DNA of 64,000 nucleotides from Agrobacterium pusense (lineage in GTDB: Bacteria > Pseudomonadota > Alphaproteobacteria > Rhizobiales > Rhizobiaceae), in assembly GCF_900102105.1 (NCBI RefSeq), contig NZ_FNBB01000006.1, positions 62,001 to 126,000 on the forward strand. The letters are read 5' to 3'. Made by a program: the position numbers and the translations under genes. The notes under the pieces are model-generated. The model was not told the origin of the DNA and ran no database searches. It saw only the letters and a program-made list of their open reading frames with translations. This document shows positions 1 through 64,000 of this stretch, piece by piece (position 1 is the stretch's first letter; each line of letters opens with the position of its first letter).

Positions 1-20
1 AGGTCGGTTTCCTTTGTCAT
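1..20 (-). CDS. Start of a leftward gene cut by the window edge
   Basis: Only the first six codons are inside the window, reading M-T-K-E-T-D. The case for a real start rests on context. An ATG at 20 is preceded by a purine-rich stretch (AGAAAGAGA) about 7 bases upstream. A perfect stress-sigma promoter lies on the same strand at 104-128, 84 bases upstream. Its neighbour treZ has a similar promoter facing the other way, so this is a divergent pair. The product cannot be identified from six residues. A partner enzyme of trehalose or glycogen metabolism would suit the location, but that is a guess. Confidence 0.45.
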
Positions 21-103
21 GTCACCGTCTCTTTCTGTCTTCAGGTCAGCGATCGGGCGGCAAGCTATGCCCGCCGAGCCGTCGTTTTGGCTGTTCAACG
101 GCG

Positions 104-128
104 AACGACGGCCAAACCCGTTTGTTCC
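104..128 (-). promoter_or_regulatory. EcfG-type promoter for the leftward gene at 20
   Basis: On the minus strand GGAAC (128-124), a 16-base spacer, then CGTT (107-104). This is a perfect match to the alphaproteobacterial general-stress sigma consensus. Confidence 0.75.
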
Positions 129-158
129 TTTCATCAGCATATTCCCGGTGCGGAGGCA

Positions 159-183
159 GGAACCGACCGACGGCGATCCGGTT
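159..183 (+). promoter_or_regulatory. EcfG-type promoter for treZ
   Basis: GGAAC (159-163), a 16-base spacer, then GGTT (180-183), 34 bases before the treZ start. It is divergent to the site at 104-128. Confidence 0.7.
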
Positions 184-216
184 AGGACCAAACGAGGCTG
201 ACTCGAGGTTCCGTGA

Positions 217-2006
217 ATGTTCAACGCAATGAAATATCGCAAATGGGGCGTGCAATTCGATGCTGCAGGAGATGCGCGCTTTCGCATCTGGGCGCCCGGT
301 TCTGATGCGCCGAGGCTCGTTATAAACGGCGCGGAATACGAAATGCGGTCTGAGGAGAACGGCTGGTACGAAGCCGTTGCAGCGAATGTGAGTAGCGGCG
401 CCACCTATCACTTTGTTCTGCCGGACGGGCATGAAATTCCCGATCCGGCCTCACATTGGCAGGAAGGCGGCCTGGACGGCCCGTCAACCGTCATCGATCA
501 CGACTTTGCGTGGCAGCATGAGAACTGGAACGGTAGGCCGTGGCACGAGGCTATGATCTACGAGGTTCACATCGGCACGTTCACGGAAGAAGGGACGTTC
601 CGGGCGGCCGAAAAGAAGCTGGAACGACTGGCTGAACTCGGCATCACCGTCATTGAGGTATGCCGCTCGCGAGTTTTCAGGGAGATCGCGGCTGGGGCTA
701 CGACGGCGTTCTGCAATTTGCGCCGCAGCGGGATTATGGATCGCCGGACGACCTCAAAGCCTTCATAGACGCGGCCCATGGCCTGGGGATGATGGTTTTG
801 CTGGATGTGGTCTACAATCATCTCGGGCCGGAGGGGAACTTCCTTCAAACTTATGCGCCCGACTTTTTTCAGAAAAACGAAACACCCTGGGGCCCTGCTC
901 CCGATTTCAACAGCGTGGATGTGCGATCATATTTCCTGCAAAACGCCCTTTACTGGCTTCAGACCTACCGTTTTGACGGGTTGCGGATCGATGCCGCCGA
1001 TCATCTGGCCGGCGGCGGCGGCGAGGTGGATTTCCTGACAGAGCTTGCCCAGACGATCAGGCACAAGGTGACGGGCAGGCATGTGTATCTTGTCATAGAG
1101 GATGCAAGAAACACGGCAAAGCCGATGACGCCCGAAGAAGATGTTCCGCCGCTGGTAGACGCCCAGTGGAACGACGACTTTCATCACGTCGTCCACGTCA
1201 TGACGACCGGCGAAGATGGCGGTCTTTATCGGGATTTCGTTTCGAACCCGGAGAGCCTGCTTCGTCGGTCGCTTGCGACCGGTTTCGTTTATCAGGGCGA
1301 TCCGCGCCCTTCCCGGGACTTTGCGAGGAGCGGCGAACGCAGCGATCATCTCTCCCCGCAAACCTTCGTGAACTTTCTCCACAATCACGATCAGGCCGGA
1401 AACCGGCTTTGCGGCGAAAGACTGCGTGCCCTGCTCGAACCAGCTCTTTTCGATGTACTAGAGTGCATTCTCCTGCTCTCCCCACAAACGCCGCTGATGT
1501 TCATGGGTGACGACCACGCATCGACGCAGCCTTTCTACTTCTTTTCCGACCACCCGCAACACGATCGGGAAGCCGCGATAAAAGGGCGGTTGCGGCAGGC
1601 TGAAATGTTTCAGGGAGCTCTTCCCGAGAACGCGCGCGATCTCGTCCAGGACCCCAATGACGTGCGCACGCGGCTCCTTTCTACCTTGAACTGGCGTCAA
1701 GCCGATGAGGAAGATGGGAGACGGGCAAGCGAGATCCTTGCAGGATTGCTCGCAAAGCGCCGGCAGCATGTCTGGCCCCTGCTCGCTTCGGAATTCGGAG
1801 GCGGGACGGCACTCGGTTCTCCTGCGCGAACGCTTGCCATAGACTGGGCGTTTGCGGCCGGCCGGTTGCAACTCAGGGCCAATTTATCCGATGCTCCGGC
1901 GGATCTGCCACCGGTGGAAGGGGAAATCTTCCACCGGCTTGGCGACATCAACGGGCAGACGGGGAAATCCTGCAGCTACAGTGTGCTGTTTGCAGTGGCC
2001 CGATGA
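217..2006 (+). pseudogene. treZ: treZ, malto-oligosyltrehalose trehalohydrolase, frameshifted
   Basis: TreZ is a GH13 enzyme that releases trehalose from maltooligosyl-trehalose in the cytoplasm. The N-terminal carbohydrate-binding domain (FRIWAPGSDAP near residue 22) and the start of the barrel (YEVHIGTF) are read from 217 up to about 657. The remainder is read in another frame from 660: GWGYDG, DVVYNHLGPEGN, the nucleophile Asp in GLRIDAADHL, the acid Glu in VIEDARN, and NFLHNHDQ. The two frames join at GITVIE / MPLASF, and one missing base at 658-660 (gag-gt-atg) explains the break. Adding one base gives 597 codons, the normal TreZ length. There is no other damage, so this is either a very recent mutation or a sequencing error. 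The 3' end nearly touches the convergent sigma factor gene. treY is not in the window. Confidence 0.85.
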
Positions 2007-2008
2007 TG

Positions 2009-2533
2009 TCAGGCGAGAGTGCGCCGCAGGGACTCGCGGGCGCGGTTGACGCGGCTCTTAATGGTGCCCACCCTGCAGCCGCAGATGGAGGCTGCATCGG
2101 CGTAGCTCGTTCCTCCGGCGACGAGCAGCAGCGCCTTCTTCTGATCCGCATCCAGATCGCGGATCGCGCGCATGACTTCATCATGCTCCATCCGCCATTC
2201 CTGACTGGCGGGGACCGACATCGTTTGCTCTATTCCCGCCGGCAGCCCGACGCATTCGCGCCTTCCAACCTTGTATCGGGTACAGAAGGTGTTCCGCAAA
2301 ATAGTGAACAGCCATGATTTCAGGGCTGTTCCGGGGGTGAAGCGGTGCAGGGAACGAAGCCCCCGCATCATGGTTTCCTGAACGAGATCGTTGACATCTT
2401 CGTCATTTCTGACGAAACGACGCGCAAACGCCGTCAGCGCTGGCGCTAGATCGGCAATTTCGATGCGCAAGGTCTCAAGTTGCGCTTCGCTTAGTGCGGG
2501 GCCGGACTCTTCATTTATAGCGTGTTTGGCCAT
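2009..2533 (-). CDS. EcfG-family (ECF15-like) RNA polymerase sigma factor
   Basis: This 174-residue sigma factor has only regions 2 and 4. Region 2 holds DLVQETMMRGL and LKSWLFTILRNTF. Region 4 ends in the helix-turn-helix ASICGCRVGTIKSRVNRAR, which is characteristic of the alphaproteobacterial general-stress sigma EcfG/RpoE2. The start at 2533 has an AAGGAAGG ribosome site; the reading frame runs 20 codons further upstream but those residues are unlike the family. A classic ecfG locus sits beside nepR and phyR, and neither is here, so this may be a paralogue. It is the last gene of a leftward group headed by an EcfG-type promoter at 3817-3841, which would allow autoregulation. The surrounding 22 kb is full of matching promoters. 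Confidence 0.88.
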   Translation of the reverse strand: MAKHAINEESGPALSEAQLETLRIEIADLAPALTAFARRFVRNDEDVNDLVQETMMRGLRSLHRFTPGTALKSWLFTILRNTFCTRYKVGRRECVGLPAGIEQTMSVPASQEWRMEHDEVMRAIRDLDADQKKALLLVAGGTSYADAASICGCRVGTIKSRVNRARESLRRTLA

Positions 2534-2628
2534 GGTCCTTCCTTTCACATAGAAGGGAAATGGCCCATCTGCCGCTTGGTTGCCGTACGCCAACGTACAA
2601 TGCGTATTTTTCGGCGGTGCCAGAGATC

Positions 2629-3324
2629 CTAGTGACCCGAAGGTGACGCGGCCTTCTCAGACGTCTCCGGCGAGGAGCGGGAAAGACGCAGCAGACGAAA
2701 ATACCCGGTTGGGGGGATCGTCCTGTTTTCCGCCAGATGGAATGACGGGTTGCGGCGCAGCCAGTCCTCGATCCCGTCCAGACGAAATGCCGAACTGAGC
2801 CCGATGTTATGGGCCACCGGCGAGACCATTTGTTCTATGCGGCGAACTGCGCCGCTGCTGTCGGTGATCTTGCTGACGATGACGATCTCGCCACGCGGCT
2901 TCAGCACTCGGGCGCATTCGGAAAGCAGCCGGCCGGTATCGGGAATAAGCGTGATGACGAAGGGCAGCGAAATCACGTCGAAGGACGCATCCGGAAACGT
3001 GGTTTCGCAGGCATCCATCACATGCAGTGCTTTCACATGCGGCAGCGAACCGCCTGCCACTTTTGTTTTGGCCTTCCGAAGCATGTCCGCTGAAATGTCG
3101 ATCCCGGTCACGTTGCTGGCCGGAGGATAAAGCGGAAGGACCAGCCCCGTGCCGACGCCGATTTCGAGAATGTCGCGACCGGCACCACCCACACATCTGG
3201 CCAACTCCATCTGCGCCCGCTTGAGAAAGAAGCCGTAGACACGGTCATAAACCGGGGCCCAGAACCGATATGCCTTTTGCTGCTGTGCCCGGTTCGGGAT
3301 GCTCGATACCGTTTCGTCGCTCAC
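2629..3324 (-). CDS. Class I SAM-dependent methyltransferase, Rhodobacter-type PmtA-like
   Basis: The protein has 231 residues and a Rossmann methyltransferase fold. Motif I is ILEIGVGTGL (near residue 52), the acidic end of strand 2 is VTGIDIS, and the later motifs are DVISLPFV and LKPRGEIVIVSK. The opening AYRFWAPVYD and the overall order resemble the Rhodobacter branch of phosphatidylethanolamine N-methyltransferases, which make phosphatidylcholine, rather than the Agrobacterium/Sinorhizobium PmtA branch. Lipid methylation is therefore plausible but not certain; a ubiquinone-type or small-molecule methyltransferase is the alternative. It starts 11 bases after the stop of the small gene at 3336-3593 and is followed by the sigma factor in the same direction. 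Confidence 0.75.
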   Translation of the reverse strand: MSDETVSSIPNRAQQQKAYRFWAPVYDRVYGFFLKRAQMELARCVGGAGRDILEIGVGTGLVLPLYPPASNVTGIDISADMLRKAKTKVAGGSLPHVKALHVMDACETTFPDASFDVISLPFVITLIPDTGRLLSECARVLKPRGEIVIVSKITDSSGAVRRIEQMVSPVAHNIGLSSAFRLDGIEDWLRRNPSFHLAENRTIPPTGYFRLLRLSRSSPETSEKAASPSGH

Positions 3325-3335
3325 TCGCCTCTCCC

Positions 3336-3593
3336 TCAGCGTGAAATGAACTTGTTGAAGCGGCTCTCGCCGCCCGACGTTCTGTCCTGATAAAGGAATG
3401 CCAGCTTCCTGTCCTCGAAGATTTCAAAAAACTCGTCCCATGATATGGCCTTCAGCGCATCCTCCGGCTCACCGAAATCGATCCTGAGGATCCCTCCATC
3501 GCCCGAGACGTCCACTTTGGCAGGGTGGCCATCGCGCTGCTCCGCCCATTTCCGTATCGTGTCATGATCGGTGGTTGTTGCCGATTCCGTCAT
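3336..3593 (-). CDS. Small conserved protein, often misnamed glucan branching protein
   Basis: This is an 85-residue acidic soluble protein with no signal peptide or membrane segment. The start at 3593 is preceded by AAGGAG at ideal spacing; upstream codons in the same frame are basic and unlike the rest. The pattern TTTDHDTIRKWAEQRDGHPA, followed by ISWDEFFEIFED and a C-terminal FNKFISR, matches a small rhizobial family that databases frequently label 1,4-alpha-glucan branching protein without any branching-enzyme domain. The function is unknown. Its position directly behind a GGAAC promoter suggests a stress role. Its first 32 bases overlap the end of the gene at 3562-3753. Confidence 0.72.
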   Translation of the reverse strand: MTESATTTDHDTIRKWAEQRDGHPAKVDVSGDGGILRIDFGEPEDALKAISWDEFFEIFEDRKLAFLYQDRTSGGESRFNKFISR

Positions 3594-3753
3594 CGTTGTT
3601 CTCCTTGTCTTCGTCGCGTCCATAGCGCGAGCGCCTTTCGCGTTCGGCGTTTTCTGTCGCCTTTTCACGGTCTTTGCGGCTTTCATCGCTTTCAGTCGAG
3701 CGTGCGTCATCGGTGCCGGGTTCGGGCCTGACATCGTCCTGTGATCGGGTCAT
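3562..3753 (-). CDS. Very hydrophilic 63-residue protein of unknown function
   Basis: The frame from the ATG at 3753 encodes a protein dominated by D, E, K, R, N and S (for example ESRKDREKATENAERERR), probably disordered. The start lies 64 bases downstream of the -10 element of the promoter at 3817-3841, and only a weak AGGGGC precedes it. The 3' end overlaps the next gene by 32 bases in another frame. I do not recognise a family. Stress-induced disordered proteins of this look are common in alphaproteobacteria. The alternative is that this stretch is only the 5' leader of the downstream gene. Confidence 0.45.
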   Translation of the reverse strand: MTRSQDDVRPEPGTDDARSTESDESRKDREKATENAERERRSRYGRDEDKENNDDGIGNNHRS

Positions 3754-3816
3754 CGCGGAAGCCCCTTTTTTTAAAACATCCTGCAGCGCAGACCCTGCGG
3801 TCCGCTCTCTCCTTCT

Positions 3817-3841
3817 AACCCCGGGAGCAAAAAGCGGTTCC
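3817..3841 (-). promoter_or_regulatory. EcfG-type promoter for the small genes, methyltransferase and sigma factor
   Basis: Minus-strand GGAAC (3841-3837), a 16-base spacer, then GGTT (3820-3817). It could drive 3753, 3593, 3324 and 2533 as one leftward transcript. Confidence 0.72.
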
Positions 3842-3857
3842 GCACTGATGGTTCGAG

Positions 3858-3882
3858 GGAACAGCATCGGCGTAAAAAGGTT
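3858..3882 (+). promoter_or_regulatory. EcfG-type promoter for the gene at 3904
   Basis: GGAAC (3858-3862), a 16-base spacer, then GGTT (3879-3882). It lies 21 bases before the start codon and 16 bases from the divergent site. Confidence 0.72.
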
Positions 3883-3903
3883 AGGGACAGACAGGAGGAT
3901 GCC

Positions 3904-4134
3904 ATGACGAAGAAAGACAAGCTCGAGCAGATTCACAAGGACAGCGCGCCCCAGTTTGCTCCCGGCAAAAAGACCTCGACCAATAACGGCGTTGCGAGCG
4001 CGAAGCCGAGGGTCATCACCGGCTCGGACGACGCAACCGCCAACAAGCTACCACCAGGCACAAAAAAGCCGGAAAAAGACTGGGACATCAATTACGACGA
4101 GCGGGAAAGCAACGAGGGCGACTTTCGCGGCTAG
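3904..4134 (+). CDS. Small hydrophilic protein of unknown function
   Basis: This 76-residue protein is rich in K, D, N, T and P, with no hydrophobic segment. It opens MTKKDKLEQIHKDSAPQF and ends in an acidic tail (DINYDERESNEGDFRG). A strong AGGAGG ribosome site precedes the ATG. No known domain is recognised; the composition suggests an intrinsically disordered cytoplasmic protein. Its EcfG-type promoter, paired with the one for the opposite genes, is the only functional clue and points to expression under general stress. Confidence 0.65.
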   Translation: MTKKDKLEQIHKDSAPQFAPGKKTSTNNGVASAKPRVITGSDDATANKLPPGTKKPEKDWDINYDERESNEGDFRG

Positions 4135-4174
4135 AGGCGCGGCGCCCTTGCCGCGCCGAGTGTTCGCGAAGCGG

Positions 4175-4372
4175 CTACCGAGCCAGGTCCTCGACAACCA
4201 GTTCGATGGATTGCGGCTCGGCGCCCTCCTTCGTCTGCACGCTCAGAACACTTCCGGTGTTCAGCACGCCTTCGAGGAGCGTTCGACCGTCGATGGTGAT
4301 TTTGACCACCTTGGGGGTTGCAGCCTCTATGTTCAGGCTGTTGCAGGTCTCGTGATCAGTTTCCGGGTCCAC
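4175..4372 (-). CDS. Small protein of unknown function with a GTG start
   Basis: The 65-residue frame starts with GTG at 4372, preceded by TGGAGGT at good spacing. This is what decides the start. The predicted protein alternates beta-like stretches (PKVVKITIDGRTLLEGVLNTG and SIELVVEDLAR), with one Cys near the N terminus and no membrane segment. It may be a single small beta domain. No family is recognised. An EcfG-type promoter lies 36 bases upstream at 4408-4432, and the gene is convergent with the hydrophilic gene at 3904. Confidence 0.6.
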   Translation of the reverse strand: MDPETDHETCNSLNIEAATPKVVKITIDGRTLLEGVLNTGSVLSVQTKEGAEPQSIELVVEDLAR

Positions 4373-4407
4373 GTGCCGACCTCCATTGGGATTGAACGTG
4401 CCGGCCT

Positions 4408-4432
4408 AACCACGGTCGGCTCCGGTTGTTCC
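4408..4432 (-). promoter_or_regulatory. EcfG-type promoter for the gene at 4372
   Basis: Minus-strand GGAAC (4432-4428), a 16-base spacer, then GGTT (4411-4408). Confidence 0.72.
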
Positions 4433-4467
4433 CGAACGGCGGCCATGACTGGCGATATGATCGCGCG

Positions 4468-4492
4468 GGAACCACAAACGGCATGCGAAGTT
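4468..4492 (+). promoter_or_regulatory. Possible EcfG-type promoter for the dihaem cytochrome at 4567
   Basis: GGAAC (4468-4472), a 16-base spacer, then AGTT (4489-4492). It is divergent to the site at 4408-4432. The -10 is one base off CGTT but fits GGAAC-N18-TT. Confidence 0.6.
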
Positions 4493-4566
4493 CGATAGAG
4501 GCGGATCAGCCGTGCGGCCGGACCCGGCGCAATCATAAAAGTATGCTCTGACGATGGACCTTTCCG

Positions 4567-5508
4567 ATGATGGTTCGCGAGACTCCCGGTTTTCATCTGT
4601 CGGTTCAGGCAGGCCGCCTGTTGATATGGTGTCTCGCAGCGGCGGCCTGCCTGGGGGGCTGGCTTCTGACCACGCCGAAGCCGGTCTTCGGACCGAACGA
4701 CATGGGATCATCGCCCGGCGATCCGCAGCAGGGAAGACTGGTATTTCTGGCATCAAGCTGCGGGTCCTGCCATGCCACGCCGGGACAGCCGGACTCGCTC
4801 GTGCTCGGAGGCGGATTGGCGCTTTCCTCCTCCTTCGGCGTTTTCCGTCCGCCAAATATATCCCCCGACATTGCCGACGGAATCGGCTCCTGGTCCGTTG
4901 AAGATTTCGCAAATGCGCTGGTCGCCGGCATATCGCCTGACGGCCGCCATTATTATCCGGCCTTTCCCTATACGAGCTATACGGGAATGAAGATCGAGGA
5001 CATAAAAAACCTTTACGCCTATCTTCGGACCCTGCCGCCTGTTTCCGGCAAAGCGCCGCCGCATGACCTGTGGCCGCCCTTCAGGTTGCGCCGTGCCGTT
5101 GGCGTCTGGAAGCTTTTGTTCTTCGACGAGGTCGGCAAGCCGCAGGCCATCACCGGCGATCCCGCTCTTGATCGCGGCTCCTATCTGACGGAGACGCTTG
5201 CCCACTGTGCCGAATGCCATTCCAGCCGTAATATCTTCGCCGCCATCCGCCCGGAAACCCGTTTTGCTGGTGGTCCCGACGCGGAAGGCACGGGCTTTGT
5301 GCCAAACATCACGCCGACACGTCTCAGCACGTGGACGCAGACCGACATCTCCACCATGCTCGCAACAGGCCAGACGCCACAGGACGGACATGTCGGGTCC
5401 GCAATGGTGGACGTGGTCGCCAATCTTTCGCAGTTGCCACAGGAAGATCGCGACGCGATTGCCCGCTACATCAAGGCCTTGCCGGCAAGGCAAACCCCGC
5501 ATCCGTGA
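4567..5508 (+). CDS. Dihaem c-type cytochrome, membrane-anchored
   Basis: This 313-residue protein has an N-terminal hydrophobic anchor (residues 16-36) and two c-haem sites: CGSCH near residue 65 and CAECH near residue 215. Met and His residues around TPTRLSTW and GHVGSAMVDVV could supply distal ligands. The two-domain layout resembles the cytochrome c subunits of membrane dehydrogenases and c4-like carriers that pass electrons to a terminal oxidase from the periplasmic face. It converges on the cox operon, separated by only 4 bases from the operon's last gene, so it may feed that oxidase. Which dehydrogenase donates electrons is unclear. ATG at 4570 is an equally possible start. Confidence 0.82.
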   Translation: MMVRETPGFHLSVQAGRLLIWCLAAAACLGGWLLTTPKPVFGPNDMGSSPGDPQQGRLVFLASSCGSCHATPGQPDSLVLGGGLALSSSFGVFRPPNISPDIADGIGSWSVEDFANALVAGISPDGRHYYPAFPYTSYTGMKIEDIKNLYAYLRTLPPVSGKAPPHDLWPPFRLRRAVGVWKLLFFDEVGKPQAITGDPALDRGSYLTETLAHCAECHSSRNIFAAIRPETRFAGGPDAEGTGFVPNITPTRLSTWTQTDISTMLATGQTPQDGHVGSAMVDVVANLSQLPQEDRDAIARYIKALPARQTPHP

Positions 5509-5512
5509 CCCG

Positions 5513-5920
5513 TCAGTGAGCATAAAGATAGGCCGCGACATGGCGCGCTTCGGCCTCGGTGATACCGGTTTCCGGCATAGCGCTCTGCCGCGAAAAATGC
5601 GTCGGCGAGACAATCCAGCGAATGAGGTTGTCCGGTGTGTTGTTGAGGCCGTCACCGATATAGACCCGCTGGCGAAGTGAACGTAGTTCGCCCCCCACCT
5701 TCCCGTCCGCACCGGCAACGCCGGGGATCGCGTGGCAGCCCGTGCAGCCGTAGCGCCGGAAAATCCCGGGCGCCAGGCGCGCATCACCGCCCGTCATTGC
5801 CGTGGCAACGGCGCCGCGCTGTGACACGTTCTTGACGATTGCGACCGCAATGCCCGTGGCAAGCGCCGCCGAAAGCACCGCAACGAGTATAAGGCAGGTT
5901 CTAGAGAAGGGACGCGCCAT
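5513..5920 (-). CDS. Monohaem class I cytochrome c
   Basis: The protein has 135 residues, an N-terminal hydrophobic signal/anchor (residues 8-30) and one haem motif, CTGCHAIPG, near residue 58. A later Met in QSAMPETGIT is the probable axial ligand. The start at 5920 has a GGGAGGA ribosome site. It is the last gene of the leftward oxidase operon and overlaps the CtaG-like gene by 20 bases. It is a likely electron carrier to, or accessory of, the CuA-type oxidase encoded upstream. Confidence 0.82.
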   Translation of the reverse strand: MARPFSRTCLILVAVLSAALATGIAVAIVKNVSQRGAVATAMTGGDARLAPGIFRRYGCTGCHAIPGVAGADGKVGGELRSLRQRVYIGDGLNNTPDNLIRWIVSPTHFSRQSAMPETGITEAEARHVAAYLYAH

Positions 5921-6788
5921 ATCGGTCCTCCCTGCCCGACCGGGAAATCCACATCGCCAGCATCGCGAGCGCCGCCCCGGCATAGATGACACCACCGGGC
6001 ACCCACATCAGGAGACCGGCAAGCTGCTGGTCCTCGAAGGGCGTCAGGCCCCATGCCGGCGCGTCTCGGGTCTGGGCCACGTAAATCACCTGTGGCGCAA
6101 GCGCGATCAGGGCGCCGAGAATGCTGGTATGCATCATCGTGACAAACAGGTGCCAGGCCGCAAGCCCCCGGTCCGCGCGCCAGAAAACTGCCCACCAGAA
6201 CAGGATCGCTGTCAGAAAGAAAAAGAGATGCTGTATCCGGTGCAGCGGCACGTTGCTGACCGTCGCATCGAAGAGCGCAGGCGCATGCCAGCCCCAGATG
6301 GCAAGCCCGTGCAGAGATGTTGCCACACCCCCGCCGGCAAGAACATTCCATCCGGCACGAACGCGCCTGTCGGTCATCACCGCAGCCAGACGACGACGAA
6401 CCATGCGCGGCATGCTCCAGAGAAGGATACCGACGGGGCGCGCCAGCACGATCAGCGGCGCGGCAACCGCCATTACCATCTCGTGCTCTATCATGTGGAA
6501 TGTAAACAGGTGCTCGCCCATGGAATGGATCGGAGAGACAAGTGCAGCAACCAGAACAAGCCAGCCGCCGGAAAAGGCGAAGGCGGACCTCGCCATCCAC
6601 CGGCGTGTGCCCGACCGTCTCCACAGCCGAAAAAAACCGGTACTGAAAAGGCCGGCTGCGACAAGCAGCGGTCCGATGATCCAGCCGTCGAAAGTCCATA
6701 TCATCGCCGTCGGATGCGCCTCCCCCTCATGGGCCGAGAGCGGCCCGGCGCTGACCAGCAACAGAAAGATCAGTGTCAGCGCGTGCAT
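5901..6788 (-). CDS. ctaG: CtaG-like (caa3_CtaG family) oxidase assembly membrane protein
   Basis: The 295-residue integral membrane protein has a cleavable-looking N terminus (LLLVSAGPLSAHEG) and about seven hydrophobic spans. The repeated His-rich motifs HMIEHEMVM, LHRIQHLFFF and MMHTSILGA are typical of the caa3_CtaG family, which is needed for haem-copper oxidase assembly, probably copper handling. This family is unrelated to the Cox11-type CtaG. The start overlaps the preceding gene by 13 bases with no clear ribosome site, suggesting translational coupling. The family commonly sits in operons for cytochrome oxidases that carry a fused cytochrome c, as here. Confidence 0.8.
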   Translation of the reverse strand: MHALTLIFLLLVSAGPLSAHEGEAHPTAMIWTFDGWIIGPLLVAAGLFSTGFFRLWRRSGTRRWMARSAFAFSGGWLVLVAALVSPIHSMGEHLFTFHMIEHEMVMAVAAPLIVLARPVGILLWSMPRMVRRRLAAVMTDRRVRAGWNVLAGGGVATSLHGLAIWGWHAPALFDATVSNVPLHRIQHLFFFLTAILFWWAVFWRADRGLAAWHLFVTMMHTSILGALIALAPQVIYVAQTRDAPAWGLTPFEDQQLAGLLMWVPGGVIYAGAALAMLAMWISRSGREDRYGASLL

Positions 6789-7087
6789 GGGTTCAGCAGC
6801 AATGTCGCTGCCCCCTGAAGAAGGAGTGCGAAGGCAAAAACCAGCGCGACCAAGACGCCCAACGACGTCAGGAACACCGCCATTCGCGATGCCGTGGAAC
6901 TCCGGCCCCTTTCCGAAAGAACGCCGCAGGTAACGGCTATCCCGGCAGAGAGGAAGGCGGCGGTGGCTGCAAAGCCCGTCCGGCTGCCGCAATCGACCGC
7001 CGGCAAGATCTGGCCGAGCTGCGTGTTGAACGCCCAGATCAGGGGAGCGCCGAACAGTCCGGCAATATCGAGGGTTTTCAGGGTCAT
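6776..7087 (-). CDS. coxP: Small three-helix membrane protein of the oxidase operon (CoxP-like)
   Basis: The protein has 103 residues and three predicted membrane spans (residues 8-28, 40-58, 72-96). The start at 7087 overlaps the stop of the subunit III gene as ATGA. In rhizobial coxMNOP operons a second short subunit-III-like product, CoxP, occupies this position. The assignment here is by position and topology; sequence features alone are not diagnostic. It probably sits in, or helps assemble, the oxidase complex. Confidence 0.6.
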   Translation of the reverse strand: MTLKTLDIAGLFGAPLIWAFNTQLGQILPAVDCGSRTGFAATAAFLSAGIAVTCGVLSERGRSSTASRMAVFLTSLGVLVALVFAFALLLQGAATLLLNPCTR

Positions 7088-7686
7088 AGCCGTGGTATCC
7101 AGTAAAGGCAGGCGTAAAGCGGAAACCAGGTCACGACGACAAAATTCCAGTAAAGCGCGTTGTCCTCCACATCGCCGTAACGGCGGGCGCTGTCGCCATG
7201 CCGGGTAAACATCAGGCAGGTCAGGACGATGGTATCGATGAGGTCGGTCAGAATATGGGTCGTGTGCAGTCCGAGGATCGTCCACACGATCGATCCATAG
7301 GCATTGTCGTCCCACTTCACCTGAAGGGCGGGGAATTCAAAGGCGCGCATCGCCAGCAGGACAAGCCCGATGGCAGACATAACGACTAAACCGAAACGGA
7401 CGTGAACAAGCCGCCTCTGCCTGGCCCAGCGACTGACGAGGACATTCGGGACGACGCTGACGACAAGCAGCGCTGTCAGCACCGTGCCGGCTGAAAGATC
7501 CGGCGGCGGGGCGTCGATCGGCCATCGTAGTGCCAGGCTCATCAGGTAGAAATAGACGGCGACCGCCAGCGCGAAACCGGTTCCTTCGATCAGCATGAAG
7601 GCGCAGGTTCCCCACCATGTGGGGCTGGCGGTGCCGTTGCCGGACATCGGCAGCTTGGAGACATCGAGCGCGACACGTTCTTTCAT
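7084..7686 (-). CDS. coxO: Haem-copper oxidase subunit III (CoxO-like)
   Basis: This 200-residue protein has five hydrophobic spans. Typical subunit III features include WWGTCAFMLIEGTGFA near residue 24, LGLHTTHILTDLIDT near residue 137, and the C-terminal pattern VEDNALYWNFVVVTWFPLY. Family members stabilise the catalytic core and proton uptake side. The start at 7686 overlaps the subunit I stop as ATGA, and its own stop overlaps the next start in the same way, so the operon is tightly coupled. It is shorter than mitochondrial-type subunit III (about 260 residues) and lacks the first two helices. Confidence 0.85.
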   Translation of the reverse strand: MKERVALDVSKLPMSGNGTASPTWWGTCAFMLIEGTGFALAVAVYFYLMSLALRWPIDAPPPDLSAGTVLTALLVVSVVPNVLVSRWARQRRLVHVRFGLVVMSAIGLVLLAMRAFEFPALQVKWDDNAYGSIVWTILGLHTTHILTDLIDTIVLTCLMFTRHGDSARRYGDVEDNALYWNFVVVTWFPLYACLYWIPRL

Positions 7687-9593
7687 GCTTCCTCCTCCGC
7701 CATTCCTTTCGGCCAGAACCAGCCGATCAGCGCTACAGCAATCGGGATCGATCCCCAGACGACTGCCCAGGGGGAGAACATGGACCAGATGAGCATGATG
7801 GACGTTGCGATGGCCGCCCAGAACGGCCACACGGAGTCCGTCGGGGAAGCCTCGCGGGCTTCGGGCAGCGCCTCGACGACGCTGGTGACCAGAATTTCAC
7901 GGCGATCCACCCGCATCCCCGCGACAACAGGCAGTTCTCCGGTGTTCTCCCACAGTGGATCGCGGCTACCCACCACGGGTATGGAGCGGAAATTGAAGGG
8001 CGGCGGCGGAGAGGCGGTTGCCCATTCCAGCGTGGCGGCGCCCCATGGATTGTCCCCGGCGGGACGGCCTTTGGCGAAGCTTCGGACGACATCGATGAAA
8101 AAGACGAGAAAACCTGTCGCCAGCACGACGGCGCTGAGGCTCACGAAGAGGTTGAGGCCCGCCCATGGCATCTCCGGCTGATAGGTATAGATGCGTCGCG
8201 GCATTCCCTGCAAACCGAGAATATGCATTGGAAAAAACGTCAGGTGGAAGCCGGCGAAGATCAGCCAGAAGCTGATGCGGCCGAGCGTTTCGCTCATCAT
8301 CCGGCCCGTCATTTTTGGAAACCAGTAATACACGGCTCCGATCAGGGGAAAAACGGCGCCCCCGATCAGGACGTAGTGAAAATGCGCGACCACGAAATAG
8401 GTGTCGTGAACCTGCGTGTCGAAGGGCACGGACGCCACCATGACGCCCGTCAGACCGCCGATGACAAAGGTGACGATGAAGCCGATGATGAAAAGAAGCG
8501 GTGTCTTGAAAACCGGCCGCCCGGCCCACAATGTTGCCAGCCAGCAGAATATCTGCACGCCGGCCGGCACGGAAATCGCCATGCTGGAGGCAGTGAAGAA
8601 ACTTTCTCCGAGTTTCGGCAGTCCAGCCACAAACATGTGATGCACCCAGAGGCCGAAAGACAGGACACCGGTTGCGACAAGCGCCATAACCATGGGCATG
8701 TAACCGAATATCGGCCGGCCGACAAAGGCGGGCAGGATGGTGGAGACCATGCCCACAGCCGGCAGGAAGATGATGTAGACCTCCGGATGTCCGAAAAACC
8801 AGAAGACATGCTGCCACAGGAGCACGTCCCCTCCTTCGGCCGGATTGTAGAAATGGGTGCCGACGAGACGATCCATGATCATCGTGGAACTGGCGAACAT
8901 GATCGCGGGCATGGCGATGATGACGAGAAAGGCCATGACCACCATTGCCCAGACAAGAAGCGGAATTCGATCGAGCGACATGCCGGGGGCGCGCTGCTTG
9001 AAAACCGTCACCACGATTTCCACCGCAATGGAGAGCGCGGAAAGCTCCGTAAAGGTTATCATCTGCGCCCATATGTCGGCGCGTTTGCCGGCGCCATATT
9101 CCGGACCAGCGAGCGGCACATAGGCGAACCAGCCGACATCGGGCGCGCTGTCCAGCACGAACGAGACCCAGAGAAGCAGCCCGCCCACAAGGAATACCCA
9201 GTAGGAATAGGCGTTCAGCCGGGGAAAGGCGATGTTGCGCGTCCCGACCATCAATGGCACGAAATAAACCGCCATCGCCTCCATGACCGGCACGGCGAAG
9301 AGGAACATCATGTTCGCGCCATGCATGGTGAATATCTGATTATACCGGTCCGGGTCGATAAAACGCGCTTCGGGCGTTGCCAGCTGCAGGCGCATGACGA
9401 GAGCAAGCAGGCCGCCGAGTATCAGGAACACGAAGGCCGTGACAATATATCGCCGGGCCACCACCTTGTGGTCGACAGTACCAATCGCGCCCCAGAAACC
9501 GCGGCTCGACCCCCATGTTTTTTCGAGCGCGCTCTCCATGCCGGGAACCGGCAGATCGGTATCCATGAGGACGGAGGCCTGTTTTCCCGCCAT
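7683..9593 (-). CDS. coxN: Haem-copper oxidase subunit I (CoxN-like) with altered proton channels
   Basis: The protein has 636 residues and at least twelve membrane spans, plus a C-terminal extension with two more. The metal centres are intact. They are the low-spin haem His in TMHGANMMF, the CuB motif WFFGHPEVYI with the Tyr-His pair, LWVHHMF, and HDTYFVVAHFHYVLIG. The GHPEV glutamate is present. The D-channel entrance, normally APDMAFPRxNN, reads TRNIAFPRLNAYSYW, so Asp becomes Asn and the second Asn becomes Ala. The K-channel lysine in VPTGIKVFSW is Gln (VPAGVQIFCW). This should reduce or reroute proton pumping. The layout and gene order match rhizobial coxMNOP. The start at 9593 overlaps the subunit II stop. 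Confidence 0.9.
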   Translation of the reverse strand: MAGKQASVLMDTDLPVPGMESALEKTWGSSRGFWGAIGTVDHKVVARRYIVTAFVFLILGGLLALVMRLQLATPEARFIDPDRYNQIFTMHGANMMFLFAVPVMEAMAVYFVPLMVGTRNIAFPRLNAYSYWVFLVGGLLLWVSFVLDSAPDVGWFAYVPLAGPEYGAGKRADIWAQMITFTELSALSIAVEIVVTVFKQRAPGMSLDRIPLLVWAMVVMAFLVIIAMPAIMFASSTMIMDRLVGTHFYNPAEGGDVLLWQHVFWFFGHPEVYIIFLPAVGMVSTILPAFVGRPIFGYMPMVMALVATGVLSFGLWVHHMFVAGLPKLGESFFTASSMAISVPAGVQIFCWLATLWAGRPVFKTPLLFIIGFIVTFVIGGLTGVMVASVPFDTQVHDTYFVVAHFHYVLIGGAVFPLIGAVYYWFPKMTGRMMSETLGRISFWLIFAGFHLTFFPMHILGLQGMPRRIYTYQPEMPWAGLNLFVSLSAVVLATGFLVFFIDVVRSFAKGRPAGDNPWGAATLEWATASPPPPFNFRSIPVVGSRDPLWENTGELPVVAGMRVDRREILVTSVVEALPEAREASPTDSVWPFWAAIATSIMLIWSMFSPWAVVWGSIPIAVALIGWFWPKGMAEEEA

Positions 9594-10612
9594 CAGTCGA
9601 GCCCCTCCATATAGGCGGAAACCTGCCGCAACTCTTCCCCGGTGAGCGGCACCAGCGGCATGTTGTTGCCCGGTTTCAATGTTTGTGGATCGGCGATCCA
9701 TGCCGCAAGCGAGCCGCGTGTGGTCTCCAGCAGGCCTGCGCCGATCGTACGGCGGCTGCCGACATGGGTAAGATCAGGCCCCGTGGTGCCGGCGGCCGGC
9801 GTTCCCCTGACGGTATGGCAGGCGGCGCATTGCTTGCGCAGGAACACGGCCTTCCCGGCCAGAGCATCGGCGTCCTGCGGCATGGCGGCCTCCGCCTTCT
9901 GCTTATTGGCCCACCGGCTATAGGACGCCTCGTCATCGGCCATGACCATGAAAGCCATGTGGCTGTGCTGAAGGCCGCAGAACTCCGCGCATTGGCCCCG
10001 GTAAACACCGGGCCTGTCAGCGCGAAACACAAGCTTATTCTCCCGTCCCGGAACGAGGTCCATCTTGCCGGCAAGGCTGGGCACCCAGAAGGAATGAATT
10101 ACATCCGGGCTTTCGAGCAAGACCCGGACATTCCGCCCGACCGGGATGTGCATTTCGTTGGCGGTCTGAAAACCGCCATCCGGTGTGGCATCTTCGTATA
10201 TGAACTGCCACCACCATTGCTGGGCGCGAACACGTATCGTCAAGTCTGCCTCGCCGGTGAAGCTGATGGCCCGGGTTGCAAGAAAGCTCGCAAGCGTCAG
10301 GCCGGCGACAATGAAAACCGTCATCATGACCGCGCCCGTGACGAAAAGCTGCAATCGCTTGTCACTTGCCGTCTCGTCCTGCGCCGCCATCCGCCGACTT
10401 CTGACGAGAGACAGGATCAGGATCGCGATCACTGCCAGCCACACGACGAGGCTCACCGCCACGATGAAGAGGATCAGGTGCTTCAACATCGCCGCTGACG
10501 GCCCTGCAGCGTTCAACGCCGACTGAACGTCGCCGCACCCCGAAAGCAGGGTAAGGACAGCAAGGAGAGCAGCGACCGTCTTCAAGGCACCGGCTCCTCC
10601 GGTCTTTTCCAC
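9593..10612 (-). CDS. coxM: Haem-copper oxidase subunit II with fused cytochrome c (CoxM-like)
   Basis: The 339-residue protein begins with a lipoprotein-type signal (LLSGCGDV, Cys near residue 26), followed by two membrane helices. Its periplasmic CuA domain has VIHSFWVP and GQCAEFCGLQHSHM, which supply the two Cys, His and Met ligands. A C-terminal cytochrome c domain carries CAACHTVRG near residue 265 and a distal Met in NNMPLVPL. Such caa3-type subunits take electrons from soluble cytochrome c or directly from a dehydrogenase. The GTG start at 10612 overlaps the upstream cytochrome gene by 31 bases. With the neighbouring genes it forms a complete alternative terminal oxidase. Confidence 0.9.
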   Translation of the reverse strand: MEKTGGAGALKTVAALLAVLTLLSGCGDVQSALNAAGPSAAMLKHLILFIVAVSLVVWLAVIAILILSLVRSRRMAAQDETASDKRLQLFVTGAVMMTVFIVAGLTLASFLATRAISFTGEADLTIRVRAQQWWWQFIYEDATPDGGFQTANEMHIPVGRNVRVLLESPDVIHSFWVPSLAGKMDLVPGRENKLVFRADRPGVYRGQCAEFCGLQHSHMAFMVMADDEASYSRWANKQKAEAAMPQDADALAGKAVFLRKQCAACHTVRGTPAAGTTGPDLTHVGSRRTIGAGLLETTRGSLAAWIADPQTLKPGNNMPLVPLTGEELRQVSAYMEGLD

Positions 10613-11184
10613 GCCGACCCTTCGTTGAAGAAAATGACAGCAGGCGCCCGGTTCTCAGCCGGACGTGTCTGACGGTCGTCATTACGGGCCGGGGCCGCCA
10701 CCGATGGCGAATAGGCCCCGATGGTTCTCACATATCCCGCGAGCTGCCAGATCTCTTCAGTCGTCATCTTGGTGCGGAAAGGAGGCATCCCGTGCGGCCG
10801 GCCATCCCTGATCGACGCCGCGACAGAGACCATGGATGGGCCATAAATCCATTGACCGTCGAGAAACGATGGACCTTTTCCGCCTTCACCTTCACCGTGG
10901 CAAGCCGGGCATCCGAACCATGAATAGAGGCGTTTCCCTTGGGAAAGATCATAAGCACCGTTTTCGAACGGCCTGCCGAGAGCAAAATAAACTTCCGGCG
11001 GCGCGCCGGCCACGGGAACGGGCATGAAGCGCAATCGCTCAAGCGCTGCCGTTACCGGAGGGTCGCTGCGGAATGTTCGCGGTTCACGCCAGTAACCCAT
11101 GATCGCCGCTGCCCCGATCAAAGAACCGCTGAGAGCGGACCATAGAAGTGTCGCTGAACGATTGGCCTTTTCCGTCCTCCGCAT
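10582..11184 (-). CDS. Membrane-anchored monohaem cytochrome c
   Basis: This 200-residue protein has one N-terminal anchor (residues 12-30) and one haem site, CPACHGEGEGGKGPS, near residue 91. The likely axial Met lies in HGMPPFRTKMT. It sits between the FdhF/YdeP-like oxidoreductase gene (18 bases upstream) and coxM (overlapping). It is therefore the natural candidate for carrying electrons from that enzyme or from quinol to the oxidase. The C-terminal 40 residues are charged and of unknown role. Confidence 0.83.
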   Translation of the reverse strand: MRRTEKANRSATLLWSALSGSLIGAAAIMGYWREPRTFRSDPPVTAALERLRFMPVPVAGAPPEVYFALGRPFENGAYDLSQGKRLYSWFGCPACHGEGEGGKGPSFLDGQWIYGPSMVSVAASIRDGRPHGMPPFRTKMTTEEIWQLAGYVRTIGAYSPSVAAPARNDDRQTRPAENRAPAVIFFNEGSAWKRPEEPVP

Positions 11185-11202
11185 CCCGCACCTCGAGTAT
11201 CC

Positions 11203-13605
11203 TCAGTTGGAAGGAACTGTGGTTGACGGCGTCAATCGGACGGGCAGCAGCTTGTATGATGGCGTCTTTGCTTTCGGACTATGATGGCTCAGCGGAAACA
11301 ACGGGTTGGTTTCCGGAAAATAACCAGCACAACAGCCATGGGGAATATCATAAGCAACGATCCTGAACCCGCGGACCGCCCTTGGCGTCTGCGGCTCGAT
11401 TGCCGTGACGATATCGACGATATCGCCGTCGGCAAACCCGAGCAGGGCGATATCATCGACATTCATGAACAGAACCTGCCGCGTTCCTTCCACGCCGCGA
11501 AAACGGTCGCTGTAGCCGTAGACGGTCGTGTTGAACTGGTCGTTGGATCGCAACGTCGACAGGTGCAGGACGTCCGGACCCGACGCCTCAGGCGGAAATT
11601 CGGGGAACAGGCGGTCGGGGGTCAGGAAATTCGCCTTGCCGCTTGAGGTTACCCATTTTCGCTCCCTTGCGGGCAATGGGCGCGGGATGCCGCCGGGTTT
11701 GAAAAGCCGTTCGTTGAAGTTCCTGAAGGTTTCCGGATAGGTTTGCTCTATGGCGTCGCGAATGCGCGAATAATCGTGAACCCATTGCTGCCAAGGCACG
11801 TTGCCGCGCGTCAAGGTCGCCACGGCCATGCCGGCAATGATCGCCGGTTCCGAGAGCAACTCCCGGCTGGCCGGCTTTGCCCTGCCACGCGAACCATGGA
11901 AATGCGCAACGGAACTTTCCATGGAGACGGCCTGGGGGCCTGTCGTCTGTTCATCGATTTCGATACGTCCGAGACAGGGAAGCAAAAAGGCGATCTCGCC
12001 ATGGATGACGTGGCTGCGATTGAGTTTTGTTGCGATCTGGACCGTCAGCCGCAGCTTGCGCCACGCGGCTTCCATCGCCTCGGTTTCCGGCGCTGCGCGC
12101 AAAAAATTGCCGCCGAGGCTGATGAAAGCCTTTGTTTCCCCGGCGAGAATGGATTTGCAGCTGTCGACCGTTGAGTGGCCTTCCCACGTGGGCGGCTGGA
12201 ACTGGTATAGGTCGGCAAGCTTGTCCAGCGGCACGAGGCCGGGTTTTTCCGTAATGCCGACGGTACGCTGGCCCTGCACATTCGAATGGCCCCTGACGGC
12301 ACAGATATTTGCACCGGGCTTGCCGATATTGCCGCGCAGCAGCGCGAGGTTGGCAACCATGTGAACGTTCTCCACGCCCATCACATGCTGGGTGAGGCCC
12401 ATGCCATAGACCATCATCACCGCGTCGGAATCCGCATATATGGCGGCGGCTTCCATCATCTCCTCGCGGGTCAGGCCTGAAACGCGCTCCAGCTCCTCCC
12501 ATTCATGGCGGCGGGCTGCGGCGGCGAAATCGTCAAAACCTGCCGTGTGCTCGGCAAGAAAATCATGATCGAGCACATGCTTCTTGTCAGCCGCGGCAAT
12601 GGCGGCGGCAAATGCGACCGCCGCCGCATTGGCCGGATCGCGCGGCTGCCCATCCGAGCCGGAAACCTTGCTTGCGCCACTCGCATGCAGCACGTCGTCT
12701 GCCTCGATAAGCGCCTTGCAGATACCGAAAAGGGCAGCGATATCGCCGCCATTCTTCACCTGGTAATATTTCGTCGAGATCGGCGTCGCGGGGGTCCCCA
12801 GCATCTGGCCGGGCGACTGCGGGTTGACGAAGCGCTCCAGCCCCGGCTCCCGCAGCATGTTGAATGTCAGTATCTTCACGTCGCGGTCGACCGCATCCTG
12901 CAGATCGTGCAGCAGTCGCGGCGAGGATGTTCCGACATTCTGCGCCATATAGAAAATGCAGTCGCAATTCTGGAAATCCGAAAGGATCGCCGTTCCCACG
13001 GAAGCACCGATGCTTTCGGGCAGGCCGACGGACGAGCTTTCATGGCACATGTTGGACGAGTCCGGCAGATTGTTACTGCCATAGATGCGGGCAAAGAGCT
13101 GGTACATGTAGGATGCTTCCAGCGAGGCGCGGCCTGAGGTGTAAAACTCTGCCTGCTGCGGCGCGATGGCGCGCAGCTCCCGGCCTATCTCCTCGAATGC
13201 GGCCTGCCAGCTGACCGGCAGATATCTATCCGTGGCCGCGTCCCAACGCATCGGCTGGGTCAGCCTGCCCTGTTCTTCCAGATCGTGGTCGCGCCAGCCT
13301 TCCAGTTCGGCAAGGGTGTGTCTGGCGAAAAACGCGCTGTCGGCGCGTCGGTTCGTTATTTCCCACGCGGTGGCTTTCGCACCATTTTCGCAAAATTCCA
13401 GGGGATGGGTCTTGGCCGGTTTCGCCCAGGCGCAGCTGACGCACATGTATCCCTGCGGCTTGTTCTGGTGTTTCAGCAATGTCGGACCGGACAGGGGAAC
13501 ATGTTCCCTCAACAGCACCTCTCCCACCGACTTGGCCGATCCCCAGCCGCCGGCCGGACCGGGCTTAAACCCGATATCGGGAGCTGCCTTGCGTCGTGAT
13601 GTCAT
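11203..13605 (-). CDS. FdhF/YdeP-family molybdopterin oxidoreductase
   Basis: The 800-residue protein belongs to the formate-dehydrogenase-H-like branch of Mo-bisMGD enzymes. The N-terminal CVSCAWAKP...EFC spacing suggests a reduced Fe-S or structural cysteine site. SNMCHESSSVGL (near residue 187) puts a Cys followed by His exactly where FdhF has selenocysteine-His. GNIGKPGANICAVRGHSNVQG is the usual bisMGD-binding stretch, and a C-terminal molydopterin dinucleotide domain starts near residue 665. No signal peptide is seen, so it is cytoplasmic. The true substrate of YdeP-type proteins is not settled; E. coli YdeP affects acid resistance. Being the first gene of an oxidase operon is unusual for this family. 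Confidence 0.85.
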   Translation of the reverse strand: MTSRRKAAPDIGFKPGPAGGWGSAKSVGEVLLREHVPLSGPTLLKHQNKPQGYMCVSCAWAKPAKTHPLEFCENGAKATAWEITNRRADSAFFARHTLAELEGWRDHDLEEQGRLTQPMRWDAATDRYLPVSWQAAFEEIGRELRAIAPQQAEFYTSGRASLEASYMYQLFARIYGSNNLPDSSNMCHESSSVGLPESIGASVGTAILSDFQNCDCIFYMAQNVGTSSPRLLHDLQDAVDRDVKILTFNMLREPGLERFVNPQSPGQMLGTPATPISTKYYQVKNGGDIAALFGICKALIEADDVLHASGASKVSGSDGQPRDPANAAAVAFAAAIAAADKKHVLDHDFLAEHTAGFDDFAAAARRHEWEELERVSGLTREEMMEAAAIYADSDAVMMVYGMGLTQHVMGVENVHMVANLALLRGNIGKPGANICAVRGHSNVQGQRTVGITEKPGLVPLDKLADLYQFQPPTWEGHSTVDSCKSILAGETKAFISLGGNFLRAAPETEAMEAAWRKLRLTVQIATKLNRSHVIHGEIAFLLPCLGRIEIDEQTTGPQAVSMESSVAHFHGSRGRAKPASRELLSEPAIIAGMAVATLTRGNVPWQQWVHDYSRIRDAIEQTYPETFRNFNERLFKPGGIPRPLPARERKWVTSSGKANFLTPDRLFPEFPPEASGPDVLHLSTLRSNDQFNTTVYGYSDRFRGVEGTRQVLFMNVDDIALLGFADGDIVDIVTAIEPQTPRAVRGFRIVAYDIPHGCCAGYFPETNPLFPLSHHSPKAKTPSYKLLPVRLTPSTTVPSN

Positions 13606-13724
13606 GATCGATGAACTCCCGAATTGCTGAGCAACCGAACCTCTGAAAGCGCGGCGGGTTTCCGTTCTCTAAAAAAATTCTGCCCTGCCTTGTCGCCGGG
13701 AGCGAGAAGGTCCCGGTGCCGCGG

Positions 13725-13749
13725 GGAACTTTCGCGCGGACACCCGGTT
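13725..13749 (+). promoter_or_regulatory. EcfG-type promoter for the alcohol dehydrogenase
   Basis: GGAAC (13725-13729), a 16-base spacer, then GGTT (13746-13749), 60 bases before the start codon. Confidence 0.72.
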
Positions 13750-13809
13750 AGGCACCCGCTCGACAAAGGGCGGCTTCTGACAACCCAGCAGACAATGAAG
13801 GTGAGCGAC

Positions 13810-14979
13810 ATGAAGGCACTGACCTGGCACGGCAAACACGACATTCGCTGCGAAAGCGTTCCCGATCCGAAAATCGAGCATGGGCGCGATGCGATCATCA
13901 AGGTCACGGCCTGCGCGATCTGCGGCTCAGACCTCCACCTCTATAATGGCATCATGCCGGACATGCACAGCGGCGACATCATGGGCCACGAAACCATGGG
14001 CGAGGTGGTTGAGGTCGGTAAGGACAATACCGCGCTCAAGGTCGGAGACCGCGTCGTCGTCCCCTTTACCATCGCCTGCGGCGAGTGCTTCTTCTGCAAG
14101 CGTGGCTATTATTCCGGCTGCGAACGCAGCAATCCCGATCCGCACAAGGTGCGGAAGATGTGGGGCAATTCGCCTGCCGGCCTGTTCGGTTACACCCATC
14201 TTCTCGGTGGCTTCAGCGGCGGCCAGGCGGAATATATGCGGGTGCCTTACGCGGATGTCGGGCCAATAAAGGTTCCGGACGGCCTGACCGACGAGCAGGT
14301 CCTGTTCCTGTCCGACATCTTCCCGACCGGCTATATGGCCGCGGACTTCTGCAACATCCAGCCGGGCGATACGATTGCCATCTGGGGCTGCGGTCCGGTG
14401 GGTCAGATGGCGATCCGTTCCGCCTTTCTCCTCGGTGCGGAACGGGTCATCGCCATCGACGCCGTGCAGGAGAGGCTTGATCTCGCGGCGTCAGCCGGCG
14501 CGATGACACTCAATTATCTCGACGAGGACATTTACGACCGCATCATGGAGCTGACCCATGGTCGCGGCGCAGATGCCTGTATCGACGCGGTAGGAACGGA
14601 GCCCGATCCCGCGGCAGGATGGGATTCGAGGATCGACCGCATCAAGGTCGCCACCTTCATGGGGACCGACCGGCCGCATGTCCTTCGTCAGGCAATCTAT
14701 TGCTGCCGCAATTTCGGTACGGTCTCGCTGGTCGGCGTCTATGGCGGTCTTCTTGACAAGATTCCCATGGGCTCCGCCATCAATCGCGGCCTGACGTTCA
14801 AGATGGCGCAGACGCCCGTTCAAGCCTACCTACCCAGCCTCATGGGCCGCATCGAAAGAGGCGAAATCGACCCGTCCTTCGTCATTACCCATCGCGCCAC
14901 CCTCGATGAAGGACCCGACCTCTACAACACCTTCAGCCACCGCGACGATGGCTGCATCAAAGTCGTCCTGAAGCCATAG
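13810..14979 (+). CDS. Zinc-dependent alcohol/formaldehyde-type dehydrogenase
   Basis: This 389-residue medium-chain dehydrogenase has catalytic zinc ligands in [11 protein letters not shown] and [12 protein letters not shown]. The structural zinc lobe has four Cys ([15 protein letters not shown]), and the NAD fold has [14 protein letters not shown]. The long insert after the zinc lobe, as in glutathione-independent formaldehyde dehydrogenases and dismutases, makes an aldehyde or alcohol substrate likely. The start at 13810 is preferred because GAAGGTGA lies just upstream; an ATG at 13795 would add five residues. It is followed after 9 bases by an SDR. Its promoter places it in the stress regulon, where it may detoxify aldehydes. 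Confidence 0.86.
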
Positions 14980-14988
14980 GAGATGATC

Positions 14989-15783
14989 ATGAGCAGGGAA
15001 GAATCCACCAAGGGCCTTGCGGTCGTCACCGGCGCTTCGTCCGGCATCGGTTATGAACTCGCCCGATGCGCCGCGCAGGATGGTTACGACCTCATCATCG
15101 TGGCCGATGAAAATGACATCGATGCCGCGGCCACCCGGCTGCGCGCGGCCGGCACGCAGGTGGAAGCGGTGCGGGCCGATCTTTCGACACAGGCGGGCGT
15201 GGAGGAGCTTCTCGCCCGCATCACCGCCTCGTCGCGGCCAGTCGATCTTCTGTTCGCCAACGCAGGACAGGGCCTGGGCGATGGCTTTCTCGATCAGAGA
15301 ATGGAGGACATCCAGCGGGTCATCGCCACCAATATCAGCGGCACGATTGCGCTGGTTCATGCCCTTGCAGGCGGGATGCGCCAGCGTGGCAATGGACGTA
15401 TCCTGTTTACGGGTTCCATCGCCGGTTTCATGCCGGGCACGTTTCAGGCGGTCTATAACGCCACCAAAGCGTTTATCAATTCCTTTTCCTTCGCGCTGCG
15501 CGAAGAGCTCGATGGCACGGGTGTGACGGTAACCTGCCTAATGCCGGGCGCGACGGACACGGAGTTCTTCGAGCGTGCGGACATGCTTGACACCCCCGTT
15601 GGCAGACAGAAGAAGGACGATCCCGGTTTCGTGGCCAAGACCGGCTATGAGGCGATGATGAATGGTGAGGGCGATGTCGTGTCCGGCTGGAAAAACAAGC
15701 TGATGTCGGCGATGGCCAATGTAACGCCGGCGGAAACGCTCGCCAGACAACATCGCAAGATGGCAGAGCCGGATGGGAAATAG
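14989..15783 (+). CDS. SDR-family oxidoreductase
   Basis: The 264-residue classical short-chain dehydrogenase has the cofactor motif TGASSGIGYEL, the conserved FANAGQG, the catalytic Ser in LFTGSIAG, and YNATK carrying Tyr and Lys. The full catalytic set is present. Two ATGs lie at 14983 and 14989; AGGAG at proper spacing supports the second. It is almost certainly co-transcribed with the zinc dehydrogenase. It resembles stress-linked short-chain reductases of the YqjQ/DltE type; the substrate is unknown. The 130 bases after it hold no convincing gene. Confidence 0.85.
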   Translation: MSREESTKGLAVVTGASSGIGYELARCAAQDGYDLIIVADENDIDAAATRLRAAGTQVEAVRADLSTQAGVEELLARITASSRPVDLLFANAGQGLGDGFLDQRMEDIQRVIATNISGTIALVHALAGGMRQRGNGRILFTGSIAGFMPGTFQAVYNATKAFINSFSFALREELDGTGVTVTCLMPGATDTEFFERADMLDTPVGRQKKDDPGFVAKTGYEAMMNGEGDVVSGWKNKLMSAMANVTPAETLARQHRKMAEPDGK

Positions 15784-15914
15784 CCTCGCAGCACCTTCGG
15801 CGCCATGAAGCCACATCCGGCCCGGCCGGACTTCACCTCAATCATCCGCGCCGCGCTTGTGGTGCGGGCTTTCCTGATTTTCACCGCGCAGCATCTGGCG
15901 ATCATCCTTATCCG

Positions 15915-16082
15915 TTAATTCCGCATTGCCACCGCGAAGTTCTCCGCCCCTCGGCGGGCATCCCGTTCTTCCTTCGACCGCTTCAGCTCCGCCTCGGCGT
16001 TAAAATCATCATCGGCATTAGCGGTGTTCTCGCGTTTTTCGATGATGCGGAGCTGTTGTTCATGCGTTTTTGGACCGGCCAT
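15915..16082 (-). CDS. Small charged protein of unknown function
   Basis: The protein has 55 residues and is probably one long amphipathic helix followed by a charged tail (HEQQLRIIEKREN, LKRSKEERDARRG, ending NFAVAMRN). The ATG at 16082 has an excellent AGGAGG ribosome site; the frame extends six codons upstream without support. The Arg/Glu-rich make-up and small size resemble stress-induced alphaproteobacterial proteins. An EcfG-type promoter lies at 16156-16180. Confidence 0.68.
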   Translation of the reverse strand: MAGPKTHEQQLRIIEKRENTANADDDFNAEAELKRSKEERDARRGAENFAVAMRN

Positions 16083-16155
16083 CGTTGCGCCTCCTGTCAT
16101 CTGTTCGTGCGTCCGCGCCGTCGTTCAAGACAAAGCCCCTTTCCCTGCGATCACG

Positions 16156-16180
16156 AACCACGGAGGGCGACAGAAGTTCC
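16156..16180 (-). promoter_or_regulatory. EcfG-type promoter for the gene at 16082
   Basis: Minus-strand GGAAC (16180-16176), a 16-base spacer, then GGTT (16159-16156). Its -35 directly abuts the -35 of the divergent promoter. Confidence 0.72.
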
Positions 16181-16205
16181 GGAACGAAAAGGCATGGGGG
16201 AAGTT
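16181..16205 (+). promoter_or_regulatory. EcfG-type promoter for the gene at 16270
   Basis: GGAAC (16181-16185), a 16-base spacer, then AGTT (16202-16205). With the opposite site it forms the palindrome GTTCCGGAAC. Confidence 0.7.
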
Positions 16206-16269
16206 CGGGAGCGACGGGTGGCGGCCTCGACTGCCGCAGCAGCCCATCCGACGCCAAGAGGAGGCGATT

Positions 16270-16482
16270 ATGGCACATGCAGACAGGAAACACTTCGGAA
16301 AAGGCACGCAGGGGAAAGGTACCGGCGCAGGCGCAATGACCGAGCTGGACAAGGGAAGCATTGAGGAAAACCAGATCCTTTCCAACCGCGACAAGAAGCA
16401 GCATTCGAAAGAGCGGGGCCAGGACGGTGCCGCCATCAAGACCGATCAGGAACAGGACCACGCCGCCAACAGGCGTCCCTAG
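16270..16482 (+). CDS. Small hydrophilic Gly/Gln/Lys-rich protein
   Basis: The protein has 70 residues and no hydrophobic segment. It begins MAHADRKHFGKGTQGKGTG and contains SNRDKKQHSKERGQD and QEQDHAANRRP, again probably disordered. AGAGGAGG at ideal spacing fixes the ATG at 16270; longer frames upstream cross the promoter and are rejected. It resembles small uncharacterised rhizobial proteins that sit near catalase and CsbD genes. The function is unknown. Its promoter and composition suggest a desiccation or osmotic-stress role. Confidence 0.68.
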   Translation: MAHADRKHFGKGTQGKGTGAGAMTELDKGSIEENQILSNRDKKQHSKERGQDGAAIKTDQEQDHAANRRP

Positions 16483-16533
16483 GATAAACGCTGACGGGGG
16501 CGGCCAGACTTTGGGATCCACCCCCTCTGCCTT

Positions 16534-17193
16534 TCACCCGCCGGTCTCGCTATGGGGTGCTGCCACAGGCTTGGATTCGGGCGACCGCCTGAACCGCAGG
16601 AAGATGGACAGGACGATCAGGACAGCGGTGGAGAGGAATTCCGACTGCCAATTCTGGAAGGACTCGAACCAGAACTTAACGCTTCCCAGATGCGCCATCA
16701 ATGTCGTCGCAGGTTCGCCATGCAGGCGTGCCTCCACTGCCGCGGCATCGGCGCTGTATCTCAGATGCAGCAGGAAGCTCGCTACAAAAAGAACAAACAG
16801 CGCCACGCCGAGCGAATAGGAATAGACGACGCGAATGATGCCGCCGGCCCTTACCGGCCATGGTGCATCAGGGTCGTTTTTCTTGCGTGAAGGGTCCTCG
16901 TCTTGCGCTGTCGGCTCATCGGGATCCTTGGATTCTGCGGACCCGCGCTGGAACAGGAATGCCGTCAACACCACATAGGCCGACATCTGCAAAAATTCGC
17001 TTTCCCAGTTTTCGAACAGCGCCGAAAGGAAATGCCCGCTCGTGGCGTAGGATAAAAGCGTGAGTGGTTTATCGTGATGTTGCACGAGTTCATCATTGTG
17101 AACGACCCAGCCTGTGGCGAACATGCCGCCGATCGTCAGCAGTGATGCAAGGACAAGGACGATGGTCAATCCGTTGTCGCGGACAAGCTTCAT
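16534..17193 (-). CDS. DUF6766-like four-helix membrane protein
   Basis: The 219-residue protein has two similar halves, each with two membrane spans (about residues 8-28, 60-76, 115-137, 180-198). A charged cytoplasmic linker (ESKDPDEPTAQDEDPSRKKND) separates them. The pattern FENWESEFLQM in the first half recurs as FQNWQSEFLST in the second, an internal duplication that defines this family. The function is unknown. GAGGT precedes the ATG at 17193. It lies downstream of the catalase gene in the same direction, with a hairpin between them. No own GGAAC promoter was found. Confidence 0.75.
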   Translation of the reverse strand: MKLVRDNGLTIVLVLASLLTIGGMFATGWVVHNDELVQHHDKPLTLLSYATSGHFLSALFENWESEFLQMSAYVVLTAFLFQRGSAESKDPDEPTAQDEDPSRKKNDPDAPWPVRAGGIIRVVYSYSLGVALFVLFVASFLLHLRYSADAAAVEARLHGEPATTLMAHLGSVKFWFESFQNWQSEFLSTAVLIVLSIFLRFRRSPESKPVAAPHSETGG

Positions 17194-17229
17194 AATCAGA
17201 CCTCGCTTTGGACAAGACCTCCGGGTGAG

Positions 17230-17255
17230 AAGTGCCGCCAAATGTGGCGGCACTT
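17230..17255. terminator. Hairpin between catalase and the DUF6766 gene
   Basis: A perfect 10-bp stem (AAGTGCCGCC and GGCGGCACTT) with a 6-base loop lies just after the catalase stop. There is no long U tract in the leftward direction, so termination may be partial. Confidence 0.5.
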
Positions 17256-17331
17256 TCGTCTGCCGGTGCTGCGGCGCACTGGCCGCGGGCGCGGCGCTCC
17301 CTTAAACGATGAGGGCACGCCGCCGGTTGCG

Positions 17332-19485
17332 TTATCCGTTAGCGACAGGGACTGATGCCTTCCCAAGCTTGACCGATGGTTCGCGCGCCCAAACGCGCAA
17401 CTTGCCGAGTTCGGAAACAAAGGCTGCCAACCCGTCTTCTCCCGGCAGAGGCAAGACGCCCTCATCCATGGCATCGGCAATTCCGGCCTTTTCCAGCAAT
17501 GGCAGGGCCGACTGGTCATAACCGATGAACTTGCAGTGCTGGAACGCATCCGCGACAAAATCACGGGCCGTTGCTTCCTTGACGAGATCGTCGATGGCCT
17601 CTGCCGATGTCAACAAGGCCACCGCATCAAAGAGAACCGAAGGACCGCCATCGATCATGTAATGCGCTTTGATGAGAGTGCCGTCCGAAGCCACGGCGCC
17701 CCCGACTTTAGGCGCGATCAACTCGAAGACGGCCTTCTCGGCCGTAACAGACTCGGTCAGCCCCTGCAGCAATTTTGCGTCGACGCCATCCGTAATGAGA
17801 ATGCCGAGCTTTCGTCCTTCGAAACGTTGCGGCCCTCGATTGACGATGCTGAGGGCGGGTGAGGGCTCCAGGTCCTGTCGGGTCGGCACTGCCGCCTCCG
17901 CCGGTTTAGGCATCGTCTGGAAACCAAGCTTCTGGGCAACGGTCGACGCAAGCGTTTCATCGATGTTGAGGAGGTGTGACACCATCCGTTCACGTATGGC
18001 GACCGTCTCCACCCTGCTCAGCTCGAAAGTGAGGGCGGAGGCGATATGGCGCTGTTCGGGAGGAGTCTGGCTGAGATAGAATTGCCTCGCCTGACTATAG
18101 TGATCTGCGAAGCTCTCCGGCCGCAATCTCGCCTTGGCGCCCTGCTCTTCGCCTGCAAAATGTGTAAAGCCGCGCGCTGGCGATTCTCGCGGGCCTTCGC
18201 CAAAGGAGTTTGGCTGATAATTGGCGCGCCCGGTTGGATTGCGCATCGCCATGTGGCCATCCTGCTGGAAATGCGCGAAGGGACACTTGGGCGCATTGAT
18301 GGGCAGGTGCGTGAAGTTCGGCCCGCCGAGACGCTTCAATTGTGTATCGAGATAGGAGAAATTTCTTCCCTGCAGCAGCGGGTCGTTACTGAAATCGATT
18401 CCCGGCGGCACGTTCTGCGTCATGAACGCCACCTGTTCGGTTTCGGCAAAGAAGTTGTCTGGCATGCGGTCGAGAACCAGCCTGCCGACCGGCTGCGGCG
18501 GCAATATCTCCTCGGGAATGATTTTGGTGGGATCGAGGACATCGAAATCGAAGCTTTCGGCGAAATCCTGGTCGAAAAGCTGGACCTGCAACTCCCATTC
18601 CGGAAAATTGCCGGACTGGATGGCCGCCCAGAGATCGCGACGGTGGAAATCGGGATCGGCACCATTGATCTTCACCGCCTCGTTCCACGCCACGGACTGG
18701 AGACCCAGCTTCGGCTTCCAGTGAAACTTCACGAAAGTCGACTGGTTTTTCGCGTTGATGAAACGGAAGGTGTGCACGCCGAACCCTTCCATGAACCGGA
18801 ACGACCGCGGAATGGTGCGGTCGGACATGATCCACATGACCATGTTCATGCTTTCGGGCGTGAGGCTGATGAAATCCCAGAACGTATCATGAGCCGTTTG
18901 CGCCTGCGGAAAGTCGCGGTCTGGCTCCTGTTTTGCGGCATGGATGAGGTCGGGAAATTTGATGGCGTCCTGGATGAAGAATACCGGGATATTGTTGCCG
19001 ACGAGATCCCAGTTGCCTTCCTGCGTATAAAGCTTGACGGCGAAGCCGCGCACGTCGCGCGCAAGATCGAAGGAGCCCTTATTGCCGGCCACGGTCGAAA
19101 AACGCACGAAAGCGGGGGTTTTTTCGCCCGCACGCTGGAAAAGATCCGCTTTCGTGTAGGCGGCCAGGGAATCGTAGGTCTCGAAATAGCCATGGGCCCC
19201 ATAACCGCGGGCGTGAACGACACGTTCTGGAATTCGCTCATGATCGAAATGAAAGAGCTTTTCCCTGAAATGGAAATCGTCCATGACAAGCGGGCCACGA
19301 GGACCGACGCGAAGCGTATTCTGGTCATCGGCGACGGGCCCGCCCTGCGCGGTCGTCAAGACGGGTGCGTCGCCTTCGGCGGTCTGGTGCAACTCGCCGC
19401 CCTCGCCGCGGGAAAGTTTCTGGTCGTGGATCGTAACAACGTCGATTTTTCCCGCCGATGCGGTGGTTTCCGGTTTTTTGGCCAT
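17332..19485 (-). CDS. katE: Large-subunit (HPII/KatE-type) monofunctional catalase
   Basis: The 717-residue enzyme converts hydrogen peroxide to water and oxygen. The catalytic His lies in [12 protein letters not shown] (near residue 90) and the heme-proximal Tyr in NFSYLDTQ (near residue 374). The extra C-terminal domain (residues 570-710, [18 protein letters not shown]) is the flavodoxin/PfpI-like module found only in large catalases such as E. coli HPII. No signal peptide is seen. AGGAG precedes the ATG at 19485. The gene follows the YflT-like gene after 45 bases and is probably co-transcribed with it. Its place amid EcfG promoters fits stationary-phase or general-stress control known for this class. 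Confidence 0.93.
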
Positions 19486-19530
19486 GGTAACTCCTGAAAG
19501 CTTTTCGGTGGGCGGTGAGGAATGCTCCTG

Positions 19531-20136
19531 TCAAAGCGCCGAGCGGCGATATCGGTTCCGCTCCTGCTCAACATCTTCAGCGGCGTAGGGCCTCGACGTT
19601 TCGTCAAAACGCGTCCAGCCCTCCTGACCATAGGCCGAACGCCGTTCGAAGGGGTCGACCCAATTCGAGCGTCGGAGGATAGCCTCCGCCTCAGGCACGA
19701 AATCGTCTTCAACCCGCGCAGTGACTAGAGTTCCGCCTCTGCGCACGCCCTCCGCATAGACATTGGCGTCCTCTTCCGAAACGCCTGAGCGGGTCATGGC
19801 TCCGATCAATCCGCCAGTGGCTCCTCCGGCAACAGCACCGCCTGCCGCACCGACGGCGGTGGCGGCCAGCCAGCCAGCGGCGACGACGGGTCCGACACCG
19901 GGTATAGCCATCATGCCGAGGCCCGTCAGCAGGCCGCCGGCGCCGCCGACAATGGCCCCGATGCCGGCACCGGTGCCGGCACCTTCAGCGGCTTTGCTGT
20001 CCTCGCCGTGGCGTCTGTCGGCGTTACTGGCCACAATGCTGATGTCGCTTGAGGGGATGCCCGCGCGCTCGAGTTCGCTGACGGCGTTACTCGCATCATC
20101 ATAATCATCAAAAAGTGCAGTTACGGTTCTCATCAT
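19531..20136 (-). CDS. YflT/general stress protein 17M-like membrane protein
   Basis: The 201-residue protein has an N-terminal ferredoxin-like alpha/beta domain (VTALFDDYDDASNAVSELE, residues 4-45). Then comes a long Gly/Ala-rich hydrophobic hairpin (about 60-115, with repeated GAGGAVAGG) and a C-terminal domain (SGVSEEDANVYAEGVRRGG) with a charged tail. This order is typical of the general-stress family that pairs a YflT domain with a glycine-zipper. The function is unknown, possibly membrane stabilisation. Two adjacent ATGs (20136, 20133) share one GGGAGAA site. It lies 36 bases after the frameshifted small secreted gene, so the promoter at 20571-20595 may serve all three genes including catalase. 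Confidence 0.78.
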   Translation of the reverse strand: MMRTVTALFDDYDDASNAVSELERAGIPSSDISIVASNADRRHGEDSKAAEGAGTGAGIGAIVGGAGGLLTGLGMMAIPGVGPVVAAGWLAATAVGAAGGAVAGGATGGLIGAMTRSGVSEEDANVYAEGVRRGGTLVTARVEDDFVPEAEAILRRSNWVDPFERRSAYGQEGWTRFDETSRPYAAEDVEQERNRYRRSAL

Positions 20137-20172
20137 GTTTCTCCCAAAAGTCCGTGCGCTTAAGTCCTGCCC

Positions 20173-20489
20173 TCACCTGGCGACAACGTTGCCCTGGTAA
20201 TCGAGTGCTATGGCCACGGTTTTTCCGTCTTTCATTCCCGATGCCATCCACACGCCCTTGTCATTCTTGGTGAGGCCTGTGATCCCGGTGTAACCGGACT
20301 CCTCCATCCGCTTCTTCGCCTGCGCCTCCGTGAAGCTGTTGGCGCCTTCCACCGGAGCCGTCGGGCTTTTCGTGTCCGGCGTCACAACCGCCGGCGTATC
20401 ACCACCGGGATTGGCTGTCGGAGCCTGCTGGGCAAAGGCCGAAACAGCCCCTGCTCCAACAAAAACGCCATGAAAAAAGTCTTCTTCAT
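20173..20489 (-). pseudogene. Small secreted protein, frameshifted in the signal peptide
   Basis: The mature part reads VGAGAVSAFAQQAPTAN, then an acidic linker, then a compact domain (FTEAQAKKRMEESGYTGI...MKDGKTVAIALDYQGNVVAR) of the small secreted PepSY-like kind common in rhizobia. The natural start is the ATG at 20489, which has a GGGAGGAAG ribosome site and encodes MKKTFFMA. That frame is one base short of joining the mature part; the shift lies between 20464 and 20485, in or next to runs of six and five A. An in-frame start at 20514 exists but has no signal peptide. A single missing base restores a 105-residue precursor, so this may be an assembly error. Confidence 0.7.
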
Positions 20490-20537
20490 TTGGGTCTTCC
20501 TCCCTTTTCACCATCGGCCATACTTCCCGTCGGAGGC

Positions 20538-20565
20538 GGTGCCTTTCCGGCCCGGGAAAGGCACC
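20538..20565 (-). other. Stem-loop at the predicted 5' end of the small secreted gene mRNA
   Basis: An 11-bp perfect stem (GGTGCCTTTCC with GGAAAGGCACC) and a 6-base loop begin about 6 bases downstream of the -10 element at 20571-20574. It would form at the very start of the transcript. Its role is unknown. Confidence 0.55.
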
Positions 20566-20570
20566 TTCCG

Positions 20571-20595
20571 AACGAGGCGCGAGGCGGAGAGTTCC
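20571..20595 (-). promoter_or_regulatory. EcfG-type promoter for the 20489 gene and probably katE
   Basis: Minus-strand GGAAC (20595-20591), a 16-base spacer, then CGTT (20574-20571): a perfect consensus. Confidence 0.75.
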
Positions 20596-20682
20596 AAAAA
20601 ATAATGAGGGGTGCCGCTTGAACCGTCGCCTTTGCGCGGCGACCGAGGCGGTGCCTGTTCACCAGCCGGAACAGGACCCGCG

Positions 20683-21300
20683 CTACTGATCGCTGCCGGG
20701 ATACGGGGAATTCCTGAGAAGAGCCGCCAGGTGCGCGGTATTGCGCACCAGCATGCTGACCATGGTTTTGACGGCATCGGGCGTCTTGTCCAGATCGACG
20801 AAATTCGTCGACCCCATGGCTTCCCCGACCCAATAGGCAACCGCATTGGCCGGGATGGTGAAGCCGACGTCATTCAGCGCCTGAAAGAGCTCCGCCGAGA
20901 CATGGTGGGCGCCGTCTTCATTTCCGACAACTGCGACAGCCGCAACCCGGCCATAAGAAACCATCCGACCCTCATCATCGGTTTCCTCCAGGAATGCATC
21001 CATGCGCTCCAACGCTCTCTTGCAAACGCTCGAAGGTTGGCCAAGCCAGATCGGTGTTCCCATGAGCAGGATATCGGCCTTCAGTATCTTTTCCCGAATG
21101 GCCGGCCAGGCATCGCCTTCGCCCTCGTCTGAACTGACGCCCGGCTTGATATCGTGATCGGCGAGCCTGATCGTCTCGGCCTTGATATCCTGGCTGGCGA
21201 ATTCCCGTAATATGAGGTCTAGCAGCTTCTCGGTGGAGGATGGTTCGGACGTGGCCGACGGTTTGAGCGTCGCGTTCAAAGCAAGAACGGTGAGTGGCAT
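20683..21300 (-). CDS. Flavodoxin-like NAD(P)H-dependent FMN reductase family protein
   Basis: The 205-residue protein has a flavodoxin fold. The phosphate-binding stretch is LNATLKPSATSEPSSTEKLL, close to the start as in NADPH-dependent FMN reductases. A second motif GTPIWLGQPSSVCKRALERMDAF holds the isoalloxazine loop, and GNEDGAHHVSAELFQAL is typical of the family. It probably reduces quinones, azo or nitro compounds using FMN. AAGGAG precedes the ATG at 21300. A 7-bp hairpin (20653-20674) follows the stop but lacks a U tract. The gene is leftward and lies downstream of the iron-permease-like gene. Confidence 0.8.
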   Translation of the reverse strand: MPLTVLALNATLKPSATSEPSSTEKLLDLILREFASQDIKAETIRLADHDIKPGVSSDEGEGDAWPAIREKILKADILLMGTPIWLGQPSSVCKRALERMDAFLEETDDEGRMVSYGRVAAVAVVGNEDGAHHVSAELFQALNDVGFTIPANAVAYWVGEAMGSTNFVDLDKTPDAVKTMVSMLVRNTAHLAALLRNSPYPGSDQ

Positions 21301-21381
21301 GGTAACTCCTTCTGCCATACGGTCTTTCCAGGGTTTGGAAAGTGTTGTGAACAATGATCGGCCATCGATCAGGGCCGGTGA

Positions 21382-21789
21382 CTAACGCCGGGAAAGCAGA
21401 CGATCCATGGCGTGATGGGGCGGCGGCTTGTGGCTTTCCCGCCCGTTTTCTTTTTCGAGACGGGTCCGGATCTCCTCGATCTCGTCCTCTGTCAGATGCT
21501 CGATGCCGATGAAGTCGGCGCGCGCCTGCTCTACAGCCCGCAGCAACTCGTCCAGTTTCGCCTCCATCGCGGCGGAATCCCTGTTCTGGGAATTCTGTAC
21601 GAGAAAAATCATCAGGAAGGTGACGATTGTCGTGCCGGTGTTGATGACGAGTTGCCAGACCTCGGAAAAATCAAACAGGGGTCCGCTGATGCCCCAGATG
21701 AGGACGGTGGCGAGCGCCACGACAAAGGCGCTGGGCGAACCTGAGAAAGATGCGATACGGCTCGCAAAGCGAGTGAAGAACTTGTTCAT
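21382..21789 (-). CDS. Low-affinity iron permease family membrane protein
   Basis: The protein has 135 residues. Two membrane spans (residues 20-38 and 46-66) are followed by a cytoplasmic coiled region (MEAKLDELLRAVEQARADFIGIEHLTEDEIEEIRTRLEKE). This topology and the motif LVQNSQNRDSAAMEAKLDELL are characteristic of the bacterial PF04120 proteins named after yeast Fet4. A transport function in bacteria is unproven; many are stress-induced. It has an EcfG-type promoter 70 bases upstream (21859-21883), divergent to csbD. Confidence 0.82.
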   Translation of the reverse strand: MNKFFTRFASRIASFSGSPSAFVVALATVLIWGISGPLFDFSEVWQLVINTGTTIVTFLMIFLVQNSQNRDSAAMEAKLDELLRAVEQARADFIGIEHLTEDEIEEIRTRLEKENGRESHKPPPHHAMDRLLSRR

Positions 21790-21858
21790 GACACGCTGAA
21801 CCCTGCGGCTCGACACGAAAGCAAAGCCCGGTAAGGACCGTCGCTTTCCAGTGAAGTT

Positions 21859-21883
21859 AACAATCGAGGGCAGCGATTGTTCC
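21859..21883 (-). promoter_or_regulatory. EcfG-type promoter for the 21789 gene
   Basis: Minus-strand GGAAC (21883-21879), a 16-base spacer, then TGTT (21862-21859). Confidence 0.68.
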
Positions 21884-21973
21884 GTGATGTAGAAACACAC
21901 ACAGAAAGGAATTCCGTGCCGCGCTTTATCTTCGCCCAATGTTTCAAGCCCGGGTGAGATGTTCGCGTTTTGC

Positions 21974-21998
21974 CGGAACCCGATCTGCCTTCGCACAT
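21974..21998 (+). promoter_or_regulatory. Possible EcfG-type promoter for csbD
   Basis: GGAAC (21974-21978), a 16-base spacer, then CATT (21995-21998). It fits GGAAC-N18-TT but departs from CGTT at two positions. It lies 35 bases before the start. Confidence 0.5.
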
Positions 21999-22033
21999 TT
22001 ACAGGTGCAGACCAAAAACAGTGGGAGGATCCA

Positions 22034-22237
22034 ATGGATTGGAATCGTGTTGAAGGCAACTGGAAGCAGATGAAGGGCAAGGTCAAGGAGCAGTGGGGCA
22101 AACTCACCGACGACGATCTTGACGTCATCAACGGCAAGCGCGAACAGCTGGAAGGCAAGATTCAGGAGCGTTACGGTTACGAGAAGGACCGCACCCGAAA
22201 AGACATTGACGACTGGTATGGTCGCCAGACCTGGTAA
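22034..22237 (+). CDS. CsbD-family stress protein
   Basis: This 67-residue protein matches CsbD almost throughout: MDWNRVEGNWKQMKGKVKEQ, LTDDDLDVINGKREQLEGKI, then a Tyr-rich tail YGYEKDRTRKDIDDWYGRQTW. CsbD proteins are small, highly charged and strongly induced by general stress; the biochemical role is unknown. GGAGG precedes the ATG at 22034. A good intrinsic terminator follows immediately. It is divergent to the iron-permease-like gene. Confidence 0.92.
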   Translation: MDWNRVEGNWKQMKGKVKEQWGKLTDDDLDVINGKREQLEGKIQERYGYEKDRTRKDIDDWYGRQTW

Positions 22238-22240
22238 CGG

Positions 22241-22265
22241 AAACCCCGCTTCGGCGGGGTTTTTC
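22241..22265 (+). terminator. Intrinsic terminator after csbD
   Basis: A 6-bp GC stem (CCCCGC with GCGGGG), a 4-base loop and a following T run, starting 7 bases after the csbD stop. Confidence 0.85.
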
Positions 22266-22326
22266 TTTATGCTCCGTCGCGAATAAGCGCGATATGAGCG
22301 CGCGGCTCCGAGGCGGCGCGGGCGGA

Positions 22327-22344
22327 CTGTCACGAAAGCGTTAT
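22327..22344 (+). promoter_or_regulatory. Pho-box-like site upstream of the glycerophosphodiester cluster
   Basis: CTGTCAC, 4 bases, GCGTTAT: an 11-base-period pair like the PhoB box CTGTCAT-N4-CTGTCAT. The first half matches 6/7 and the second 4/7. A -10-like CATTAG follows 7 bases later. The cluster starts near 22472. Confidence 0.35.
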
Positions 22345-22471
22345 GGAAAGACATTAGAACCGCCGCCGGCTGGTCCAAAAATGCACGGCTGTGCAACGAC
22401 CGGCCTGCGCCTACCAGCCCCTCGGGCAGCGCTCGACAGTTCCACTCGCGCCGACAATATCGGAGACATAG

Positions 22472-23622
22472 ATGAAACGCCGCACCTTTATGATGTCCGC
22501 CGCAGGCGCCGCCGCCGGTCTCGCCCTTGCACCGCGCATGAGCTTCGCCGCTGCGGGCACGATCGACTGGTACACCAGTTCGGATACAAACATCCTCGAT
22601 TTCTGGTCCAACACGATCAAGCCCGCCTTTGAAGCCGCCAATCCTGGCCTGAAGCTCAATCTGGTCGACGCCGGCGACGGCGCCGGCATTATCGCCATCG
22701 GCGAGCGCGCCGTTGCCGCGAAGCAGACCGGTACCGATCCGCAGGCCGATTATTTCGAAACGGCCGATCCACTGCTGCCTGCCGGTGCCATCGAAGCCGG
22801 TATCTATGTGAACATGGCGAAGGCCGGGCTTTCCAACTATTCGCGTGTCAACCCGCTCGCTATCCAGAGCGAGTACAGCCTGCCCTATCGCGGCAGCCAG
22901 GTCCTGCTCGCCTATGACACGAGCAAGCTGAAGCCGGCGGATGCGCCGAAGACATGGGATCAGCTCGTCAGCTGGATCAAGGCCAATCCGGGTCAATTCG
23001 TTTACAACCGCCCCGACAAGGGCGGTTCGGGCGGCAATTTCGTTCGTCGCGCCATCCATCAGGCGAACGGCCTTGATCCCAAGGCATTCATGTCGACAAT
23101 TACACGCCGGAAGCAGGCGACAAGGCCCTCGGCAAGGCATGGGAACTGCTCAAGGACATCGCACCGTCGCTTTACGACAAGGGCGCCTACTCGTCCGGCA
23201 ACACCCAGTCGTTGCAGCTTCTTTCCCAAGGCGTCGTCACCATGACCCCGGTCTGGTCCGACCAGGTGCTTCAGGCCATCGACCAGGGCGTTCTGCCGAA
23301 GGAAACCGGTCTGGTGCAGCTTCAGGATCTCGCGCTGTGCGGCAATTTTTCGCGTGCCGTCGTACTGGCGAACGGCGCCAATCGCGATGCGGCCCTGAAG
23401 CTCGCGAATTTCGTGCTGTCGGAAGAAATCCAGGGGGCAATCCTCACCGAACTTGGCGGCTTTCCCGGCGTTTCCTGGGACTTTGTGCCGGCAGAACTGC
23501 GCAAGCGTTTCGCCGACATCATCCCCCAGACTATTCCAACCTTCCCGGCCGGTAAATGGGAAACCGCCATCAATGATGGCTGGTATCGCAACGTCGCTCC
23601 CAACGTTGACCGCAAGTCGTGA
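22472..23622 (+). pseudogene. ABC transporter substrate-binding protein, frameshifted
   Basis: This is an extracellular binding protein of the iron/polyamine/2-aminoethylphosphonate type. It has a twin-arginine-like signal (MKRRTFMMSAAGAAAG) followed by GTIDWYTSSDTNILDFW. The frame is open from 22472 to about 23090 (GLDPKAF). The rest (VDNYTPEAGDKALGKAWELLKDI to APNVDRKS) is in a second frame from about 23092. One missing base at 23090-23092 accounts for the break, and restoring it gives 383 residues, a normal length. No other lesion is visible and all downstream genes are intact. The last codons overlap the GTG of the first permease as GTGA. Ligand and function are inferred from the neighbouring phosphodiesterase. 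Confidence 0.82.
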
Positions 23623-24503
23623 CCGAAGTCGCAGAAGGAGCGGCTCGCCCGCTCATGGACAATACGTCAGGCAGGAGGCCAAGCGGCCTCCTGCTCGTTG
23701 CCATACCCGTATTCCTGATGATCTGGCTCGTTATATGGCCAGCGATCAACGCCATCGGCCGCACTGTCTGGCGCATCGACGCCAATGGTGAAACGCGTTT
23801 CGACCTTTCCAGCTACGCTTTTTTCTTCTCGGACCGCTACAGTCTCGACAATCTTGCCGTGACATTGTGGACGACGATGGTCTGCGCGATCCTCCTGCTG
23901 GTCATCTGCCTGCCGATCGCGCTTTACCTGCGCTTTTCGCAGGGCCGCCTCTCGGCCTACGTGCAGGCGCTGGCCATATTCCCGATGTTCGTGCCCTCCA
24001 TCATCCTCGCCTTCGCCTTCATCCGCGTTCTCGGTCCGAACGGCATGGTTGACATATTGCTCAACGCCGTCGACCTGCCGAAAATCCGCACGCCCTATCT
24101 CACGCCCTGGGGACCCGTCATCGGTCTTGTCTGGGACAATATTCCGCTGACCGTGCTTATCCTGCTCGCGGGGCTTGGAAGCGTTGCCAACCAGTCGGTA
24201 GAGGCGGCGCGGGATGTCGGCGCAAACGCGCTGCAGGTTTTCTGTCACATCATCCTGCCACGCATTACCAATTCCATTCTCGTGGCGCTTTCCTTTTCGG
24301 TGCTCGGCATTTTTTCCTCCTTCACCCTTCCATATCTTCTCGGACCGGCATCTCCCGAAATGCTTGGACCTTTCATGCAGCGCACGCTGCGCGAAGTGCA
24401 GGATCCCATCGGCGCCATGACACAGGCCGTCATCGCTTTCGGTTTCTGCATTGCTTTCGGCCTGTTTTATGTGCGTTCGGTCGCGCGCAACCAGGGGAAA
24501 TGA
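23619..24503 (+). CDS. ABC transporter permease (first of two)
   Basis: This 294-residue inner-membrane permease of the Fe3+/polyamine class has six spans. The coupling loop for the ATPase is EAARDVGANALQVFCHIILPRI (near residue 205). It starts with GTG at 23619, overlapping the binding protein stop. It works with the permease at 24505 and the ATPase at 25339 to import a solute captured in the periplasm. The clustered GDPD and phosphatase suggest an organophosphate ligand. Confidence 0.87.
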   Translation: MTEVAEGAARPLMDNTSGRRPSGLLLVAIPVFLMIWLVIWPAINAIGRTVWRIDANGETRFDLSSYAFFFSDRYSLDNLAVTLWTTMVCAILLLVICLPIALYLRFSQGRLSAYVQALAIFPMFVPSIILAFAFIRVLGPNGMVDILLNAVDLPKIRTPYLTPWGPVIGLVWDNIPLTVLILLAGLGSVANQSVEAARDVGANALQVFCHIILPRITNSILVALSFSVLGIFSSFTLPYLLGPASPEMLGPFMQRTLREVQDPIGAMTQAVIAFGFCIAFGLFYVRSVARNQGK

Positions 24504-24504
24504 C

Positions 24505-25329
24505 ATGACGACGATGACGCGGGCTCGGGCCCGCATGGACTGGCCCGGCATTTTTTTTGCTACGCTTCTCACCATCGCCATCGTCGGGCCGCTGCTTGTT
24601 GTGGGCACATGGGCATTCACCGAGGTCTGGCGTTTCCCCAATGTCATCCCACAACAGTTCGGTTTCCGGTTCTGGGGCCAGACACTTGGCCGCGCTGACG
24701 TGTGGAACGCTTTGATGCTGAGCCTGCGGCTGACGACGGTTGTGACGCTGCTTTCGGCGGTGATCTGCCTTCCTGCCGCATACGCCTTCGCGCGTATGAG
24801 CTTTCCCGGCCGCAACCTCCTGTTCTTCTCCTTCCTCGCCGGCCACGCCTTCCCGAAATTCGGGCTTCTGGTGGCAATTGCCGCCATTTTCCTGCAGCTC
24901 AACCTCATCGGTACCTTCTGGGGCGTCGTTCTCATCCAGCTGGTCGGCACGCTGATGTTCATGATCTGGATTCCCGTGGCGGCATTCCAGGCCGTCGATC
25001 GGCGCATGGAAGAAGCCGCCCGGGATGTCGGCGCCAGCCCGCTCAGGGTCTTCTGGTCAATTACCCTGCCACAGGCGGGACCGACTATTGCCGCCGCCGT
25101 TATGCTGAGCTTCGTTGGTACTTTTTATGAGACCGAAGGTGCATGGCTGATCGGGGCGCCCGGCATTCGTACGATGCCGGTTTTGATGATCAGCTACATC
25201 AACAACCAGATGGTCATCCAGTATGGTGCAGTTCTGTCCGTCCTGCTCTGGGTGCCGTCCTTCATTGCCCTCATGTTTGCCCGCCGCGTCATCGGAGGCG
25301 GCGCATTTGCCCGCGGTTTCGGCGGTTAG
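24505..25329 (+). CDS. ABC transporter permease (second of two)
   Basis: The protein has 274 residues and six spans. The EAA loop is EEAARDVGASPLRVFWSITLP near residue 172. The start at 24505 lies one base after the first permease's stop and gives a normal cytoplasmic N terminus (MTTMTRARARMDWPG). It forms the heterodimeric membrane channel with its neighbour. Confidence 0.87.
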   Translation: MTTMTRARARMDWPGIFFATLLTIAIVGPLLVVGTWAFTEVWRFPNVIPQQFGFRFWGQTLGRADVWNALMLSLRLTTVVTLLSAVICLPAAYAFARMSFPGRNLLFFSFLAGHAFPKFGLLVAIAAIFLQLNLIGTFWGVVLIQLVGTLMFMIWIPVAAFQAVDRRMEEAARDVGASPLRVFWSITLPQAGPTIAAAVMLSFVGTFYETEGAWLIGAPGIRTMPVLMISYINNQMVIQYGAVLSVLLWVPSFIALMFARRVIGGGAFARGFGG

Positions 25330-25338
25330 GAAATCTAC

Positions 25339-26373
25339 ATGTCCGTACTCCACATTCGCCAGGTCACGAAAAGCTTTTCGGGTGGCACCAATGCAGTCGA
25401 CAGTTTCTCGCTCGATGTCGCTGATGGCGAACTCGTCTGCCTTCTCGGCCCCTCCGGTTCGGGAAAATCGACGTTGCTGCGCATGGTTGGCGGGTTCGAG
25501 CAACCGACAGGCGGGCAAATCACCATAGATGGCGAAGACGTCACCCGCCTGCCTCCGGAGCGGCGGCCGACCGGCATGGTATTCCAGAGCCACGCGCTCT
25601 GGAGCCACATGAATGTGTTCAAAAACCTTGCTTTCGGCCTCAAACTGCGCCGCATGCCGGCTGCCGTGATCAGGGAGAAAGTGGAGGCCGTGCTCGAACT
25701 CGTCGGTCTCTCCGGTTATGGCGAGCGAGCCACGAGCCAGCTTTCGGGCGGCCAGCAGCAGCGTGTGGCGCTTGCCCGCTCGCTGGTTCTGGAGCCGAAA
25801 ATCCTGCTTCTCGACGAGCCTTTCGCCAGTCTCGACCAGCATCTGCGCGAAAGGCTGCGGGAAGAGGTTCGGGATATCCAGCAGCGTCTCGGCATCACCA
25901 CGCTGTTTGTCACCCACGGTCAGGACGAGGCGCTTTCCATGGCAGACCGCATCGTCGTGATGGCGAATGGCAAGACCGAACAGATAGACCGGCCGAATGT
26001 GATCTACCGGGAGCCGAAGACCCCGTTCGTCGCCGGCTTCATCGGCACCATGAACCTGATTGAGGGCATGGTTTCAGGTGGGAACTTCATGCGCGCTGGC
26101 TTCACCTTTCCGCTTCCCGTCTCTGATGGCCCGACCATTCTCGCCGTTCGCCCGGAAGCCATCGATCTGGCGACCTCCGAAACACCGGAGGGGAGTGTGC
26201 ACCGGGTGACGGATTATGGCACCCATGGCCTTGTCGACCTTGATCTGACCGATGGTACCAGGATCAAATCCATGGTCTCCCATCCGGATATGTTCCGGGC
26301 GGGACAGGGGGTACGGATTTCGCCCCGTTCCATCACGGCCTATCGCGACAACCGCCCGATCTACCGGAGCTGA
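25339..26373 (+). CDS. ABC transporter ATP-binding protein (CysA/PotA type)
   Basis: The 344-residue ATPase has Walker A GPSGSGKST (residues 36-44), signature LSGGQQQRVALARSL (near 135), Walker B ILLLDEPFASLD and switch His in FVTHGQDEA. A C-terminal TOBE domain starts near residue 240. It drives the importer formed with the two preceding permeases, from which it is separated by 9 bases. Confidence 0.9.
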   Translation: MSVLHIRQVTKSFSGGTNAVDSFSLDVADGELVCLLGPSGSGKSTLLRMVGGFEQPTGGQITIDGEDVTRLPPERRPTGMVFQSHALWSHMNVFKNLAFGLKLRRMPAAVIREKVEAVLELVGLSGYGERATSQLSGGQQQRVALARSLVLEPKILLLDEPFASLDQHLRERLREEVRDIQQRLGITTLFVTHGQDEALSMADRIVVMANGKTEQIDRPNVIYREPKTPFVAGFIGTMNLIEGMVSGGNFMRAGFTFPLPVSDGPTILAVRPEAIDLATSETPEGSVHRVTDYGTHGLVDLDLTDGTRIKSMVSHPDMFRAGQGVRISPRSITAYRDNRPIYRS

Positions 26374-26374
26374 C

Positions 26375-27211
26375 ATGACCCATCCGATACTCATCGACCG
26401 CAACGGCCACAAAACCTGGCTCAAATGGCACCGCGGCCGCCGCCGTGCTTCCGATCCGGTCTTTACGGGGGAGCGCATCATCGAAGCGATGCGGCTCGGT
26501 GCAAGCATCGAAGTCGATCTCGTCATTCATGCCGATCACGGTTGCGCCGTTTTGCATGACCGGACGCTGGAGCGGGAAACCACTGGCACCGGCCGGGTAC
26601 GCGATACATCCGCCGCAACCCTGCGACAGCTTCACCTGCGCGATAATGACGGCCAGCCAATCGCTTCGAAAGTGATGTTGCTCGAAGACCTTTGCGCCCT
26701 GCTTGCGGACGACACCGTTCATCCCGACGCCCTGCTACAGCTCGATTTCAAGGAAAACCGGCAGGCGCTTGCCCCACAGATGGTCGCCGGCTTCGGGATA
26801 AGCGTTTCACCTATCGCAAAGTCGGTGATCCTGTCAGGCGGCGATTTCGACGCTATTACCGCGCTGGCTGGCTCGGCCCCCGGCCTTCGCACTGGCTATG
26901 ACCCCTGCCATCGCGGCACCCTTGCAGAGTTGCAGGCAAGCGGAAACTATCTGGACTTCATCGAAGACGCCCTTGCCACAGCACCCCATGCGGACATGAT
27001 CTACCTCGCGTACGAGATCGTGCTTGCAGCTGCGGATGCTGGTGTCGATATCATCGCCCCGATTCATGCCGCGGGCCGCCGTGTGGATGCTTGGACGATC
27101 AACAGCGTCACGCCGCAATCCACTGATGCAGTCGAGCGGCTCTTGAGGCTGAAGGTGGACCAGATCACCACCGATGACCCGGAAGGGCTCGCAGAGGTTT
27201 TCAGCAAATGA
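26375..27211 (+). CDS. Glycerophosphodiester phosphodiesterase (GDPD family)
   Basis: This 278-residue GDPD enzyme cleaves glycerophosphodiesters into glycerol-3-phosphate and an alcohol. The active-site set is visible: His in WHRGRR, Glu and Asp in SIEVDLVIHAD, and the second His in AVLHDRTLERETTGTGRV. The family's usual PENT motif after HRG is replaced by DPVFTGERI. No signal peptide is present, so hydrolysis is cytoplasmic and occurs after import. The start lies one base after the ATPase stop and the end overlaps the next gene as ATGA, so the operon is tight. Confidence 0.85.
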   Translation: MTHPILIDRNGHKTWLKWHRGRRRASDPVFTGERIIEAMRLGASIEVDLVIHADHGCAVLHDRTLERETTGTGRVRDTSAATLRQLHLRDNDGQPIASKVMLLEDLCALLADDTVHPDALLQLDFKENRQALAPQMVAGFGISVSPIAKSVILSGGDFDAITALAGSAPGLRTGYDPCHRGTLAELQASGNYLDFIEDALATAPHADMIYLAYEIVLAAADAGVDIIAPIHAAGRRVDAWTINSVTPQSTDAVERLLRLKVDQITTDDPEGLAEVFSK

Positions 27212-28017
27212 CAGTCAATTACAGCGCCATCCTCGAGCACATGGTCGCCACCGCCCGCGAAGCCGGCGCATTGACGCTCGACCATTTCCGGCGCTTTCGC
27301 GACATCGAGATCGGCGTCAAGGGTCCGGGAGACTTCGTTTCCGACGCCGATAGGGATTCCGAGACGCTGATCCGAAAGCGTCTGCTCGGCCAATATCCCT
27401 GGGGACTGACCGGCGAGGAATTTGCGCCTGTGGAAGGAGCCGATCAGGATCATCGCTGGCTGGTCGATCCAATCGACGGCACCACCAATTTCCTCTTCGG
27501 CCAACATTACACGATCACCATCGCGCTTAGGCGCGGCAACGAGACCATATGCGGACTGGTCTACAATCCCGTCTCCGGCGAGATGTTTACGACGATCAAG
27601 GGGGAAGGCGCCTATCTCAACGGCGAGCGCCTGCAGGTCAATGCCAGCACCGATGTTGCCTTGATGTGCGTCGGCACCGGCCTGCCGACGCCCAATCTCC
27701 AGCTTTATCCAGGCGCCTATCAGCGCCTCGACGCAATCCGCGCCCCCATCGGCGCGGTCCGTGTGGTCGGTAGCGCCGCCAATTCATGCGCTTACGTGGC
27801 CTGCGGCCGGCTGACCGGTTATTATGAGGAAACCGGTTTCGTCGACACCGCAGCCGGCATCCTGCTGGTGCAGGAGGCGGGCGGAATCGTGACCGACTGG
27901 TGGGGTCGCGGTCCGGAATTCTACGAAAAGACGGGCACGCTGATCGTCGCCAATCCCGCGACCCATGCTTACCTGATGGAGCACCTGCGAGGCGTCCCGT
28001 TCAAGAACCCGGCATAA
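27208..28017 (+). CDS. Inositol monophosphatase-family phosphatase
   Basis: The 269-residue Mg2+-dependent phosphatase has the metal-binding motifs LTGEEF (Glu) and WLVDPIDGTTNF (two Asp and the DGT core). A C-terminal FVDTAAGILLVQEAGGIVTD replaces the usual WDxAAG with VDTAAG but keeps the metal-binding Asp. It could dephosphorylate inositol phosphate, glycerol phosphate or a related sugar phosphate released by the preceding phosphodiesterase. It is the last gene of the rightward operon. Confidence 0.85.
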   Translation: MTVNYSAILEHMVATAREAGALTLDHFRRFRDIEIGVKGPGDFVSDADRDSETLIRKRLLGQYPWGLTGEEFAPVEGADQDHRWLVDPIDGTTNFLFGQHYTITIALRRGNETICGLVYNPVSGEMFTTIKGEGAYLNGERLQVNASTDVALMCVGTGLPTPNLQLYPGAYQRLDAIRAPIGAVRVVGSAANSCAYVACGRLTGYYEETGFVDTAAGILLVQEAGGIVTDWWGRGPEFYEKTGTLIVANPATHAYLMEHLRGVPFKNPA

Positions 28018-28056
28018 AGGCTTCTTCTTCGAAGCACTGATACCGCAGCAACCGCC

Positions 28057-29868
<1,812 letters not shown>

Positions 29869-29872
29869 GGTC

Positions 29873-31657
29873 TCACCGCCCCACCGCATAGGCCTGCATC
29901 AACCGCGGTGTTGCGGCGGCGCGCAGCAGGCCGTCCGCATCGCGGCGCGCGGCGGTGAGCCGCCCGACCGACCAGGCATCGGCAACGGTAACCCGGTGGC
30001 CACGACGGCGAAGCTCGGCAAGCGTCGCCTCACCCACCGTGCCCTCCACCATGATTTCACCCGGTGAACTGGTGCGCGGATAAAACGAACCCGGAAAATG
30101 CGAGGTATGGAACAAGGGCATATCGATCGACGCCTGCAGGTTCTTGCCGTGGTGGGCATAACGCAGGAAGAAGGGCAGCTGCCACTGGTCCTGCTGGTCG
30201 CCGCCCGGCGTACCGAAGACCATGGAAGGCCGGCCCTGATGCAGCGCAAGCGAGGGCGTCAATGTGGTGCGCGGGCGTTTACCCGGCGCAAGCGAGGTCG
30301 GCAGGCCTTCCTTCAGCCAGAACATCTGGGCGCGGGAATTGAGCGCGAAACCGAGGCCCGGCACGATGGGAGACGACTGCAGCCAGCCGCCCGACGGGGT
30401 GGTGGACACCATGTTGCCCCAGCGGTCGATGACATCGATATGCACGGTGTCACCGCGCTTTTCGGTCAGATGCGACATGGTCGGCTCGTAGACGGTGCCC
30501 TTGCCGCTCATTTCCGCCAGCATCGCCATTGTCGCGTCCACCTGCTTTTCGTAACCCGGCACGATGCCTGGGCGCAGCTTCAGCGAGGCCTCGCTGCCAA
30601 TCAGCGCGCGACGTCCGGCATTATAGCCTTCCGACAGGAGATATTCCGTCGGAATCTGCCCGAATTCCGGATCGCCGTAATAGACCTCGCGGTCAGCAAA
30701 GGCGAGCTTCATGGCTTCGACGATGGTGTGGATGAAATCGGGACCGGACGGGTCCATGGCCGCAATGTCGAAGCCCTTCAGCAGCGCAAGCGATTGCAGC
30801 AGGACCGGACCCTGCCCCCAGGCTGGCGTCTTGGCAATCGTCCAGTCGTGGTAATCGAGCGTCTGCGGCGCTTCAACGGTAGCGCTCCACCCGGCCATAT
30901 CCTCCGCCGTCAGCACACCCTTGTGCCTTGTGCCGCTGGCATCCATCACCTCTGAAGTGCTGACGTAACTGTCGATGGCTTCCGCAACGAAACCCCGGTA
31001 GAAGGCATCGCGCGCCGCCTCGATCTGGTTTTCGCGGCCAGAACGCGCTTCAGCTTCAGTGATGATCCGCTGATAGGTCGCCGCCAGAACAGGATTACGA
31101 AAATTGGCGTGGGGCTCCGGTGCGGCCCCGCCCGGCAGCCATGTTTCGTAGGATGTCGGCCATTCCTTTTTGAAGAAATCGGCGAGCCCCTTGATGGTGG
31201 CAGAGACACGCGGCAGCGTTGGATGCCCATGTTCGGCATAATAGATGGCCGGTTCCAGCACGTCGCGCACGCTCATCGTGCCATAGTCGCGCAGCATCAG
31301 CATCCAGCCATCGAAGGCGCCGGGGATGACGGTGGCAAGCAGCCCGTCGCCCGGGACGAGTTTCAGACCTTCCGAGGTATAATGTTCAATCGTCGCACCG
31401 CTCGGAGCCGGGCCCTGGGCACAGATGACCTCCACCTTGTCCTTCTGCTTCGAATAAAACACAGCGGGCATATCACCGCCCGCACCGCACAGATGCGGCT
31501 CGACGATCTGCAGCACGAAGCCGGTGGCGACGGCGGCGTCGAAAGCATTGCCGCCCTTCTCAAGGATCGCCATGCCAACTGCCGAGGCGATCCAGTGGGT
31601 TGAGGTGACAACGCCGAAGGTGCCGAGGATTTCAGGGCGTGTGGTGAAATCAGTCAT
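29873..31657 (-). CDS. Gamma-glutamyltransferase family hydrolase
   Basis: The 594-residue N-terminal-nucleophile hydrolase removes or transfers gamma-glutamyl groups from glutathione and related amides. The autocleavage/nucleophile Thr is in KRGDTVHIDVIDRWGNMVSTT (near residue 416), and the oxyanion region is PSGGWLQSSP. The N-terminal LQIVEPHLCGAGGDM is characteristic. Unlike E. coli Ggt there is no signal peptide, so it should act in the cytoplasm on imported substrate. It lies between the permease and ATPase genes of a peptide importer, which points to gamma-glutamyl peptide or glutathione use. Confidence 0.88.
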   Translation of the reverse strand: MTDFTTRPEILGTFGVVTSTHWIASAVGMAILEKGGNAFDAAVATGFVLQIVEPHLCGAGGDMPAVFYSKQKDKVEVICAQGPAPSGATIEHYTSEGLKLVPGDGLLATVIPGAFDGWMLMLRDYGTMSVRDVLEPAIYYAEHGHPTLPRVSATIKGLADFFKKEWPTSYETWLPGGAAPEPHANFRNPVLAATYQRIITEAEARSGRENQIEAARDAFYRGFVAEAIDSYVSTSEVMDASGTRHKGVLTAEDMAGWSATVEAPQTLDYHDWTIAKTPAWGQGPVLLQSLALLKGFDIAAMDPSGPDFIHTIVEAMKLAFADREVYYGDPEFGQIPTEYLLSEGYNAGRRALIGSEASLKLRPGIVPGYEKQVDATMAMLAEMSGKGTVYEPTMSHLTEKRGDTVHIDVIDRWGNMVSTTPSGGWLQSSPIVPGLGFALNSRAQMFWLKEGLPTSLAPGKRPRTTLTPSLALHQGRPSMVFGTPGGDQQDQWQLPFFLRYAHHGKNLQASIDMPLFHTSHFPGSFYPRTSSPGEIMVEGTVGEATLAELRRRGHRVTVADAWSVGRLTAARRDADGLLRAAATPRLMQAYAVGR

Positions 31658-31678
31658 TCCGATATTCCTTGTAAAAAA

Positions 31679-32551
31679 TCATGCTTCGCGCGGATCGAGC
31701 GCATCGCGCAGACCATCGCCCAGAAGATTGAAACCGATGACGACGAGGAAGATGGCGATGCCGGGCCACATCGTCATCCATGGCGCCTGGCTCAAGAAGT
31801 TCTTGGCGATGTTGAGCATCGAACCCCAGGAAGGCGCCGGCGCCTGCTGGCCAAGCCCTAGGAAGGAAAGGCTCGCCTCCGCGATGATGGCGGTCGCCAC
31901 CGTCAGCGTCGCCTGCACGATGATGGGGGCAAAGACATTCGGCAGGATGTAGCGGGTCATGATGTCGATGTGATTGAGGCCGATAGACCTTGCACCCTCG
32001 ACATAATCCTCCATCTTGACGGCCAGCACCTGCCCGCGCGTCAGCCGCACGAAGATCGGCATGGCGGAAAGGCCGATGGCGATCATCGCATTGGTAAGGC
32101 TCGGGCCGAGGAAGGCGGCAAGCGCAATCGCCATGATCAGGAACGGCATCGCCAGCAGCGCTTCGGTAATCCGGGAGATCACCATATCCGCCCAGCCACC
32201 GAAATAGCCGGAGATCAACCCGAAGGGGACGCCGATCATCACGGCGATCATGACGGAGACGACGCCGGCCATCAGCGACGCGCGAGCGCCATAAATCATG
32301 CGCGAGAGAATATCGCGGCCGAGATCATCCGTGCCGAGCCAGTGGGCAGCCGACGGCGCCTTGCGGATGGCCGACCAGCTGGTCGCGACGGGGTCGGCAA
32401 TCGGCAATATCGGCGCGGCAATCGCCAGCACGGCGAAAAACACGACGATGATCAAGCCGGCGAGCGCCGACTTGTTGCGCTTCATCTTTTTCCAGGCGCG
32501 GCTTTCCTGCCGTGTCGCCGGTATCGAAAGGCTTTGATCCAGAACGGTCAT
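31679..32551 (-). CDS. Peptide-type ABC permease (DppC-like)
   Basis: The protein has 290 residues, an N-terminal cytoplasmic stretch, one span, a periplasmic loop ending HWLGTDDLGRDILSRMIYGAR, then five more spans. The EAA loop is EGARSIGLNHIDIMTRYILPN. The C-terminal LGDGLRDALDPREA is diagnostic of the family. It pairs with the DppB-like permease 12 bases upstream. Confidence 0.9.
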   Translation of the reverse strand: MTVLDQSLSIPATRQESRAWKKMKRNKSALAGLIIVVFFAVLAIAAPILPIADPVATSWSAIRKAPSAAHWLGTDDLGRDILSRMIYGARASLMAGVVSVMIAVMIGVPFGLISGYFGGWADMVISRITEALLAMPFLIMAIALAAFLGPSLTNAMIAIGLSAMPIFVRLTRGQVLAVKMEDYVEGARSIGLNHIDIMTRYILPNVFAPIIVQATLTVATAIIAEASLSFLGLGQQAPAPSWGSMLNIAKNFLSQAPWMTMWPGIAIFLVVIGFNLLGDGLRDALDPREA

Positions 32552-32563
32552 GATATCAGGGCC

Positions 32564-33511
32564 TTAGATTGTCGCCCTGAGGCGGGGGTTGAGCAGGACA
32601 TAGGCAATGTCGGCCAGGAGGTTCATGAGGATGAAGCCGACGGCGGTGCAGAGCACGATGCCCTGCACGACGGCATAGTCACGCGTGAAGACCGCATCGA
32701 CCGTCATCTTGCCGAAACCGGGAATGGTGAAAATCTGCTCCGTCAGAACCGCACCGGCCAGCAGTTCGCCGAAGAGCAGCGCCAAGAGCGTGATAACGGG
32801 CAGAAGCGCGTTGCGGAAACTGTGAGACAGGATGATTTCGCGCGGGGAAAGCCCCTTGGCGCGGGCGGTGCGGATGTAATCGGAGCTCAACACCGCCACC
32901 ATCGCCGAACGTGTATGGCGCATCAGCGTCGCCGCCAGTGCATTGCCCAGCACGAAGGCGGGCATGATCATGGTTTCGATAGAGCGGACAGGGTCTACGA
33001 AGATCGATTCATAACCCGATGCCGGTAGCCAGCCGAGTTTCACCGATACCAGCAGAATGAGCATGATGCCGAGCCAGAAATTCGGGATGGACAGGCCGGA
33101 AAGCGCCACGATATTGGCCGTGTAGTCAATCCACGTATTCTTCTTGACGGCGGCCAGAATGCCGATGGGAATGCCGATGATCATCGCAAAGAACATCGCC
33201 ATGACAGCCAGCTGAATGGTCACCGGCAGCTTCTGGCCAATCAGTTCCAGAACCGGCTGGTTCGTGCGTAGCGAAATGCCGAAATCGCCGGTTACCACGC
33301 CGCCCAGCCAGTTGACGTATTGGAGTGGAACCGGGTCGTTAAGACGGTATTTCTCTCGCAGGAATTCGATCGTGGCGGGGTCGCGCTCCTCGCCAGCCAT
33401 CGCCAGGATGGGATCGCCTGGTAGAAGTTTCTGCAGGGAGAAAACGAAGATGGAAATGATCAGAAGCGTCGGGATCGCGACCAGCAGTCGCTTGCCGATA
33501 TAAACAGGCAT
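32564..33511 (-). CDS. Peptide-type ABC permease (DppB-like)
   Basis: The 315-residue, six-span protein begins MPVYIGKRLLVAIPTLLIIS, typical of DppB, with LLPGDPILAMAGE and GDFGISLRTNQPV after the first helix. The EAA loop is RTARAKGLSPREIILSHSFRN. The C-terminal LLNPRLRA is canonical. The ATG at 33511 was chosen over an upstream frame because homologues begin there. A hairpin separates it from the binding-protein gene. Confidence 0.9.
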   Translation of the reverse strand: MPVYIGKRLLVAIPTLLIISIFVFSLQKLLPGDPILAMAGEERDPATIEFLREKYRLNDPVPLQYVNWLGGVVTGDFGISLRTNQPVLELIGQKLPVTIQLAVMAMFFAMIIGIPIGILAAVKKNTWIDYTANIVALSGLSIPNFWLGIMLILLVSVKLGWLPASGYESIFVDPVRSIETMIMPAFVLGNALAATLMRHTRSAMVAVLSSDYIRTARAKGLSPREIILSHSFRNALLPVITLLALLFGELLAGAVLTEQIFTIPGFGKMTVDAVFTRDYAVVQGIVLCTAVGFILMNLLADIAYVLLNPRLRATI

Positions 33512-33542
33512 GGCATTGCCCCCGTTTTGGTCCGGTCTTGGC

Positions 33543-33566
33543 GGCCGCACGGCAAGCCGTGCGGCC
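33543..33566. other. Strong hairpin between binding protein and permease genes
   Basis: An 11-bp perfect GC-rich stem (GGCCGCACGGC with GCCGTGCGGCC) with a 2-base loop, 13 bases after the binding protein stop. Its placement fits an mRNA stabiliser or partial terminator that gives excess binding protein. Confidence 0.6.
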
Positions 33567-33578
33567 TATGCGAAGGGA

Positions 33579-35087
33579 TCAGTCCTTGGAAACGCCGAGA
33601 AGGCGGATCATGCCGTCAGGCGAAGGCGCCCAGTCCTTGACCTTTTTGGAGATGGCATAGGCATAAGGCTGGTGGCCGAGATAGATGATCGGCATGTCAT
33701 CGTTGAGGATGACGCTTGCAGCATCGTATTTTTCCTTGCGCACCGCGTCGTCGGTCGAAGCGCGGGCATCGTTCAGCAGCTTGTCCACTTCAGGATTGCA
33801 ATATTTCACATCGTTGATGCCGCCCTTGCAGGTGACGAACTGGTGCAGGTTGCCATCGGGATCGATACGTCCCGACCAGTCGGAGCGGCTGAGCTGATAA
33901 TTGCCGGCGGTCTGTTCGGAAAGAAGCGTCGCGAATTCCGTGGCCTTCAGGGTGACGTTGAAGCCGGCCTCCGCCACCATGGACTGGATGACCTGCATCA
34001 TCTGCGTCTGCGTTGTGTTGTTGGCGTGCTGAAGCTCGACGTCCAGCGTCTCATAACCCGCCTCCTTCATCAACTGCTTGGCCTTGTCGATATCACGCGG
34101 CGGAACCGGCAGGTTCTGGTTGAACCAGGGGCTTGTGGGCGGATATGCCTGATTGCCGGCCTTGGAGGTGCCTTCAAAAACAATCTGGCCGATCGCTTCG
34201 CGATCGATCGCGTGGGAAAAGGCCTGACGCAGGCGCTTGTCCTTGCCGAGCGGATTGTCAGCACGTGCCCCATTGTTGATGTTGACATACATGGCCATGT
34301 AGCCCGGTCCGATGACATCGGCATAGTTCAATTTGGGGTCACTCTTGACGGATTCCGCATCGGAAGCCGAAATGCGCTCGGCGATATCGAGATCGCCGGC
34401 ACGAAGATTCGCAAGCTTCACCGTGGTGTCGGGGATCGGCAGGTAGACGACCTTGTCAACGAGGATTTTGTCTTTGTCCCAATAGTCAGCAAATTTTTCG
34501 AGTACGATGCGATCCTGCTGGATGCGCTCGACAAATTTGAACGGTCCGGCGCAGACTGGCTTGGAACCGAAATTCGCGCCCAGTTCCTTCGCCGCTTTCG
34601 GTGCGACGATCATGCCGGCGCGGTCGGAAAGCTGTGCCAGCAGGGTAACGTCGGGCGTCTTCAAGGTGAATTTGACTTCCAGCGGTGCCGTCGCCTCGAC
34701 CTTCTCGACGGAGGACAGCTCGCTCTTGCGGCGGGATTCCGGCAGCGTCATGTTGCGCTCGATGGTGGCGACGACAGCCGCCGCATCAAGCGTTTCACCG
34801 TCGTGAAACTTGACGCCATCACGGATTTTCATGGTCAGAACCTTGCCGCCTTCGGACCAGGCCCATTCGGTGGCAAGCTGCGGCACGATCTTCATGTCCT
34901 GCGAGATATCAACCAGCTTGTCGCACATGGCGGTGTAAACGATGCGGCCGACAAAGGTGCGCGATTGCGCGGGGTCGAGCACATCGGCATCGTCATTGAG
35001 GCCGATGCGCAATTCGGACGATAGCGCTGGCGAGGCCAGAAATACGCTTGCCAACAGCGCCGCAGTCAATGTCTGGATTTTCTTCAT
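33579..35087 (-). CDS. Peptide-type ABC substrate-binding protein
   Basis: This 502-residue periplasmic family-5 binding protein has a signal peptide cut after ALSSE (residue 22). The family signature region is VLDPAQSRTFVGRIVYTAMCDKL, and AFSHAIDREAIGQIVFEG recurs in the second lobe. AGAGGAA precedes the ATG at 35087. It should capture the ligand for the two permeases and double ATPase downstream; the linked gamma-glutamyltransferase suggests gamma-glutamyl peptides or glutathione. Confidence 0.9.
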   Translation of the reverse strand: MKKIQTLTAALLASVFLASPALSSELRIGLNDDADVLDPAQSRTFVGRIVYTAMCDKLVDISQDMKIVPQLATEWAWSEGGKVLTMKIRDGVKFHDGETLDAAAVVATIERNMTLPESRRKSELSSVEKVEATAPLEVKFTLKTPDVTLLAQLSDRAGMIVAPKAAKELGANFGSKPVCAGPFKFVERIQQDRIVLEKFADYWDKDKILVDKVVYLPIPDTTVKLANLRAGDLDIAERISASDAESVKSDPKLNYADVIGPGYMAMYVNINNGARADNPLGKDKRLRQAFSHAIDREAIGQIVFEGTSKAGNQAYPPTSPWFNQNLPVPPRDIDKAKQLMKEAGYETLDVELQHANNTTQTQMMQVIQSMVAEAGFNVTLKATEFATLLSEQTAGNYQLSRSDWSGRIDPDGNLHQFVTCKGGINDVKYCNPEVDKLLNDARASTDDAVRKEKYDAASVILNDDMPIIYLGHQPYAYAISKKVKDWAPSPDGMIRLLGVSKD

Positions 35088-35128
35088 GTTCGTTCCTCTG
35101 GTCAGGTTATTTTGACTTTTTGTCATTG

Positions 35129-35152
35129 GCCGCCCCGTGAGGGGCGGCAGTT
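35129..35152. terminator. Terminator-like hairpin between the GntR and binding protein genes
   Basis: An 8-bp stem (GCCGCCCC with GGGGCGGC) with a 4-base loop. The T run is on the plus-strand side, so it is a weak terminator for the leftward regulator transcript. Confidence 0.45.
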
Positions 35153-35165
35153 TTCATCCGTGGCC

Positions 35166-35927
35166 TCAAGAGGCCTCAGTCATAGAACTAACAGCTTCGG
35201 CCGCATCGCCCTTCCCGACGCCTTCCTCCAGAAAACCGAGAGACGTGGCGCGGATCAGCCTTTCCTGATGCATGAGAAGATGCTGACGCATGGCTTCACC
35301 GGCTCTGGCGGGATCACGGTCGGCGATGGCGTCGACAATGGCCATATGCTGTTCGAAAGACGCCCTGCCGTTTGCGCCGCTGCGCCGGGCAAGCTCCCGT
35401 ATCGACTGCCAGGCATCATCCTGACGCACGCGGTTGATGACATCGAAGATGGACAGGAAAAGTTTGTTGCCAGCGCTCTGGGCAATCTGGCGATGAAGCG
35501 AGCCATCCCATAATTCCTTGGCGTCGGCATCCGTGCTCTGACCGGTCTTTTCGACAAGGGCGCGCATACGCTCCACCTCGTCCGGCTTGGCGCGCATGGC
35601 CGCGAGCTGCGCCAGCTGCGGCTCGATGCGTAGGCGCACTTCCATGATTTCCATGAAATCCGTCCCGGCGACCAGTTCCGTGACCTGGGCGGACCAATCA
35701 TCCGGTTTTTCACCCACAAAGGTTCCGGCCCCCTGCCGCCGCCATATGAGGCCTTCGGCTTCCAGAACCTCAAGGGCGCGACGAACCGCACGACGGCCGA
35801 CATTGAAGGTTTCCGCGAAGGCCCGCTCCGTGGGCAGGCGACGGTCTTTCGCAAGATCCTGCGTCTGAACGTACTCCCGCAACTTCGCAAGCGCGTAGTT
35901 GGAGTTGTCGTTGGGGTTCACCGTCAC
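35166..35927 (-). CDS. FadR-type GntR transcriptional regulator
   Basis: The 253-residue protein has an N-terminal winged helix (LPTERAFAETFNVGRRAVRRALEVLEAEGLI, residues 31-62). The C-terminal FCD ligand domain carries the metal-binding Asp/His set (DGSLHRQIA, FEQHMAIVDAI, QHLLMHQ). It starts with GTG at 35927; a second GTG follows two codons later. It heads the leftward gamma-glutamyl/peptide operon and probably binds the perfect palindrome 15 bases upstream of its own start. The effector is unknown. Confidence 0.87.
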   Translation of the reverse strand: MTVNPNDNSNYALAKLREYVQTQDLAKDRRLPTERAFAETFNVGRRAVRRALEVLEAEGLIWRRQGAGTFVGEKPDDWSAQVTELVAGTDFMEIMEVRLRIEPQLAQLAAMRAKPDEVERMRALVEKTGQSTDADAKELWDGSLHRQIAQSAGNKLFLSIFDVINRVRQDDAWQSIRELARRSGANGRASFEQHMAIVDAIADRDPARAGEAMRQHLLMHQERLIRATSLGFLEEGVGKGDAAEAVSSMTEAS

Positions 35928-35942
35928 GTCGCACCATTTACC

Positions 35943-35963
35943 GAACCAATCTTACATTGGTTC
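35943..35963. promoter_or_regulatory. Palindromic operator upstream of the FadR-type regulator
   Basis: GAACCAAT, 5 bases, ATTGGTTC: perfect 8-bp arms, followed by an extra half-site TTTGGT (35965-35970). A likely autoregulatory binding site. Confidence 0.65.
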
Positions 35964-36073
35964 ATTTGGTGAGAAATTTTCGCCGTCGTCAAGCTTATTT
36001 TTAAGCGGCAATAACTGACGCTCAAAATATGGGCATGTGGCGTTTTTAAAGGTGAACGGTGGGAGATTGGGCG

Positions 36074-36961
36074 CTATAGACGCACCCACCCCTCCTGAAG
36101 ATCGATGGAGAGCCTGATGCGCCCCGACAGGCGCTCGCCGGGGCCAACCGTCATCAGACCCTGCCCTTCTCGCTGCGCCTGGGGCAGGCCAAGCGCTCCG
36201 GCGGCCATGGAAACGGGTTCAAGACAGAGATAACGTTCCATGCGGTGTACGGCGAGATGGCCGAAAACCGCATCGGCTTCGAGCCGTAGTGAAAACCTGT
36301 CGAAGTCGACCTGCGCGCTTGACCAATCGGTGAAATGCAATGTGTATCCCGTTGCAGCGGGAATGGCGGGTTTCGGGCGAGGTGCCGGCGGCTGGCCGGT
36401 TGGCACGTTCTGCGCGTCCAGCGGATATTGCAGTTTGGCGTCCGTCCGCGCATCGCAACCGAGCCCGGCCGCCAGATAGGGATGCCAGCCCAGCGACACC
36501 GGCGCAGGCACATTAGCGCGATTTGTTATCGACAATTCCACGGTCATGCTGTCGTCTTCCAGCAGGAAAGACTGCTCGGCGCGGAAGGAAAACGGCCACT
36601 CTCCGTCAGCCTCGTAGTCCAGTGCCAATGCGACCCGATCCGAAGACAGGTCCGAAATCTCCCACGGCCGGCGGTGAGCCGGGCCATGCATGGCGTCAGG
36701 CGCAAGCGCCGGATGCGGCAGCAGGTCATGCCGGATACCCGTATGGACGAAGGACCCGCGATAGAGCCGGTTGTGATAGGGAAACAGCGGGTATGCGCCG
36801 GCCCTCGGCCAGTTGAACGGATCGAAATCCTGCTCCGTTGTCGGCACCAGAATATCGCCGTAGTCCCCGTGCCACAGATGGGTCATCCTGCCACCCCAGG
36901 CCGGGCGCAGGCGGGCAGAGAGCCGCCCGCAGGCAATCGTAACCGTTTCAGGCGAAGGCAT
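36074..36961 (-). CDS. Aldose 1-epimerase (mutarotase) family protein
   Basis: This 295-residue protein interconverts sugar anomers. RAGAYPLFPYHNRLYRG carries the conserved Asn-Arg, HGPAHRRPW the catalytic His, SLGWHPYL the second His, and CLEPVSM the catalytic Glu. There is no signal peptide. The start at 36961 (MPSPETVTIACGR) overlaps the end of the dehydratase gene by 14 bases, so it is translationally coupled as the last gene of the leftward sugar-acid operon. Confidence 0.85.
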   Translation of the reverse strand: MPSPETVTIACGRLSARLRPAWGGRMTHLWHGDYGDILVPTTEQDFDPFNWPRAGAYPLFPYHNRLYRGSFVHTGIRHDLLPHPALAPDAMHGPAHRRPWEISDLSSDRVALALDYEADGEWPFSFRAEQSFLLEDDSMTVELSITNRANVPAPVSLGWHPYLAAGLGCDARTDAKLQYPLDAQNVPTGQPPAPRPKPAIPAATGYTLHFTDWSSAQVDFDRFSLRLEADAVFGHLAVHRMERYLCLEPVSMAAGALGLPQAQREGQGLMTVGPGERLSGRIRLSIDLQEGWVRL

Positions 36962-38135
36962 AGGAGCCGTCAGGCCGTTTCGGCACCCGTCTTTGCCAAT
37001 GAACATAGCCATCTTCCTGCATGGCTTTTTCATCCATCTCGACACCCCAGCCTGGGCGGTCGGGCCTCAGCTCCAGATATCCGTCCTTCGGCAGATAGGG
37101 GTCGACGACATAGCGGGTTTCGTCCTCGCGTTTTTCGAGATCGGTGCCGCCATAGACGTAGCATTGCCCTTTCGGCAGCCGGTATTCGAGAATCCGGAAA
37201 TTCTGCTGGGCAGCGGAAAAATGCACGTTGACGGCGGTGGCGAGCGGTCCCATCGGGTTATGCGGCGCGATGCTGACGAAATGGGCTTCCGCGAGCGTGG
37301 CGATGCGGCGCATCTCCGAAATGCCGCCGACGACGCAGATATCGGGCTGGATGATATCCGCACCCTTTACCTGAAGAAGACGCAGGAACTCATTGCGATT
37401 ATACAGGCTTTCACCCGTTGCCAGCGTGCAGTTCAGCCCCTGTTTCAGGTCTCCCCACATCTCGATGTTTTCCGGGCGCAAAGGCTCTTCGAAGAACAGC
37501 GGATCGTAAGGGGCAAGCGCATTGCCAAGCTGGCGGGCGGCCGCTGGCTCGAAAATCTTGGCATGGGCGTCAAAGGCGATGTCGTAGTCGGGCCGCACCG
37601 TTTCGCGAAGCGAACGGAAATACTCGGCGGAACTGCGCACCACCTCGCCCCAGCGATGGGCGTGGATATCGAGGCGCCACGGGCTGAGCTTGAAGGCCGT
37701 GAAGCCCCAATCCTCGTTGAGACGGTCGAATTCCTCCTTTGCCGCCGGCGCATCCGGAGCGGTGTAGACACCGGCATAGACCTTGATACGGTCGCGCACT
37801 TCGCCGCCCAGCAGCTTGTAGACCGGCACGCCCGCCGCCTTGGCCGCGAGGTCCCAGAGGCAATGATCGAGCGCCGAGATCGCCGACAGACCGAGCGCTC
37901 CAGGCGGAAAGCGGTTCTGCTGGAGCAGGAGATTATAGAGATACTCCACCCGTGTCGGATCCTGACCGGCGAGGAATCCGTAGAGGTAATCCAGTACCGG
38001 CGGCAGGGCGAGATCGGGGCCGTGATTGTAACATTCACCCCAGCCGGTCAAACCGTCATCGGTATCGAGAGCGACGATGACACGGGGGCGGTCCTTGTCG
38101 CGGGTGACGAATACCCGCATGCGATCGATTTTCAT
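36948..38135 (-). CDS. Enolase-superfamily sugar-acid dehydratase (galactonate dehydratase-like)
   Basis: The 395-residue mandelate racemase/enolase-superfamily protein has capping-domain features TGWGECYNHGPD and ALDHCLWDLAAKAAG. The first metal-ligand strand is FDAHAKIFEP, with the Asp and His pair typical of the galactonate-dehydratase group. The later Glu ligands are in FFEEPLRPENI and LATGESLYNR, and IAPHNPMGPLATA carries the catalytic His. Members dehydrate aldonic acids to 2-keto-3-deoxy acids. The exact sugar acid cannot be told from sequence. It lies 42 bases downstream of the ABC ATPase gene. Confidence 0.85.
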   Translation of the reverse strand: MKIDRMRVFVTRDKDRPRVIVALDTDDGLTGWGECYNHGPDLALPPVLDYLYGFLAGQDPTRVEYLYNLLLQQNRFPPGALGLSAISALDHCLWDLAAKAAGVPVYKLLGGEVRDRIKVYAGVYTAPDAPAAKEEFDRLNEDWGFTAFKLSPWRLDIHAHRWGEVVRSSAEYFRSLRETVRPDYDIAFDAHAKIFEPAAARQLGNALAPYDPLFFEEPLRPENIEMWGDLKQGLNCTLATGESLYNRNEFLRLLQVKGADIIQPDICVVGGISEMRRIATLAEAHFVSIAPHNPMGPLATAVNVHFSAAQQNFRILEYRLPKGQCYVYGGTDLEKREDETRYVVDPYLPKDGYLELRPDRPGWGVEMDEKAMQEDGYVHWQRRVPKRPDGSYAFA

Positions 38136-38177
38136 GCTTCAGTCTTCCTCATGAATTGCAGCGTGCGAGGCCCGGCA

Positions 38178-39902
38178 TCATCGCGCGACGGCCCCGTTCT
38201 TGACTTCGGATGGTTCGACGTAGCGGAATCTGCGGGTACGGTCCCGGTCGCGTGGGTCCGGGCGCGGAATGGCGGAAAGAAGCGCCTGCGTATAGGGATG
38301 ATCCGGCGCGTTGCAGACCTTTTCGGCGTCTCCCACTTCCACCAGCTTGCCGCGATACATCACGCCTACGCGGTCGCACATATAGCGGATGACGCCGATA
38401 TCATGACTGATGAAGATATAGGCGAGCCCCAGCTCGTCCTGCAGCCGCATCAAAAGATCCAGCACCTGGAACCGCACCGAAACATCGAGCGCCGAAGTCG
38501 CCTCATCCGCCACGATGATACGCGGCTTCAGGGTTATGGCGCGGGCGATGCCGATGCGCTGGCGCTGGCCGCCGGAAAAGGCGTGCGGGTAACGCTCACG
38601 TCCGGCCGGATCGAGACCCACCTGCTCCATCAGGGCGCAGACACGCTCATCCAACTCCCTGCCCCTGGCAATGCCGTTGACCAGCAACGGCTCGCCGATG
38701 ACCTGTGCCACGGTCATGCGCGGATTGAGCGAGCCGAACGGGTCCTGGAAAACCATGCGCAGCTCACGCCGTGCGGCTTTCAGCTCGGGACCTTCTATCC
38801 TGGCCAGATCGACCACGCTGCCATCTGCCCGGCGATAGAGCATCGCGCCGCCGGTCGGATCGTAAAGGCGCATGATGGAGCGGCCCATCGTGGTCTTGCC
38901 GGAACCGCTTTCGCCGACGATGCCGAGCGTCTCGCCCGGCAATAGCTTGATCGACACGCCATCCAGCGCCTTCATCTCGCCGAAATGCATGGAAAGGTCA
39001 TTCACTTCGAGCACCGGCGCGGCCGTGAGATCGAGCGGAGGTCGCGCGAGCCGGATTTCAGCCTTCTGCTCCAGCTTCAGCACGGAGCCGATCAACATGC
39101 GGGTATAGGGGTCCTGCGGATTGTGGAATATCTCATCCACGGTTCCATATTCCTTGGCGACCCCATGGTGCATGACCAGCACGTCGTCGGCAATCTGCGC
39201 CACCACACCCATATCGTGGGTGATGAACAGCACCGCCATGCCATGCGCCTTTTGCAGCCGCGATATCAGGTCGAGGATTTCGGCCTGTGTCGTCACATCG
39301 AGCGCCGTCGTCGGTTCGTCGGCGATCAGAAGCTGCGGTTTGCAGGCCAGCGCCATGGCGATCATCGCACGCTGGCGCATGCCGCCCGAATATTGGAAGG
39401 CGTAGCGATCCAGCGCCTTTTCGGGGTTGGGGATTTCCACCTGCCGCAACAGTTCGATGGCCTCGGCGCGCGCCTCAGCCTTGCTCATCTTGAGGTGCAG
39501 CCGCAGGACCTCGGTGATCTGGTCACCAACGGTATGCACGGGTGAAAGCGACGACATCGGCTCCTGAAAGATCATCGCGATATCAGCGCCGCGCACCGAG
39601 CGGATGGCACGGCTGCGCGGATCGAGCTTTGCCAGATCCAGAGCGGTGCCGTCGGCGCGGTTGAGGATGATCGACCCGGACGCAATGCGACCGGGACTGT
39701 CGATGATCTGCAGGATGGAGCGGGCGGTGACGGATTTGCCGGATCCGCTTTCGCCAACGACGCAGAGCGTCTTGCCGGGATCGATTGAGAAAGACAGATC
39801 GTTGACGGCCCGGAAAACGCCGTTTCTGACCGGAAATTCAGTGACCAGATTTCGGACTTCAAGCAGCGGTTTGGCTGGCTTCATGGAAAGAATGTCGCTC
39901 AT
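38178..39902 (-). CDS. Fused double ATPase of the sugar-acid ABC importer
   Basis: The protein has 574 residues and two ATPase domains. The first has [28 protein letters not shown] and [12 protein letters not shown]. The second has [28 protein letters not shown] and [12 protein letters not shown]. Oligopeptide-family tails are present ([23 protein letters not shown]). Start 39902 follows a GTGAGG site and lies 8 bases after the permease stop; an ATG at 39881 is possible. It energises the importer encoded upstream. Confidence 0.88.
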
Positions 39903-39910
39903 CCGGGGCC

Positions 39911-41035
39911 TCACTTGTTATAGGGGTCGGCTGCGTCGCGCAGGCCGTCGCCGAGCAGATTGAGAGCCATGACGGCAATAACGACAGCCACACCGGGCAG
40001 GAACAGCCAGGGTGCGGTTGCAATCGAGCGGATATTCTGCGCCTCGCGAAGCAAAACGCCCCAGGAAATCGTCGGCGGCTGCAGACCGAGACCGAGGAAG
40101 GACAGCGATGTTTCCGCAAGGATCATCGCCGGAACCGCAAGCGTGACCGAAGCGATGATATGGCTCGAAAAGCTCGGCAGCATATGGCGGAAGATGATGC
40201 GCCCTTCCGGCACGCCATCCAACCGGGCCGCGGCCACGAACTCTTCGGTCCTGAGCGACAGGAACCGGCCGCGCACGACACGGGCGAGCTGCGCCCAACC
40301 GGTCAGGGACAGGATGATGGTGATCATCATATATTGCAGCGTGGCAGGCCAGCCCTGCGGCAGGGCGGCGGCCAGCGCCAGCCAGATGGGAATGGTGGGG
40401 AGCGACAGCACGAAGTCGATTACGCGCTGCATGACGAAATCGATGCGGCCGCCGTAATAACCGGATATGCCACCGAGAACGACGCCGAGCAGCAGCGAGA
40501 AGAACACGCCGACAAGACCGATCGACAGGGAGATCTGCGCGCCCTGCACAACGCGACTGAAGACATCGCGGCCGAGACGATCCGCGCCGAAGAGGAAGAG
40601 CGGCCGCGTTTTATCGGTGGACGCCAGCAGATGGAGGTCCGTGGTGAACAGGCCGAACACGGAATACTCGTAACCGCGACCGAAAAGCTGAACCGGAATT
40701 TTCTTCGCCGTATCCTCGACGAAGACCGCCGCAAGCGTCTCCGGATTGCGGGTCAGCTTCAGCGGATAATAGTGCAGCCCGAGCGAGAAACCCTCGGTCG
40801 TATCGATGAAGTGGACGCGCTGCGGCGGATGGAAGGTGGCGCGGGCATTCTGCAGCACCGGATCGTTGATGGCGAAGAAGCCAGGCACCAGCGCGACGAT
40901 ATACATGGCGATGGTGATGAACAGGGCGGCCATGGCCAGCTTGTGGCGTTTGAACGCCCACCAGATGAGCTGCCACTGCGAAGCGACGGCGGCGCGGTCC
41001 TGCCGGGCATTGGTGGTCATGGTGATATCGCTCAT
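39911..41035 (-). CDS. Peptide-class ABC permease with large periplasmic insert
   Basis: This 374-residue DppC-family permease carries, between its first span and the conserved LFGADRLGRDVFSRVV, about 85 extra periplasmic residues (NARATFHPPQRVHFIDTTEG and following). The EAA loop is AAARLDGVPEGRIIFRHMLPS and the C terminus is LLGDGLRDAADP. The insert is reminiscent of the YejE-type and oligosaccharide-transport branches of this class. It pairs with the permease at 41045-42031, 9 bases upstream. Confidence 0.87.
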   Translation of the reverse strand: MSDITMTTNARQDRAAVASQWQLIWWAFKRHKLAMAALFITIAMYIVALVPGFFAINDPVLQNARATFHPPQRVHFIDTTEGFSLGLHYYPLKLTRNPETLAAVFVEDTAKKIPVQLFGRGYEYSVFGLFTTDLHLLASTDKTRPLFLFGADRLGRDVFSRVVQGAQISLSIGLVGVFFSLLLGVVLGGISGYYGGRIDFVMQRVIDFVLSLPTIPIWLALAAALPQGWPATLQYMMITIILSLTGWAQLARVVRGRFLSLRTEEFVAAARLDGVPEGRIIFRHMLPSFSSHIIASVTLAVPAMILAETSLSFLGLGLQPPTISWGVLLREAQNIRSIATAPWLFLPGVAVVIAVMALNLLGDGLRDAADPYNK

Positions 41036-41044
41036 GGCGCCCTC

Positions 41045-42031
41045 CTATTCGAGCCGGATGCGCGGATCGACCAGCGCAAGCAGGATGTCGCTGATCAGCG
41101 AACCGATCAGCGTCAGCGCGCAGATCAGCAGCACGAAAGCGCCGGCGAGATACATGTCCTGCGCCATCAGCGACTGCAAAAGCAGCGGCGCGGCCGTCGG
41201 CAGATTGAGCACGATGGCGACGACCACCGAGCCCGAAATGAGATTGGGCAGCAGCCATGCGATGGTGGAGATGAACGGATTGAGCGCAATTCTGAGCGGA
41301 TATTTCGTCAGCAGCTTGAACTCGGACAATCCCTTCGCCCGCGCCGTGGTTACATAGGGCTTGGGCAATTCATCCAGCATATTGGCGCGCATGACGCGGA
41401 TGAGGCTTGCGGTGGAAGACACGGCAAGGATGGCGACCGGCAGCCAGATATGAGCCATCAGGTCCATCATCTTGGCGATGCTCCACGAGGCGGTCTCATA
41501 TTCCGCGGAAAACAGCCCGCCGACATCGGCCCCGAACTCTACCGCCGCGACATACATCAGCACCAGCGCCAGCAGGAACGAGGGTATGGAAAGGCCGAAA
41601 AAAGAAAAGGCAGTGAAGAGATAGTCTCCTATCGAATATTTGCGCACGGCGGAGAAGACGCCGATGGGAAGCGCGATGGCCCAGGTTGCAAGAAGGCTTG
41701 CGATGGCCAGAACCAGCGTCAGCGCCATGCGCTCCCAGATGAGGCCTGAAACCGGCTGCTGCCATTCGAACGAAATGCCGAAATCGCCGCGGCTGACGAT
41801 GCCCCATATCCATTTCAGATATTGCACGATCATCGGGTCATCGAGGCCGAAACGTTCGCGCAGCTGCGCCGCCGTATTGTGGTCGATGACCTCGTTGGAG
41901 GCGGCCAGTGTGGCGATATAGGTCGTCACATAGTCGCCGGGCGGCAGCTGGATCAGGACAAAGGCAAGGAAACTGACGGCAAACAGGGACGGTATCATCC
42001 ACAGCAGGCGTTTTACGATGAAAAGCAGCAT
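41045..42031 (-). CDS. Peptide-class ABC permease (DppB-like)
   Basis: The 328-residue permease begins MLLFIVKRLLWMIPSLFAVS and has six spans. The family marker LPPGDYVTTYIATLAAS is followed by GDFGISFEWQQPV. The EAA loop is TTARAKGLSEFKLLTKYPLRI and the C terminus is LALVDPRIRLE. GAGAAC precedes the ATG at 42031. The frame extends far upstream into the binding protein gene but without family similarity. Confidence 0.88.
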   Translation of the reverse strand: MLLFIVKRLLWMIPSLFAVSFLAFVLIQLPPGDYVTTYIATLAASNEVIDHNTAAQLRERFGLDDPMIVQYLKWIWGIVSRGDFGISFEWQQPVSGLIWERMALTLVLAIASLLATWAIALPIGVFSAVRKYSIGDYLFTAFSFFGLSIPSFLLALVLMYVAAVEFGADVGGLFSAEYETASWSIAKMMDLMAHIWLPVAILAVSSTASLIRVMRANMLDELPKPYVTTARAKGLSEFKLLTKYPLRIALNPFISTIAWLLPNLISGSVVVAIVLNLPTAAPLLLQSLMAQDMYLAGAFVLLICALTLIGSLISDILLALVDPRIRLE

Positions 42032-42112
42032 GTCGTTCTCGCAATCACATTGTGCCGCACGCACCGCCTTCCACTCAAGAGACGGGCTGTGGGTGGTCGA
42101 AACAACCTGAGA

Positions 42113-42140
42113 GGCGTCGCCGCGTTGCGGCAGCGACGCC
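42113..42140. other. Hairpin between binding protein and permease genes
   Basis: An 8-bp stem (GGCGTCGC with GCGACGCC) with an inner CGC/GCG pair, 13 bases after the binding protein stop. The placement is like the hairpin at 33543-33566. Confidence 0.5.
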
Positions 42141-42152
42141 CATGTGGCGTTA

Positions 42153-44102
42153 TCAGCTTGTGAAGGTGAACTGTTGCGGCAGCGCCGGGCCGGGATTGGG
42201 CCAGGTCCAGCTGTCGGGTTCCGTTTCCGGCACGTTGCGCAGATTGTTGCGGATGATGCCGAAACCGCCCACCGCAAGGCAGAGGCCGATCGTTTCGAAC
42301 TCTTCCGCCGCAATGTCGAAGATCTGCTTCATCTTCTCGCCGCGCTTGGCAAGGTCGGCCGTGGAGCGCGCCTCATCGAAAAGCTTGAAGCGCTTTTTCT
42401 GGCTTTCTGGCGGCTCCTCGCCCTTCTGGCCGTTGGATGTATACCAGAGCGCCCACGGAATGGCGTAACGCGACCCCTGAGGGTGGAAGGCGAAGAAATC
42501 GCGCGGGTCGAGCATCGGATCGAGACCGCCGGGACCGGGCCAGACGGCGGCATCATGGGCGTTGTCATCGCCGCGTGTATAATAGAGCGCGCGTTCGATG
42601 GTATTGACCTTGATGTCGACGCCGATCTGCGCCCATTGCGCCTTCACCAGCTCCAACGCATCGACCAGATCGGGATAGAGCGTCGGGATAACATCGATGG
42701 AGAAGAAGATCGGCTGACCATCGGGACGAAGCCGAATGCCGTTGCCGTTCTTCTTGTCGTAACCGGCCTTGTCGAGAAGCTCGTTCGCCTTGTCGGCGTC
42801 ATATTCGGTGAATTGCCGCGCGAGCTTTTCATTGTACCAGGGATGTGTCGGGCGTGGCCCGGCCTGATACCCTTCGCTTTGGCCGAAATAAACGATGTCG
42901 ATGATTTCCTGCCGGTTGAGCGCAATGGACAATGCCTGACGGAAAGACTTGTCTGCAAACATCTTGCGCATTGCCGGGTCTTTGTGGGTGATGTTCAGGT
43001 AAATCTGGCACTGCTGCGCGGCAGACGGCACCAAAGTCAGCAGGCGGTAGTCACCCTTTTTCATGTTCTGCGACAGGGTCGGCTTGTTGGCGAGAACGCT
43101 GATATGGCGCTCTTGAATGTCGATCTTGCCGGAAATGACGTTCAGCATCAGCGATTCGACATCCTGCGAAATGCCGAAATTGATTTCGTCGATATAGGGT
43201 AACTGGTTACCTTCGGTATCGACCTGCCAGAAGTATGGGTTGCGGGTCATGACCACCCGTGTCGCACCGCCGGAGTAAGGCTCCTTCACCACCCATGGAT
43301 CAAGCGTCGGCTTGTCGACATTCGACCAGCGGGAGGGAATTTCGATATCCCCGCATTTGGCGCGGAACAGTTCGGTCCAGCTGGAGACGCCCGCCGCCTT
43401 CACATCAGCATCGAGCGCCATGTTGTATTTCGGCAGGAACTTGCTGCAATAGTGTTTGGGAAACAGCGTCGGATGCTGGCCGAGCGGCGTGGCGAGGTTT
43501 TCGAGATAAAGCGCATTCGGCGCGGCGAATTTGAACTTTACCGTGAAATCGTTGACTTTTTCGACATCGACCGCCTTGCCGGCCACGGAGAGCTGCGCCG
43601 GCGTGGCGCTGTAAAGCTCCTTGTTCTTGATGCAGTCCTCGATGGCGAACACCACGTCATCGGCGGTGAAGGGGTGGCCGTCCGACCATTTTGCGCCCTC
43701 CAGCAAATGGAAGGTGAATTGCGAGGCATCGTCGTTGACCTCCCATTTCACCGCAAGGTTCGGCAGAACCTCGGTGAAATCCATGTTCCAGCGAACAAGG
43801 CCCTGATTGCCGACCATGCGCAGGATGCCGTTATGGTCCGACGAACCGCGCAGGCCACGGCGCAATGTGCCGCCATAGGTACCGATTTTCTCGTGCGGCG
43901 TCACCACCATCGGATTTTTCGGCAAGCGTTCGGCCAAGGGCGGCAATTTGCCGTCCTTTACCAGCGCCTCCAGTTCCGGCGCCTGCTTGCCGGCAGCAGC
44001 CCGCGCCGAGGCTCCCATGACGGAAAGTGCGGCCACGCCGCCAACACCCGCCATAAAGGTTCGGCGCGTTACGCCCAGTGAAAATGCTTCGCCATCGCGC
44101 AT
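42153..44102 (-). CDS. Tat-exported peptide-class ABC substrate-binding protein
   Basis: The 649-residue family-5 binding protein has a twin-arginine signal (TRRTFMAGVGGVAAL, residues 12-26) cleaved after ASARAAA. Conserved stretches include GGTLRRGLRGSSDHNG, the central NDFTVKFKFAAPN, and QALSIALNRQEIIDIVYFG. Export in folded form by Tat is typical of large oligosaccharide- and opine-type members. GGGAGGA precedes the ATG at 44102. It heads the leftward operon and faces the FadR-type regulator across a 301-base gap. Confidence 0.88.
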   Translation of the reverse strand: MRDGEAFSLGVTRRTFMAGVGGVAALSVMGASARAAAGKQAPELEALVKDGKLPPLAERLPKNPMVVTPHEKIGTYGGTLRRGLRGSSDHNGILRMVGNQGLVRWNMDFTEVLPNLAVKWEVNDDASQFTFHLLEGAKWSDGHPFTADDVVFAIEDCIKNKELYSATPAQLSVAGKAVDVEKVNDFTVKFKFAAPNALYLENLATPLGQHPTLFPKHYCSKFLPKYNMALDADVKAAGVSSWTELFRAKCGDIEIPSRWSNVDKPTLDPWVVKEPYSGGATRVVMTRNPYFWQVDTEGNQLPYIDEINFGISQDVESLMLNVISGKIDIQERHISVLANKPTLSQNMKKGDYRLLTLVPSAAQQCQIYLNITHKDPAMRKMFADKSFRQALSIALNRQEIIDIVYFGQSEGYQAGPRPTHPWYNEKLARQFTEYDADKANELLDKAGYDKKNGNGIRLRPDGQPIFFSIDVIPTLYPDLVDALELVKAQWAQIGVDIKVNTIERALYYTRGDDNAHDAAVWPGPGGLDPMLDPRDFFAFHPQGSRYAIPWALWYTSNGQKGEEPPESQKKRFKLFDEARSTADLAKRGEKMKQIFDIAAEEFETIGLCLAVGGFGIIRNNLRNVPETEPDSWTWPNPGPALPQQFTFTS

Positions 44103-44236
44103 CGACAATCCTCCCAAAAAATCACCGGCAGCGAGACGGCTTTCACCGAACCGCGACGGCCCTCCCGGCCAGCCAGCAAGCCGATCCTCCATCGGCAGGG
44201 GCAGACCATATGGGCGTTTTCAGATGATTACAAGTA

Positions 44237-44265
44237 TTGACAGATTTTTACATCTTTTTTATCTG
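44237..44265 (+). promoter_or_regulatory. Sigma-70-like promoter in the 301-base divergent gap
   Basis: The gap 44103-44403 is AT-rich. It holds TTGACA (44237-44242), 17 bases, then TATCTG (44260-44265) facing the regulator gene. ACAGAT (44240-44245) and ATCTGT (44261-44266) form a spaced inverted repeat that may be the regulator's operator. No gene was seen in the gap. Confidence 0.5.
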
Positions 44266-44403
44266 TAGGCCGGCTTTCAGGATCAGGCTTGAAGAAAAAA
44301 TCGGCAGGACAGCCCCCTCGCGCATCAAAACTCCGGTATTTCTGTTGCGATTAAAATGCAGGAAACCCATTAACTTCAGCGATTTGCAACGAAAGGGCTG
44401 CTG

Positions 44404-45123
44404 ATGGACAATCACACTGCATCTGCCGCCGCTCGAGGCGAAACTCGGCTGAGCGACATCATCTACGAAAAAATCGTCGGCATGATTTCGGACGGGCGGT
44501 TTCCTGTGAACGAGCGGCTGCCATCGGAACAGAATCTGGCGTCGCTGTTCGGTGCATCGCGGCCGGTCGTGCGGGAGGCGCTGGAGCGGCTTCGGAACGA
44601 CGAGCTTATCGTTTCGCAAAAGGGATCCGGCTCCTATGTACGCCAGCAGCCGGATTCTTCCGTGTTGCAACAGGTGCCGGTCGGCTCGCTGGCCGACGTG
44701 CAGCGTTTTTTTGAGTTCAGGGCCGGATTGGAGGCTTCCGCGGCTGAGCTTGCGGCGCGCAACTGGCAGGCCGCTGACAGGGTGCGGATCGAGCAGGCGA
44801 TTGCCGCGCTGGAACAATGTCTCGAGCGCAACGATCTCGGTGCTGAGGAAGATTTCGCCCTGCACGAAGCCATCGCGAAGGCGAGCCACAACCAGTTCCA
44901 CATCACGGTGCGGATCTGGTTCAAGCCGCATTTCGCAATCGGCCAGTCGGTGACACGCAGCCTCAGCCTCAAGCGGACGCCGCAGCATGTGCGCGAAGTC
45001 CAGAACGAGCACACGGCAATCGTGGAAGCGATTTTTGCGCGACGGGAGCAGGCTGCGCATGACGCGATGAAAGACCACATATTGAAGGCGCGCGCCCGCA
45101 TGTTTCAGGGCGTTGGCAGTTAG
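44404..45123 (+). CDS. FadR-type GntR regulator of the sugar-acid module
   Basis: The 239-residue protein has a winged helix (LPSEQNLASLFGASRPVVREALERLRNDELI, residues 40-70) and an FCD domain with DFALHEAIA, VQNEHTAIVEAI and DHILKAR. These supply the usual Asp and His metal ligands. It is divergent to the ABC operon and upstream of the lactonase and aldolase genes in the same direction, so it probably controls both sides in response to a sugar acid. Confidence 0.87.
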   Translation: MDNHTASAAARGETRLSDIIYEKIVGMISDGRFPVNERLPSEQNLASLFGASRPVVREALERLRNDELIVSQKGSGSYVRQQPDSSVLQQVPVGSLADVQRFFEFRAGLEASAAELAARNWQAADRVRIEQAIAALEQCLERNDLGAEEDFALHEAIAKASHNQFHITVRIWFKPHFAIGQSVTRSLSLKRTPQHVREVQNEHTAIVEAIFARREQAAHDAMKDHILKARARMFQGVGS

Positions 45124-45181
45124 GCCGCATCCTGCACTGTCGAAAATAGAATCATAATGGGCGGATGAGAGAGAGGAACCA

Positions 45182-46063
45182 GTGAGCCAGCCGCATATCA
45201 TAGAACCGAAGCTCCGTTCCTTGATCGATACCCCGTTGAAGGTCGGCGAATCGCCTGCCTGGGACGAGCGAACCGGCGATCTCTGGTTCGTCGATATTCT
45301 CGCGCCCGCCATTTTCCGCCTGCATCCCGGCGGAAAACTCGACAGATACGACATGCCCGCCCAGGTCGGCTGTCTCGGCCTTTGCGACAATGGCTTGATA
45401 GTGGCAGGCCTCAGGACCGGCGTGCATCTTCTTAATCCCGCGAGCGGCAAGCTCGATCTTCTGTGCGATCCGGACGGCGGGCGGCCCGACAGCCGCCTGA
45501 ACGACGGAAAAGTCGGCCCGGACGGCCATTTCTGGGTGGGGACCCGCGATGAGGCCGCGATACAGACGGGCAATGCACGCCTCTATCGCGTTGCCCCGGA
45601 TGGTGGCATCGAACGCATCATCGATGGCGACATGTTCACTTCGAACGGACTTGCCTGGAGCCCGGACGGCAGACGCATGTACCATTCCGACAGCAGCGGC
45701 CTCATGCTTCAGGCGTTCGATTTCGACGCTGCGACCGGCAGGATCGGCCCGGCCGAACGTCTGCACGATTTCGCGCCGGATGAAGGCAGGCCGGACGGTG
45801 CGGCGACCGATTGCGAAGGCTGTTACTGGAGCGCCGGCGTTCAGGCGGGACGTCTCAACCGCTTTTCACCGGACGGCGAATTGTTCGAGGTCTACAGGCT
45901 GCCGTTCAAGGGGCCGACCATGCCCTGTTTCGGCGGTCCCGACCTCAAGACGATCTACCTTACAAGTCTCGTCACCGAGACGGACGGAATAACCACAGCA
46001 GGTACGGTTGTTGCATTCGATGCCCCGGTCGCCGGCACGCCCGTTCACAAATTCTCCATCTGA
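45182..46063 (+). CDS. SMP-30/gluconolactonase family lactonase
   Basis: This 293-residue six-bladed propeller hydrolyses sugar lactones. The metal ligands are Glu in KVGESPAWDERTGDLWFVD, Asn in DSRLNDGKVGPDGHFWVG, Asn in FTSNGLAWSPDG and Asp in YHSDSSGL. The GTG start at 45182 has a GAGAGGAA ribosome site. It would open an aldonolactone to the aldonic acid that the dehydratase at 36948 can use. The dehydrogenase that would make the lactone is not in the window. Confidence 0.88.
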   Translation: MSQPHIIEPKLRSLIDTPLKVGESPAWDERTGDLWFVDILAPAIFRLHPGGKLDRYDMPAQVGCLGLCDNGLIVAGLRTGVHLLNPASGKLDLLCDPDGGRPDSRLNDGKVGPDGHFWVGTRDEAAIQTGNARLYRVAPDGGIERIIDGDMFTSNGLAWSPDGRRMYHSDSSGLMLQAFDFDAATGRIGPAERLHDFAPDEGRPDGAATDCEGCYWSAGVQAGRLNRFSPDGELFEVYRLPFKGPTMPCFGGPDLKTIYLTSLVTETDGITTAGTVVAFDAPVAGTPVHKFSI

Positions 46064-46094
46064 AGATGACTTTTGATCTTAAGGAACACAGTTG

Positions 46095-46991
46095 ATGACG
46101 ACATTCGATTTTCGCCAGGCCCTGAAGGGCATCTCCGGCGTTCCGGTAACGGCTTACGATGCAAGCGGCGAAGTGGAGACCGGTGTTACTGCCGAGGTTT
46201 ACGCACGCGTTGCAACGGCTGGAATCCATAATATCGTCGCGGCAGGCAATACCGGCGAATTCTACGCCTTGACGCCTGCAGAAATTCTGAAGGTCTATGA
46301 GGCCGCGATAGAAGGTGTCGGCGGGAAAGCCCCGGTCACGGCGGCTATTGGACGCTCTCAGCGCGAAGCGCTCTCCTTGGCGCGTCAGGCAAAAGAAATG
46401 GGCGCATCCGCCGTCATGTCGCATCAGCCAGTCGATCCTTTCGCGGCCCCGCAATCGCAAATCGACTACTTTACCGGCCTCGCTGAAGGCAGCGAACTGC
46501 CGCTGGTCGCTTATGTCCGGGCGGACGGCTTTTCGGTCGATGACATGGTACGGCTTGCGAGCCACCCGAATGTCGCCGGCATCAAGTTCGCGACGACCGA
46601 CATCATGCTTCTGTCCCGCGCGATTGCCGCTTCCGATCCGGACGGCGCTCTATATGTCTGCGGACTGGCTGAAAGCTGGGCGGCTGCCTTCGCGGCGGTT
46701 GGTGCGCGCGGCTTCACCTCCGGCCTCGTTAACGTGGCGCCGCAATTTTCGCTGCAGGTTCATGAGGCACTGACCTCAGGCGATTTTACGGCTGCACGGA
46801 AGATTGTTAAAAAGATCGAATTGTTCGAGCGGCTGCGCACACAATATCGCAACGGCGCCAATGTGACCGTTGTGAAGGAAGCCATGGACATACTCGGGTT
46901 CAAAGTTGGCCCGGTGCGCGCACCGGGACTGGCGCGTCTGGATAAAGAGGACCGTGCGACCCTTGAGGGACTGCTTGCCAGCTGGTCTTGA
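46095..46991 (+). CDS. DHDPS-family aldolase/dehydratase (keto-deoxy sugar acid)
   Basis: The 298-residue TIM-barrel class I lyase has a Schiff-base Lys in AGIKFATTD (near residue 167), the conserved Tyr in LVAYVRADG, and the substrate loop AAGNTGEFYALTP. The GNTGEF form, rather than GTTGE, is typical of members acting on 2-keto-3-deoxy or 5-keto-4-deoxy sugar acids. It would cleave or dehydrate the product of the enolase-superfamily enzyme. The start at 46095 has AAGGAAC upstream. A strong terminator follows at 47083. Confidence 0.83.
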   Translation: MTTFDFRQALKGISGVPVTAYDASGEVETGVTAEVYARVATAGIHNIVAAGNTGEFYALTPAEILKVYEAAIEGVGGKAPVTAAIGRSQREALSLARQAKEMGASAVMSHQPVDPFAAPQSQIDYFTGLAEGSELPLVAYVRADGFSVDDMVRLASHPNVAGIKFATTDIMLLSRAIAASDPDGALYVCGLAESWAAAFAAVGARGFTSGLVNVAPQFSLQVHEALTSGDFTAARKIVKKIELFERLRTQYRNGANVTVVKEAMDILGFKVGPVRAPGLARLDKEDRATLEGLLASWS

Positions 46992-47031
46992 TGGCGCCGC
47001 ACCGTCCAGCTGCGAATTACGCAAATAACGG

Positions 47032-47065
47032 GGCGCGGTTCATCTGACGTGATCCGAACCGCGCC
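47032..47065 (+). other. First of two hairpins in the convergent gap
   Basis: 10-bp arms (GGCGCGGTTC with GAACCGCGCC) with a 14-base loop and no T run. It precedes the terminator at 47083. Confidence 0.5.
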
Positions 47066-47082
47066 GCCTCGCCTTGCTCGAT

Positions 47083-47116
47083 CATGTGCCGGCCAAGAGC
47101 CGGCACATGAGTTTTT
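47083..47116 (+). terminator. Intrinsic terminator after the sugar-acid aldolase gene
   Basis: An 11-bp perfect stem (CATGTGCCGGC with GCCGGCACATG), a 5-base loop, then AG and five T. It lies between convergent genes. Confidence 0.85.
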
Positions 47117-47126
47117 GGCGGAACGC

Positions 47127-48779
47127 CTAGCCGAATAGCGCCAGACTGCTTTTTACCGTGACCCACACGCCCCAGAGAAGCGGAATACCAACCGCAGCCC
47201 AGGCAAGAGCGGCCTTGGCGTCCAGTCCACCGCGACCGATCCCGAAGGAGCCTGTCGGCCCGGCATTCGCGGCCGCGGTCTTCGCCTGAAGCGCCGCCAC
47301 CTCCGAATCCGACATGAACCACTTGTCCGAGAGCGGCCGCACGAAGGCGTTGGCCACGAGGCCGATCGCCAGCATGCCTGCCAGAATATACATGGTGCTT
47401 GTGTAGAGTGCGGGTCCGGGTGCCACGCCCGCCGCGATCTGCGCCTCGCGGATGTAATTGACGACCACGGGACCGGCGATGCCGGCAGTCGCCCATGCCG
47501 TCAGGAGACGGCCGTGGATTGCGCCGACGAACTGCGTGCCGAAGATGTCCGCAAGATAGGCCGGGATGGTGGCGAAACCGCCGCCATACATGGACAGGAT
47601 GATACCGAAGGCGAGAACGAAAAGCGCCTTGTTGCCCATCATCGCGAGCGTCGGCGCCAGCGCGTAAAGAATGATGCCGAGAATGAAGAAGCAGAAATAA
47701 GTGTTCTTGCGGCCGATCTTGTCTGACATGGAGGCCCAGAAAAAGCGGCCGCCAATGTTAAAGAGCGAAAGAAGGCCGGTGAAGCCGGCAGCAATCGCCG
47801 CAATCTGCGCCTTCTGGCCGGCATCGAGATCAGCAAAACCGACACCGGGAAGGCCGATCAGAGAACCCGCAAAAATTTCCTGCAGCATCGGAGAGGCCAT
47901 GCCGATGACACCGATGCCGGCCGAAACATTCAGGCAGAGCACCGCCCAGATCAGCCAGAACTGTTTCGTCTTATGCGCGTCGCGCAGATGGACGTGTCGC
48001 GTGGTGATCATCGCGCTTTTGGCCGCCGGTGCCGTCCATCCTTCCGGGCGCCAGCCTGCAGGCGGAATGCGATATCCGAAGGCGCCGGCCATCATGAAGA
48101 CTAAGTATATCAACGCCATTACGACGAAGGTCTGCCAGACGCCGACAGAGGTTTCAGTCTTGAAGGTATTCATCAGCAGGTTAGCGAGTGGCGCGCCGAT
48201 CATCGCGCCACCGCCGAAACCCATGATGGCCATGCCCGTGGCCATGCCTCGACGATCCGGGAACCATTTGATCAGGGTGGACACCGGCGAGATGTAGCCA
48301 AGGCCAAGCCCGACGCCACCGATGACACCCGCTCCCAGCCACATCAGCCAGAGTTGATGGGTCATGACGCCAACGGCCGCCACCAGAATGCCGCCGCACC
48401 AGCAGCAAGCGGAAACGAAGCCCGCCTTGCGCGGTCCCACCCGTTCCAGCCAGCCGCCCCAGATAGCCGCCGAGCAGCCGAGAAGCACGAAGAAAAGCGT
48501 ATAGATCCATCCAAGATCAGCCACACGCCAGTTGCATTCGGTGGTAAACAGTGCGGCGACCAGCGTGAGGCTGGAGCAGCTCGGATCCGTCGCTGGCAAC
48601 GCTTTCGACAGCGGCAGCCAAAATACGCTAAAGCCATAGGCCATGCCTATGCACAAATGAATGGCAAGCGCTGCCGGCGGCACCAGCCAGCGATTGAAAC
48701 CCGGTCTTGCGATTATTCGTTCGCGGTCCAAAAACCCGGCTTGCGCCGCCTCTCCCGCCGTTGCGCCTGCTACTGCCAT
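47127..48779 (-). CDS. OFA-family MFS transporter (oxalate/formate type)
   Basis: The 550-residue protein has about twelve to fourteen spans. GFGYRIPPAGW-type and WFPDRRGMATGMAIMGFGGGAM motifs mark the oxalate:formate antiporter family. An inserted loop (TECNWRVADLGW) and a long Ala/Gly-rich C-terminal linker with one extra span (KAALAWAAVGIPLLWGVWV) are as in bacterial OFA members with about 550 residues. GGGAGGT precedes the ATG at 48779. Directly following the fds genes, it probably moves formate or another small carboxylate across the inner membrane. A 14-bp palindrome lies 20 bases upstream. Confidence 0.85.
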   Translation of the reverse strand: MAVAGATAGEAAQAGFLDRERIIARPGFNRWLVPPAALAIHLCIGMAYGFSVFWLPLSKALPATDPSCSSLTLVAALFTTECNWRVADLGWIYTLFFVLLGCSAAIWGGWLERVGPRKAGFVSACCWCGGILVAAVGVMTHQLWLMWLGAGVIGGVGLGLGYISPVSTLIKWFPDRRGMATGMAIMGFGGGAMIGAPLANLLMNTFKTETSVGVWQTFVVMALIYLVFMMAGAFGYRIPPAGWRPEGWTAPAAKSAMITTRHVHLRDAHKTKQFWLIWAVLCLNVSAGIGVIGMASPMLQEIFAGSLIGLPGVGFADLDAGQKAQIAAIAAGFTGLLSLFNIGGRFFWASMSDKIGRKNTYFCFFILGIILYALAPTLAMMGNKALFVLAFGIILSMYGGGFATIPAYLADIFGTQFVGAIHGRLLTAWATAGIAGPVVVNYIREAQIAAGVAPGPALYTSTMYILAGMLAIGLVANAFVRPLSDKWFMSDSEVAALQAKTAAANAGPTGSFGIGRGGLDAKAALAWAAVGIPLLWGVWVTVKSSLALFG

Positions 48780-48798
48780 TGACACTACCTCCCTCGTG

Positions 48799-48812
48799 AA
48801 TGTCTGGACATT
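48799..48812. promoter_or_regulatory. Palindrome upstream of the OFA transporter
   Basis: AATGTC-TG-GACATT, perfect 6-bp arms, 20 bases before the start codon. Possible operator, with no assigned regulator. Confidence 0.45.
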
Positions 48813-48894
48813 TTTCATTCGCCCCGCCAGGCGAATAGCGATGCCGCCGAACGTCCTCCCATGCGGCGGCAAGCTTCATTCATTTCCGCACGCG

Positions 48895-49239
48895 TCAGAC
48901 GCGCGTTGTTTCGGGCACGCTCGGTTCCGAAAGGGATTCTCCCGCAATCGGTCCCTTGCCGCCCGGTGCGCCCTTTGCGTCTTCGCCGAGCCCTACGGCA
49001 TCGGCCGCTGGCGCGTCTGGCCTTCTGATCTCTCTGGATGCGGCAATCACGAGTGGCAGAAAATCACCGAGACCGGCGTCCACCATCTCAAAGAAGCGCC
49101 GCCGCATGCGCGGTTCCCAGAACTTGTTGATATGGGTGGCAACACCATCGATACGGATATCTTCCGGCTGCGACAGAAAAAACGTCGCAATCTGGTTCGC
49201 CATCCTCACCAGTTTTTCGTCCGTGTGATTGAGTAACAT
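48895..49239 (-). CDS. fdsD: NAD-dependent formate dehydrogenase delta subunit
   Basis: The 114-residue protein has the FdsD core KLVRMANQIATFF and HINKFWEPRMRRRFFE (residues 9-50), followed by a non-conserved acidic tail (SREIRRPDAPAADAVG). FdsD is a small accessory subunit of the cytosolic molybdenum formate dehydrogenase, thought to help maturation. It lies 62 bases after fdsA. The usual fdsC/fdhD chaperone gene between them is missing. Confidence 0.9.
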   Translation of the reverse strand: MLLNHTDEKLVRMANQIATFFLSQPEDIRIDGVATHINKFWEPRMRRRFFEMVDAGLGDFLPLVIAASREIRRPDAPAADAVGLGEDAKGAPGGKGPIAGESLSEPSVPETTRV

Positions 49240-49301
49240 GATCTACTCCCCGCGCCAGTTCACGTCCCATGATGAAAAGGCCGGGACAAGCCCGGCCCCG
49301 A

Positions 49302-52184
49302 TTATTCCGCAGCTTCCAGCTTGCCGGCGATGCGGCGGGACTGACGCGAAAGCGCATCATATTCTTCCTGCCATTCCGTCGGCCCGTTGGAGGGAGAGAC
49401 CTGAACCGCCGTCACCTTGTATTCCGGGCAGTTGGTCGCCCAGTCGGAAAAGTCTGTCGTGATGACGTTCGCCTGCGTGCCGGGATGGTGGAAGGTCGTA
49501 TAGACCACGCCCGGCGCCACACGATCCGTAATCAGCGCTCGCAGCGTCGTATCGCCCGAGCGGCTCGCAAGCTTGATCCAGTCGCCATCCTTGACGCCGC
49601 GCTGTTCGGCGTCATGGGGATGGATTTCCAGACGATCCTCCTCGTGCCAGACGACGTTTTCGGTGCGCCGTGTCTGCGCCCCGACATTGTATTGCGACAG
49701 GATGCGGCCGGTGGTGAGCAGCAGCGGGAAACGCGGACCGGTGCGCTCATCCGTCGCCACATATTCCGTGCGGATGAACTTGCCCTTGCCGCGCACGAAG
49801 CCGTCGACATGCATGATCGGCGAACCCTCTGGGAACTTCTCATTACAGGGCCACTGCACCGAGCCCTTCTCTTCGAGATAGGCGTAGGAAACGCTGGCAA
49901 AGCTCGGCGTTGTCGCCGCGATTTCATCCATGATCTCTGAAGGATGGGTGTAGTTCCACGAAAGACCCATGGCCTGCGCCAGCTTCTGGGTTACCTCCCA
50001 GTCGGCATAACCGTTCTTCGGCGACATGACCTTGCGCACGCGGTTGATGCGGCGCTCGGCATTGGTAAAGGTGCCGTCCTTTTCGAGGAAGGTGGAACCC
50101 GGCAGGAACACATGCGCGTAATTCGCCGTCTCGTTCAGGAAGAGATCGTGCACCACGACACATTCCATGGCGGCAAGGCCGGCGGAAACGTGCTTGGTAT
50201 CGGGGTCCGACTGGAGAATGTCCTCGCCCTGAATATAGATGCCCTTGAAACTGCCATCAACGGCAGCGTCGAGCATGTTGGGAATGCGAAGCCCCGGTTC
50301 GTTGTTAAGCTTCACGCCCCAGAGTTTCTCGAACACATCGCGTGTCGCATCATCGGAGATATGGCGATAGCCAGGCAGTTCGTGCGGGAAAGACCCCATA
50401 TCGCAGGATCCCTGCACATTGTTCTGACCGCGCAGCGGATTGACGCCCACCCCGGGACGGCCGATGTTGCCGGTCGCCATGGCAAGATTGGCAATCGCCA
50501 TGACGGTCGTTGAACCCTGGCTGTGTTCTGTGACACCCAGACCATAATAGATCGCGCCATTGCCGCCCTTGGCATAAAGCCGGGCCGCGCCGCGCAAGTC
50601 TTCCGCGGGAACACCGGTGAAACGCTCCGTCTCTTCCGGGCTGTGGCGCGGCTCGGCAACGAAGGCGGCCCAATCCTCGAACTCCGACCAGTCGCAACGC
50701 TCGCGAATGAAGGCCTCATTGAACAAACCTTCCGTGACGATCACATGGGCAAGCGCCGTCAGCACCGCAACGTTGGTTCCCGGCAGCAGCGGCAGGTGGA
50801 AAGCGGCCTCCACATGTGGCGTGCGGACAAGATCGATACGGCGCGGATCGATGACGATCAGCTTTGCGCCCTGACGTAGCCGCTTCTTCAGCCGCGAACC
50901 GAAAACGGGATGGCCGTCGGTCGGATTGGCGCCGATGACAAGCACGACATCGGAATGCTCCACGCTGTCGAAATTCTGCGTGCCGGCAGATGTGCCGAAG
51001 GCCTGGCCAAGACCATAACCCGTGGGCGAATGGCAGACGCGGGCGCAGGTATCAACGTTATTGTTGCCGAAACCGGCGCGAATGAGTTTCTGGACGAGGA
51101 ATGTTTCCTCATTCGTGCAGCGGGACGAGGTGATGCCGCCAATGGACTCTTTCCCATAGGTGCCCTGGATACGCCGGAACTCGGACGCAACGTGGGAGAA
51201 GGCTTCCTCCCAGGTGACTTCCCGCCACGGATCGCTGATCTTTTCGCGAATCATCGGGTTGAGGATACGATCTCTGTGGGTCGCATATCCGTAAGCGAAG
51301 CGGCCCTTGACGCAGGAATGGCCACGGTTTGCCTGTCCATCCTTCCACGGCACCATGCGCACCAGCTCTTCACCACGCATTTCCGCCTTGAAGGAGCAAC
51401 CGACGCCGCAATAGGCGCAGGTGGTCACCATCGAATGTTCCGGCTGGCCAATCTCGATCACCGATTTTTCGGTGAGCGTCGCGGTCGGACAGGCCTGCAC
51501 GCAGGCGCCGCAGGACACGCAGTCGGAATCGAGGAATGCCTCGTGCGCGCCGGGCGATACCCTGCTTTCAAAACCGCGGCCTTCGATCGTGAGCGCGAAG
51601 GTGCCCTGCACTTCCTCGCAGGCGCGCACGCAACGGGAACAGACGATGCATTTGGACGGATCATAGGTGAAATAGGGATTGCTTTCGTCCTTCGGCATCC
51701 AGCGGGCATTAAGATCGCCCTCCCCGGTGCGGGCCTTGACGTGATTGTCGCCCTCGTAACCATAACGCACATCGCGAAGGCCCACCGCGCCCGCCATATC
51801 CTGCAACTCGCAATCGCCATTGGCGGCGCAGGTCAAGCAGTCGAGCGGGTGATCGGAGATGTAAAGCTCCATCACGCCCTTGCGGATCTGCTTCAGCCGC
51901 TCTGTCTGCGTATGCACGACGAGACCGGCGGCAACAGGCGTGGTGCAGGAGGCAGGGGTGCCATTGCGGCCCTCCACCTCAATCAGACAGAGCCGACACG
52001 AGCCAAAGGCATCCACCATGTCGGTGGCACAGAGCTTCGGCACATCGATGCCCGCTTCGCGCGAGGCGCGCATGATCGAGGTTCCAGCGGGAACAGTCAC
52101 CTGGCGACCGTCGATCGTAAGCGTTACCATGTCCGTAGCGTTGGACTTGGGGGTGCCGTAGTCGAATTCAGTTACAAGGGCCAT
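49302..52184 (-). CDS. fdsA: NAD-dependent formate dehydrogenase alpha subunit
   Basis: This 960-residue catalytic subunit oxidises formate to carbon dioxide at a Mo-bisMGD centre. The N-terminal NuoG-like part holds a [2Fe-2S] site (CRLCLIEVEGR), a His-Cys3 site (CLTCAANGDCELQ) and two [4Fe-4S] sites (CIVCSRCVRACEE, CVSCGACVQACP). Then come the proximal cluster CAYCGVGCSF and the active-site Cys-His in CARVCHSPTGYGLGQ. The bisMGD stretch is GNIGRPGVGVNPLRGQNNVQG, and the C-terminal dinucleotide-binding domain starts near residue 830. GGAG precedes the ATG at 52184, 4 bases after the fdsB stop. Confidence 0.95.
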   Translation of the reverse strand: MALVTEFDYGTPKSNATDMVTLTIDGRQVTVPAGTSIMRASREAGIDVPKLCATDMVDAFGSCRLCLIEVEGRNGTPASCTTPVAAGLVVHTQTERLKQIRKGVMELYISDHPLDCLTCAANGDCELQDMAGAVGLRDVRYGYEGDNHVKARTGEGDLNARWMPKDESNPYFTYDPSKCIVCSRCVRACEEVQGTFALTIEGRGFESRVSPGAHEAFLDSDCVSCGACVQACPTATLTEKSVIEIGQPEHSMVTTCAYCGVGCSFKAEMRGEELVRMVPWKDGQANRGHSCVKGRFAYGYATHRDRILNPMIREKISDPWREVTWEEAFSHVASEFRRIQGTYGKESIGGITSSRCTNEETFLVQKLIRAGFGNNNVDTCARVCHSPTGYGLGQAFGTSAGTQNFDSVEHSDVVLVIGANPTDGHPVFGSRLKKRLRQGAKLIVIDPRRIDLVRTPHVEAAFHLPLLPGTNVAVLTALAHVIVTEGLFNEAFIRERCDWSEFEDWAAFVAEPRHSPEETERFTGVPAEDLRGAARLYAKGGNGAIYYGLGVTEHSQGSTTVMAIANLAMATGNIGRPGVGVNPLRGQNNVQGSCDMGSFPHELPGYRHISDDATRDVFEKLWGVKLNNEPGLRIPNMLDAAVDGSFKGIYIQGEDILQSDPDTKHVSAGLAAMECVVVHDLFLNETANYAHVFLPGSTFLEKDGTFTNAERRINRVRKVMSPKNGYADWEVTQKLAQAMGLSWNYTHPSEIMDEIAATTPSFASVSYAYLEEKGSVQWPCNEKFPEGSPIMHVDGFVRGKGKFIRTEYVATDERTGPRFPLLLTTGRILSQYNVGAQTRRTENVVWHEEDRLEIHPHDAEQRGVKDGDWIKLASRSGDTTLRALITDRVAPGVVYTTFHHPGTQANVITTDFSDWATNCPEYKVTAVQVSPSNGPTEWQEEYDALSRQSRRIAGKLEAAE

Positions 52185-52188
52185 GGTC

Positions 52189-53745
52189 TTACTCCGCCGC
52201 TTCAACACGTGGGGTGGGGGCAAAATCAGCAGGGAAATGCCGGAGCGCGCTCATGACGGGATAGGGCGTGAAACCGCCGAGCGCACAGAGCGAGCCGAAT
52301 TTCATGGTTTCGCAGAGGTCTTCCAGCAACGCCGTGTTTTTCTCCCGCTCGATTCCGAGCGCGATCTTGTCCACCGTCTCGACACCGCGTGTCGAGCCGA
52401 TGCGACAGGGTGTGCACTTGCCGCAACTTTCGACGGCGCAGAACTCCAGCGCAAACCGGGCCTGATGCAGCATGTCTGCCGTATCATCGAACACCACGAT
52501 GCCCGCATGGCCTATCAGGCCACCAGCCGCCGTAAACGCTTCGTAGTCAAAGACCGTGTCGAACAGCGACACCGGGAAATATGCGCCGAGCGGACCTCCC
52601 ACCTGCACCGCCTTGACGGGACGGCCGGTGATCGTACCGCCACCGATATCGTTCACCAGTTGCCCGAGCGTCAAACCGAAGGCGGTTTCGTAAAGCCCGC
52701 CATGCTTGAGGTTGCCAGCAAGCTGGATCGGGATGGTGCCGTGCGAACGGCCGACACCGAAATCGCGATAAAACGCCGCGCCACGATCCATGATGACCGG
52801 AATGGAAGCGAGCGAAATCACATTGTTGACGACCGTCGGCTTACCGAACAGGCCCTGCAGGGCGGGTAGCGGCGGCTTGGCGCGCACCGTGCCGCGTTTG
52901 CCTTCAAGGCTGTTCAGGAGTGAGGTCTCCTCGCCGCAGACATAGGCGCCGGCGCCCATGCGCACTTCCATATCGAACGCACGGCCTGACCCGAGGACGG
53001 AGGACCCAAGAATACCCTCACGCCTTGCGATCTCGATCGCCTTTTCCATGACCCTGATGGCGTAGGGATATTCCGAGCGGGTATAGATGAAGCCCTTGGA
53101 CGCGCCGACGGCGAGGCCGGCAATCGCCATGCCTTCGATCAGCACGAAGGGGTCGCCTTCCATGATCATCCGGTCGGCGAAAGTACCGCTGTCGCCCTCA
53201 TCCGCATTACAGACGATGTATTTCTGGTCCGCCACCGCATCGGCAACGGTCTTCCATTTGATGCCGGTGGGGAAACCAGCGCCGCCGCGTCCGCGCAGGC
53301 CGCTCCGGGTCACCTCCGCAACGATATCCAGCGGGGCCATCGCCACAGCTTTTTCAAGACCCTTCATGCCCTGATAGGTGCGGTAATCCTCCAGCGACAA
53401 TGGATCGGTGACGCCACATCGGGCAAATGTCAGACGCGTCTGGCTCTTCAGGAACGGAATGTCCTTTGTCAGCCCGAGACAGAGGCGATGGTCGCCACCA
53501 GTCAGAAAATCCGCGTCAAAAAGCGAGGCGACGTCGCTTGCCTTGACGGGGCCGTAGGCGATACGGCCATGCTCGGTGCGCACTTCGACCAGCACTTCCA
53601 GCCAGAGCATGCCACGCGAGCCGTTGCGGACAATCTCGACCTCAAGGTTACGGCCAGCGGCCTCGCGGGCGATGGCATCGGCAACACGGTTTGCGCCAAC
53701 GGCAAGAGCGGCGGAATCGGCGGGAACAAAAACGGTGACACTCAT
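52189..53745 (-). CDS. fdsB: NAD-dependent formate dehydrogenase beta subunit
   Basis: This 518-residue NuoF-like diaphorase subunit passes electrons to NAD+. An N-terminal thioredoxin-like domain is followed by the NADH site GRGGAGFPTGIKWK (near residue 158) and the FMN site CNADEGDSGTFADR. GAYVCGEETSLLNSLEGKRG is characteristic, and the C-terminal [4Fe-4S] ligands are in ESCGKCTPCRIG. It overlaps the fdsG stop by 4 bases. Confidence 0.95.
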   Translation of the reverse strand: MSVTVFVPADSAALAVGANRVADAIAREAAGRNLEVEIVRNGSRGMLWLEVLVEVRTEHGRIAYGPVKASDVASLFDADFLTGGDHRLCLGLTKDIPFLKSQTRLTFARCGVTDPLSLEDYRTYQGMKGLEKAVAMAPLDIVAEVTRSGLRGRGGAGFPTGIKWKTVADAVADQKYIVCNADEGDSGTFADRMIMEGDPFVLIEGMAIAGLAVGASKGFIYTRSEYPYAIRVMEKAIEIARREGILGSSVLGSGRAFDMEVRMGAGAYVCGEETSLLNSLEGKRGTVRAKPPLPALQGLFGKPTVVNNVISLASIPVIMDRGAAFYRDFGVGRSHGTIPIQLAGNLKHGGLYETAFGLTLGQLVNDIGGGTITGRPVKAVQVGGPLGAYFPVSLFDTVFDYEAFTAAGGLIGHAGIVVFDDTADMLHQARFALEFCAVESCGKCTPCRIGSTRGVETVDKIALGIEREKNTALLEDLCETMKFGSLCALGGFTPYPVMSALRHFPADFAPTPRVEAAE

Positions 53746-54221
53746 CGGCGCGCCTCCGTCAGAATGTCGCCAAGACAGTCCTCATCAAGACGGGCATGGA
53801 CTTCGCCATCCAGCATCAGCGCCGGTGCCTGAGCGCAGAGCCCGAGACAGAAGACCGGCTCAAGCGTGACGGAACCGTCAGGCGCGGTTTCGTGCCAGTC
53901 GAGGCCGAGGCGGGACTTGATGGTTTCCGCAAGAGGCTCGCCACCCATCGACTGGCAAGCCTCGGCGCGACAGAGCTTTAAGACATGGCGACCATGCGGA
54001 TGATCACGGAAATCGGGGTAGAAGGTGACGACGCCATGAACCTCGGCGCGCGATATGTTCAGCGCGGATGCGATGATCTGCTTGGCGCTTTCCGGGATAT
54101 AGCCGAATTCTTCCTGCATTGCATGCAGGATGGGCAGCAAAGGCCCCTCCAGATGGAGAAATTCATCAATGATGGCGGAAACACGCGCCGCCTCATCTAC
54201 GGCAACCGCTCGAATATTCAT
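53742..54221 (-). CDS. fdsG: NAD-dependent formate dehydrogenase gamma subunit
   Basis: The 159-residue NuoE-like protein has a four-helix N-terminal part (LPILHAMQEEFGYIPESAKQ) and a thioredoxin-like [2Fe-2S] domain with ligands in LCRAEACQSMGG and VFCLGLCAQAP. It docks on FdsB. The start at 54221 is preceded by GGGAGGA. It is the first gene of the fdsGBAD operon and lies downstream of the LysR gene, with the palindromic site 126 bases before its start. Confidence 0.95.
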   Translation of the reverse strand: MNIRAVAVDEAARVSAIIDEFLHLEGPLLPILHAMQEEFGYIPESAKQIIASALNISRAEVHGVVTFYPDFRDHPHGRHVLKLCRAEACQSMGGEPLAETIKSRLGLDWHETAPDGSVTLEPVFCLGLCAQAPALMLDGEVHARLDEDCLGDILTEARR

Positions 54222-54335
54222 AAGCCAGTCCTCCCAAACCGACAGGGGCAGGGATAACGAGCGGGATATAGTCAATCCTTTCGCCGCCCTGCAGTGCTTG
54301 CAAGAATGTCGAGATCGGCGGGATCAGGTCAATAA

Positions 54336-55259
54336 TCAGTTTCCGTCATTTGATAGGAAATTCCTATCAAATGCCTTTTCGGCGGCCCTTTGGCGAGCCT
54401 CGTGAAGCAGCGCGGAGACAAGGGGAGTGTGTGGTTCCCGGTGGGTGGCAATCAGGCCCACGAGGTGTTCGGGGTCCGGATCAGTAATCGGGATTATCCT
54501 GATCTGCTTAGGAAAACCAAACGATTCCGCGAGGTTACGCGGCATTATTGAAGCCCATTGTCCGGTGCGGATATGAGAAAAAAGCACGATCATCGAGTTG
54601 GATTCGAGAGTTGGCTTGGCCTCCACGCCAGCCTCGGCCATGTGCCGGTTGATGATGCGCCTGTTCTGCATGTCCGGAGTTAATAGACAAAGCCTAAGAC
54701 TGGAAACCTGTTGCCAGGTAACGCTTTCCTGATCGGCAAGTGGCGTTCCGGCAGCCGCGATGAGGTGATAACGCTCGGAATAGAGCGGCACGGTGGTCAC
54801 GCGTCCGAGCGGCTCATTGTCGAGGTAACTGATTCCCGCGTCGATCTCGAGGTTTTCAATCTGGCTCAAAACCTGCAGCGAGGTGCGGGACGTGACGGAA
54901 AAAGTCACATCGGGATGGCGCGCCTGGAAGGATTCGGTCAATCGCGGCACCATGGCAAGCGCGGTCGGAATGACGGCCAGACGTATATGTCCGGCCAGGC
55001 CCCTACGGGCCGCGCGCATTTCCTCACGCATGGTGCGTGTATCGCCAACGATACGACGCGCCCATTCCAGCACACGCTGGCCTTCCGGCGTCAGCCCCTG
55101 ATACCGCGCTGAACGCACCACGAGAACGACGCCCAACTGATCCTCCAACTGCCGGATTGCCGCCGACAGGCTGGGCTGGGAGACACCACATTCCTCCGCC
55201 GCCCGGCCGAAATGTTCAGCCCGCGCCAATGCAATGAAAAATTCCAGCTTGTCGATCAT
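54336..55259 (-). CDS. fdsR: LysR-type regulator of the fds operon
   Basis: The 307-residue LysR protein has an N-terminal helix-turn-helix (EHFGRAAEECGVSQPSLSAAIRQLEDQLG, residues 15-43) and a two-lobed effector domain. It is transcribed in the same direction as fdsG and ends 114 bases before it, the usual place for FdsR in beta- and alphaproteobacterial fds loci. A perfect 27-bp palindrome lies inside its last codons. The effector is probably formate or a metabolite of it, by inference from the locus. Confidence 0.85.
   Translation of the reverse strand: MIDKLEFFIALARAEHFGRAAEECGVSQPSLSAAIRQLEDQLGVVLVVRSARYQGLTPEGQRVLEWARRIVGDTRTMREEMRAARRGLAGHIRLAVIPTALAMVPRLTESFQARHPDVTFSVTSRTSLQVLSQIENLEIDAGISYLDNEPLGRVTTVPLYSERYHLIAAAGTPLADQESVTWQQVSSLRLCLLTPDMQNRRIINRHMAEAGVEAKPTLESNSMIVLFSHIRTGQWASIMPRNLAESFGFPKQIRIIPITDPDPEHLVGLIATHREPHTPLVSALLHEARQRAAEKAFDRNFLSNDGN
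54347..54373. promoter_or_regulatory. 27-bp perfect palindrome inside the 3' end of fdsR
   Basis: 13-bp arms (CATTTGATAGGAA with TTCCTATCAAATG) around one central A, containing the LysR form T-N11-A. It lies 126 bases before fdsG and encodes part of the regulator's C terminus. Confidence 0.7.
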
Positions 55260-55358
55260 ACGCTCCCCCCGCGGCGCGCCCGCTTGACCGGTGTGCGCGG
55301 GAGAACACTAGAACGTGGCGCAAGCGCCCGCAAATGGCCGCGGGCATTTTCCTGCAGA

Positions 55359-56081
55359 CTAGGCGCAGGCGACGAGGGCCGGCCCCTTCACCCGCGGATA
55401 GTCGTAAGCATTGACCTTCGAGGTATTGTAACCGGCGCCAACGAGAGCTTCGGCAAGCTTGATCGCTGCCGTCACACCATCGATGACCGGAACACCTGTG
55501 GCGTCGCGCAGCCGGTCGCAGAGCGAGGACATGCCCGCGCAGCCGAGAATGATCGCTTCTGCCGCATCCTCCCGCTTGGCGGCCTCGATTTCGCGCCGAA
55601 GCAGCGCTTCCGCAACCTCTGGATCCTCCTCAAGACCAAGAACCGGCAGGTTGATTGCCCGGACCTTCCGGCAATGCCGTTGCGCGCCGTAATCCTCCAC
55701 CAGATCTTCGATGATCGCGATGGAACGCGGCAGCGTCGTGATGATCGAGAAGCGGCGGCTGATCGTCATCGCCACCTGCACGGCGGCCTGGCAGATGCCG
55801 ATGACGGGTCCACGCGCCACTTCGCGTGCGGCGTGAAGTCCGGGATCATCGAAACAGGCGATCACATAGGCATCCACGCCCAGCGCCTCGCCCTTGCGGA
55901 TTTCCGCGAGCAGCCCGGGAACGGCCATGGCCTCATCCGCCTGCCCTTCGATGCTGACGGGGGTATCGTCAGGATTTGCCGCGGAGACGTGGGTCTCCTT
56001 CTGCTTGACCCTTAGCGCGCTATCGAGAGCCTGCGCGGTCATGGAGGCGGTGGAATTGGGATTGATCAAACGAATATGCAT
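55359..56081 (-). CDS. Asp/Glu/hydantoin racemase family protein
   Basis: The 240-residue cofactor-independent racemase has two catalytic Cys, in VIACFDDPGLHAARE (near residue 77) and LGCAGMSSL (near 183). MHIRLINPNSTASMT at the N terminus is the family hallmark. It may racemise 5-substituted hydantoins or a related amide. ATGs at 56090 and 56081 are both possible; spacing from AGG favours 56081. It follows the flavin reductase gene closely and belongs to the catabolic module that faces the GntR gene. Confidence 0.83.
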   Translation of the reverse strand: MHIRLINPNSTASMTAQALDSALRVKQKETHVSAANPDDTPVSIEGQADEAMAVPGLLAEIRKGEALGVDAYVIACFDDPGLHAAREVARGPVIGICQAAVQVAMTISRRFSIITTLPRSIAIIEDLVEDYGAQRHCRKVRAINLPVLGLEEDPEVAEALLRREIEAAKREDAAEAIILGCAGMSSLCDRLRDATGVPVIDGVTAAIKLAEALVGAGYNTSKVNAYDYPRVKGPALVACA

Positions 56082-56102
56082 CGCACGCATCCTGATGAGC
56101 TG

Positions 56103-56741
56103 TCACTTGCCGTCAGGCGCGGTGAAATCGGTGATTGGTGGCGCCTTCAAAACAAACTGGCGGTCCGAGGTAATGTAGTTGTCGGCGTGAAGCCGGGCGA
56201 TCGGCTGGTAGCGATCGGCATCGACATAACGTCCCTCCTCATCGAGGCATTCGTTATGGACATGCATATGAACCACTTCGCCCAGCACCAGCGTGCGGCG
56301 GGGGTAATCGATCAGTCGGTCCACCTGGCACTCGAAGGCGCAGGGCGATTGCGCCGCATAACTCACGTCGATCTTGCTGCAGGGCATGGCCGTAAGCTTG
56401 GCCATCGACATCTCGTCAACTTCATTGTCGAAGCCGAGACCGCAGATCAGCATCTGCTCCGAAAGCGACATATCGACCATATTGACCACGAACTCGCCAG
56501 TGCGGCGGATATTCACCATCGTATCCTTTTCCTCGCCGCTCACCTTCGGCTGAATGCCGAGGACCACGATGGGCGGATCATGCGAAAAGACGTTGAAGAA
56601 GCTCATCGGCGCTGCATTGTTATGGCCAGCTTCCGAGCGGGTCGTCACGAGTGCGATCGGCCGCGGACCGATAAAATTCGTCAGAAGGCGGTAGCGGCTC
56701 TGGGGCTCAAGCGCGCTGAAATCGAATTCCATGATCGGCAT
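56103..56741 (-). CDS. Flavin reductase family (FMN-binding split barrel) protein
   Basis: The 212-residue split-barrel flavoprotein has FIGPRPIALVTTRSEAGHNNAAPMSFFNVFSHDPP and DTMVNIRRTGEFVVNMV, typical of the DIM6/NTAB branch. Such proteins supply reduced flavin to a partner monooxygenase or reduce substrate directly. No monooxygenase is visible in the window. The start could be 56741 or 56732. It is divergent to the GntR regulator and preceded by two in-phase operator-like sites. Confidence 0.83.
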   Translation of the reverse strand: MPIMEFDFSALEPQSRYRLLTNFIGPRPIALVTTRSEAGHNNAAPMSFFNVFSHDPPIVVLGIQPKVSGEEKDTMVNIRRTGEFVVNMVDMSLSEQMLICGLGFDNEVDEMSMAKLTAMPCSKIDVSYAAQSPCAFECQVDRLIDYPRRTLVLGEVVHMHVHNECLDEEGRYVDADRYQPIARLHADNYITSDRQFVLKAPPITDFTAPDGK

Positions 56742-56748
56742 CCTAATT

Positions 56749-56758
56749 TAGTCTACAA
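56749..56758. promoter_or_regulatory. GntR/FCD half of a twin operator (upstream copy)
   Basis: TAGTCTACAA fits TNGTNNACNA. It starts 22 bases from the second copy, two helical turns. Confidence 0.5.
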
Positions 56759-56769
56759 TTATCTCTCAT

Positions 56770-56781
56770 ATTGTTGACAAT
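56770..56781. promoter_or_regulatory. GntR/FCD operator (second copy)
   Basis: ATTGT-TG-ACAAT: a perfect 5-bp-arm palindrome of the FCD-family operator form, in the divergent gap between flavin reductase and regulator genes. Confidence 0.6.
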
Positions 56782-56861
56782 GTTGCAACCAAAATCCCGT
56801 TGATACGGTTGACTTTTTCATTCACATCACGCTTCTCTAGGACGATTGGGGAGTATGTCGA

Positions 56862-57539
56862 ATGAGCGAGCAGGCCGGCCCGTCCACGCAGCAGATTGTC
56901 GAGAAAGTATGGCTTTCGATCGCCGAACGCCGGCTGCGTCCGGGTGTGCAGCTGAAAGAAGAGCAACTGGCGACAATCTTTGGCGTCAGCCGTGCCAGAA
57001 TCCGCCAAGCCTTGTCCGTTCTCGAACGTGACGGACTGGTGACCATCGTTCCCAATCGCGGTGCTTTCGTCTCCAAACCGTCGGTCGAGGAAGCCCGCGA
57101 CGTCTTCTTCGTGCGCCGTACCGTCGAGCAATGCGTTGTCGAAAGACTTTGCAAATCCGCCACCAAGACCGATCTCAAAAAGCTACGCGACCACGTGGCC
57201 AAAGAGCGCGTGGCCAATGCCAAAAACGTCACGACCGACATCATCAAGCTTTCCGGCGGGTTCCACCTTCTGCTTGCGGAAACGCTCGGTTCTGATTTTC
57301 TCTTTACCACCATGCGCGACCTCATTTCCCGCTCGTCGCTGATAACAGCCGTTTACCGTAACACGGATCGCTTCAACTGCGGCCCGGACGAACATGCGGA
57401 AATCGTCGATGCGATCGCCAACAATGATCCGTCGCGGGCCATCCACCTGATGACCCACCACCTCGAGCATGTGGAAGCGGAGCTCGATCTCAGCGAAATC
57501 CGCGACCTTTCCCACGACCTGCGCGCCGCGCTCGGCTGA
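56862..57539 (+). CDS. GntR-family regulator with FCD domain
   Basis: The 225-residue protein has a winged helix (LKEEQLATIFGVSRARIRQALSVLERDGLV, residues 31-60) and an FCD domain (FFVRRTVEQCVVERL, FHLLLAETLGSDFL, DEHAEIVDAI, MTHHLEHVEAEL). It is flanked by divergent catabolic genes and converges on the ABC ATPase genes. The effector is probably a nitrogenous substrate of the module. Confidence 0.87.
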   Translation: MSEQAGPSTQQIVEKVWLSIAERRLRPGVQLKEEQLATIFGVSRARIRQALSVLERDGLVTIVPNRGAFVSKPSVEEARDVFFVRRTVEQCVVERLCKSATKTDLKKLRDHVAKERVANAKNVTTDIIKLSGGFHLLLAETLGSDFLFTTMRDLISRSSLITAVYRNTDRFNCGPDEHAEIVDAIANNDPSRAIHLMTHHLEHVEAELDLSEIRDLSHDLRAALG

Positions 57540-57548
57540 TTTTTCCGC

Positions 57549-58571
57549 TCAGGCGCGATGTCGCTCGCCCGCCCATTGCGTGTCATCTTCGACCAGATGA
57601 CAGGCAACCCGCGTGCCGTTGGCAAGGCTCTTCACCTTAGGCACTTCTGCCGAACATTGCGCCGTTGCGAGCGGACAACGCGGGTGAAACGCGCAACCCG
57701 AAGGCGGCTTCAGAGGGCTTGGCACTTCACCGGCAACAATCTCCCGGTCCCGCTGCGGCGCCTTGATATTAGGGATCGTCTGGAGAAGCAGCCGTGTATA
57801 GGGATGGCGCGGATTGGCGAAAAGCTCTTCCGTATCCCCCTCCTCCACAATCCGGCCGAGATACATCACCGCGATACGGTCTGACATGTGACGAACAACG
57901 CTCATGTCGTGGCTGATGAAGAGATAGGTGAGGCCGAGTTCATCCTGCAGGCGGCGCATGAGGTTCAGCACCTGCGCCTGCACCGAAACGTCGAGCGCCG
58001 ATGTCGGCTCATCGCAGACGAGGAATTCCGGTTCGCTTGCCAATGCACGGGCAATGGAGATGCGCTGGCGTTGACCGCCGGAAAATTCATGCGGAAACTT
58101 TTCGCCATCGGAGGCTGAAAGGCCCACGGTTTTGAGAAGCTCCTCCACCCGCTCCATCGTTTCAGCCTTGGTCGCGCGTAGCTTCAGTTCGCGGATCGGT
58201 TCGGCGATGATGTTCTTCACCCGCCAGCGCGGATTGAGCGAGGCATAGGGATCCTGAAAGATCATCTGTGCCGACAGCGGTTTACCCTTGCCGCCTGCCG
58301 CGAAACGAAACTCGCCGGCACTTGGCCGAAAAAGTCCCGTTACCAGGCGGGCAACAGTCGATTTGCCACAACCGCTTTCACCGACGATACTGAGACAGCC
58401 GCCGGCCGGAACGGAAAAGTCGATATCGTTGACGGCCTGCACGAACTGCCGTGGTTTGCGCTCGATGATGCGATTGAGCAGCGGGGCCGAAACGTCGAAG
58501 GTTTTCGTCAGGCCCTTCACCGTCAAGGCCGGCTTGTTCTGTGGGGCCTTTTGAGATGCGGATTGTGTCAT
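57549..58571 (-). CDS. Opp-type ABC ATPase (OppF-like)
   Basis: The 340-residue ATPase has [28 protein letters not shown] and FLVCDEPTSALD. The oligopeptide-family tail is HPYTRLLLQTIPN, with the Cys-rich C terminus (GCAFHPRCPLATAQC) that binds a [4Fe-4S] cluster in some members. It overlaps the OppD-like gene as ATGA. Confidence 0.9.
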   Translation of the reverse strand: MTQSASQKAPQNKPALTVKGLTKTFDVSAPLLNRIIERKPRQFVQAVNDIDFSVPAGGCLSIVGESGCGKSTVARLVTGLFRPSAGEFRFAAGGKGKPLSAQMIFQDPYASLNPRWRVKNIIAEPIRELKLRATKAETMERVEELLKTVGLSASDGEKFPHEFSGGQRQRISIARALASEPEFLVCDEPTSALDVSVQAQVLNLMRRLQDELGLTYLFISHDMSVVRHMSDRIAVMYLGRIVEEGDTEELFANPRHPYTRLLLQTIPNIKAPQRDREIVAGEVPSPLKPPSGCAFHPRCPLATAQCSAEVPKVKSLANGTRVACHLVEDDTQWAGERHRA

Positions 58572-59551
58572 GCTGTGCCTCCTGCATTCAGCCAGCACGC
58601 ACTGGCGCCGTTGCCGACGGTTTCGAGTTCAGGCCTTTCCCGCCGACAGCGCGGCCCGGCGAATCCACAGCGTGGATTAAACGCGCATCCGGGCGGGATC
58701 GCATCGAGACGCGGCATCGCGCCGTCGATCTGGTTCAGCCGCTCCACCCGTGCGCCAAGTGACGGGATGGAGGCCATCAGGCCCTGCGTATAGGGGTGGC
58801 GCGGTTCGTGCAGCACCTGCTCGACCGGGCCCACCTCGATCAGCCGGCCGGCATAAAGCACCGCCACACGGTCGGCAGCCTCGGCAATGACGCCCATATC
58901 GTGGGTGACAAGCATGACCGCCGTCTGCTTTTCCTTGCACAGCCGCCGCAGCAGGGAAATGATCTGCGCCTGGATCGAGACATCGAGCGCCGTCGTCGGC
59001 TCATCGGCAATGATGAGTTTCGGAGAGGCGGCGAGCGCCAGCGCGATGACGACACGCTGGCGCATGCCGCCAGAAAACTGGTGCGGATAATGATCGACAC
59101 GATCCGCAGGTGATGGAATGCCGACATCCTTCAACAGTTGAACGGCCCGTGCGCGTGCATCCGCTTTCGACAGCGGCAGGTGCTGGCGGATCGTCTCGAC
59201 AAGCTGCGCACCGACCGTGAAGAGCGGATTGAGCGAGGTCAGCGGGTCCTGAAAGATCGCACCGATCTCACGACCGCGAATGCTTTCCATCGCCCGGTCA
59301 TCCAGTTGATCGATACGGCGCGACCCGAGCCAGATTTCACCATCGGCAATGTGGCCGGGTTTCTCGAGCAGGCCCTGTATGGCAAGACCCGTCATGGATT
59401 TGCCGGCGCCGGATTCACCGACAACACCAAGAATTTCACCGGGCCGAATCGAAAGGCTGATATCGGAAAGCGCGGTAACGGTGCCTCGACGCCCCGGAAA
59501 CTCGACCTTGAGATTGCGGACATCAATAACCGATTGGTTCATGTCAACCAT
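58568..59551 (-). CDS. Opp-type ABC ATPase (OppD-like)
   Basis: The 327-residue ATPase has GESGAGKSMTGLA, FSGGMRQRVVIALAL and [12 protein letters not shown]. The tail is HPYTQGLMASIPS, with GCAFNPRCGFAGPRC at the C terminus. The start at 59551 (MVDMNQSV) overlaps the amidohydrolase stop by 8 bases and has GAGGT upstream; ATG 59542 is an alternative. Confidence 0.9.
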   Translation of the reverse strand: MVDMNQSVIDVRNLKVEFPGRRGTVTALSDISLSIRPGEILGVVGESGAGKSMTGLAIQGLLEKPGHIADGEIWLGSRRIDQLDDRAMESIRGREIGAIFQDPLTSLNPLFTVGAQLVETIRQHLPLSKADARARAVQLLKDVGIPSPADRVDHYPHQFSGGMRQRVVIALALAASPKLIIADEPTTALDVSIQAQIISLLRRLCKEKQTAVMLVTHDMGVIAEAADRVAVLYAGRLIEVGPVEQVLHEPRHPYTQGLMASIPSLGARVERLNQIDGAMPRLDAIPPGCAFNPRCGFAGPRCRRERPELETVGNGASACWLNAGGTA

Positions 59552-61037
59552 GCTGGGCGACCTCCACCGGATAGCTCGGAGGGAAGATTTCGTAGACGGG
59601 CGGATTTGCCCAGCTCCGTTCGGGATATTTTGCAATCAGGCGATCGAACTGCGCCTGCGCCTGTTCACGGGCACGCCGCATGTCGATACGGGCGACCTGC
59701 CTTTCACGCATGGAAAGACGGCCGTCGACAAAAACGGCCCGCGTGACCTTGCCCGAACCACCGGTCACCAGCGTGGTGATCGGATCGATGCTCGGCGCCA
59801 TGACGGTATCGTCGAGATCGAAGACAGCAATGTCTGCCCTTGCGCCCGGGGAAAGATGGCCAAGGTCAGATCGTCCAAGAGCCCGCGCGCCGCCAAGTGT
59901 GGCCGCATCGAAGAGATCGGCACAGCGGATCTGGTCCGGAGCACCGTCATTGATGCGGCAGGTGATCAGCCCTACGAGCAAATTCATCAGCATGTCCGCC
60001 GGGGCCGTATCCGTTCCCATCGCAATGTTGATGCCGCGTTTGCGGCAGGAGGAGAAGGATGAGAGCGTGCTGCCGCCACGGCTCGAAACCAGCGGACAGT
60101 GGACGATGGAGACGCCGTTTTCCGCATAAAGCGCCAGATCTTCTTCCGTCGCATTAGTGGCGTGCGGGGCGATAAGCCTTTCGCTGAGCAGCCCGGCCTT
60201 GGCGAGCCAGACTGGCGCGGTCGAACCGTGGAGCTTGCGAACCGTATCGACCTCCATGACGCCCTGCGCCATATGGAGACGGAACTTGCAGCCGAGTTCG
60301 CGGGCCGCTGCGTCGGTGCGCTCAATGAGCGCCAGGGTGGAGGTTTCCACGCGGTCCGGCGCGAGCATGCCGCGCACCAGATCGCCGTGCCTTCCACTCT
60401 GCTTTTCGATGAAGGCGATTGCGTCGGCGAGGCCCTGAAAACCACGCTCCTCATCAAAAACAGGCACCATGCGGCCCGGTTCTTCCAGCACCATGCCGCC
60501 TGAACGGAAGGCGGGGCTGAGATAAACGCGCAAACCAAGTTCTCCGGCGGCATCGGCGGCCGCCTCGAATTCCGCCACGCTCTCCCCCCATTCGCGATAG
60601 AACAGCGATGCGATGGGGGCTGCCGTGGTGATGCCATTGAGGAGCAACTGCCCGAAGGCGAAACGCTTCTGGAAGGCAAGCTCTTCCGGGGAATACATCT
60701 CGTAAGGACCGGCCTCGACATAGGAGCGCGGCCAGACACGACCCTTCGCCCAGCCCGGATGATGATCAATGCCGAGGATCGTCGTATCGAGATCGGAAAG
60801 CGCATCGAGATCGATCAGGCCGGGGCTGACGAGCGCATTGCCAAAATCGATACGCCGGGCGACCTCTCCGGGAAATCCATGCCCGACAAAGACGATTTCG
60901 CCGTTTTCGAAGACAACCTCGCCGTTTTTCAGAAGGCGGTGCGATCCGTCCTTGTGCCCGACAACCCAGCTGGCTGTGAGCAACGTCCGCCCTTGCGGCC
61001 TTTCGCCAAGTTGCAACGCATTGAGAACGTCGCTCAT
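59544..61037 (-). CDS. Amidohydrolase-superfamily protein lacking the N-terminal HxH
   Basis: The 497-residue protein is homologous to the chlorohydrolase/deaminase branch of metal-dependent amidohydrolases. The ligands of strands 5, 6 and 8 are present: His in FRLHMAQGVM, His in LIAPHATNATEED, Asp in MGTDTAPADM. The first-strand HxH is not: the position reads SPGLIDLDALSDLD. Either metal binding differs or the enzyme uses other residues (a DHHPGW follows 15 residues later). GGAGG precedes the ATG at 61037, which overlaps the next gene's stop. It is placed between ABC ATPase and deaminase genes. Confidence 0.82.
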   Translation of the reverse strand: MSDVLNALQLGERPQGRTLLTASWVVGHKDGSHRLLKNGEVVFENGEIVFVGHGFPGEVARRIDFGNALVSPGLIDLDALSDLDTTILGIDHHPGWAKGRVWPRSYVEAGPYEMYSPEELAFQKRFAFGQLLLNGITTAAPIASLFYREWGESVAEFEAAADAAGELGLRVYLSPAFRSGGMVLEEPGRMVPVFDEERGFQGLADAIAFIEKQSGRHGDLVRGMLAPDRVETSTLALIERTDAAARELGCKFRLHMAQGVMEVDTVRKLHGSTAPVWLAKAGLLSERLIAPHATNATEEDLALYAENGVSIVHCPLVSSRGGSTLSSFSSCRKRGINIAMGTDTAPADMLMNLLVGLITCRINDGAPDQIRCADLFDAATLGGARALGRSDLGHLSPGARADIAVFDLDDTVMAPSIDPITTLVTGGSGKVTRAVFVDGRLSMRERQVARIDMRRAREQAQAQFDRLIAKYPERSWANPPVYEIFPPSYPVEVAQHG

Positions 61038-62230
61038 CACGGCGCCTCCACAATGGCTTTGCCATCTCTCGCCGTAACCCGGCCGCCTTTGACGACCAGC
61101 GGCCGCGGCGCGATATCAACAACAGCATGCGCCAGCGTTTCGCCGGTCAGCAGCGTGAAGTCGGCAGCACAGCCGATCTCCATGCCGTAATCCTCAAGAC
61201 CCATGACATCGGCGCCACCCTTGGAAACGACATGGAGCACATGCGCAAGCTCGATATCCGAACGCAGACCGTTTTTCATGCCAATGATCTTGGCGCGATC
61301 CAGCATGTCCGGCTGTCCCCACGGACCCCATGTGTCGCGGATGCCATCACAGCCGCCGCCAACGCGCACACCCGCCTCCTTGAGGCGCATGATCGACGGC
61401 ACGCTTGCCGATGGCGCACCCGTGGTCAGGATGGCGACATCAAGCCGCGCAATCTCGTCGATCAGCCTGCCAACGCGCAGATAGTCGTTCATGCCAAGGG
61501 CAAAGGCGTGGCTGATGGCAACGTTGCCCTGCATGCCGTTTGCCCGGATGCGCTCGAAGATGAGCTCCATCGTGAAGGCGCCGAGGTCGGCGGCTTCGTG
61601 CAGATGAATATCGATCGGCACGCCGTGTTTTGTCGCCAGTTGAAAAAGAATGTCCAGCTGGCCCTTCGGATCGCGGTCAATTCCGCAGGGATCGATGCCG
61701 CCAAGCACCTCGCAGCCTTGCTTCAACGCCTCATCGAGAAGCTCCAGCGTGCCGGGCATGACCATGACGCCGGATTGCGGGAAGGCGACGACCTCGATGT
61801 CGATGATGCCATCAAGCTTCTCACGGGTTTCCCATATGCCCTCTACCAGTTTCAGGCCATGGGTGGGGTCGATATCGACATGGCTGCGAATATGGGTGCC
61901 GCCATTGGCCGCAAGGCCGATCGCATGGCGCATGGACTGGCGATGCGGATCGATGCCGATCTGAACGCGGTTTTCCCGCTCGAAATCGATCCGCTCGCGC
62001 AGGATGGCAGCACGGTTGTTGACGTGCCAGGGCATGCCCCACGTCGTCTTGTCCAGATGCGTATGGGCATCGATAAGGCCGGGAACGGCAATTGCTCCCT
62101 TGCCATCCTCAACCGGCATGCCGGGTTCGGCGTCAAATGTTCCGAAACCTGAAATCTTGCCGTTCCTGATCAAAATATCGCAGGCTTCGCCCGCCATGGG
62201 CCGTACGTTGCGCAGAAGAAGATCGTGCAT
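61037..62230 (-). CDS. Cytosine-deaminase-like amidohydrolase
   Basis: The 397-residue metal-dependent hydrolase has a complete metal site: HTH in PGLIDAHTHLDK, HVD in THIRSHVDIDP, HLHE in VPIDIHLHEAAD, His in VAISHAFALG, and Asp in GGCDGIRDTWGPWG. This is the cytosine deaminase/N-isopropylammelide-type arrangement, acting on amino-substituted heterocycles. The start at 62230 follows GAGGTGA; a GTG nine bases earlier is less likely. It ends overlapping the second amidohydrolase, so two hydrolases are made together. Confidence 0.87.
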   Translation of the reverse strand: MHDLLLRNVRPMAGEACDILIRNGKISGFGTFDAEPGMPVEDGKGAIAVPGLIDAHTHLDKTTWGMPWHVNNRAAILRERIDFERENRVQIGIDPHRQSMRHAIGLAANGGTHIRSHVDIDPTHGLKLVEGIWETREKLDGIIDIEVVAFPQSGVMVMPGTLELLDEALKQGCEVLGGIDPCGIDRDPKGQLDILFQLATKHGVPIDIHLHEAADLGAFTMELIFERIRANGMQGNVAISHAFALGMNDYLRVGRLIDEIARLDVAILTTGAPSASVPSIMRLKEAGVRVGGGCDGIRDTWGPWGQPDMLDRAKIIGMKNGLRSDIELAHVLHVVSKGGADVMGLEDYGMEIGCAADFTLLTGETLAHAVVDIAPRPLVVKGGRVTARDGKAIVEAP

Positions 62231-62235
62231 GGAGC

Positions 62236-63183
62236 TCACCTCAGTTTCGGATTGAGCGCATCGCGCAGCCAGTCACCCAGAAGGTTGACGGTGACGACGA
62301 GCAGGCAGAGTTGGAAGACAGGGAACAGCACGATCCACCAGGAGCCGGAGAACAGGAACTGGTTGCCGATACGGATCAGCGTGCCGAGCGACGGCTGGCT
62401 TGGTGGCATGCCAATGCCAAGGAAGGACAGCGTCGCTTCCGTCAGGATCGCCATGCCGAAATTCAGCGTGGCGGCAACCATGATCGGCGTTAGCGTATTA
62501 GGGAGGATATGCGCCGCCATGATGCGGCGGGCGGGCACGCCGATCAGCTTAGCGGCCTGAACATAGTCCTTGCCGGTTTCAACGATGGCCTGGGCGCGCA
62601 CCGTGCGGGCATATTGCACCCAGGCGGAGAGCGCGATGGCGAGAATGAGCACGGCGGATGCGCCGACCTCACGCAGATTGTCGGGCAGCATTTGCCGCAC
62701 GACTGTCGATACGAGGATCGCAACCAGAATGGTCGGGATCGAGAGCGTGATGTCACCGATGCGCATCAGGAGGCCATCGGCAAAACCGCCGAAGTACCCC
62801 GCCACCAGACCTGCCGTCATGCCGATGACGAGCGAAAGCAGCACGGAGGCGACACCGATGACGATGGAGATGCGTGTGCCGTAGAGAATGGCCGAGAGCA
62901 TGTCGCGTCCCTGCGTATCTGTTCCAAGCAGAAACGGCCATTCGCCGCCCTCCTGCCAGATCGGCGGAAGCTCGGCCTTCCACATGTCCAGCGATGCACC
63001 GTCATAGGGATTCTGGGGCGCAATCCACGGCGCGAAGACAGCTGCGAGGATGAGGATTGTCAGGATGAGCGCGCTGATCTTGGCCGATTTACTGCGGCTG
63101 AACGACCAGTAGAGATCGCTATCGCGCATGCGGCTGAAAAGTGACCGACGGGCGGGTTTTTCCGTTTGCGAAAGGTCTGTCAT
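62236..63183 (-). CDS. Peptide-class ABC permease (DppC-like)
   Basis: The 315-residue permease has the periplasmic FLLGTDTQGRDMLSAILYGTR, the EAA loop AAKLIGVPARRIMAAHILPN, and the C-terminal LGDWLRDALNPKLR. It is coupled to the deaminase gene, which begins after 5 bases. With the DppB-like gene and the two ATPases it forms an importer; its binding protein must lie beyond the right edge. Confidence 0.9.
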   Translation of the reverse strand: MTDLSQTEKPARRSLFSRMRDSDLYWSFSRSKSAKISALILTILILAAVFAPWIAPQNPYDGASLDMWKAELPPIWQEGGEWPFLLGTDTQGRDMLSAILYGTRISIVIGVASVLLSLVIGMTAGLVAGYFGGFADGLLMRIGDITLSIPTILVAILVSTVVRQMLPDNLREVGASAVLILAIALSAWVQYARTVRAQAIVETGKDYVQAAKLIGVPARRIMAAHILPNTLTPIMVAATLNFGMAILTEATLSFLGIGMPPSQPSLGTLIRIGNQFLFSGSWWIVLFPVFQLCLLVVTVNLLGDWLRDALNPKLR

Positions 63184-63201
63184 GAAACTGGCTCCCTTCG
63201 G

Positions 63202-64000
63202 TCAGCGCGCGGTGCGCAGACGCGGATCGATGACCGCATAGGCGATATCGACGAACGTGTTGAGGACAACGAAGATGAAGGAGATGATGCAGAGATAGGC
63301 CGCCATGACGGGGATATCGAGGAAGGTGACCGCCTGAATGAACAGCATGCCCATGCCCGGCCACTGAAACACCGTTTCCGTGATGAGCGCGAAGGCGATG
63401 AGCGAACCCACATTCATCGTCGTCAGTGTCACCACCGGCATCAGACAGTTGCGCAGCGCATGACGGAAGTAGATCCGCCAGCGCGGAATGCCACGTGCCC
63501 GTGCGAACTTCACGAAATCGGACCGCAGAACTTCAAGCATTTCAGCCCGCACCAGACGCATGACGAGGGTGATCTGATAAAGCGAAAGCGCGATAGCCGG
63601 AAGAATGAGCGCAGCACGCCCGGACGAGGTCAAAAGCCCGGTTGACCACCAGCCCAGCTGAACGACATCGCCACGGCCGAAGGCCGGTGCCCAGCCGAGG
63701 GAAACGGAAAAGACAAGAATGAGAAGAATGCCGACAACGAAGCTTGGCAGGGAAACCCCGACGATCGACAGGAACTGCAGACCTTCTGTGTACCACTTCC
63801 CGCGCCGGATCGCCGTCAGAACACCCAGAGGCAGGCCGACGACCAGAGAGATCACGGTGGCAACCAGCACCAGCTCAAGGGTCGCGGGGAACCTTTCCGC
63901 GATCAGCGGTAGCACCTGCTGGCCGTTGCGGTAGGAAACGCCGAAATTGCCCTCCGCCGCGTCTTTGACGAACCGCAGATATTGGGTCGGCAGGCTGTCA
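63202..64000 (-). CDS. Peptide-class ABC permease (DppB-like), cut by the window edge
   Basis: At least 266 codons are in the window; the frame is open to the right edge, so the first 50 or so residues are missing. Visible features are NFGVSYRNGQQVLPLIAERF, the EAA loop KFARARGIPRWRIYFRHALRN and the C terminus AVIDPRLRTAR. An internal GTG at 63915 is not the real start because family-typical sequence continues upstream of it. It is upstream of, and probably co-transcribed with, the DppC-like gene. Confidence 0.9.
   Translation of the reverse strand, partial: DSLPTQYLRFVKDAAEGNFGVSYRNGQQVLPLIAERFPATLELVLVATVISLVVGLPLGVLTAIRRGKWYTEGLQFLSIVGVSLPSFVVGILLILVFSVSLGWAPAFGRGDVVQLGWWSTGLLTSSGRAALILPAIALSLYQITLVMRLVRAEMLEVLRSDFVKFARARGIPRWRIYFRHALRNCLMPVVTLTTMNVGSLIAFALITETVFQWPGMGMLFIQAVTFLDIPVMAAYLCIISFIFVVLNTFVDIAYAVIDPRLRTAR

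Follow-up and report, generated by a model that had tools for sequence, protein, structure and literature searches.

A plasmid-borne stress island in Agrobacterium pusense with a putative promoter class and EcfG-type sigma factor of its own

Of the complete alphaproteobacterial genomes surveyed in 2013, about half carried extra copies of the sigma factor EcfG, a spread left unexplained in the sections of that study used here (PMC3892343). The closest described case is R. etli sigma-EcfG2 (PF00052, on plasmid p42f; Jans et al. 2013), for which the same sections report autoregulation, a preference for its own promoter and a requirement in oxidative-stress resistance; a motif search of the genes it regulates gave no hits (PMC3892343). 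We analyzed a stretch of 64 kb of A. pusense DNA (hereafter, the window), which contains part of a plasmid-borne island with distinct promoters, GGAAC-N16-GGTTAGG, probably read mainly by the island’s own non-canonical EcfG sigma. Such an island would amount to a stress regulon that is portable and read by a dedicated sigma.

Extent and gene content of the island

The window lies on contig C12 of a genome of 5.28 Mb in 28 contigs and is plasmid DNA by sequence match (97.6% to CP135083.1). Its first 22 kb are best explained as the right-hand half of a stress island of about 42 kb carried on a plasmid. The original prediction had bounded the island at 1-22237; a site cluster is indeed found there, but it continues to C12:42732, 20 kb left of the window start (C12:62001), and comprises 19 sites in 42 kb. 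Contigs C19, C21, and C28 were also assigned to plasmid DNA, on the strength of pieces matching A. pusense plasmid NZ_CP097634.1 at 100%. As a reference, termed below “other contigs”, we used all contigs except C12, C19, C21, and C28, though C15, C16, and others counted among them may be partly plasmid. The related material included 14 plasmid stretches, taken from 31 plasmid records listed at 80% or above, and 37 stretches around related sigma genes (L025-L031, L105-L118, and L291-L306, with partial overlap between the last and the first of these sets), one of which (L107) copies the window at 97.6%. Sigma copies also reside inside 2.9-Mb contigs of two genomes (G017 and G045). Gene calling relied on a simple script for codon usage, with the A. 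pusense genome as training set.

The features of the window are listed in Table 1. The gene list first proposed requires one amendment: treZ and the PepSY-like gene at 20489 each fall in two frames as assembled. Within the oxidase block, CtaD and CoxB scored above the model cut-offs and the CtaG-like protein below, and the gene order matches that of L106. Annotated treZ genes adjoin the sigma gene in L106, L108, and L110-L113. We compared gene content across 21 related stretches (14-49 kb). All 21 contain the sigma gene, 12 a catalase gene and 12 a YflT gene, and just one, a near-copy, has CsbD and the two small proteins encoded at 15915 and 16270; genes past the end of a stretch would be missed by this count, from which PepSY was left out. 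The island is thus a variable module. Of the single clustered regulon originally proposed, the cluster stands, but its content varies among the 21 stretches, and the block at 5.5-13.6 kb (cytochrome oxidase and FdhF-like genes) contains no exact site.

Table 1. Genes and promoter-like sites in the first part of the window
Feature	Position	Strand	Remark
treZ (malto-oligosyltrehalose trehalohydrolase), broken	217..2006	+	Overlapping frames 217-768 and 660-2006
Non-canonical EcfG-type sigma factor	2009..2533	-	No NepR found nearby
Class I SAM methyltransferase	2629..3324	-	In the sigma’s gene run
85-aa protein	3336..3593	-	Without Pfam match
63-aa charged protein, probably disordered	3562..3753	-	Homologue just upstream of sigma in relatives; in 12/21 related stretches
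76-aa disordered-type protein	3904..4134	+	In 13/21 related stretches
65-aa protein	4175..4372	-	No Pfam match above cut-off; in 13/21 related stretches
c-type cytochrome	4567..5508	+	
Cytochrome c oxidase block (CtaG-like, CtaD, CoxB, cytochromes c)	5513..11184	-	
FdhF/YdeP family molybdopterin oxidoreductase	11203..13605	-	
Zinc-dependent alcohol dehydrogenase	13810..14979	+	
Short-chain dehydrogenase	14983..15783	+	
55-aa charged protein	15915..16082	-	
70-aa disordered-type protein	16270..16482	+	
DUF6766 protein	16534..17193	-	
Large-subunit catalase (HPII/CatE type)	17332..19485	-	HPII model 910 bits, below cut-off 1102; catE in relatives
YflT-domain general stress protein	19531..20136	-	
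PepSY-like secreted protein	20173..20514	-	Start region apparently frameshifted; name taken from relatives
NADPH-dependent FMN reductase	20683..21318	-	
Low-affinity iron permease family protein	21382..21789	-	
CsbD-like protein	22034..22237	+	
GGAAC-N16-CGTT	104..128	-	Before leftward gene starting near 20; 84 bp to called start in L002
GGAAC-N16-GGTT-AGG	159..183	+	Before treZ
GGAAC-N17-GTT	2351-2375	+	Antisense within sigma gene; absent from the original prediction
GGAAC-N16-GGTT-AGA	3817..3841	-	Heads gene run ending in sigma; candidate autoregulation
GGAAC-N16-GGTT-AGG	3858..3882	+	
GGAAC-N16-GGTT-AGG	4408..4432	-	
GGAAC-N16-AGTT-CGA	4468..4492	+	
GGAAC-N16-GGTT-AGG	13725..13749	+	
GGAAC-N16-GGTT-CGT	16156..16180	-	
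GGAAC-N16-AGTT-CGG	16181..16205	+	
GGAAC-N16-CGTT-CGG	20571..20595	-	Heads PepSY-YflT-catalase
GGAAC-N16-TGTT-AAC	21859..21883	-	
GGAAC-N18-TT (NATT)	21975..21999	+	Before csbD

Promoter-like sites are clustered, fixed in spacing, and extragenic

All twelve sites proposed in the original prediction are present on the strand given there, eleven as NGTT and one as NATT, and the invariant spacing claimed for them held up. Scanning the window for GGAAC-Nk-GTT with k from 10 to 25 recovered 12 matches at k=17 and 0-4 at any other k. These 12 all lie within the first 22.3 kb, which hold 62 of the window’s 140 GGAAC. The genome as a whole contains 222 sites (159 SGTT and 63 WGTT, with reversed-pattern controls of 87 and 60, respectively), 221 of which were recovered in fetched stretches and classified. 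The comparison of densities for which the original prediction had called came out in its favor: the first 22.3 kb carry 12 sites where 0.94 are expected at the whole-genome rate (P(≥12) 4e-10), and C12:42-84 kb carries 19 (P 8e-14), both P values being post hoc since the stretch was picked by eye. ECF-type promoters before stress-type genes therefore form a physical cluster far denser than the rest of the genome, as had been proposed.

The same spacing dominates in related loci. The 14 sigma-bearing plasmid stretches contain 148 sites at spacing 17 (4-19 per stretch) and 9-33 at each other spacing from 10 to 25, and the reversed pattern occurs there 7-52 times per spacing (19 at spacing 17). 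The C58-type plasmids are sparse, with 4-5 sites in 40-49 kb (L105, L117, and L118). Across 80 named loci (Rhizobiaceae and related), we counted 413 sites at spacing 17, 111 at 18, and 23-45 at each other spacing from 12 to 22. The eleven GTT sites of the original prediction all lie outside script-called genes. Around close sigma relatives, 257 of the 270 spacing-17 sites in the 37 stretches were extragenic, versus only 60/191 for spacings 14, 15, 16, 18, 19, and 20 pooled. A called start within 350 bp was found on the site’s own strand for 159 of the 257 extragenic sites, on the other strand only for 37, and on neither for 61.

A sigma without a detected NepR nearby and a -10 class altered in two clades

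The original prediction correctly placed an EcfG-type sigma gene inside the island, but this sigma is a non-canonical EcfG paralogue; the canonical EcfG, with nepR and phyR, is encoded on contig C6 (C6:236 kb). The island sigma carries sigma2 and sigma4 domains (Pfam Sigma70_r2 5e-16, r4_2 2.6e-12; PhyR_sigma2 at 1.1e-4 but under its cut-off) and is closest to EcfG-type sequences, placing it in the ECF15/EcfG family; none of the NCBIfam equivalog models matched it at cut-off among the matches listed (25 of 71 families). It shares 59% identity with the sigma on R. etli plasmid p42f (EcfG2), 41% with its own genome’s EcfG, and 32% with another ECF of that genome (C10:338.9 kb). From its place on p42f, WP_011428363 is probably PF00052. 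The NepR model has a single match in the genome, on C6, and a tblastn search with that NepR found none in the window, in the 80 loci (0/80), or in the 14 plasmid stretches (0/14), although a very divergent NepR could escape it. Neither nepR nor phyR was found beside the island sigma, whereas both adjoin canonical EcfG. Being plasmid-borne and without a detected NepR, the island sigma resembles the EcfG2 subgroup of Jans et al. (2013), but copies are found in the 2.9-Mb contigs of G017 and G045. In a quick tree, 12 Agrobacterium-group, 10 R. etli-group, and 4 other rows fell together (SH-aLRT 85, mark 95), and the Agrobacterium group alone reached SH-aLRT 100. A site within 1.7 kb upstream of the sigma gene and on its strand was found in 12/21 stretches; in the other 9/21, no site was found upstream of the sigma.

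The match to the EcfG/RpoE2 consensus that had been claimed extends to GGAAC and the spacing but, at most sites, not to the C of CGTT. The base before GTT in the 19 island sites is C in 2 (one heading the catalase), G in 12, A in 2, and T in 3, so that most of these putative targets depart from the CGTT of canonical EcfG. The consensus around the 37 related sigma stretches is GGAAC-N16-GGTTAGG, with an added AGG. Counting near-copies (≤5 mismatches) once, which left 77 promoter-like sites in related stretches and 65 (initially 66) on other contigs, and treating sites as independent, C precedes GTT in 6/77 versus 42/65 (P 3e-13), and G follows it at +2 in 64/77 versus 16/65 (P 1e-12) and at +3 in 45/77 versus 13/65 (P 3e-6). 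This class was defined after inspecting the island, and its one independent repeat is the R. etli clade (21 loci, 55 sites), with C before GTT in 7/55 (P 4e-9), G at +2 in 35/55 (P 2e-5), and G at +3 in 29/55 (P 2e-4). We rejected AGG as a part of all EcfG promoters, as no such signal appears after GTT at sites on other contigs. T82 and C84 are also found in group C paralogues, which nevertheless lack the AGG extension and have mixed C/G before GTT, and group D is intermediate (row L069 falls in group C in the site and residue comparisons and bears the label D in the tree); we therefore do not claim the motif for all non-canonical EcfGs. Seven sites cluster near the distant ECF at C10:338.9 kb, six of them CGTT; the ORF beside this sigma resembles an anti-sigma.

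In sigma factors, region 2.4 reads the -10 element and region 4.2 the -35 element. In region 2.4, residue 84 is C in 35/35 and 21/21 rows versus Y in 25/26 rows nearest canonical EcfG, and residue 87 is Y in 34/35 and 21/21 versus I in 21/26. In the region 4.2 helix, eight positions (156, 157, 159-161, and 164-166) are invariant across all rows, though region 4.2 does vary elsewhere (R versus mostly P at residue 154).

Neither genome-wide counts nor the promoter of R. etli katG supports a link between sigma and motif. The enrichment of GGAAC-N16-GGTT expected in sigma-bearing genomes was not borne out by counts of 634 versus 538 control in 13 genomes with the sigma and 1156 versus 1000 in 26 without (P 0.79). 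Two ready-made tests in R. etli also failed: no site precedes katG, which is reportedly under EcfG2 control, and no site in the right direction was found at the ecfG2 promoter.

Interpretation and comparison with known systems

We propose that island genes are transcribed from GGAAC-N16-GGTTAGG promoters and induced under stress, and that the reading of these sites falls mainly to the island sigma instead of canonical EcfG. The -35 element would stay GGAAC because region 4.2 is largely kept, and the -10 element would be altered because region 2.4 has changed. The sigma probably also stimulates its own gene run via the site at 3817-3841. An ordinary canonical regulon, in which chromosomal EcfG, released from NepR via PhyR, reads all GGAAC-N16-NGTT sites and the plasmid sigma serves only as an amplifier, seems to us unlikely, yet deserves consideration: the -35 and spacing are identical, most of region 4.2 is common, and two island sites are CGTT. 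In the published sections consulted, both Sphingopyxis granuli EcfG paralogues perform best on CGTT and up to 14 different -10 boxes occur (PMC7083833), the R. etli phyR promoter is recognized by both paralogues (PMC3892343), and ggAAC-N16-cgTT is given for both R. etli sigmas (PMC4167512). Against this stand the preference, in those sections, of each R. etli paralogue for its own promoter (PMC3892343) and the three positions systematically changed around the sigma genes of two clades, unlike on other contigs.

That the altered -10 is a property of plasmid DNA generally, whichever sigma reads it, appears quite improbable. No sigma copy was found on C19, C21, and C28 (the copies listed lie on C12 and C6), and 10 of the 11 promoter-like sites on these three contigs lack the C, but the sigma could act on them in trans. 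Moreover, sigma copies in the 2.9-Mb contigs keep the class (no C in 15 sites of L291-L294), both promoter-like C12 sites away from the island are CGTT, and the intergenic NGTT background is C-richest in plasmid and other-contig DNA alike, so that composition does not explain the altered -10. Finally, we give almost no credence to chance or shared ancestry, namely a few sites copied along with the island: the loci are related and have some genes in common, but 77 sites remain after removing those within 5 mismatches, gene content varies widely, and in Agrobacterium no spacing but 17 is prominent, 18 ranking next in the broader set of loci.

Beyond dedicated reading of this island by its own sigma, we consider evenly poised a broader account for the Rhizobiaceae, in which plasmid EcfG2-type sigmas, with region 4.2 largely fixed, have evolved their own promoter class through changes in region 2.4 and carry along a dense cluster of their own targets, partly insulated from NepR-PhyR-EcfG, so that a functional regulon would travel intact from plasmid to chromosome or back. 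A candidate motif in Agrobacterium and the R. etli clade makes the question of extra EcfGs testable, and it can be checked against the regulon published for R. etli ecfG2 and against maps of transcription starts in A. fabrum C58, for which dRNA-seq has been reported (PMC10469942). If true, our proposal would illustrate the acquisition of a stress regulon as a single unit, and it might supply a naturally near-orthogonal sigma/promoter pair.

The system shares its -35 GGAAC, 16-base spacer, GTT core, and kinds of target genes with canonical EcfG/RpoE2, which is governed by the NepR-PhyR partner switch, but the latter has a -10 of CGTT, a different region 2.4, and a sigma adjoining nepR and phyR. 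Sphingopyxis granuli likewise has two paralogues (EcfG1 and EcfG2) and flexible -10 boxes, CGTT being the commonest; there, however, point changes from CGTT lowered in vitro transcription, and sections 10 and 12 of that report describe no paralogue-specific promoter class (PMC7083833). RpoE5 of S. meliloti (SMb21484) is similarly an additional ECF15 sigma carried by a secondary replicon, but the parts of the report used here describe one putative target on overexpression, RpoE2-dependent expression, and an adjoining unannotated NepR-like ORF (PMC6180224). R. etli sigma-EcfG2 is, like the island sigma, non-canonical and plasmid-borne, with no adjoining NepR/PhyR. Its dependent gene katG lacks a GGAAC-N16-GGTTAGG-type site, and no motif emerged in the sections of that study drawn on here (PMC3892343), whereas in our analysis, loci of the R. 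etli clade have a candidate motif in common.

A cluster of promoter sites with fixed spacing

The twelve promoter sites of the original prediction (eleven NGTT, one NATT) were all present in the sequence. GGAAC-N17-GTT (equivalent to GGAAC-N16-NGTT) occurs 12 times in the window, and every other spacing from 10 to 25 gives at most four occurrences. All 12 fall within its first 22.3 kb, the right half of the stress gene island. Since the entire genome (5.28 Mb) holds 222 such sites, only 0.94 would be expected in 22.3 kb, and the suggested excess over the genome-wide density was thus borne out. The site cluster is genuine and far from random. It begins ~20 kb beyond the window's left edge, and the island DNA lying there corresponds to plasmid genes whose annotations are glgA, glycosyltransferases, Crp/Fnr regulators, and a ferritin-like protein. 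One site beyond the predicted twelve lies antisense within the island's sigma gene.

Coordinates of features in the window and in related stretches
Feature	Position	Remarks
treZ	217-2006	two overlapping frames, 217-768 and 660-2006
Island sigma gene	2009-2533 (-)	non-canonical EcfG type
Charged protein, 55-63 aa	3562-3753	conserved PEPGTDDARS; also in L109, L110, L112, L106
Site heading the sigma run	3817-3841	
PepSY-like gene	20173-20514	signal-peptide start (20489) and body (end 20173) in different frames
Left end of site cluster	C12:42732	
Second, looser cluster	C10:335-374 kb	L003, L004
Overlapping sites of that cluster	C10:341665, C10:341667	opposite strands
Stretch of C58 pAt	NC_003064.2, 262-300 kb	L295, L296
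Second, shorter sigma match on C58 pAt	280258-280677	

The genome belongs to Agrobacterium by its nearest matches, and the first 22.3 kb of the window align over their full length to the A. pusense plasmid CP135083.1 (97.6% identity). Relatives of the island sigma gene with 80-98% identity reside on at least 31 plasmid records among the matches listed, including C58 pAt, where it lies at 479 kb. In the set of 39 genomes searched across the genus, 13 carry a copy of at least 63% identity, and all 39 carry a 38-40% match, presumably the canonical EcfG. The copies of two genomes (G017 and G045) sit inside a 2.9-Mb contig, presumably the chromosome. Gene content differs among the 21 stretches examined around the sigma gene: a 65-aa and a 76-aa protein were each found in 13, the charged 63-aa protein, catalase, and YflT each in 12, the 3' part of treZ in nine, CtaD in five, and CsbD in one. 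The number of sites per locus ranges from just 4-5 in 40-49 kb for C58-type loci to 6-19 for the remaining ones. Ten sites were observed in 38 kb around the second sigma match of C58 pAt, with G before GTT in six, A in two, T in two, and C in none.

Within 21 kb, two genes of the window carry apparent frameshifts, treZ and the PepSY-like gene. The former is broken as assembled; it is a single annotated gene in several relatives and two annotated pieces in the plasmid pAtLMG305 (L114).

The GGTTAGG promoter class

The sites had been matched to the known EcfG/RpoE2 consensus (GGAAC-N16/17-CGTT; GGAAC-N18-19-TT). GGAAC and the spacing agreed with the published GGAAC-N16-CGTT, but at most sites the base before GTT did not: G, A, or T precedes GTT in 17 of 19 island sites. 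Among promoter-like sites of this genome, C takes that position in 2/15 within the island versus 42/66 on contigs without a plasmid assignment (P = 5e-4). When 77 de-duplicated sites taken from 37 stretches around close relatives of the sigma were profiled base by base, the consensus came out as GGAAC-N16-GGTTAGG, with G as the second base after GTT in 83%; on the genome's other contigs, the profile is flat at this second base. Subsequent profiling of the R. etli clade revealed the same three shifts.

We defined a class of sites by a base other than C before GTT and a G two bases after it. This class comprises 62/77 sites of the close sigma relatives, 32/55 of the R. etli clade, and 8/65 of the genome's other contigs. 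On C12, the island's own contig, it accounts for 14 of the 20 sites outside genes, all 14 in the island. The class extends beyond the island, since it also occurs among the sites outside genes on the plasmid contigs C19 (7/9), C21 (4/4), and C28 (2/7), and on C15 (6/12), compared with none of 20 on C10 and none of 10 on C6.

Other site arrays were observed as well. The looser cluster on C10, close to the gene of another ECF sigma, consists of seven GGAAC-N17-GTT sites. In another orphan EcfG group (L052-L073, from Rhizobium, Peteryoungia, and others), the distances between the sites and the sigma gene hardly vary; 17 of the 22 loci have a CGTT site ~100-125 bp upstream of the matched part of the sigma. 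In the lineages of three further loci, a spacer longer by one base seems to be tolerated, because GGAAC-N18-GTT is there as frequent as the N17 form or more so (L076, 9 versus 7; L093, 10 versus 5; L095, 9 versus 8).

The island sigma and its predicted recognition of the sites

The island sigma shares 41% identity with the genome's canonical EcfG and 59% with the sigma encoded on R. etli p42f. A quick tree built from 58 rows placed the Agrobacterium-group sigmas in one group and the canonical EcfGs in another, both at a support of 100, and the Agrobacterium and R. etli groups joined, with four other rows, at 85. The genome's single NepR match lies on C6 together with PhyR and the canonical EcfG. 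Using this NepR as a query, we detected no match in 80 relatives' loci or in 14 plasmid stretches, a search that a divergent NepR could escape; S. meliloti RpoE5, which has an unannotated NepR-like ORF beside it (PMC6180224), is a cautionary example. No anti-sigma was found for the island sigma. The charged protein with the PEPGTDDARS motif, encoded upstream of the sigma in 12/21 stretches, is a candidate partner.

All sigmas aligned agree at eight positions of the region 4.2 helix, residue 154 being different, and this constancy fits the unchanged GGAAC. Several positions of region 2.4 differ between the aligned sigmas, which fits the changed -10 element. Residues 82 and 84 are also changed in the group C paralogues, and AGG is missing from the sites of these paralogues; residues 86-87 would therefore be the better candidates if the model holds. 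Positive feedback of the sigma on its own run is plausible though not universal, as a site heads this run in the window and lies at most 1.7 kb upstream of the sigma in 12/21 related stretches.

Several observations weigh against assigning the sites to this sigma. The genome-wide count of GGTT-type sites did not track possession of the sigma, a search for a site at R. etli katG found none, and for 98 of 257 sites outside genes in close relatives, no start was called on the same strand within 350 bp. The canonical EcfG may also read part of the island promoters.

Relation to known EcfG systems

The most fitting description of the cluster is an island that belongs to a non-canonical EcfG and has a shifted -10 element. 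In titles and abstract openings of the open-licence literature, we found neither an EcfG island in Agrobacterium nor an EcfG2 motif. As far as the consulted portions of these two papers go, Jans 2013 (PMC3892343) gives GGAAC-N16-CGTT for EcfG1 and leaves EcfG2 without a motif, and PMC4167512 ascribes ggAAC-N16-cgTT to both R. etli sigmas. For the EcfG2 promoter, the island supplies a candidate motif.
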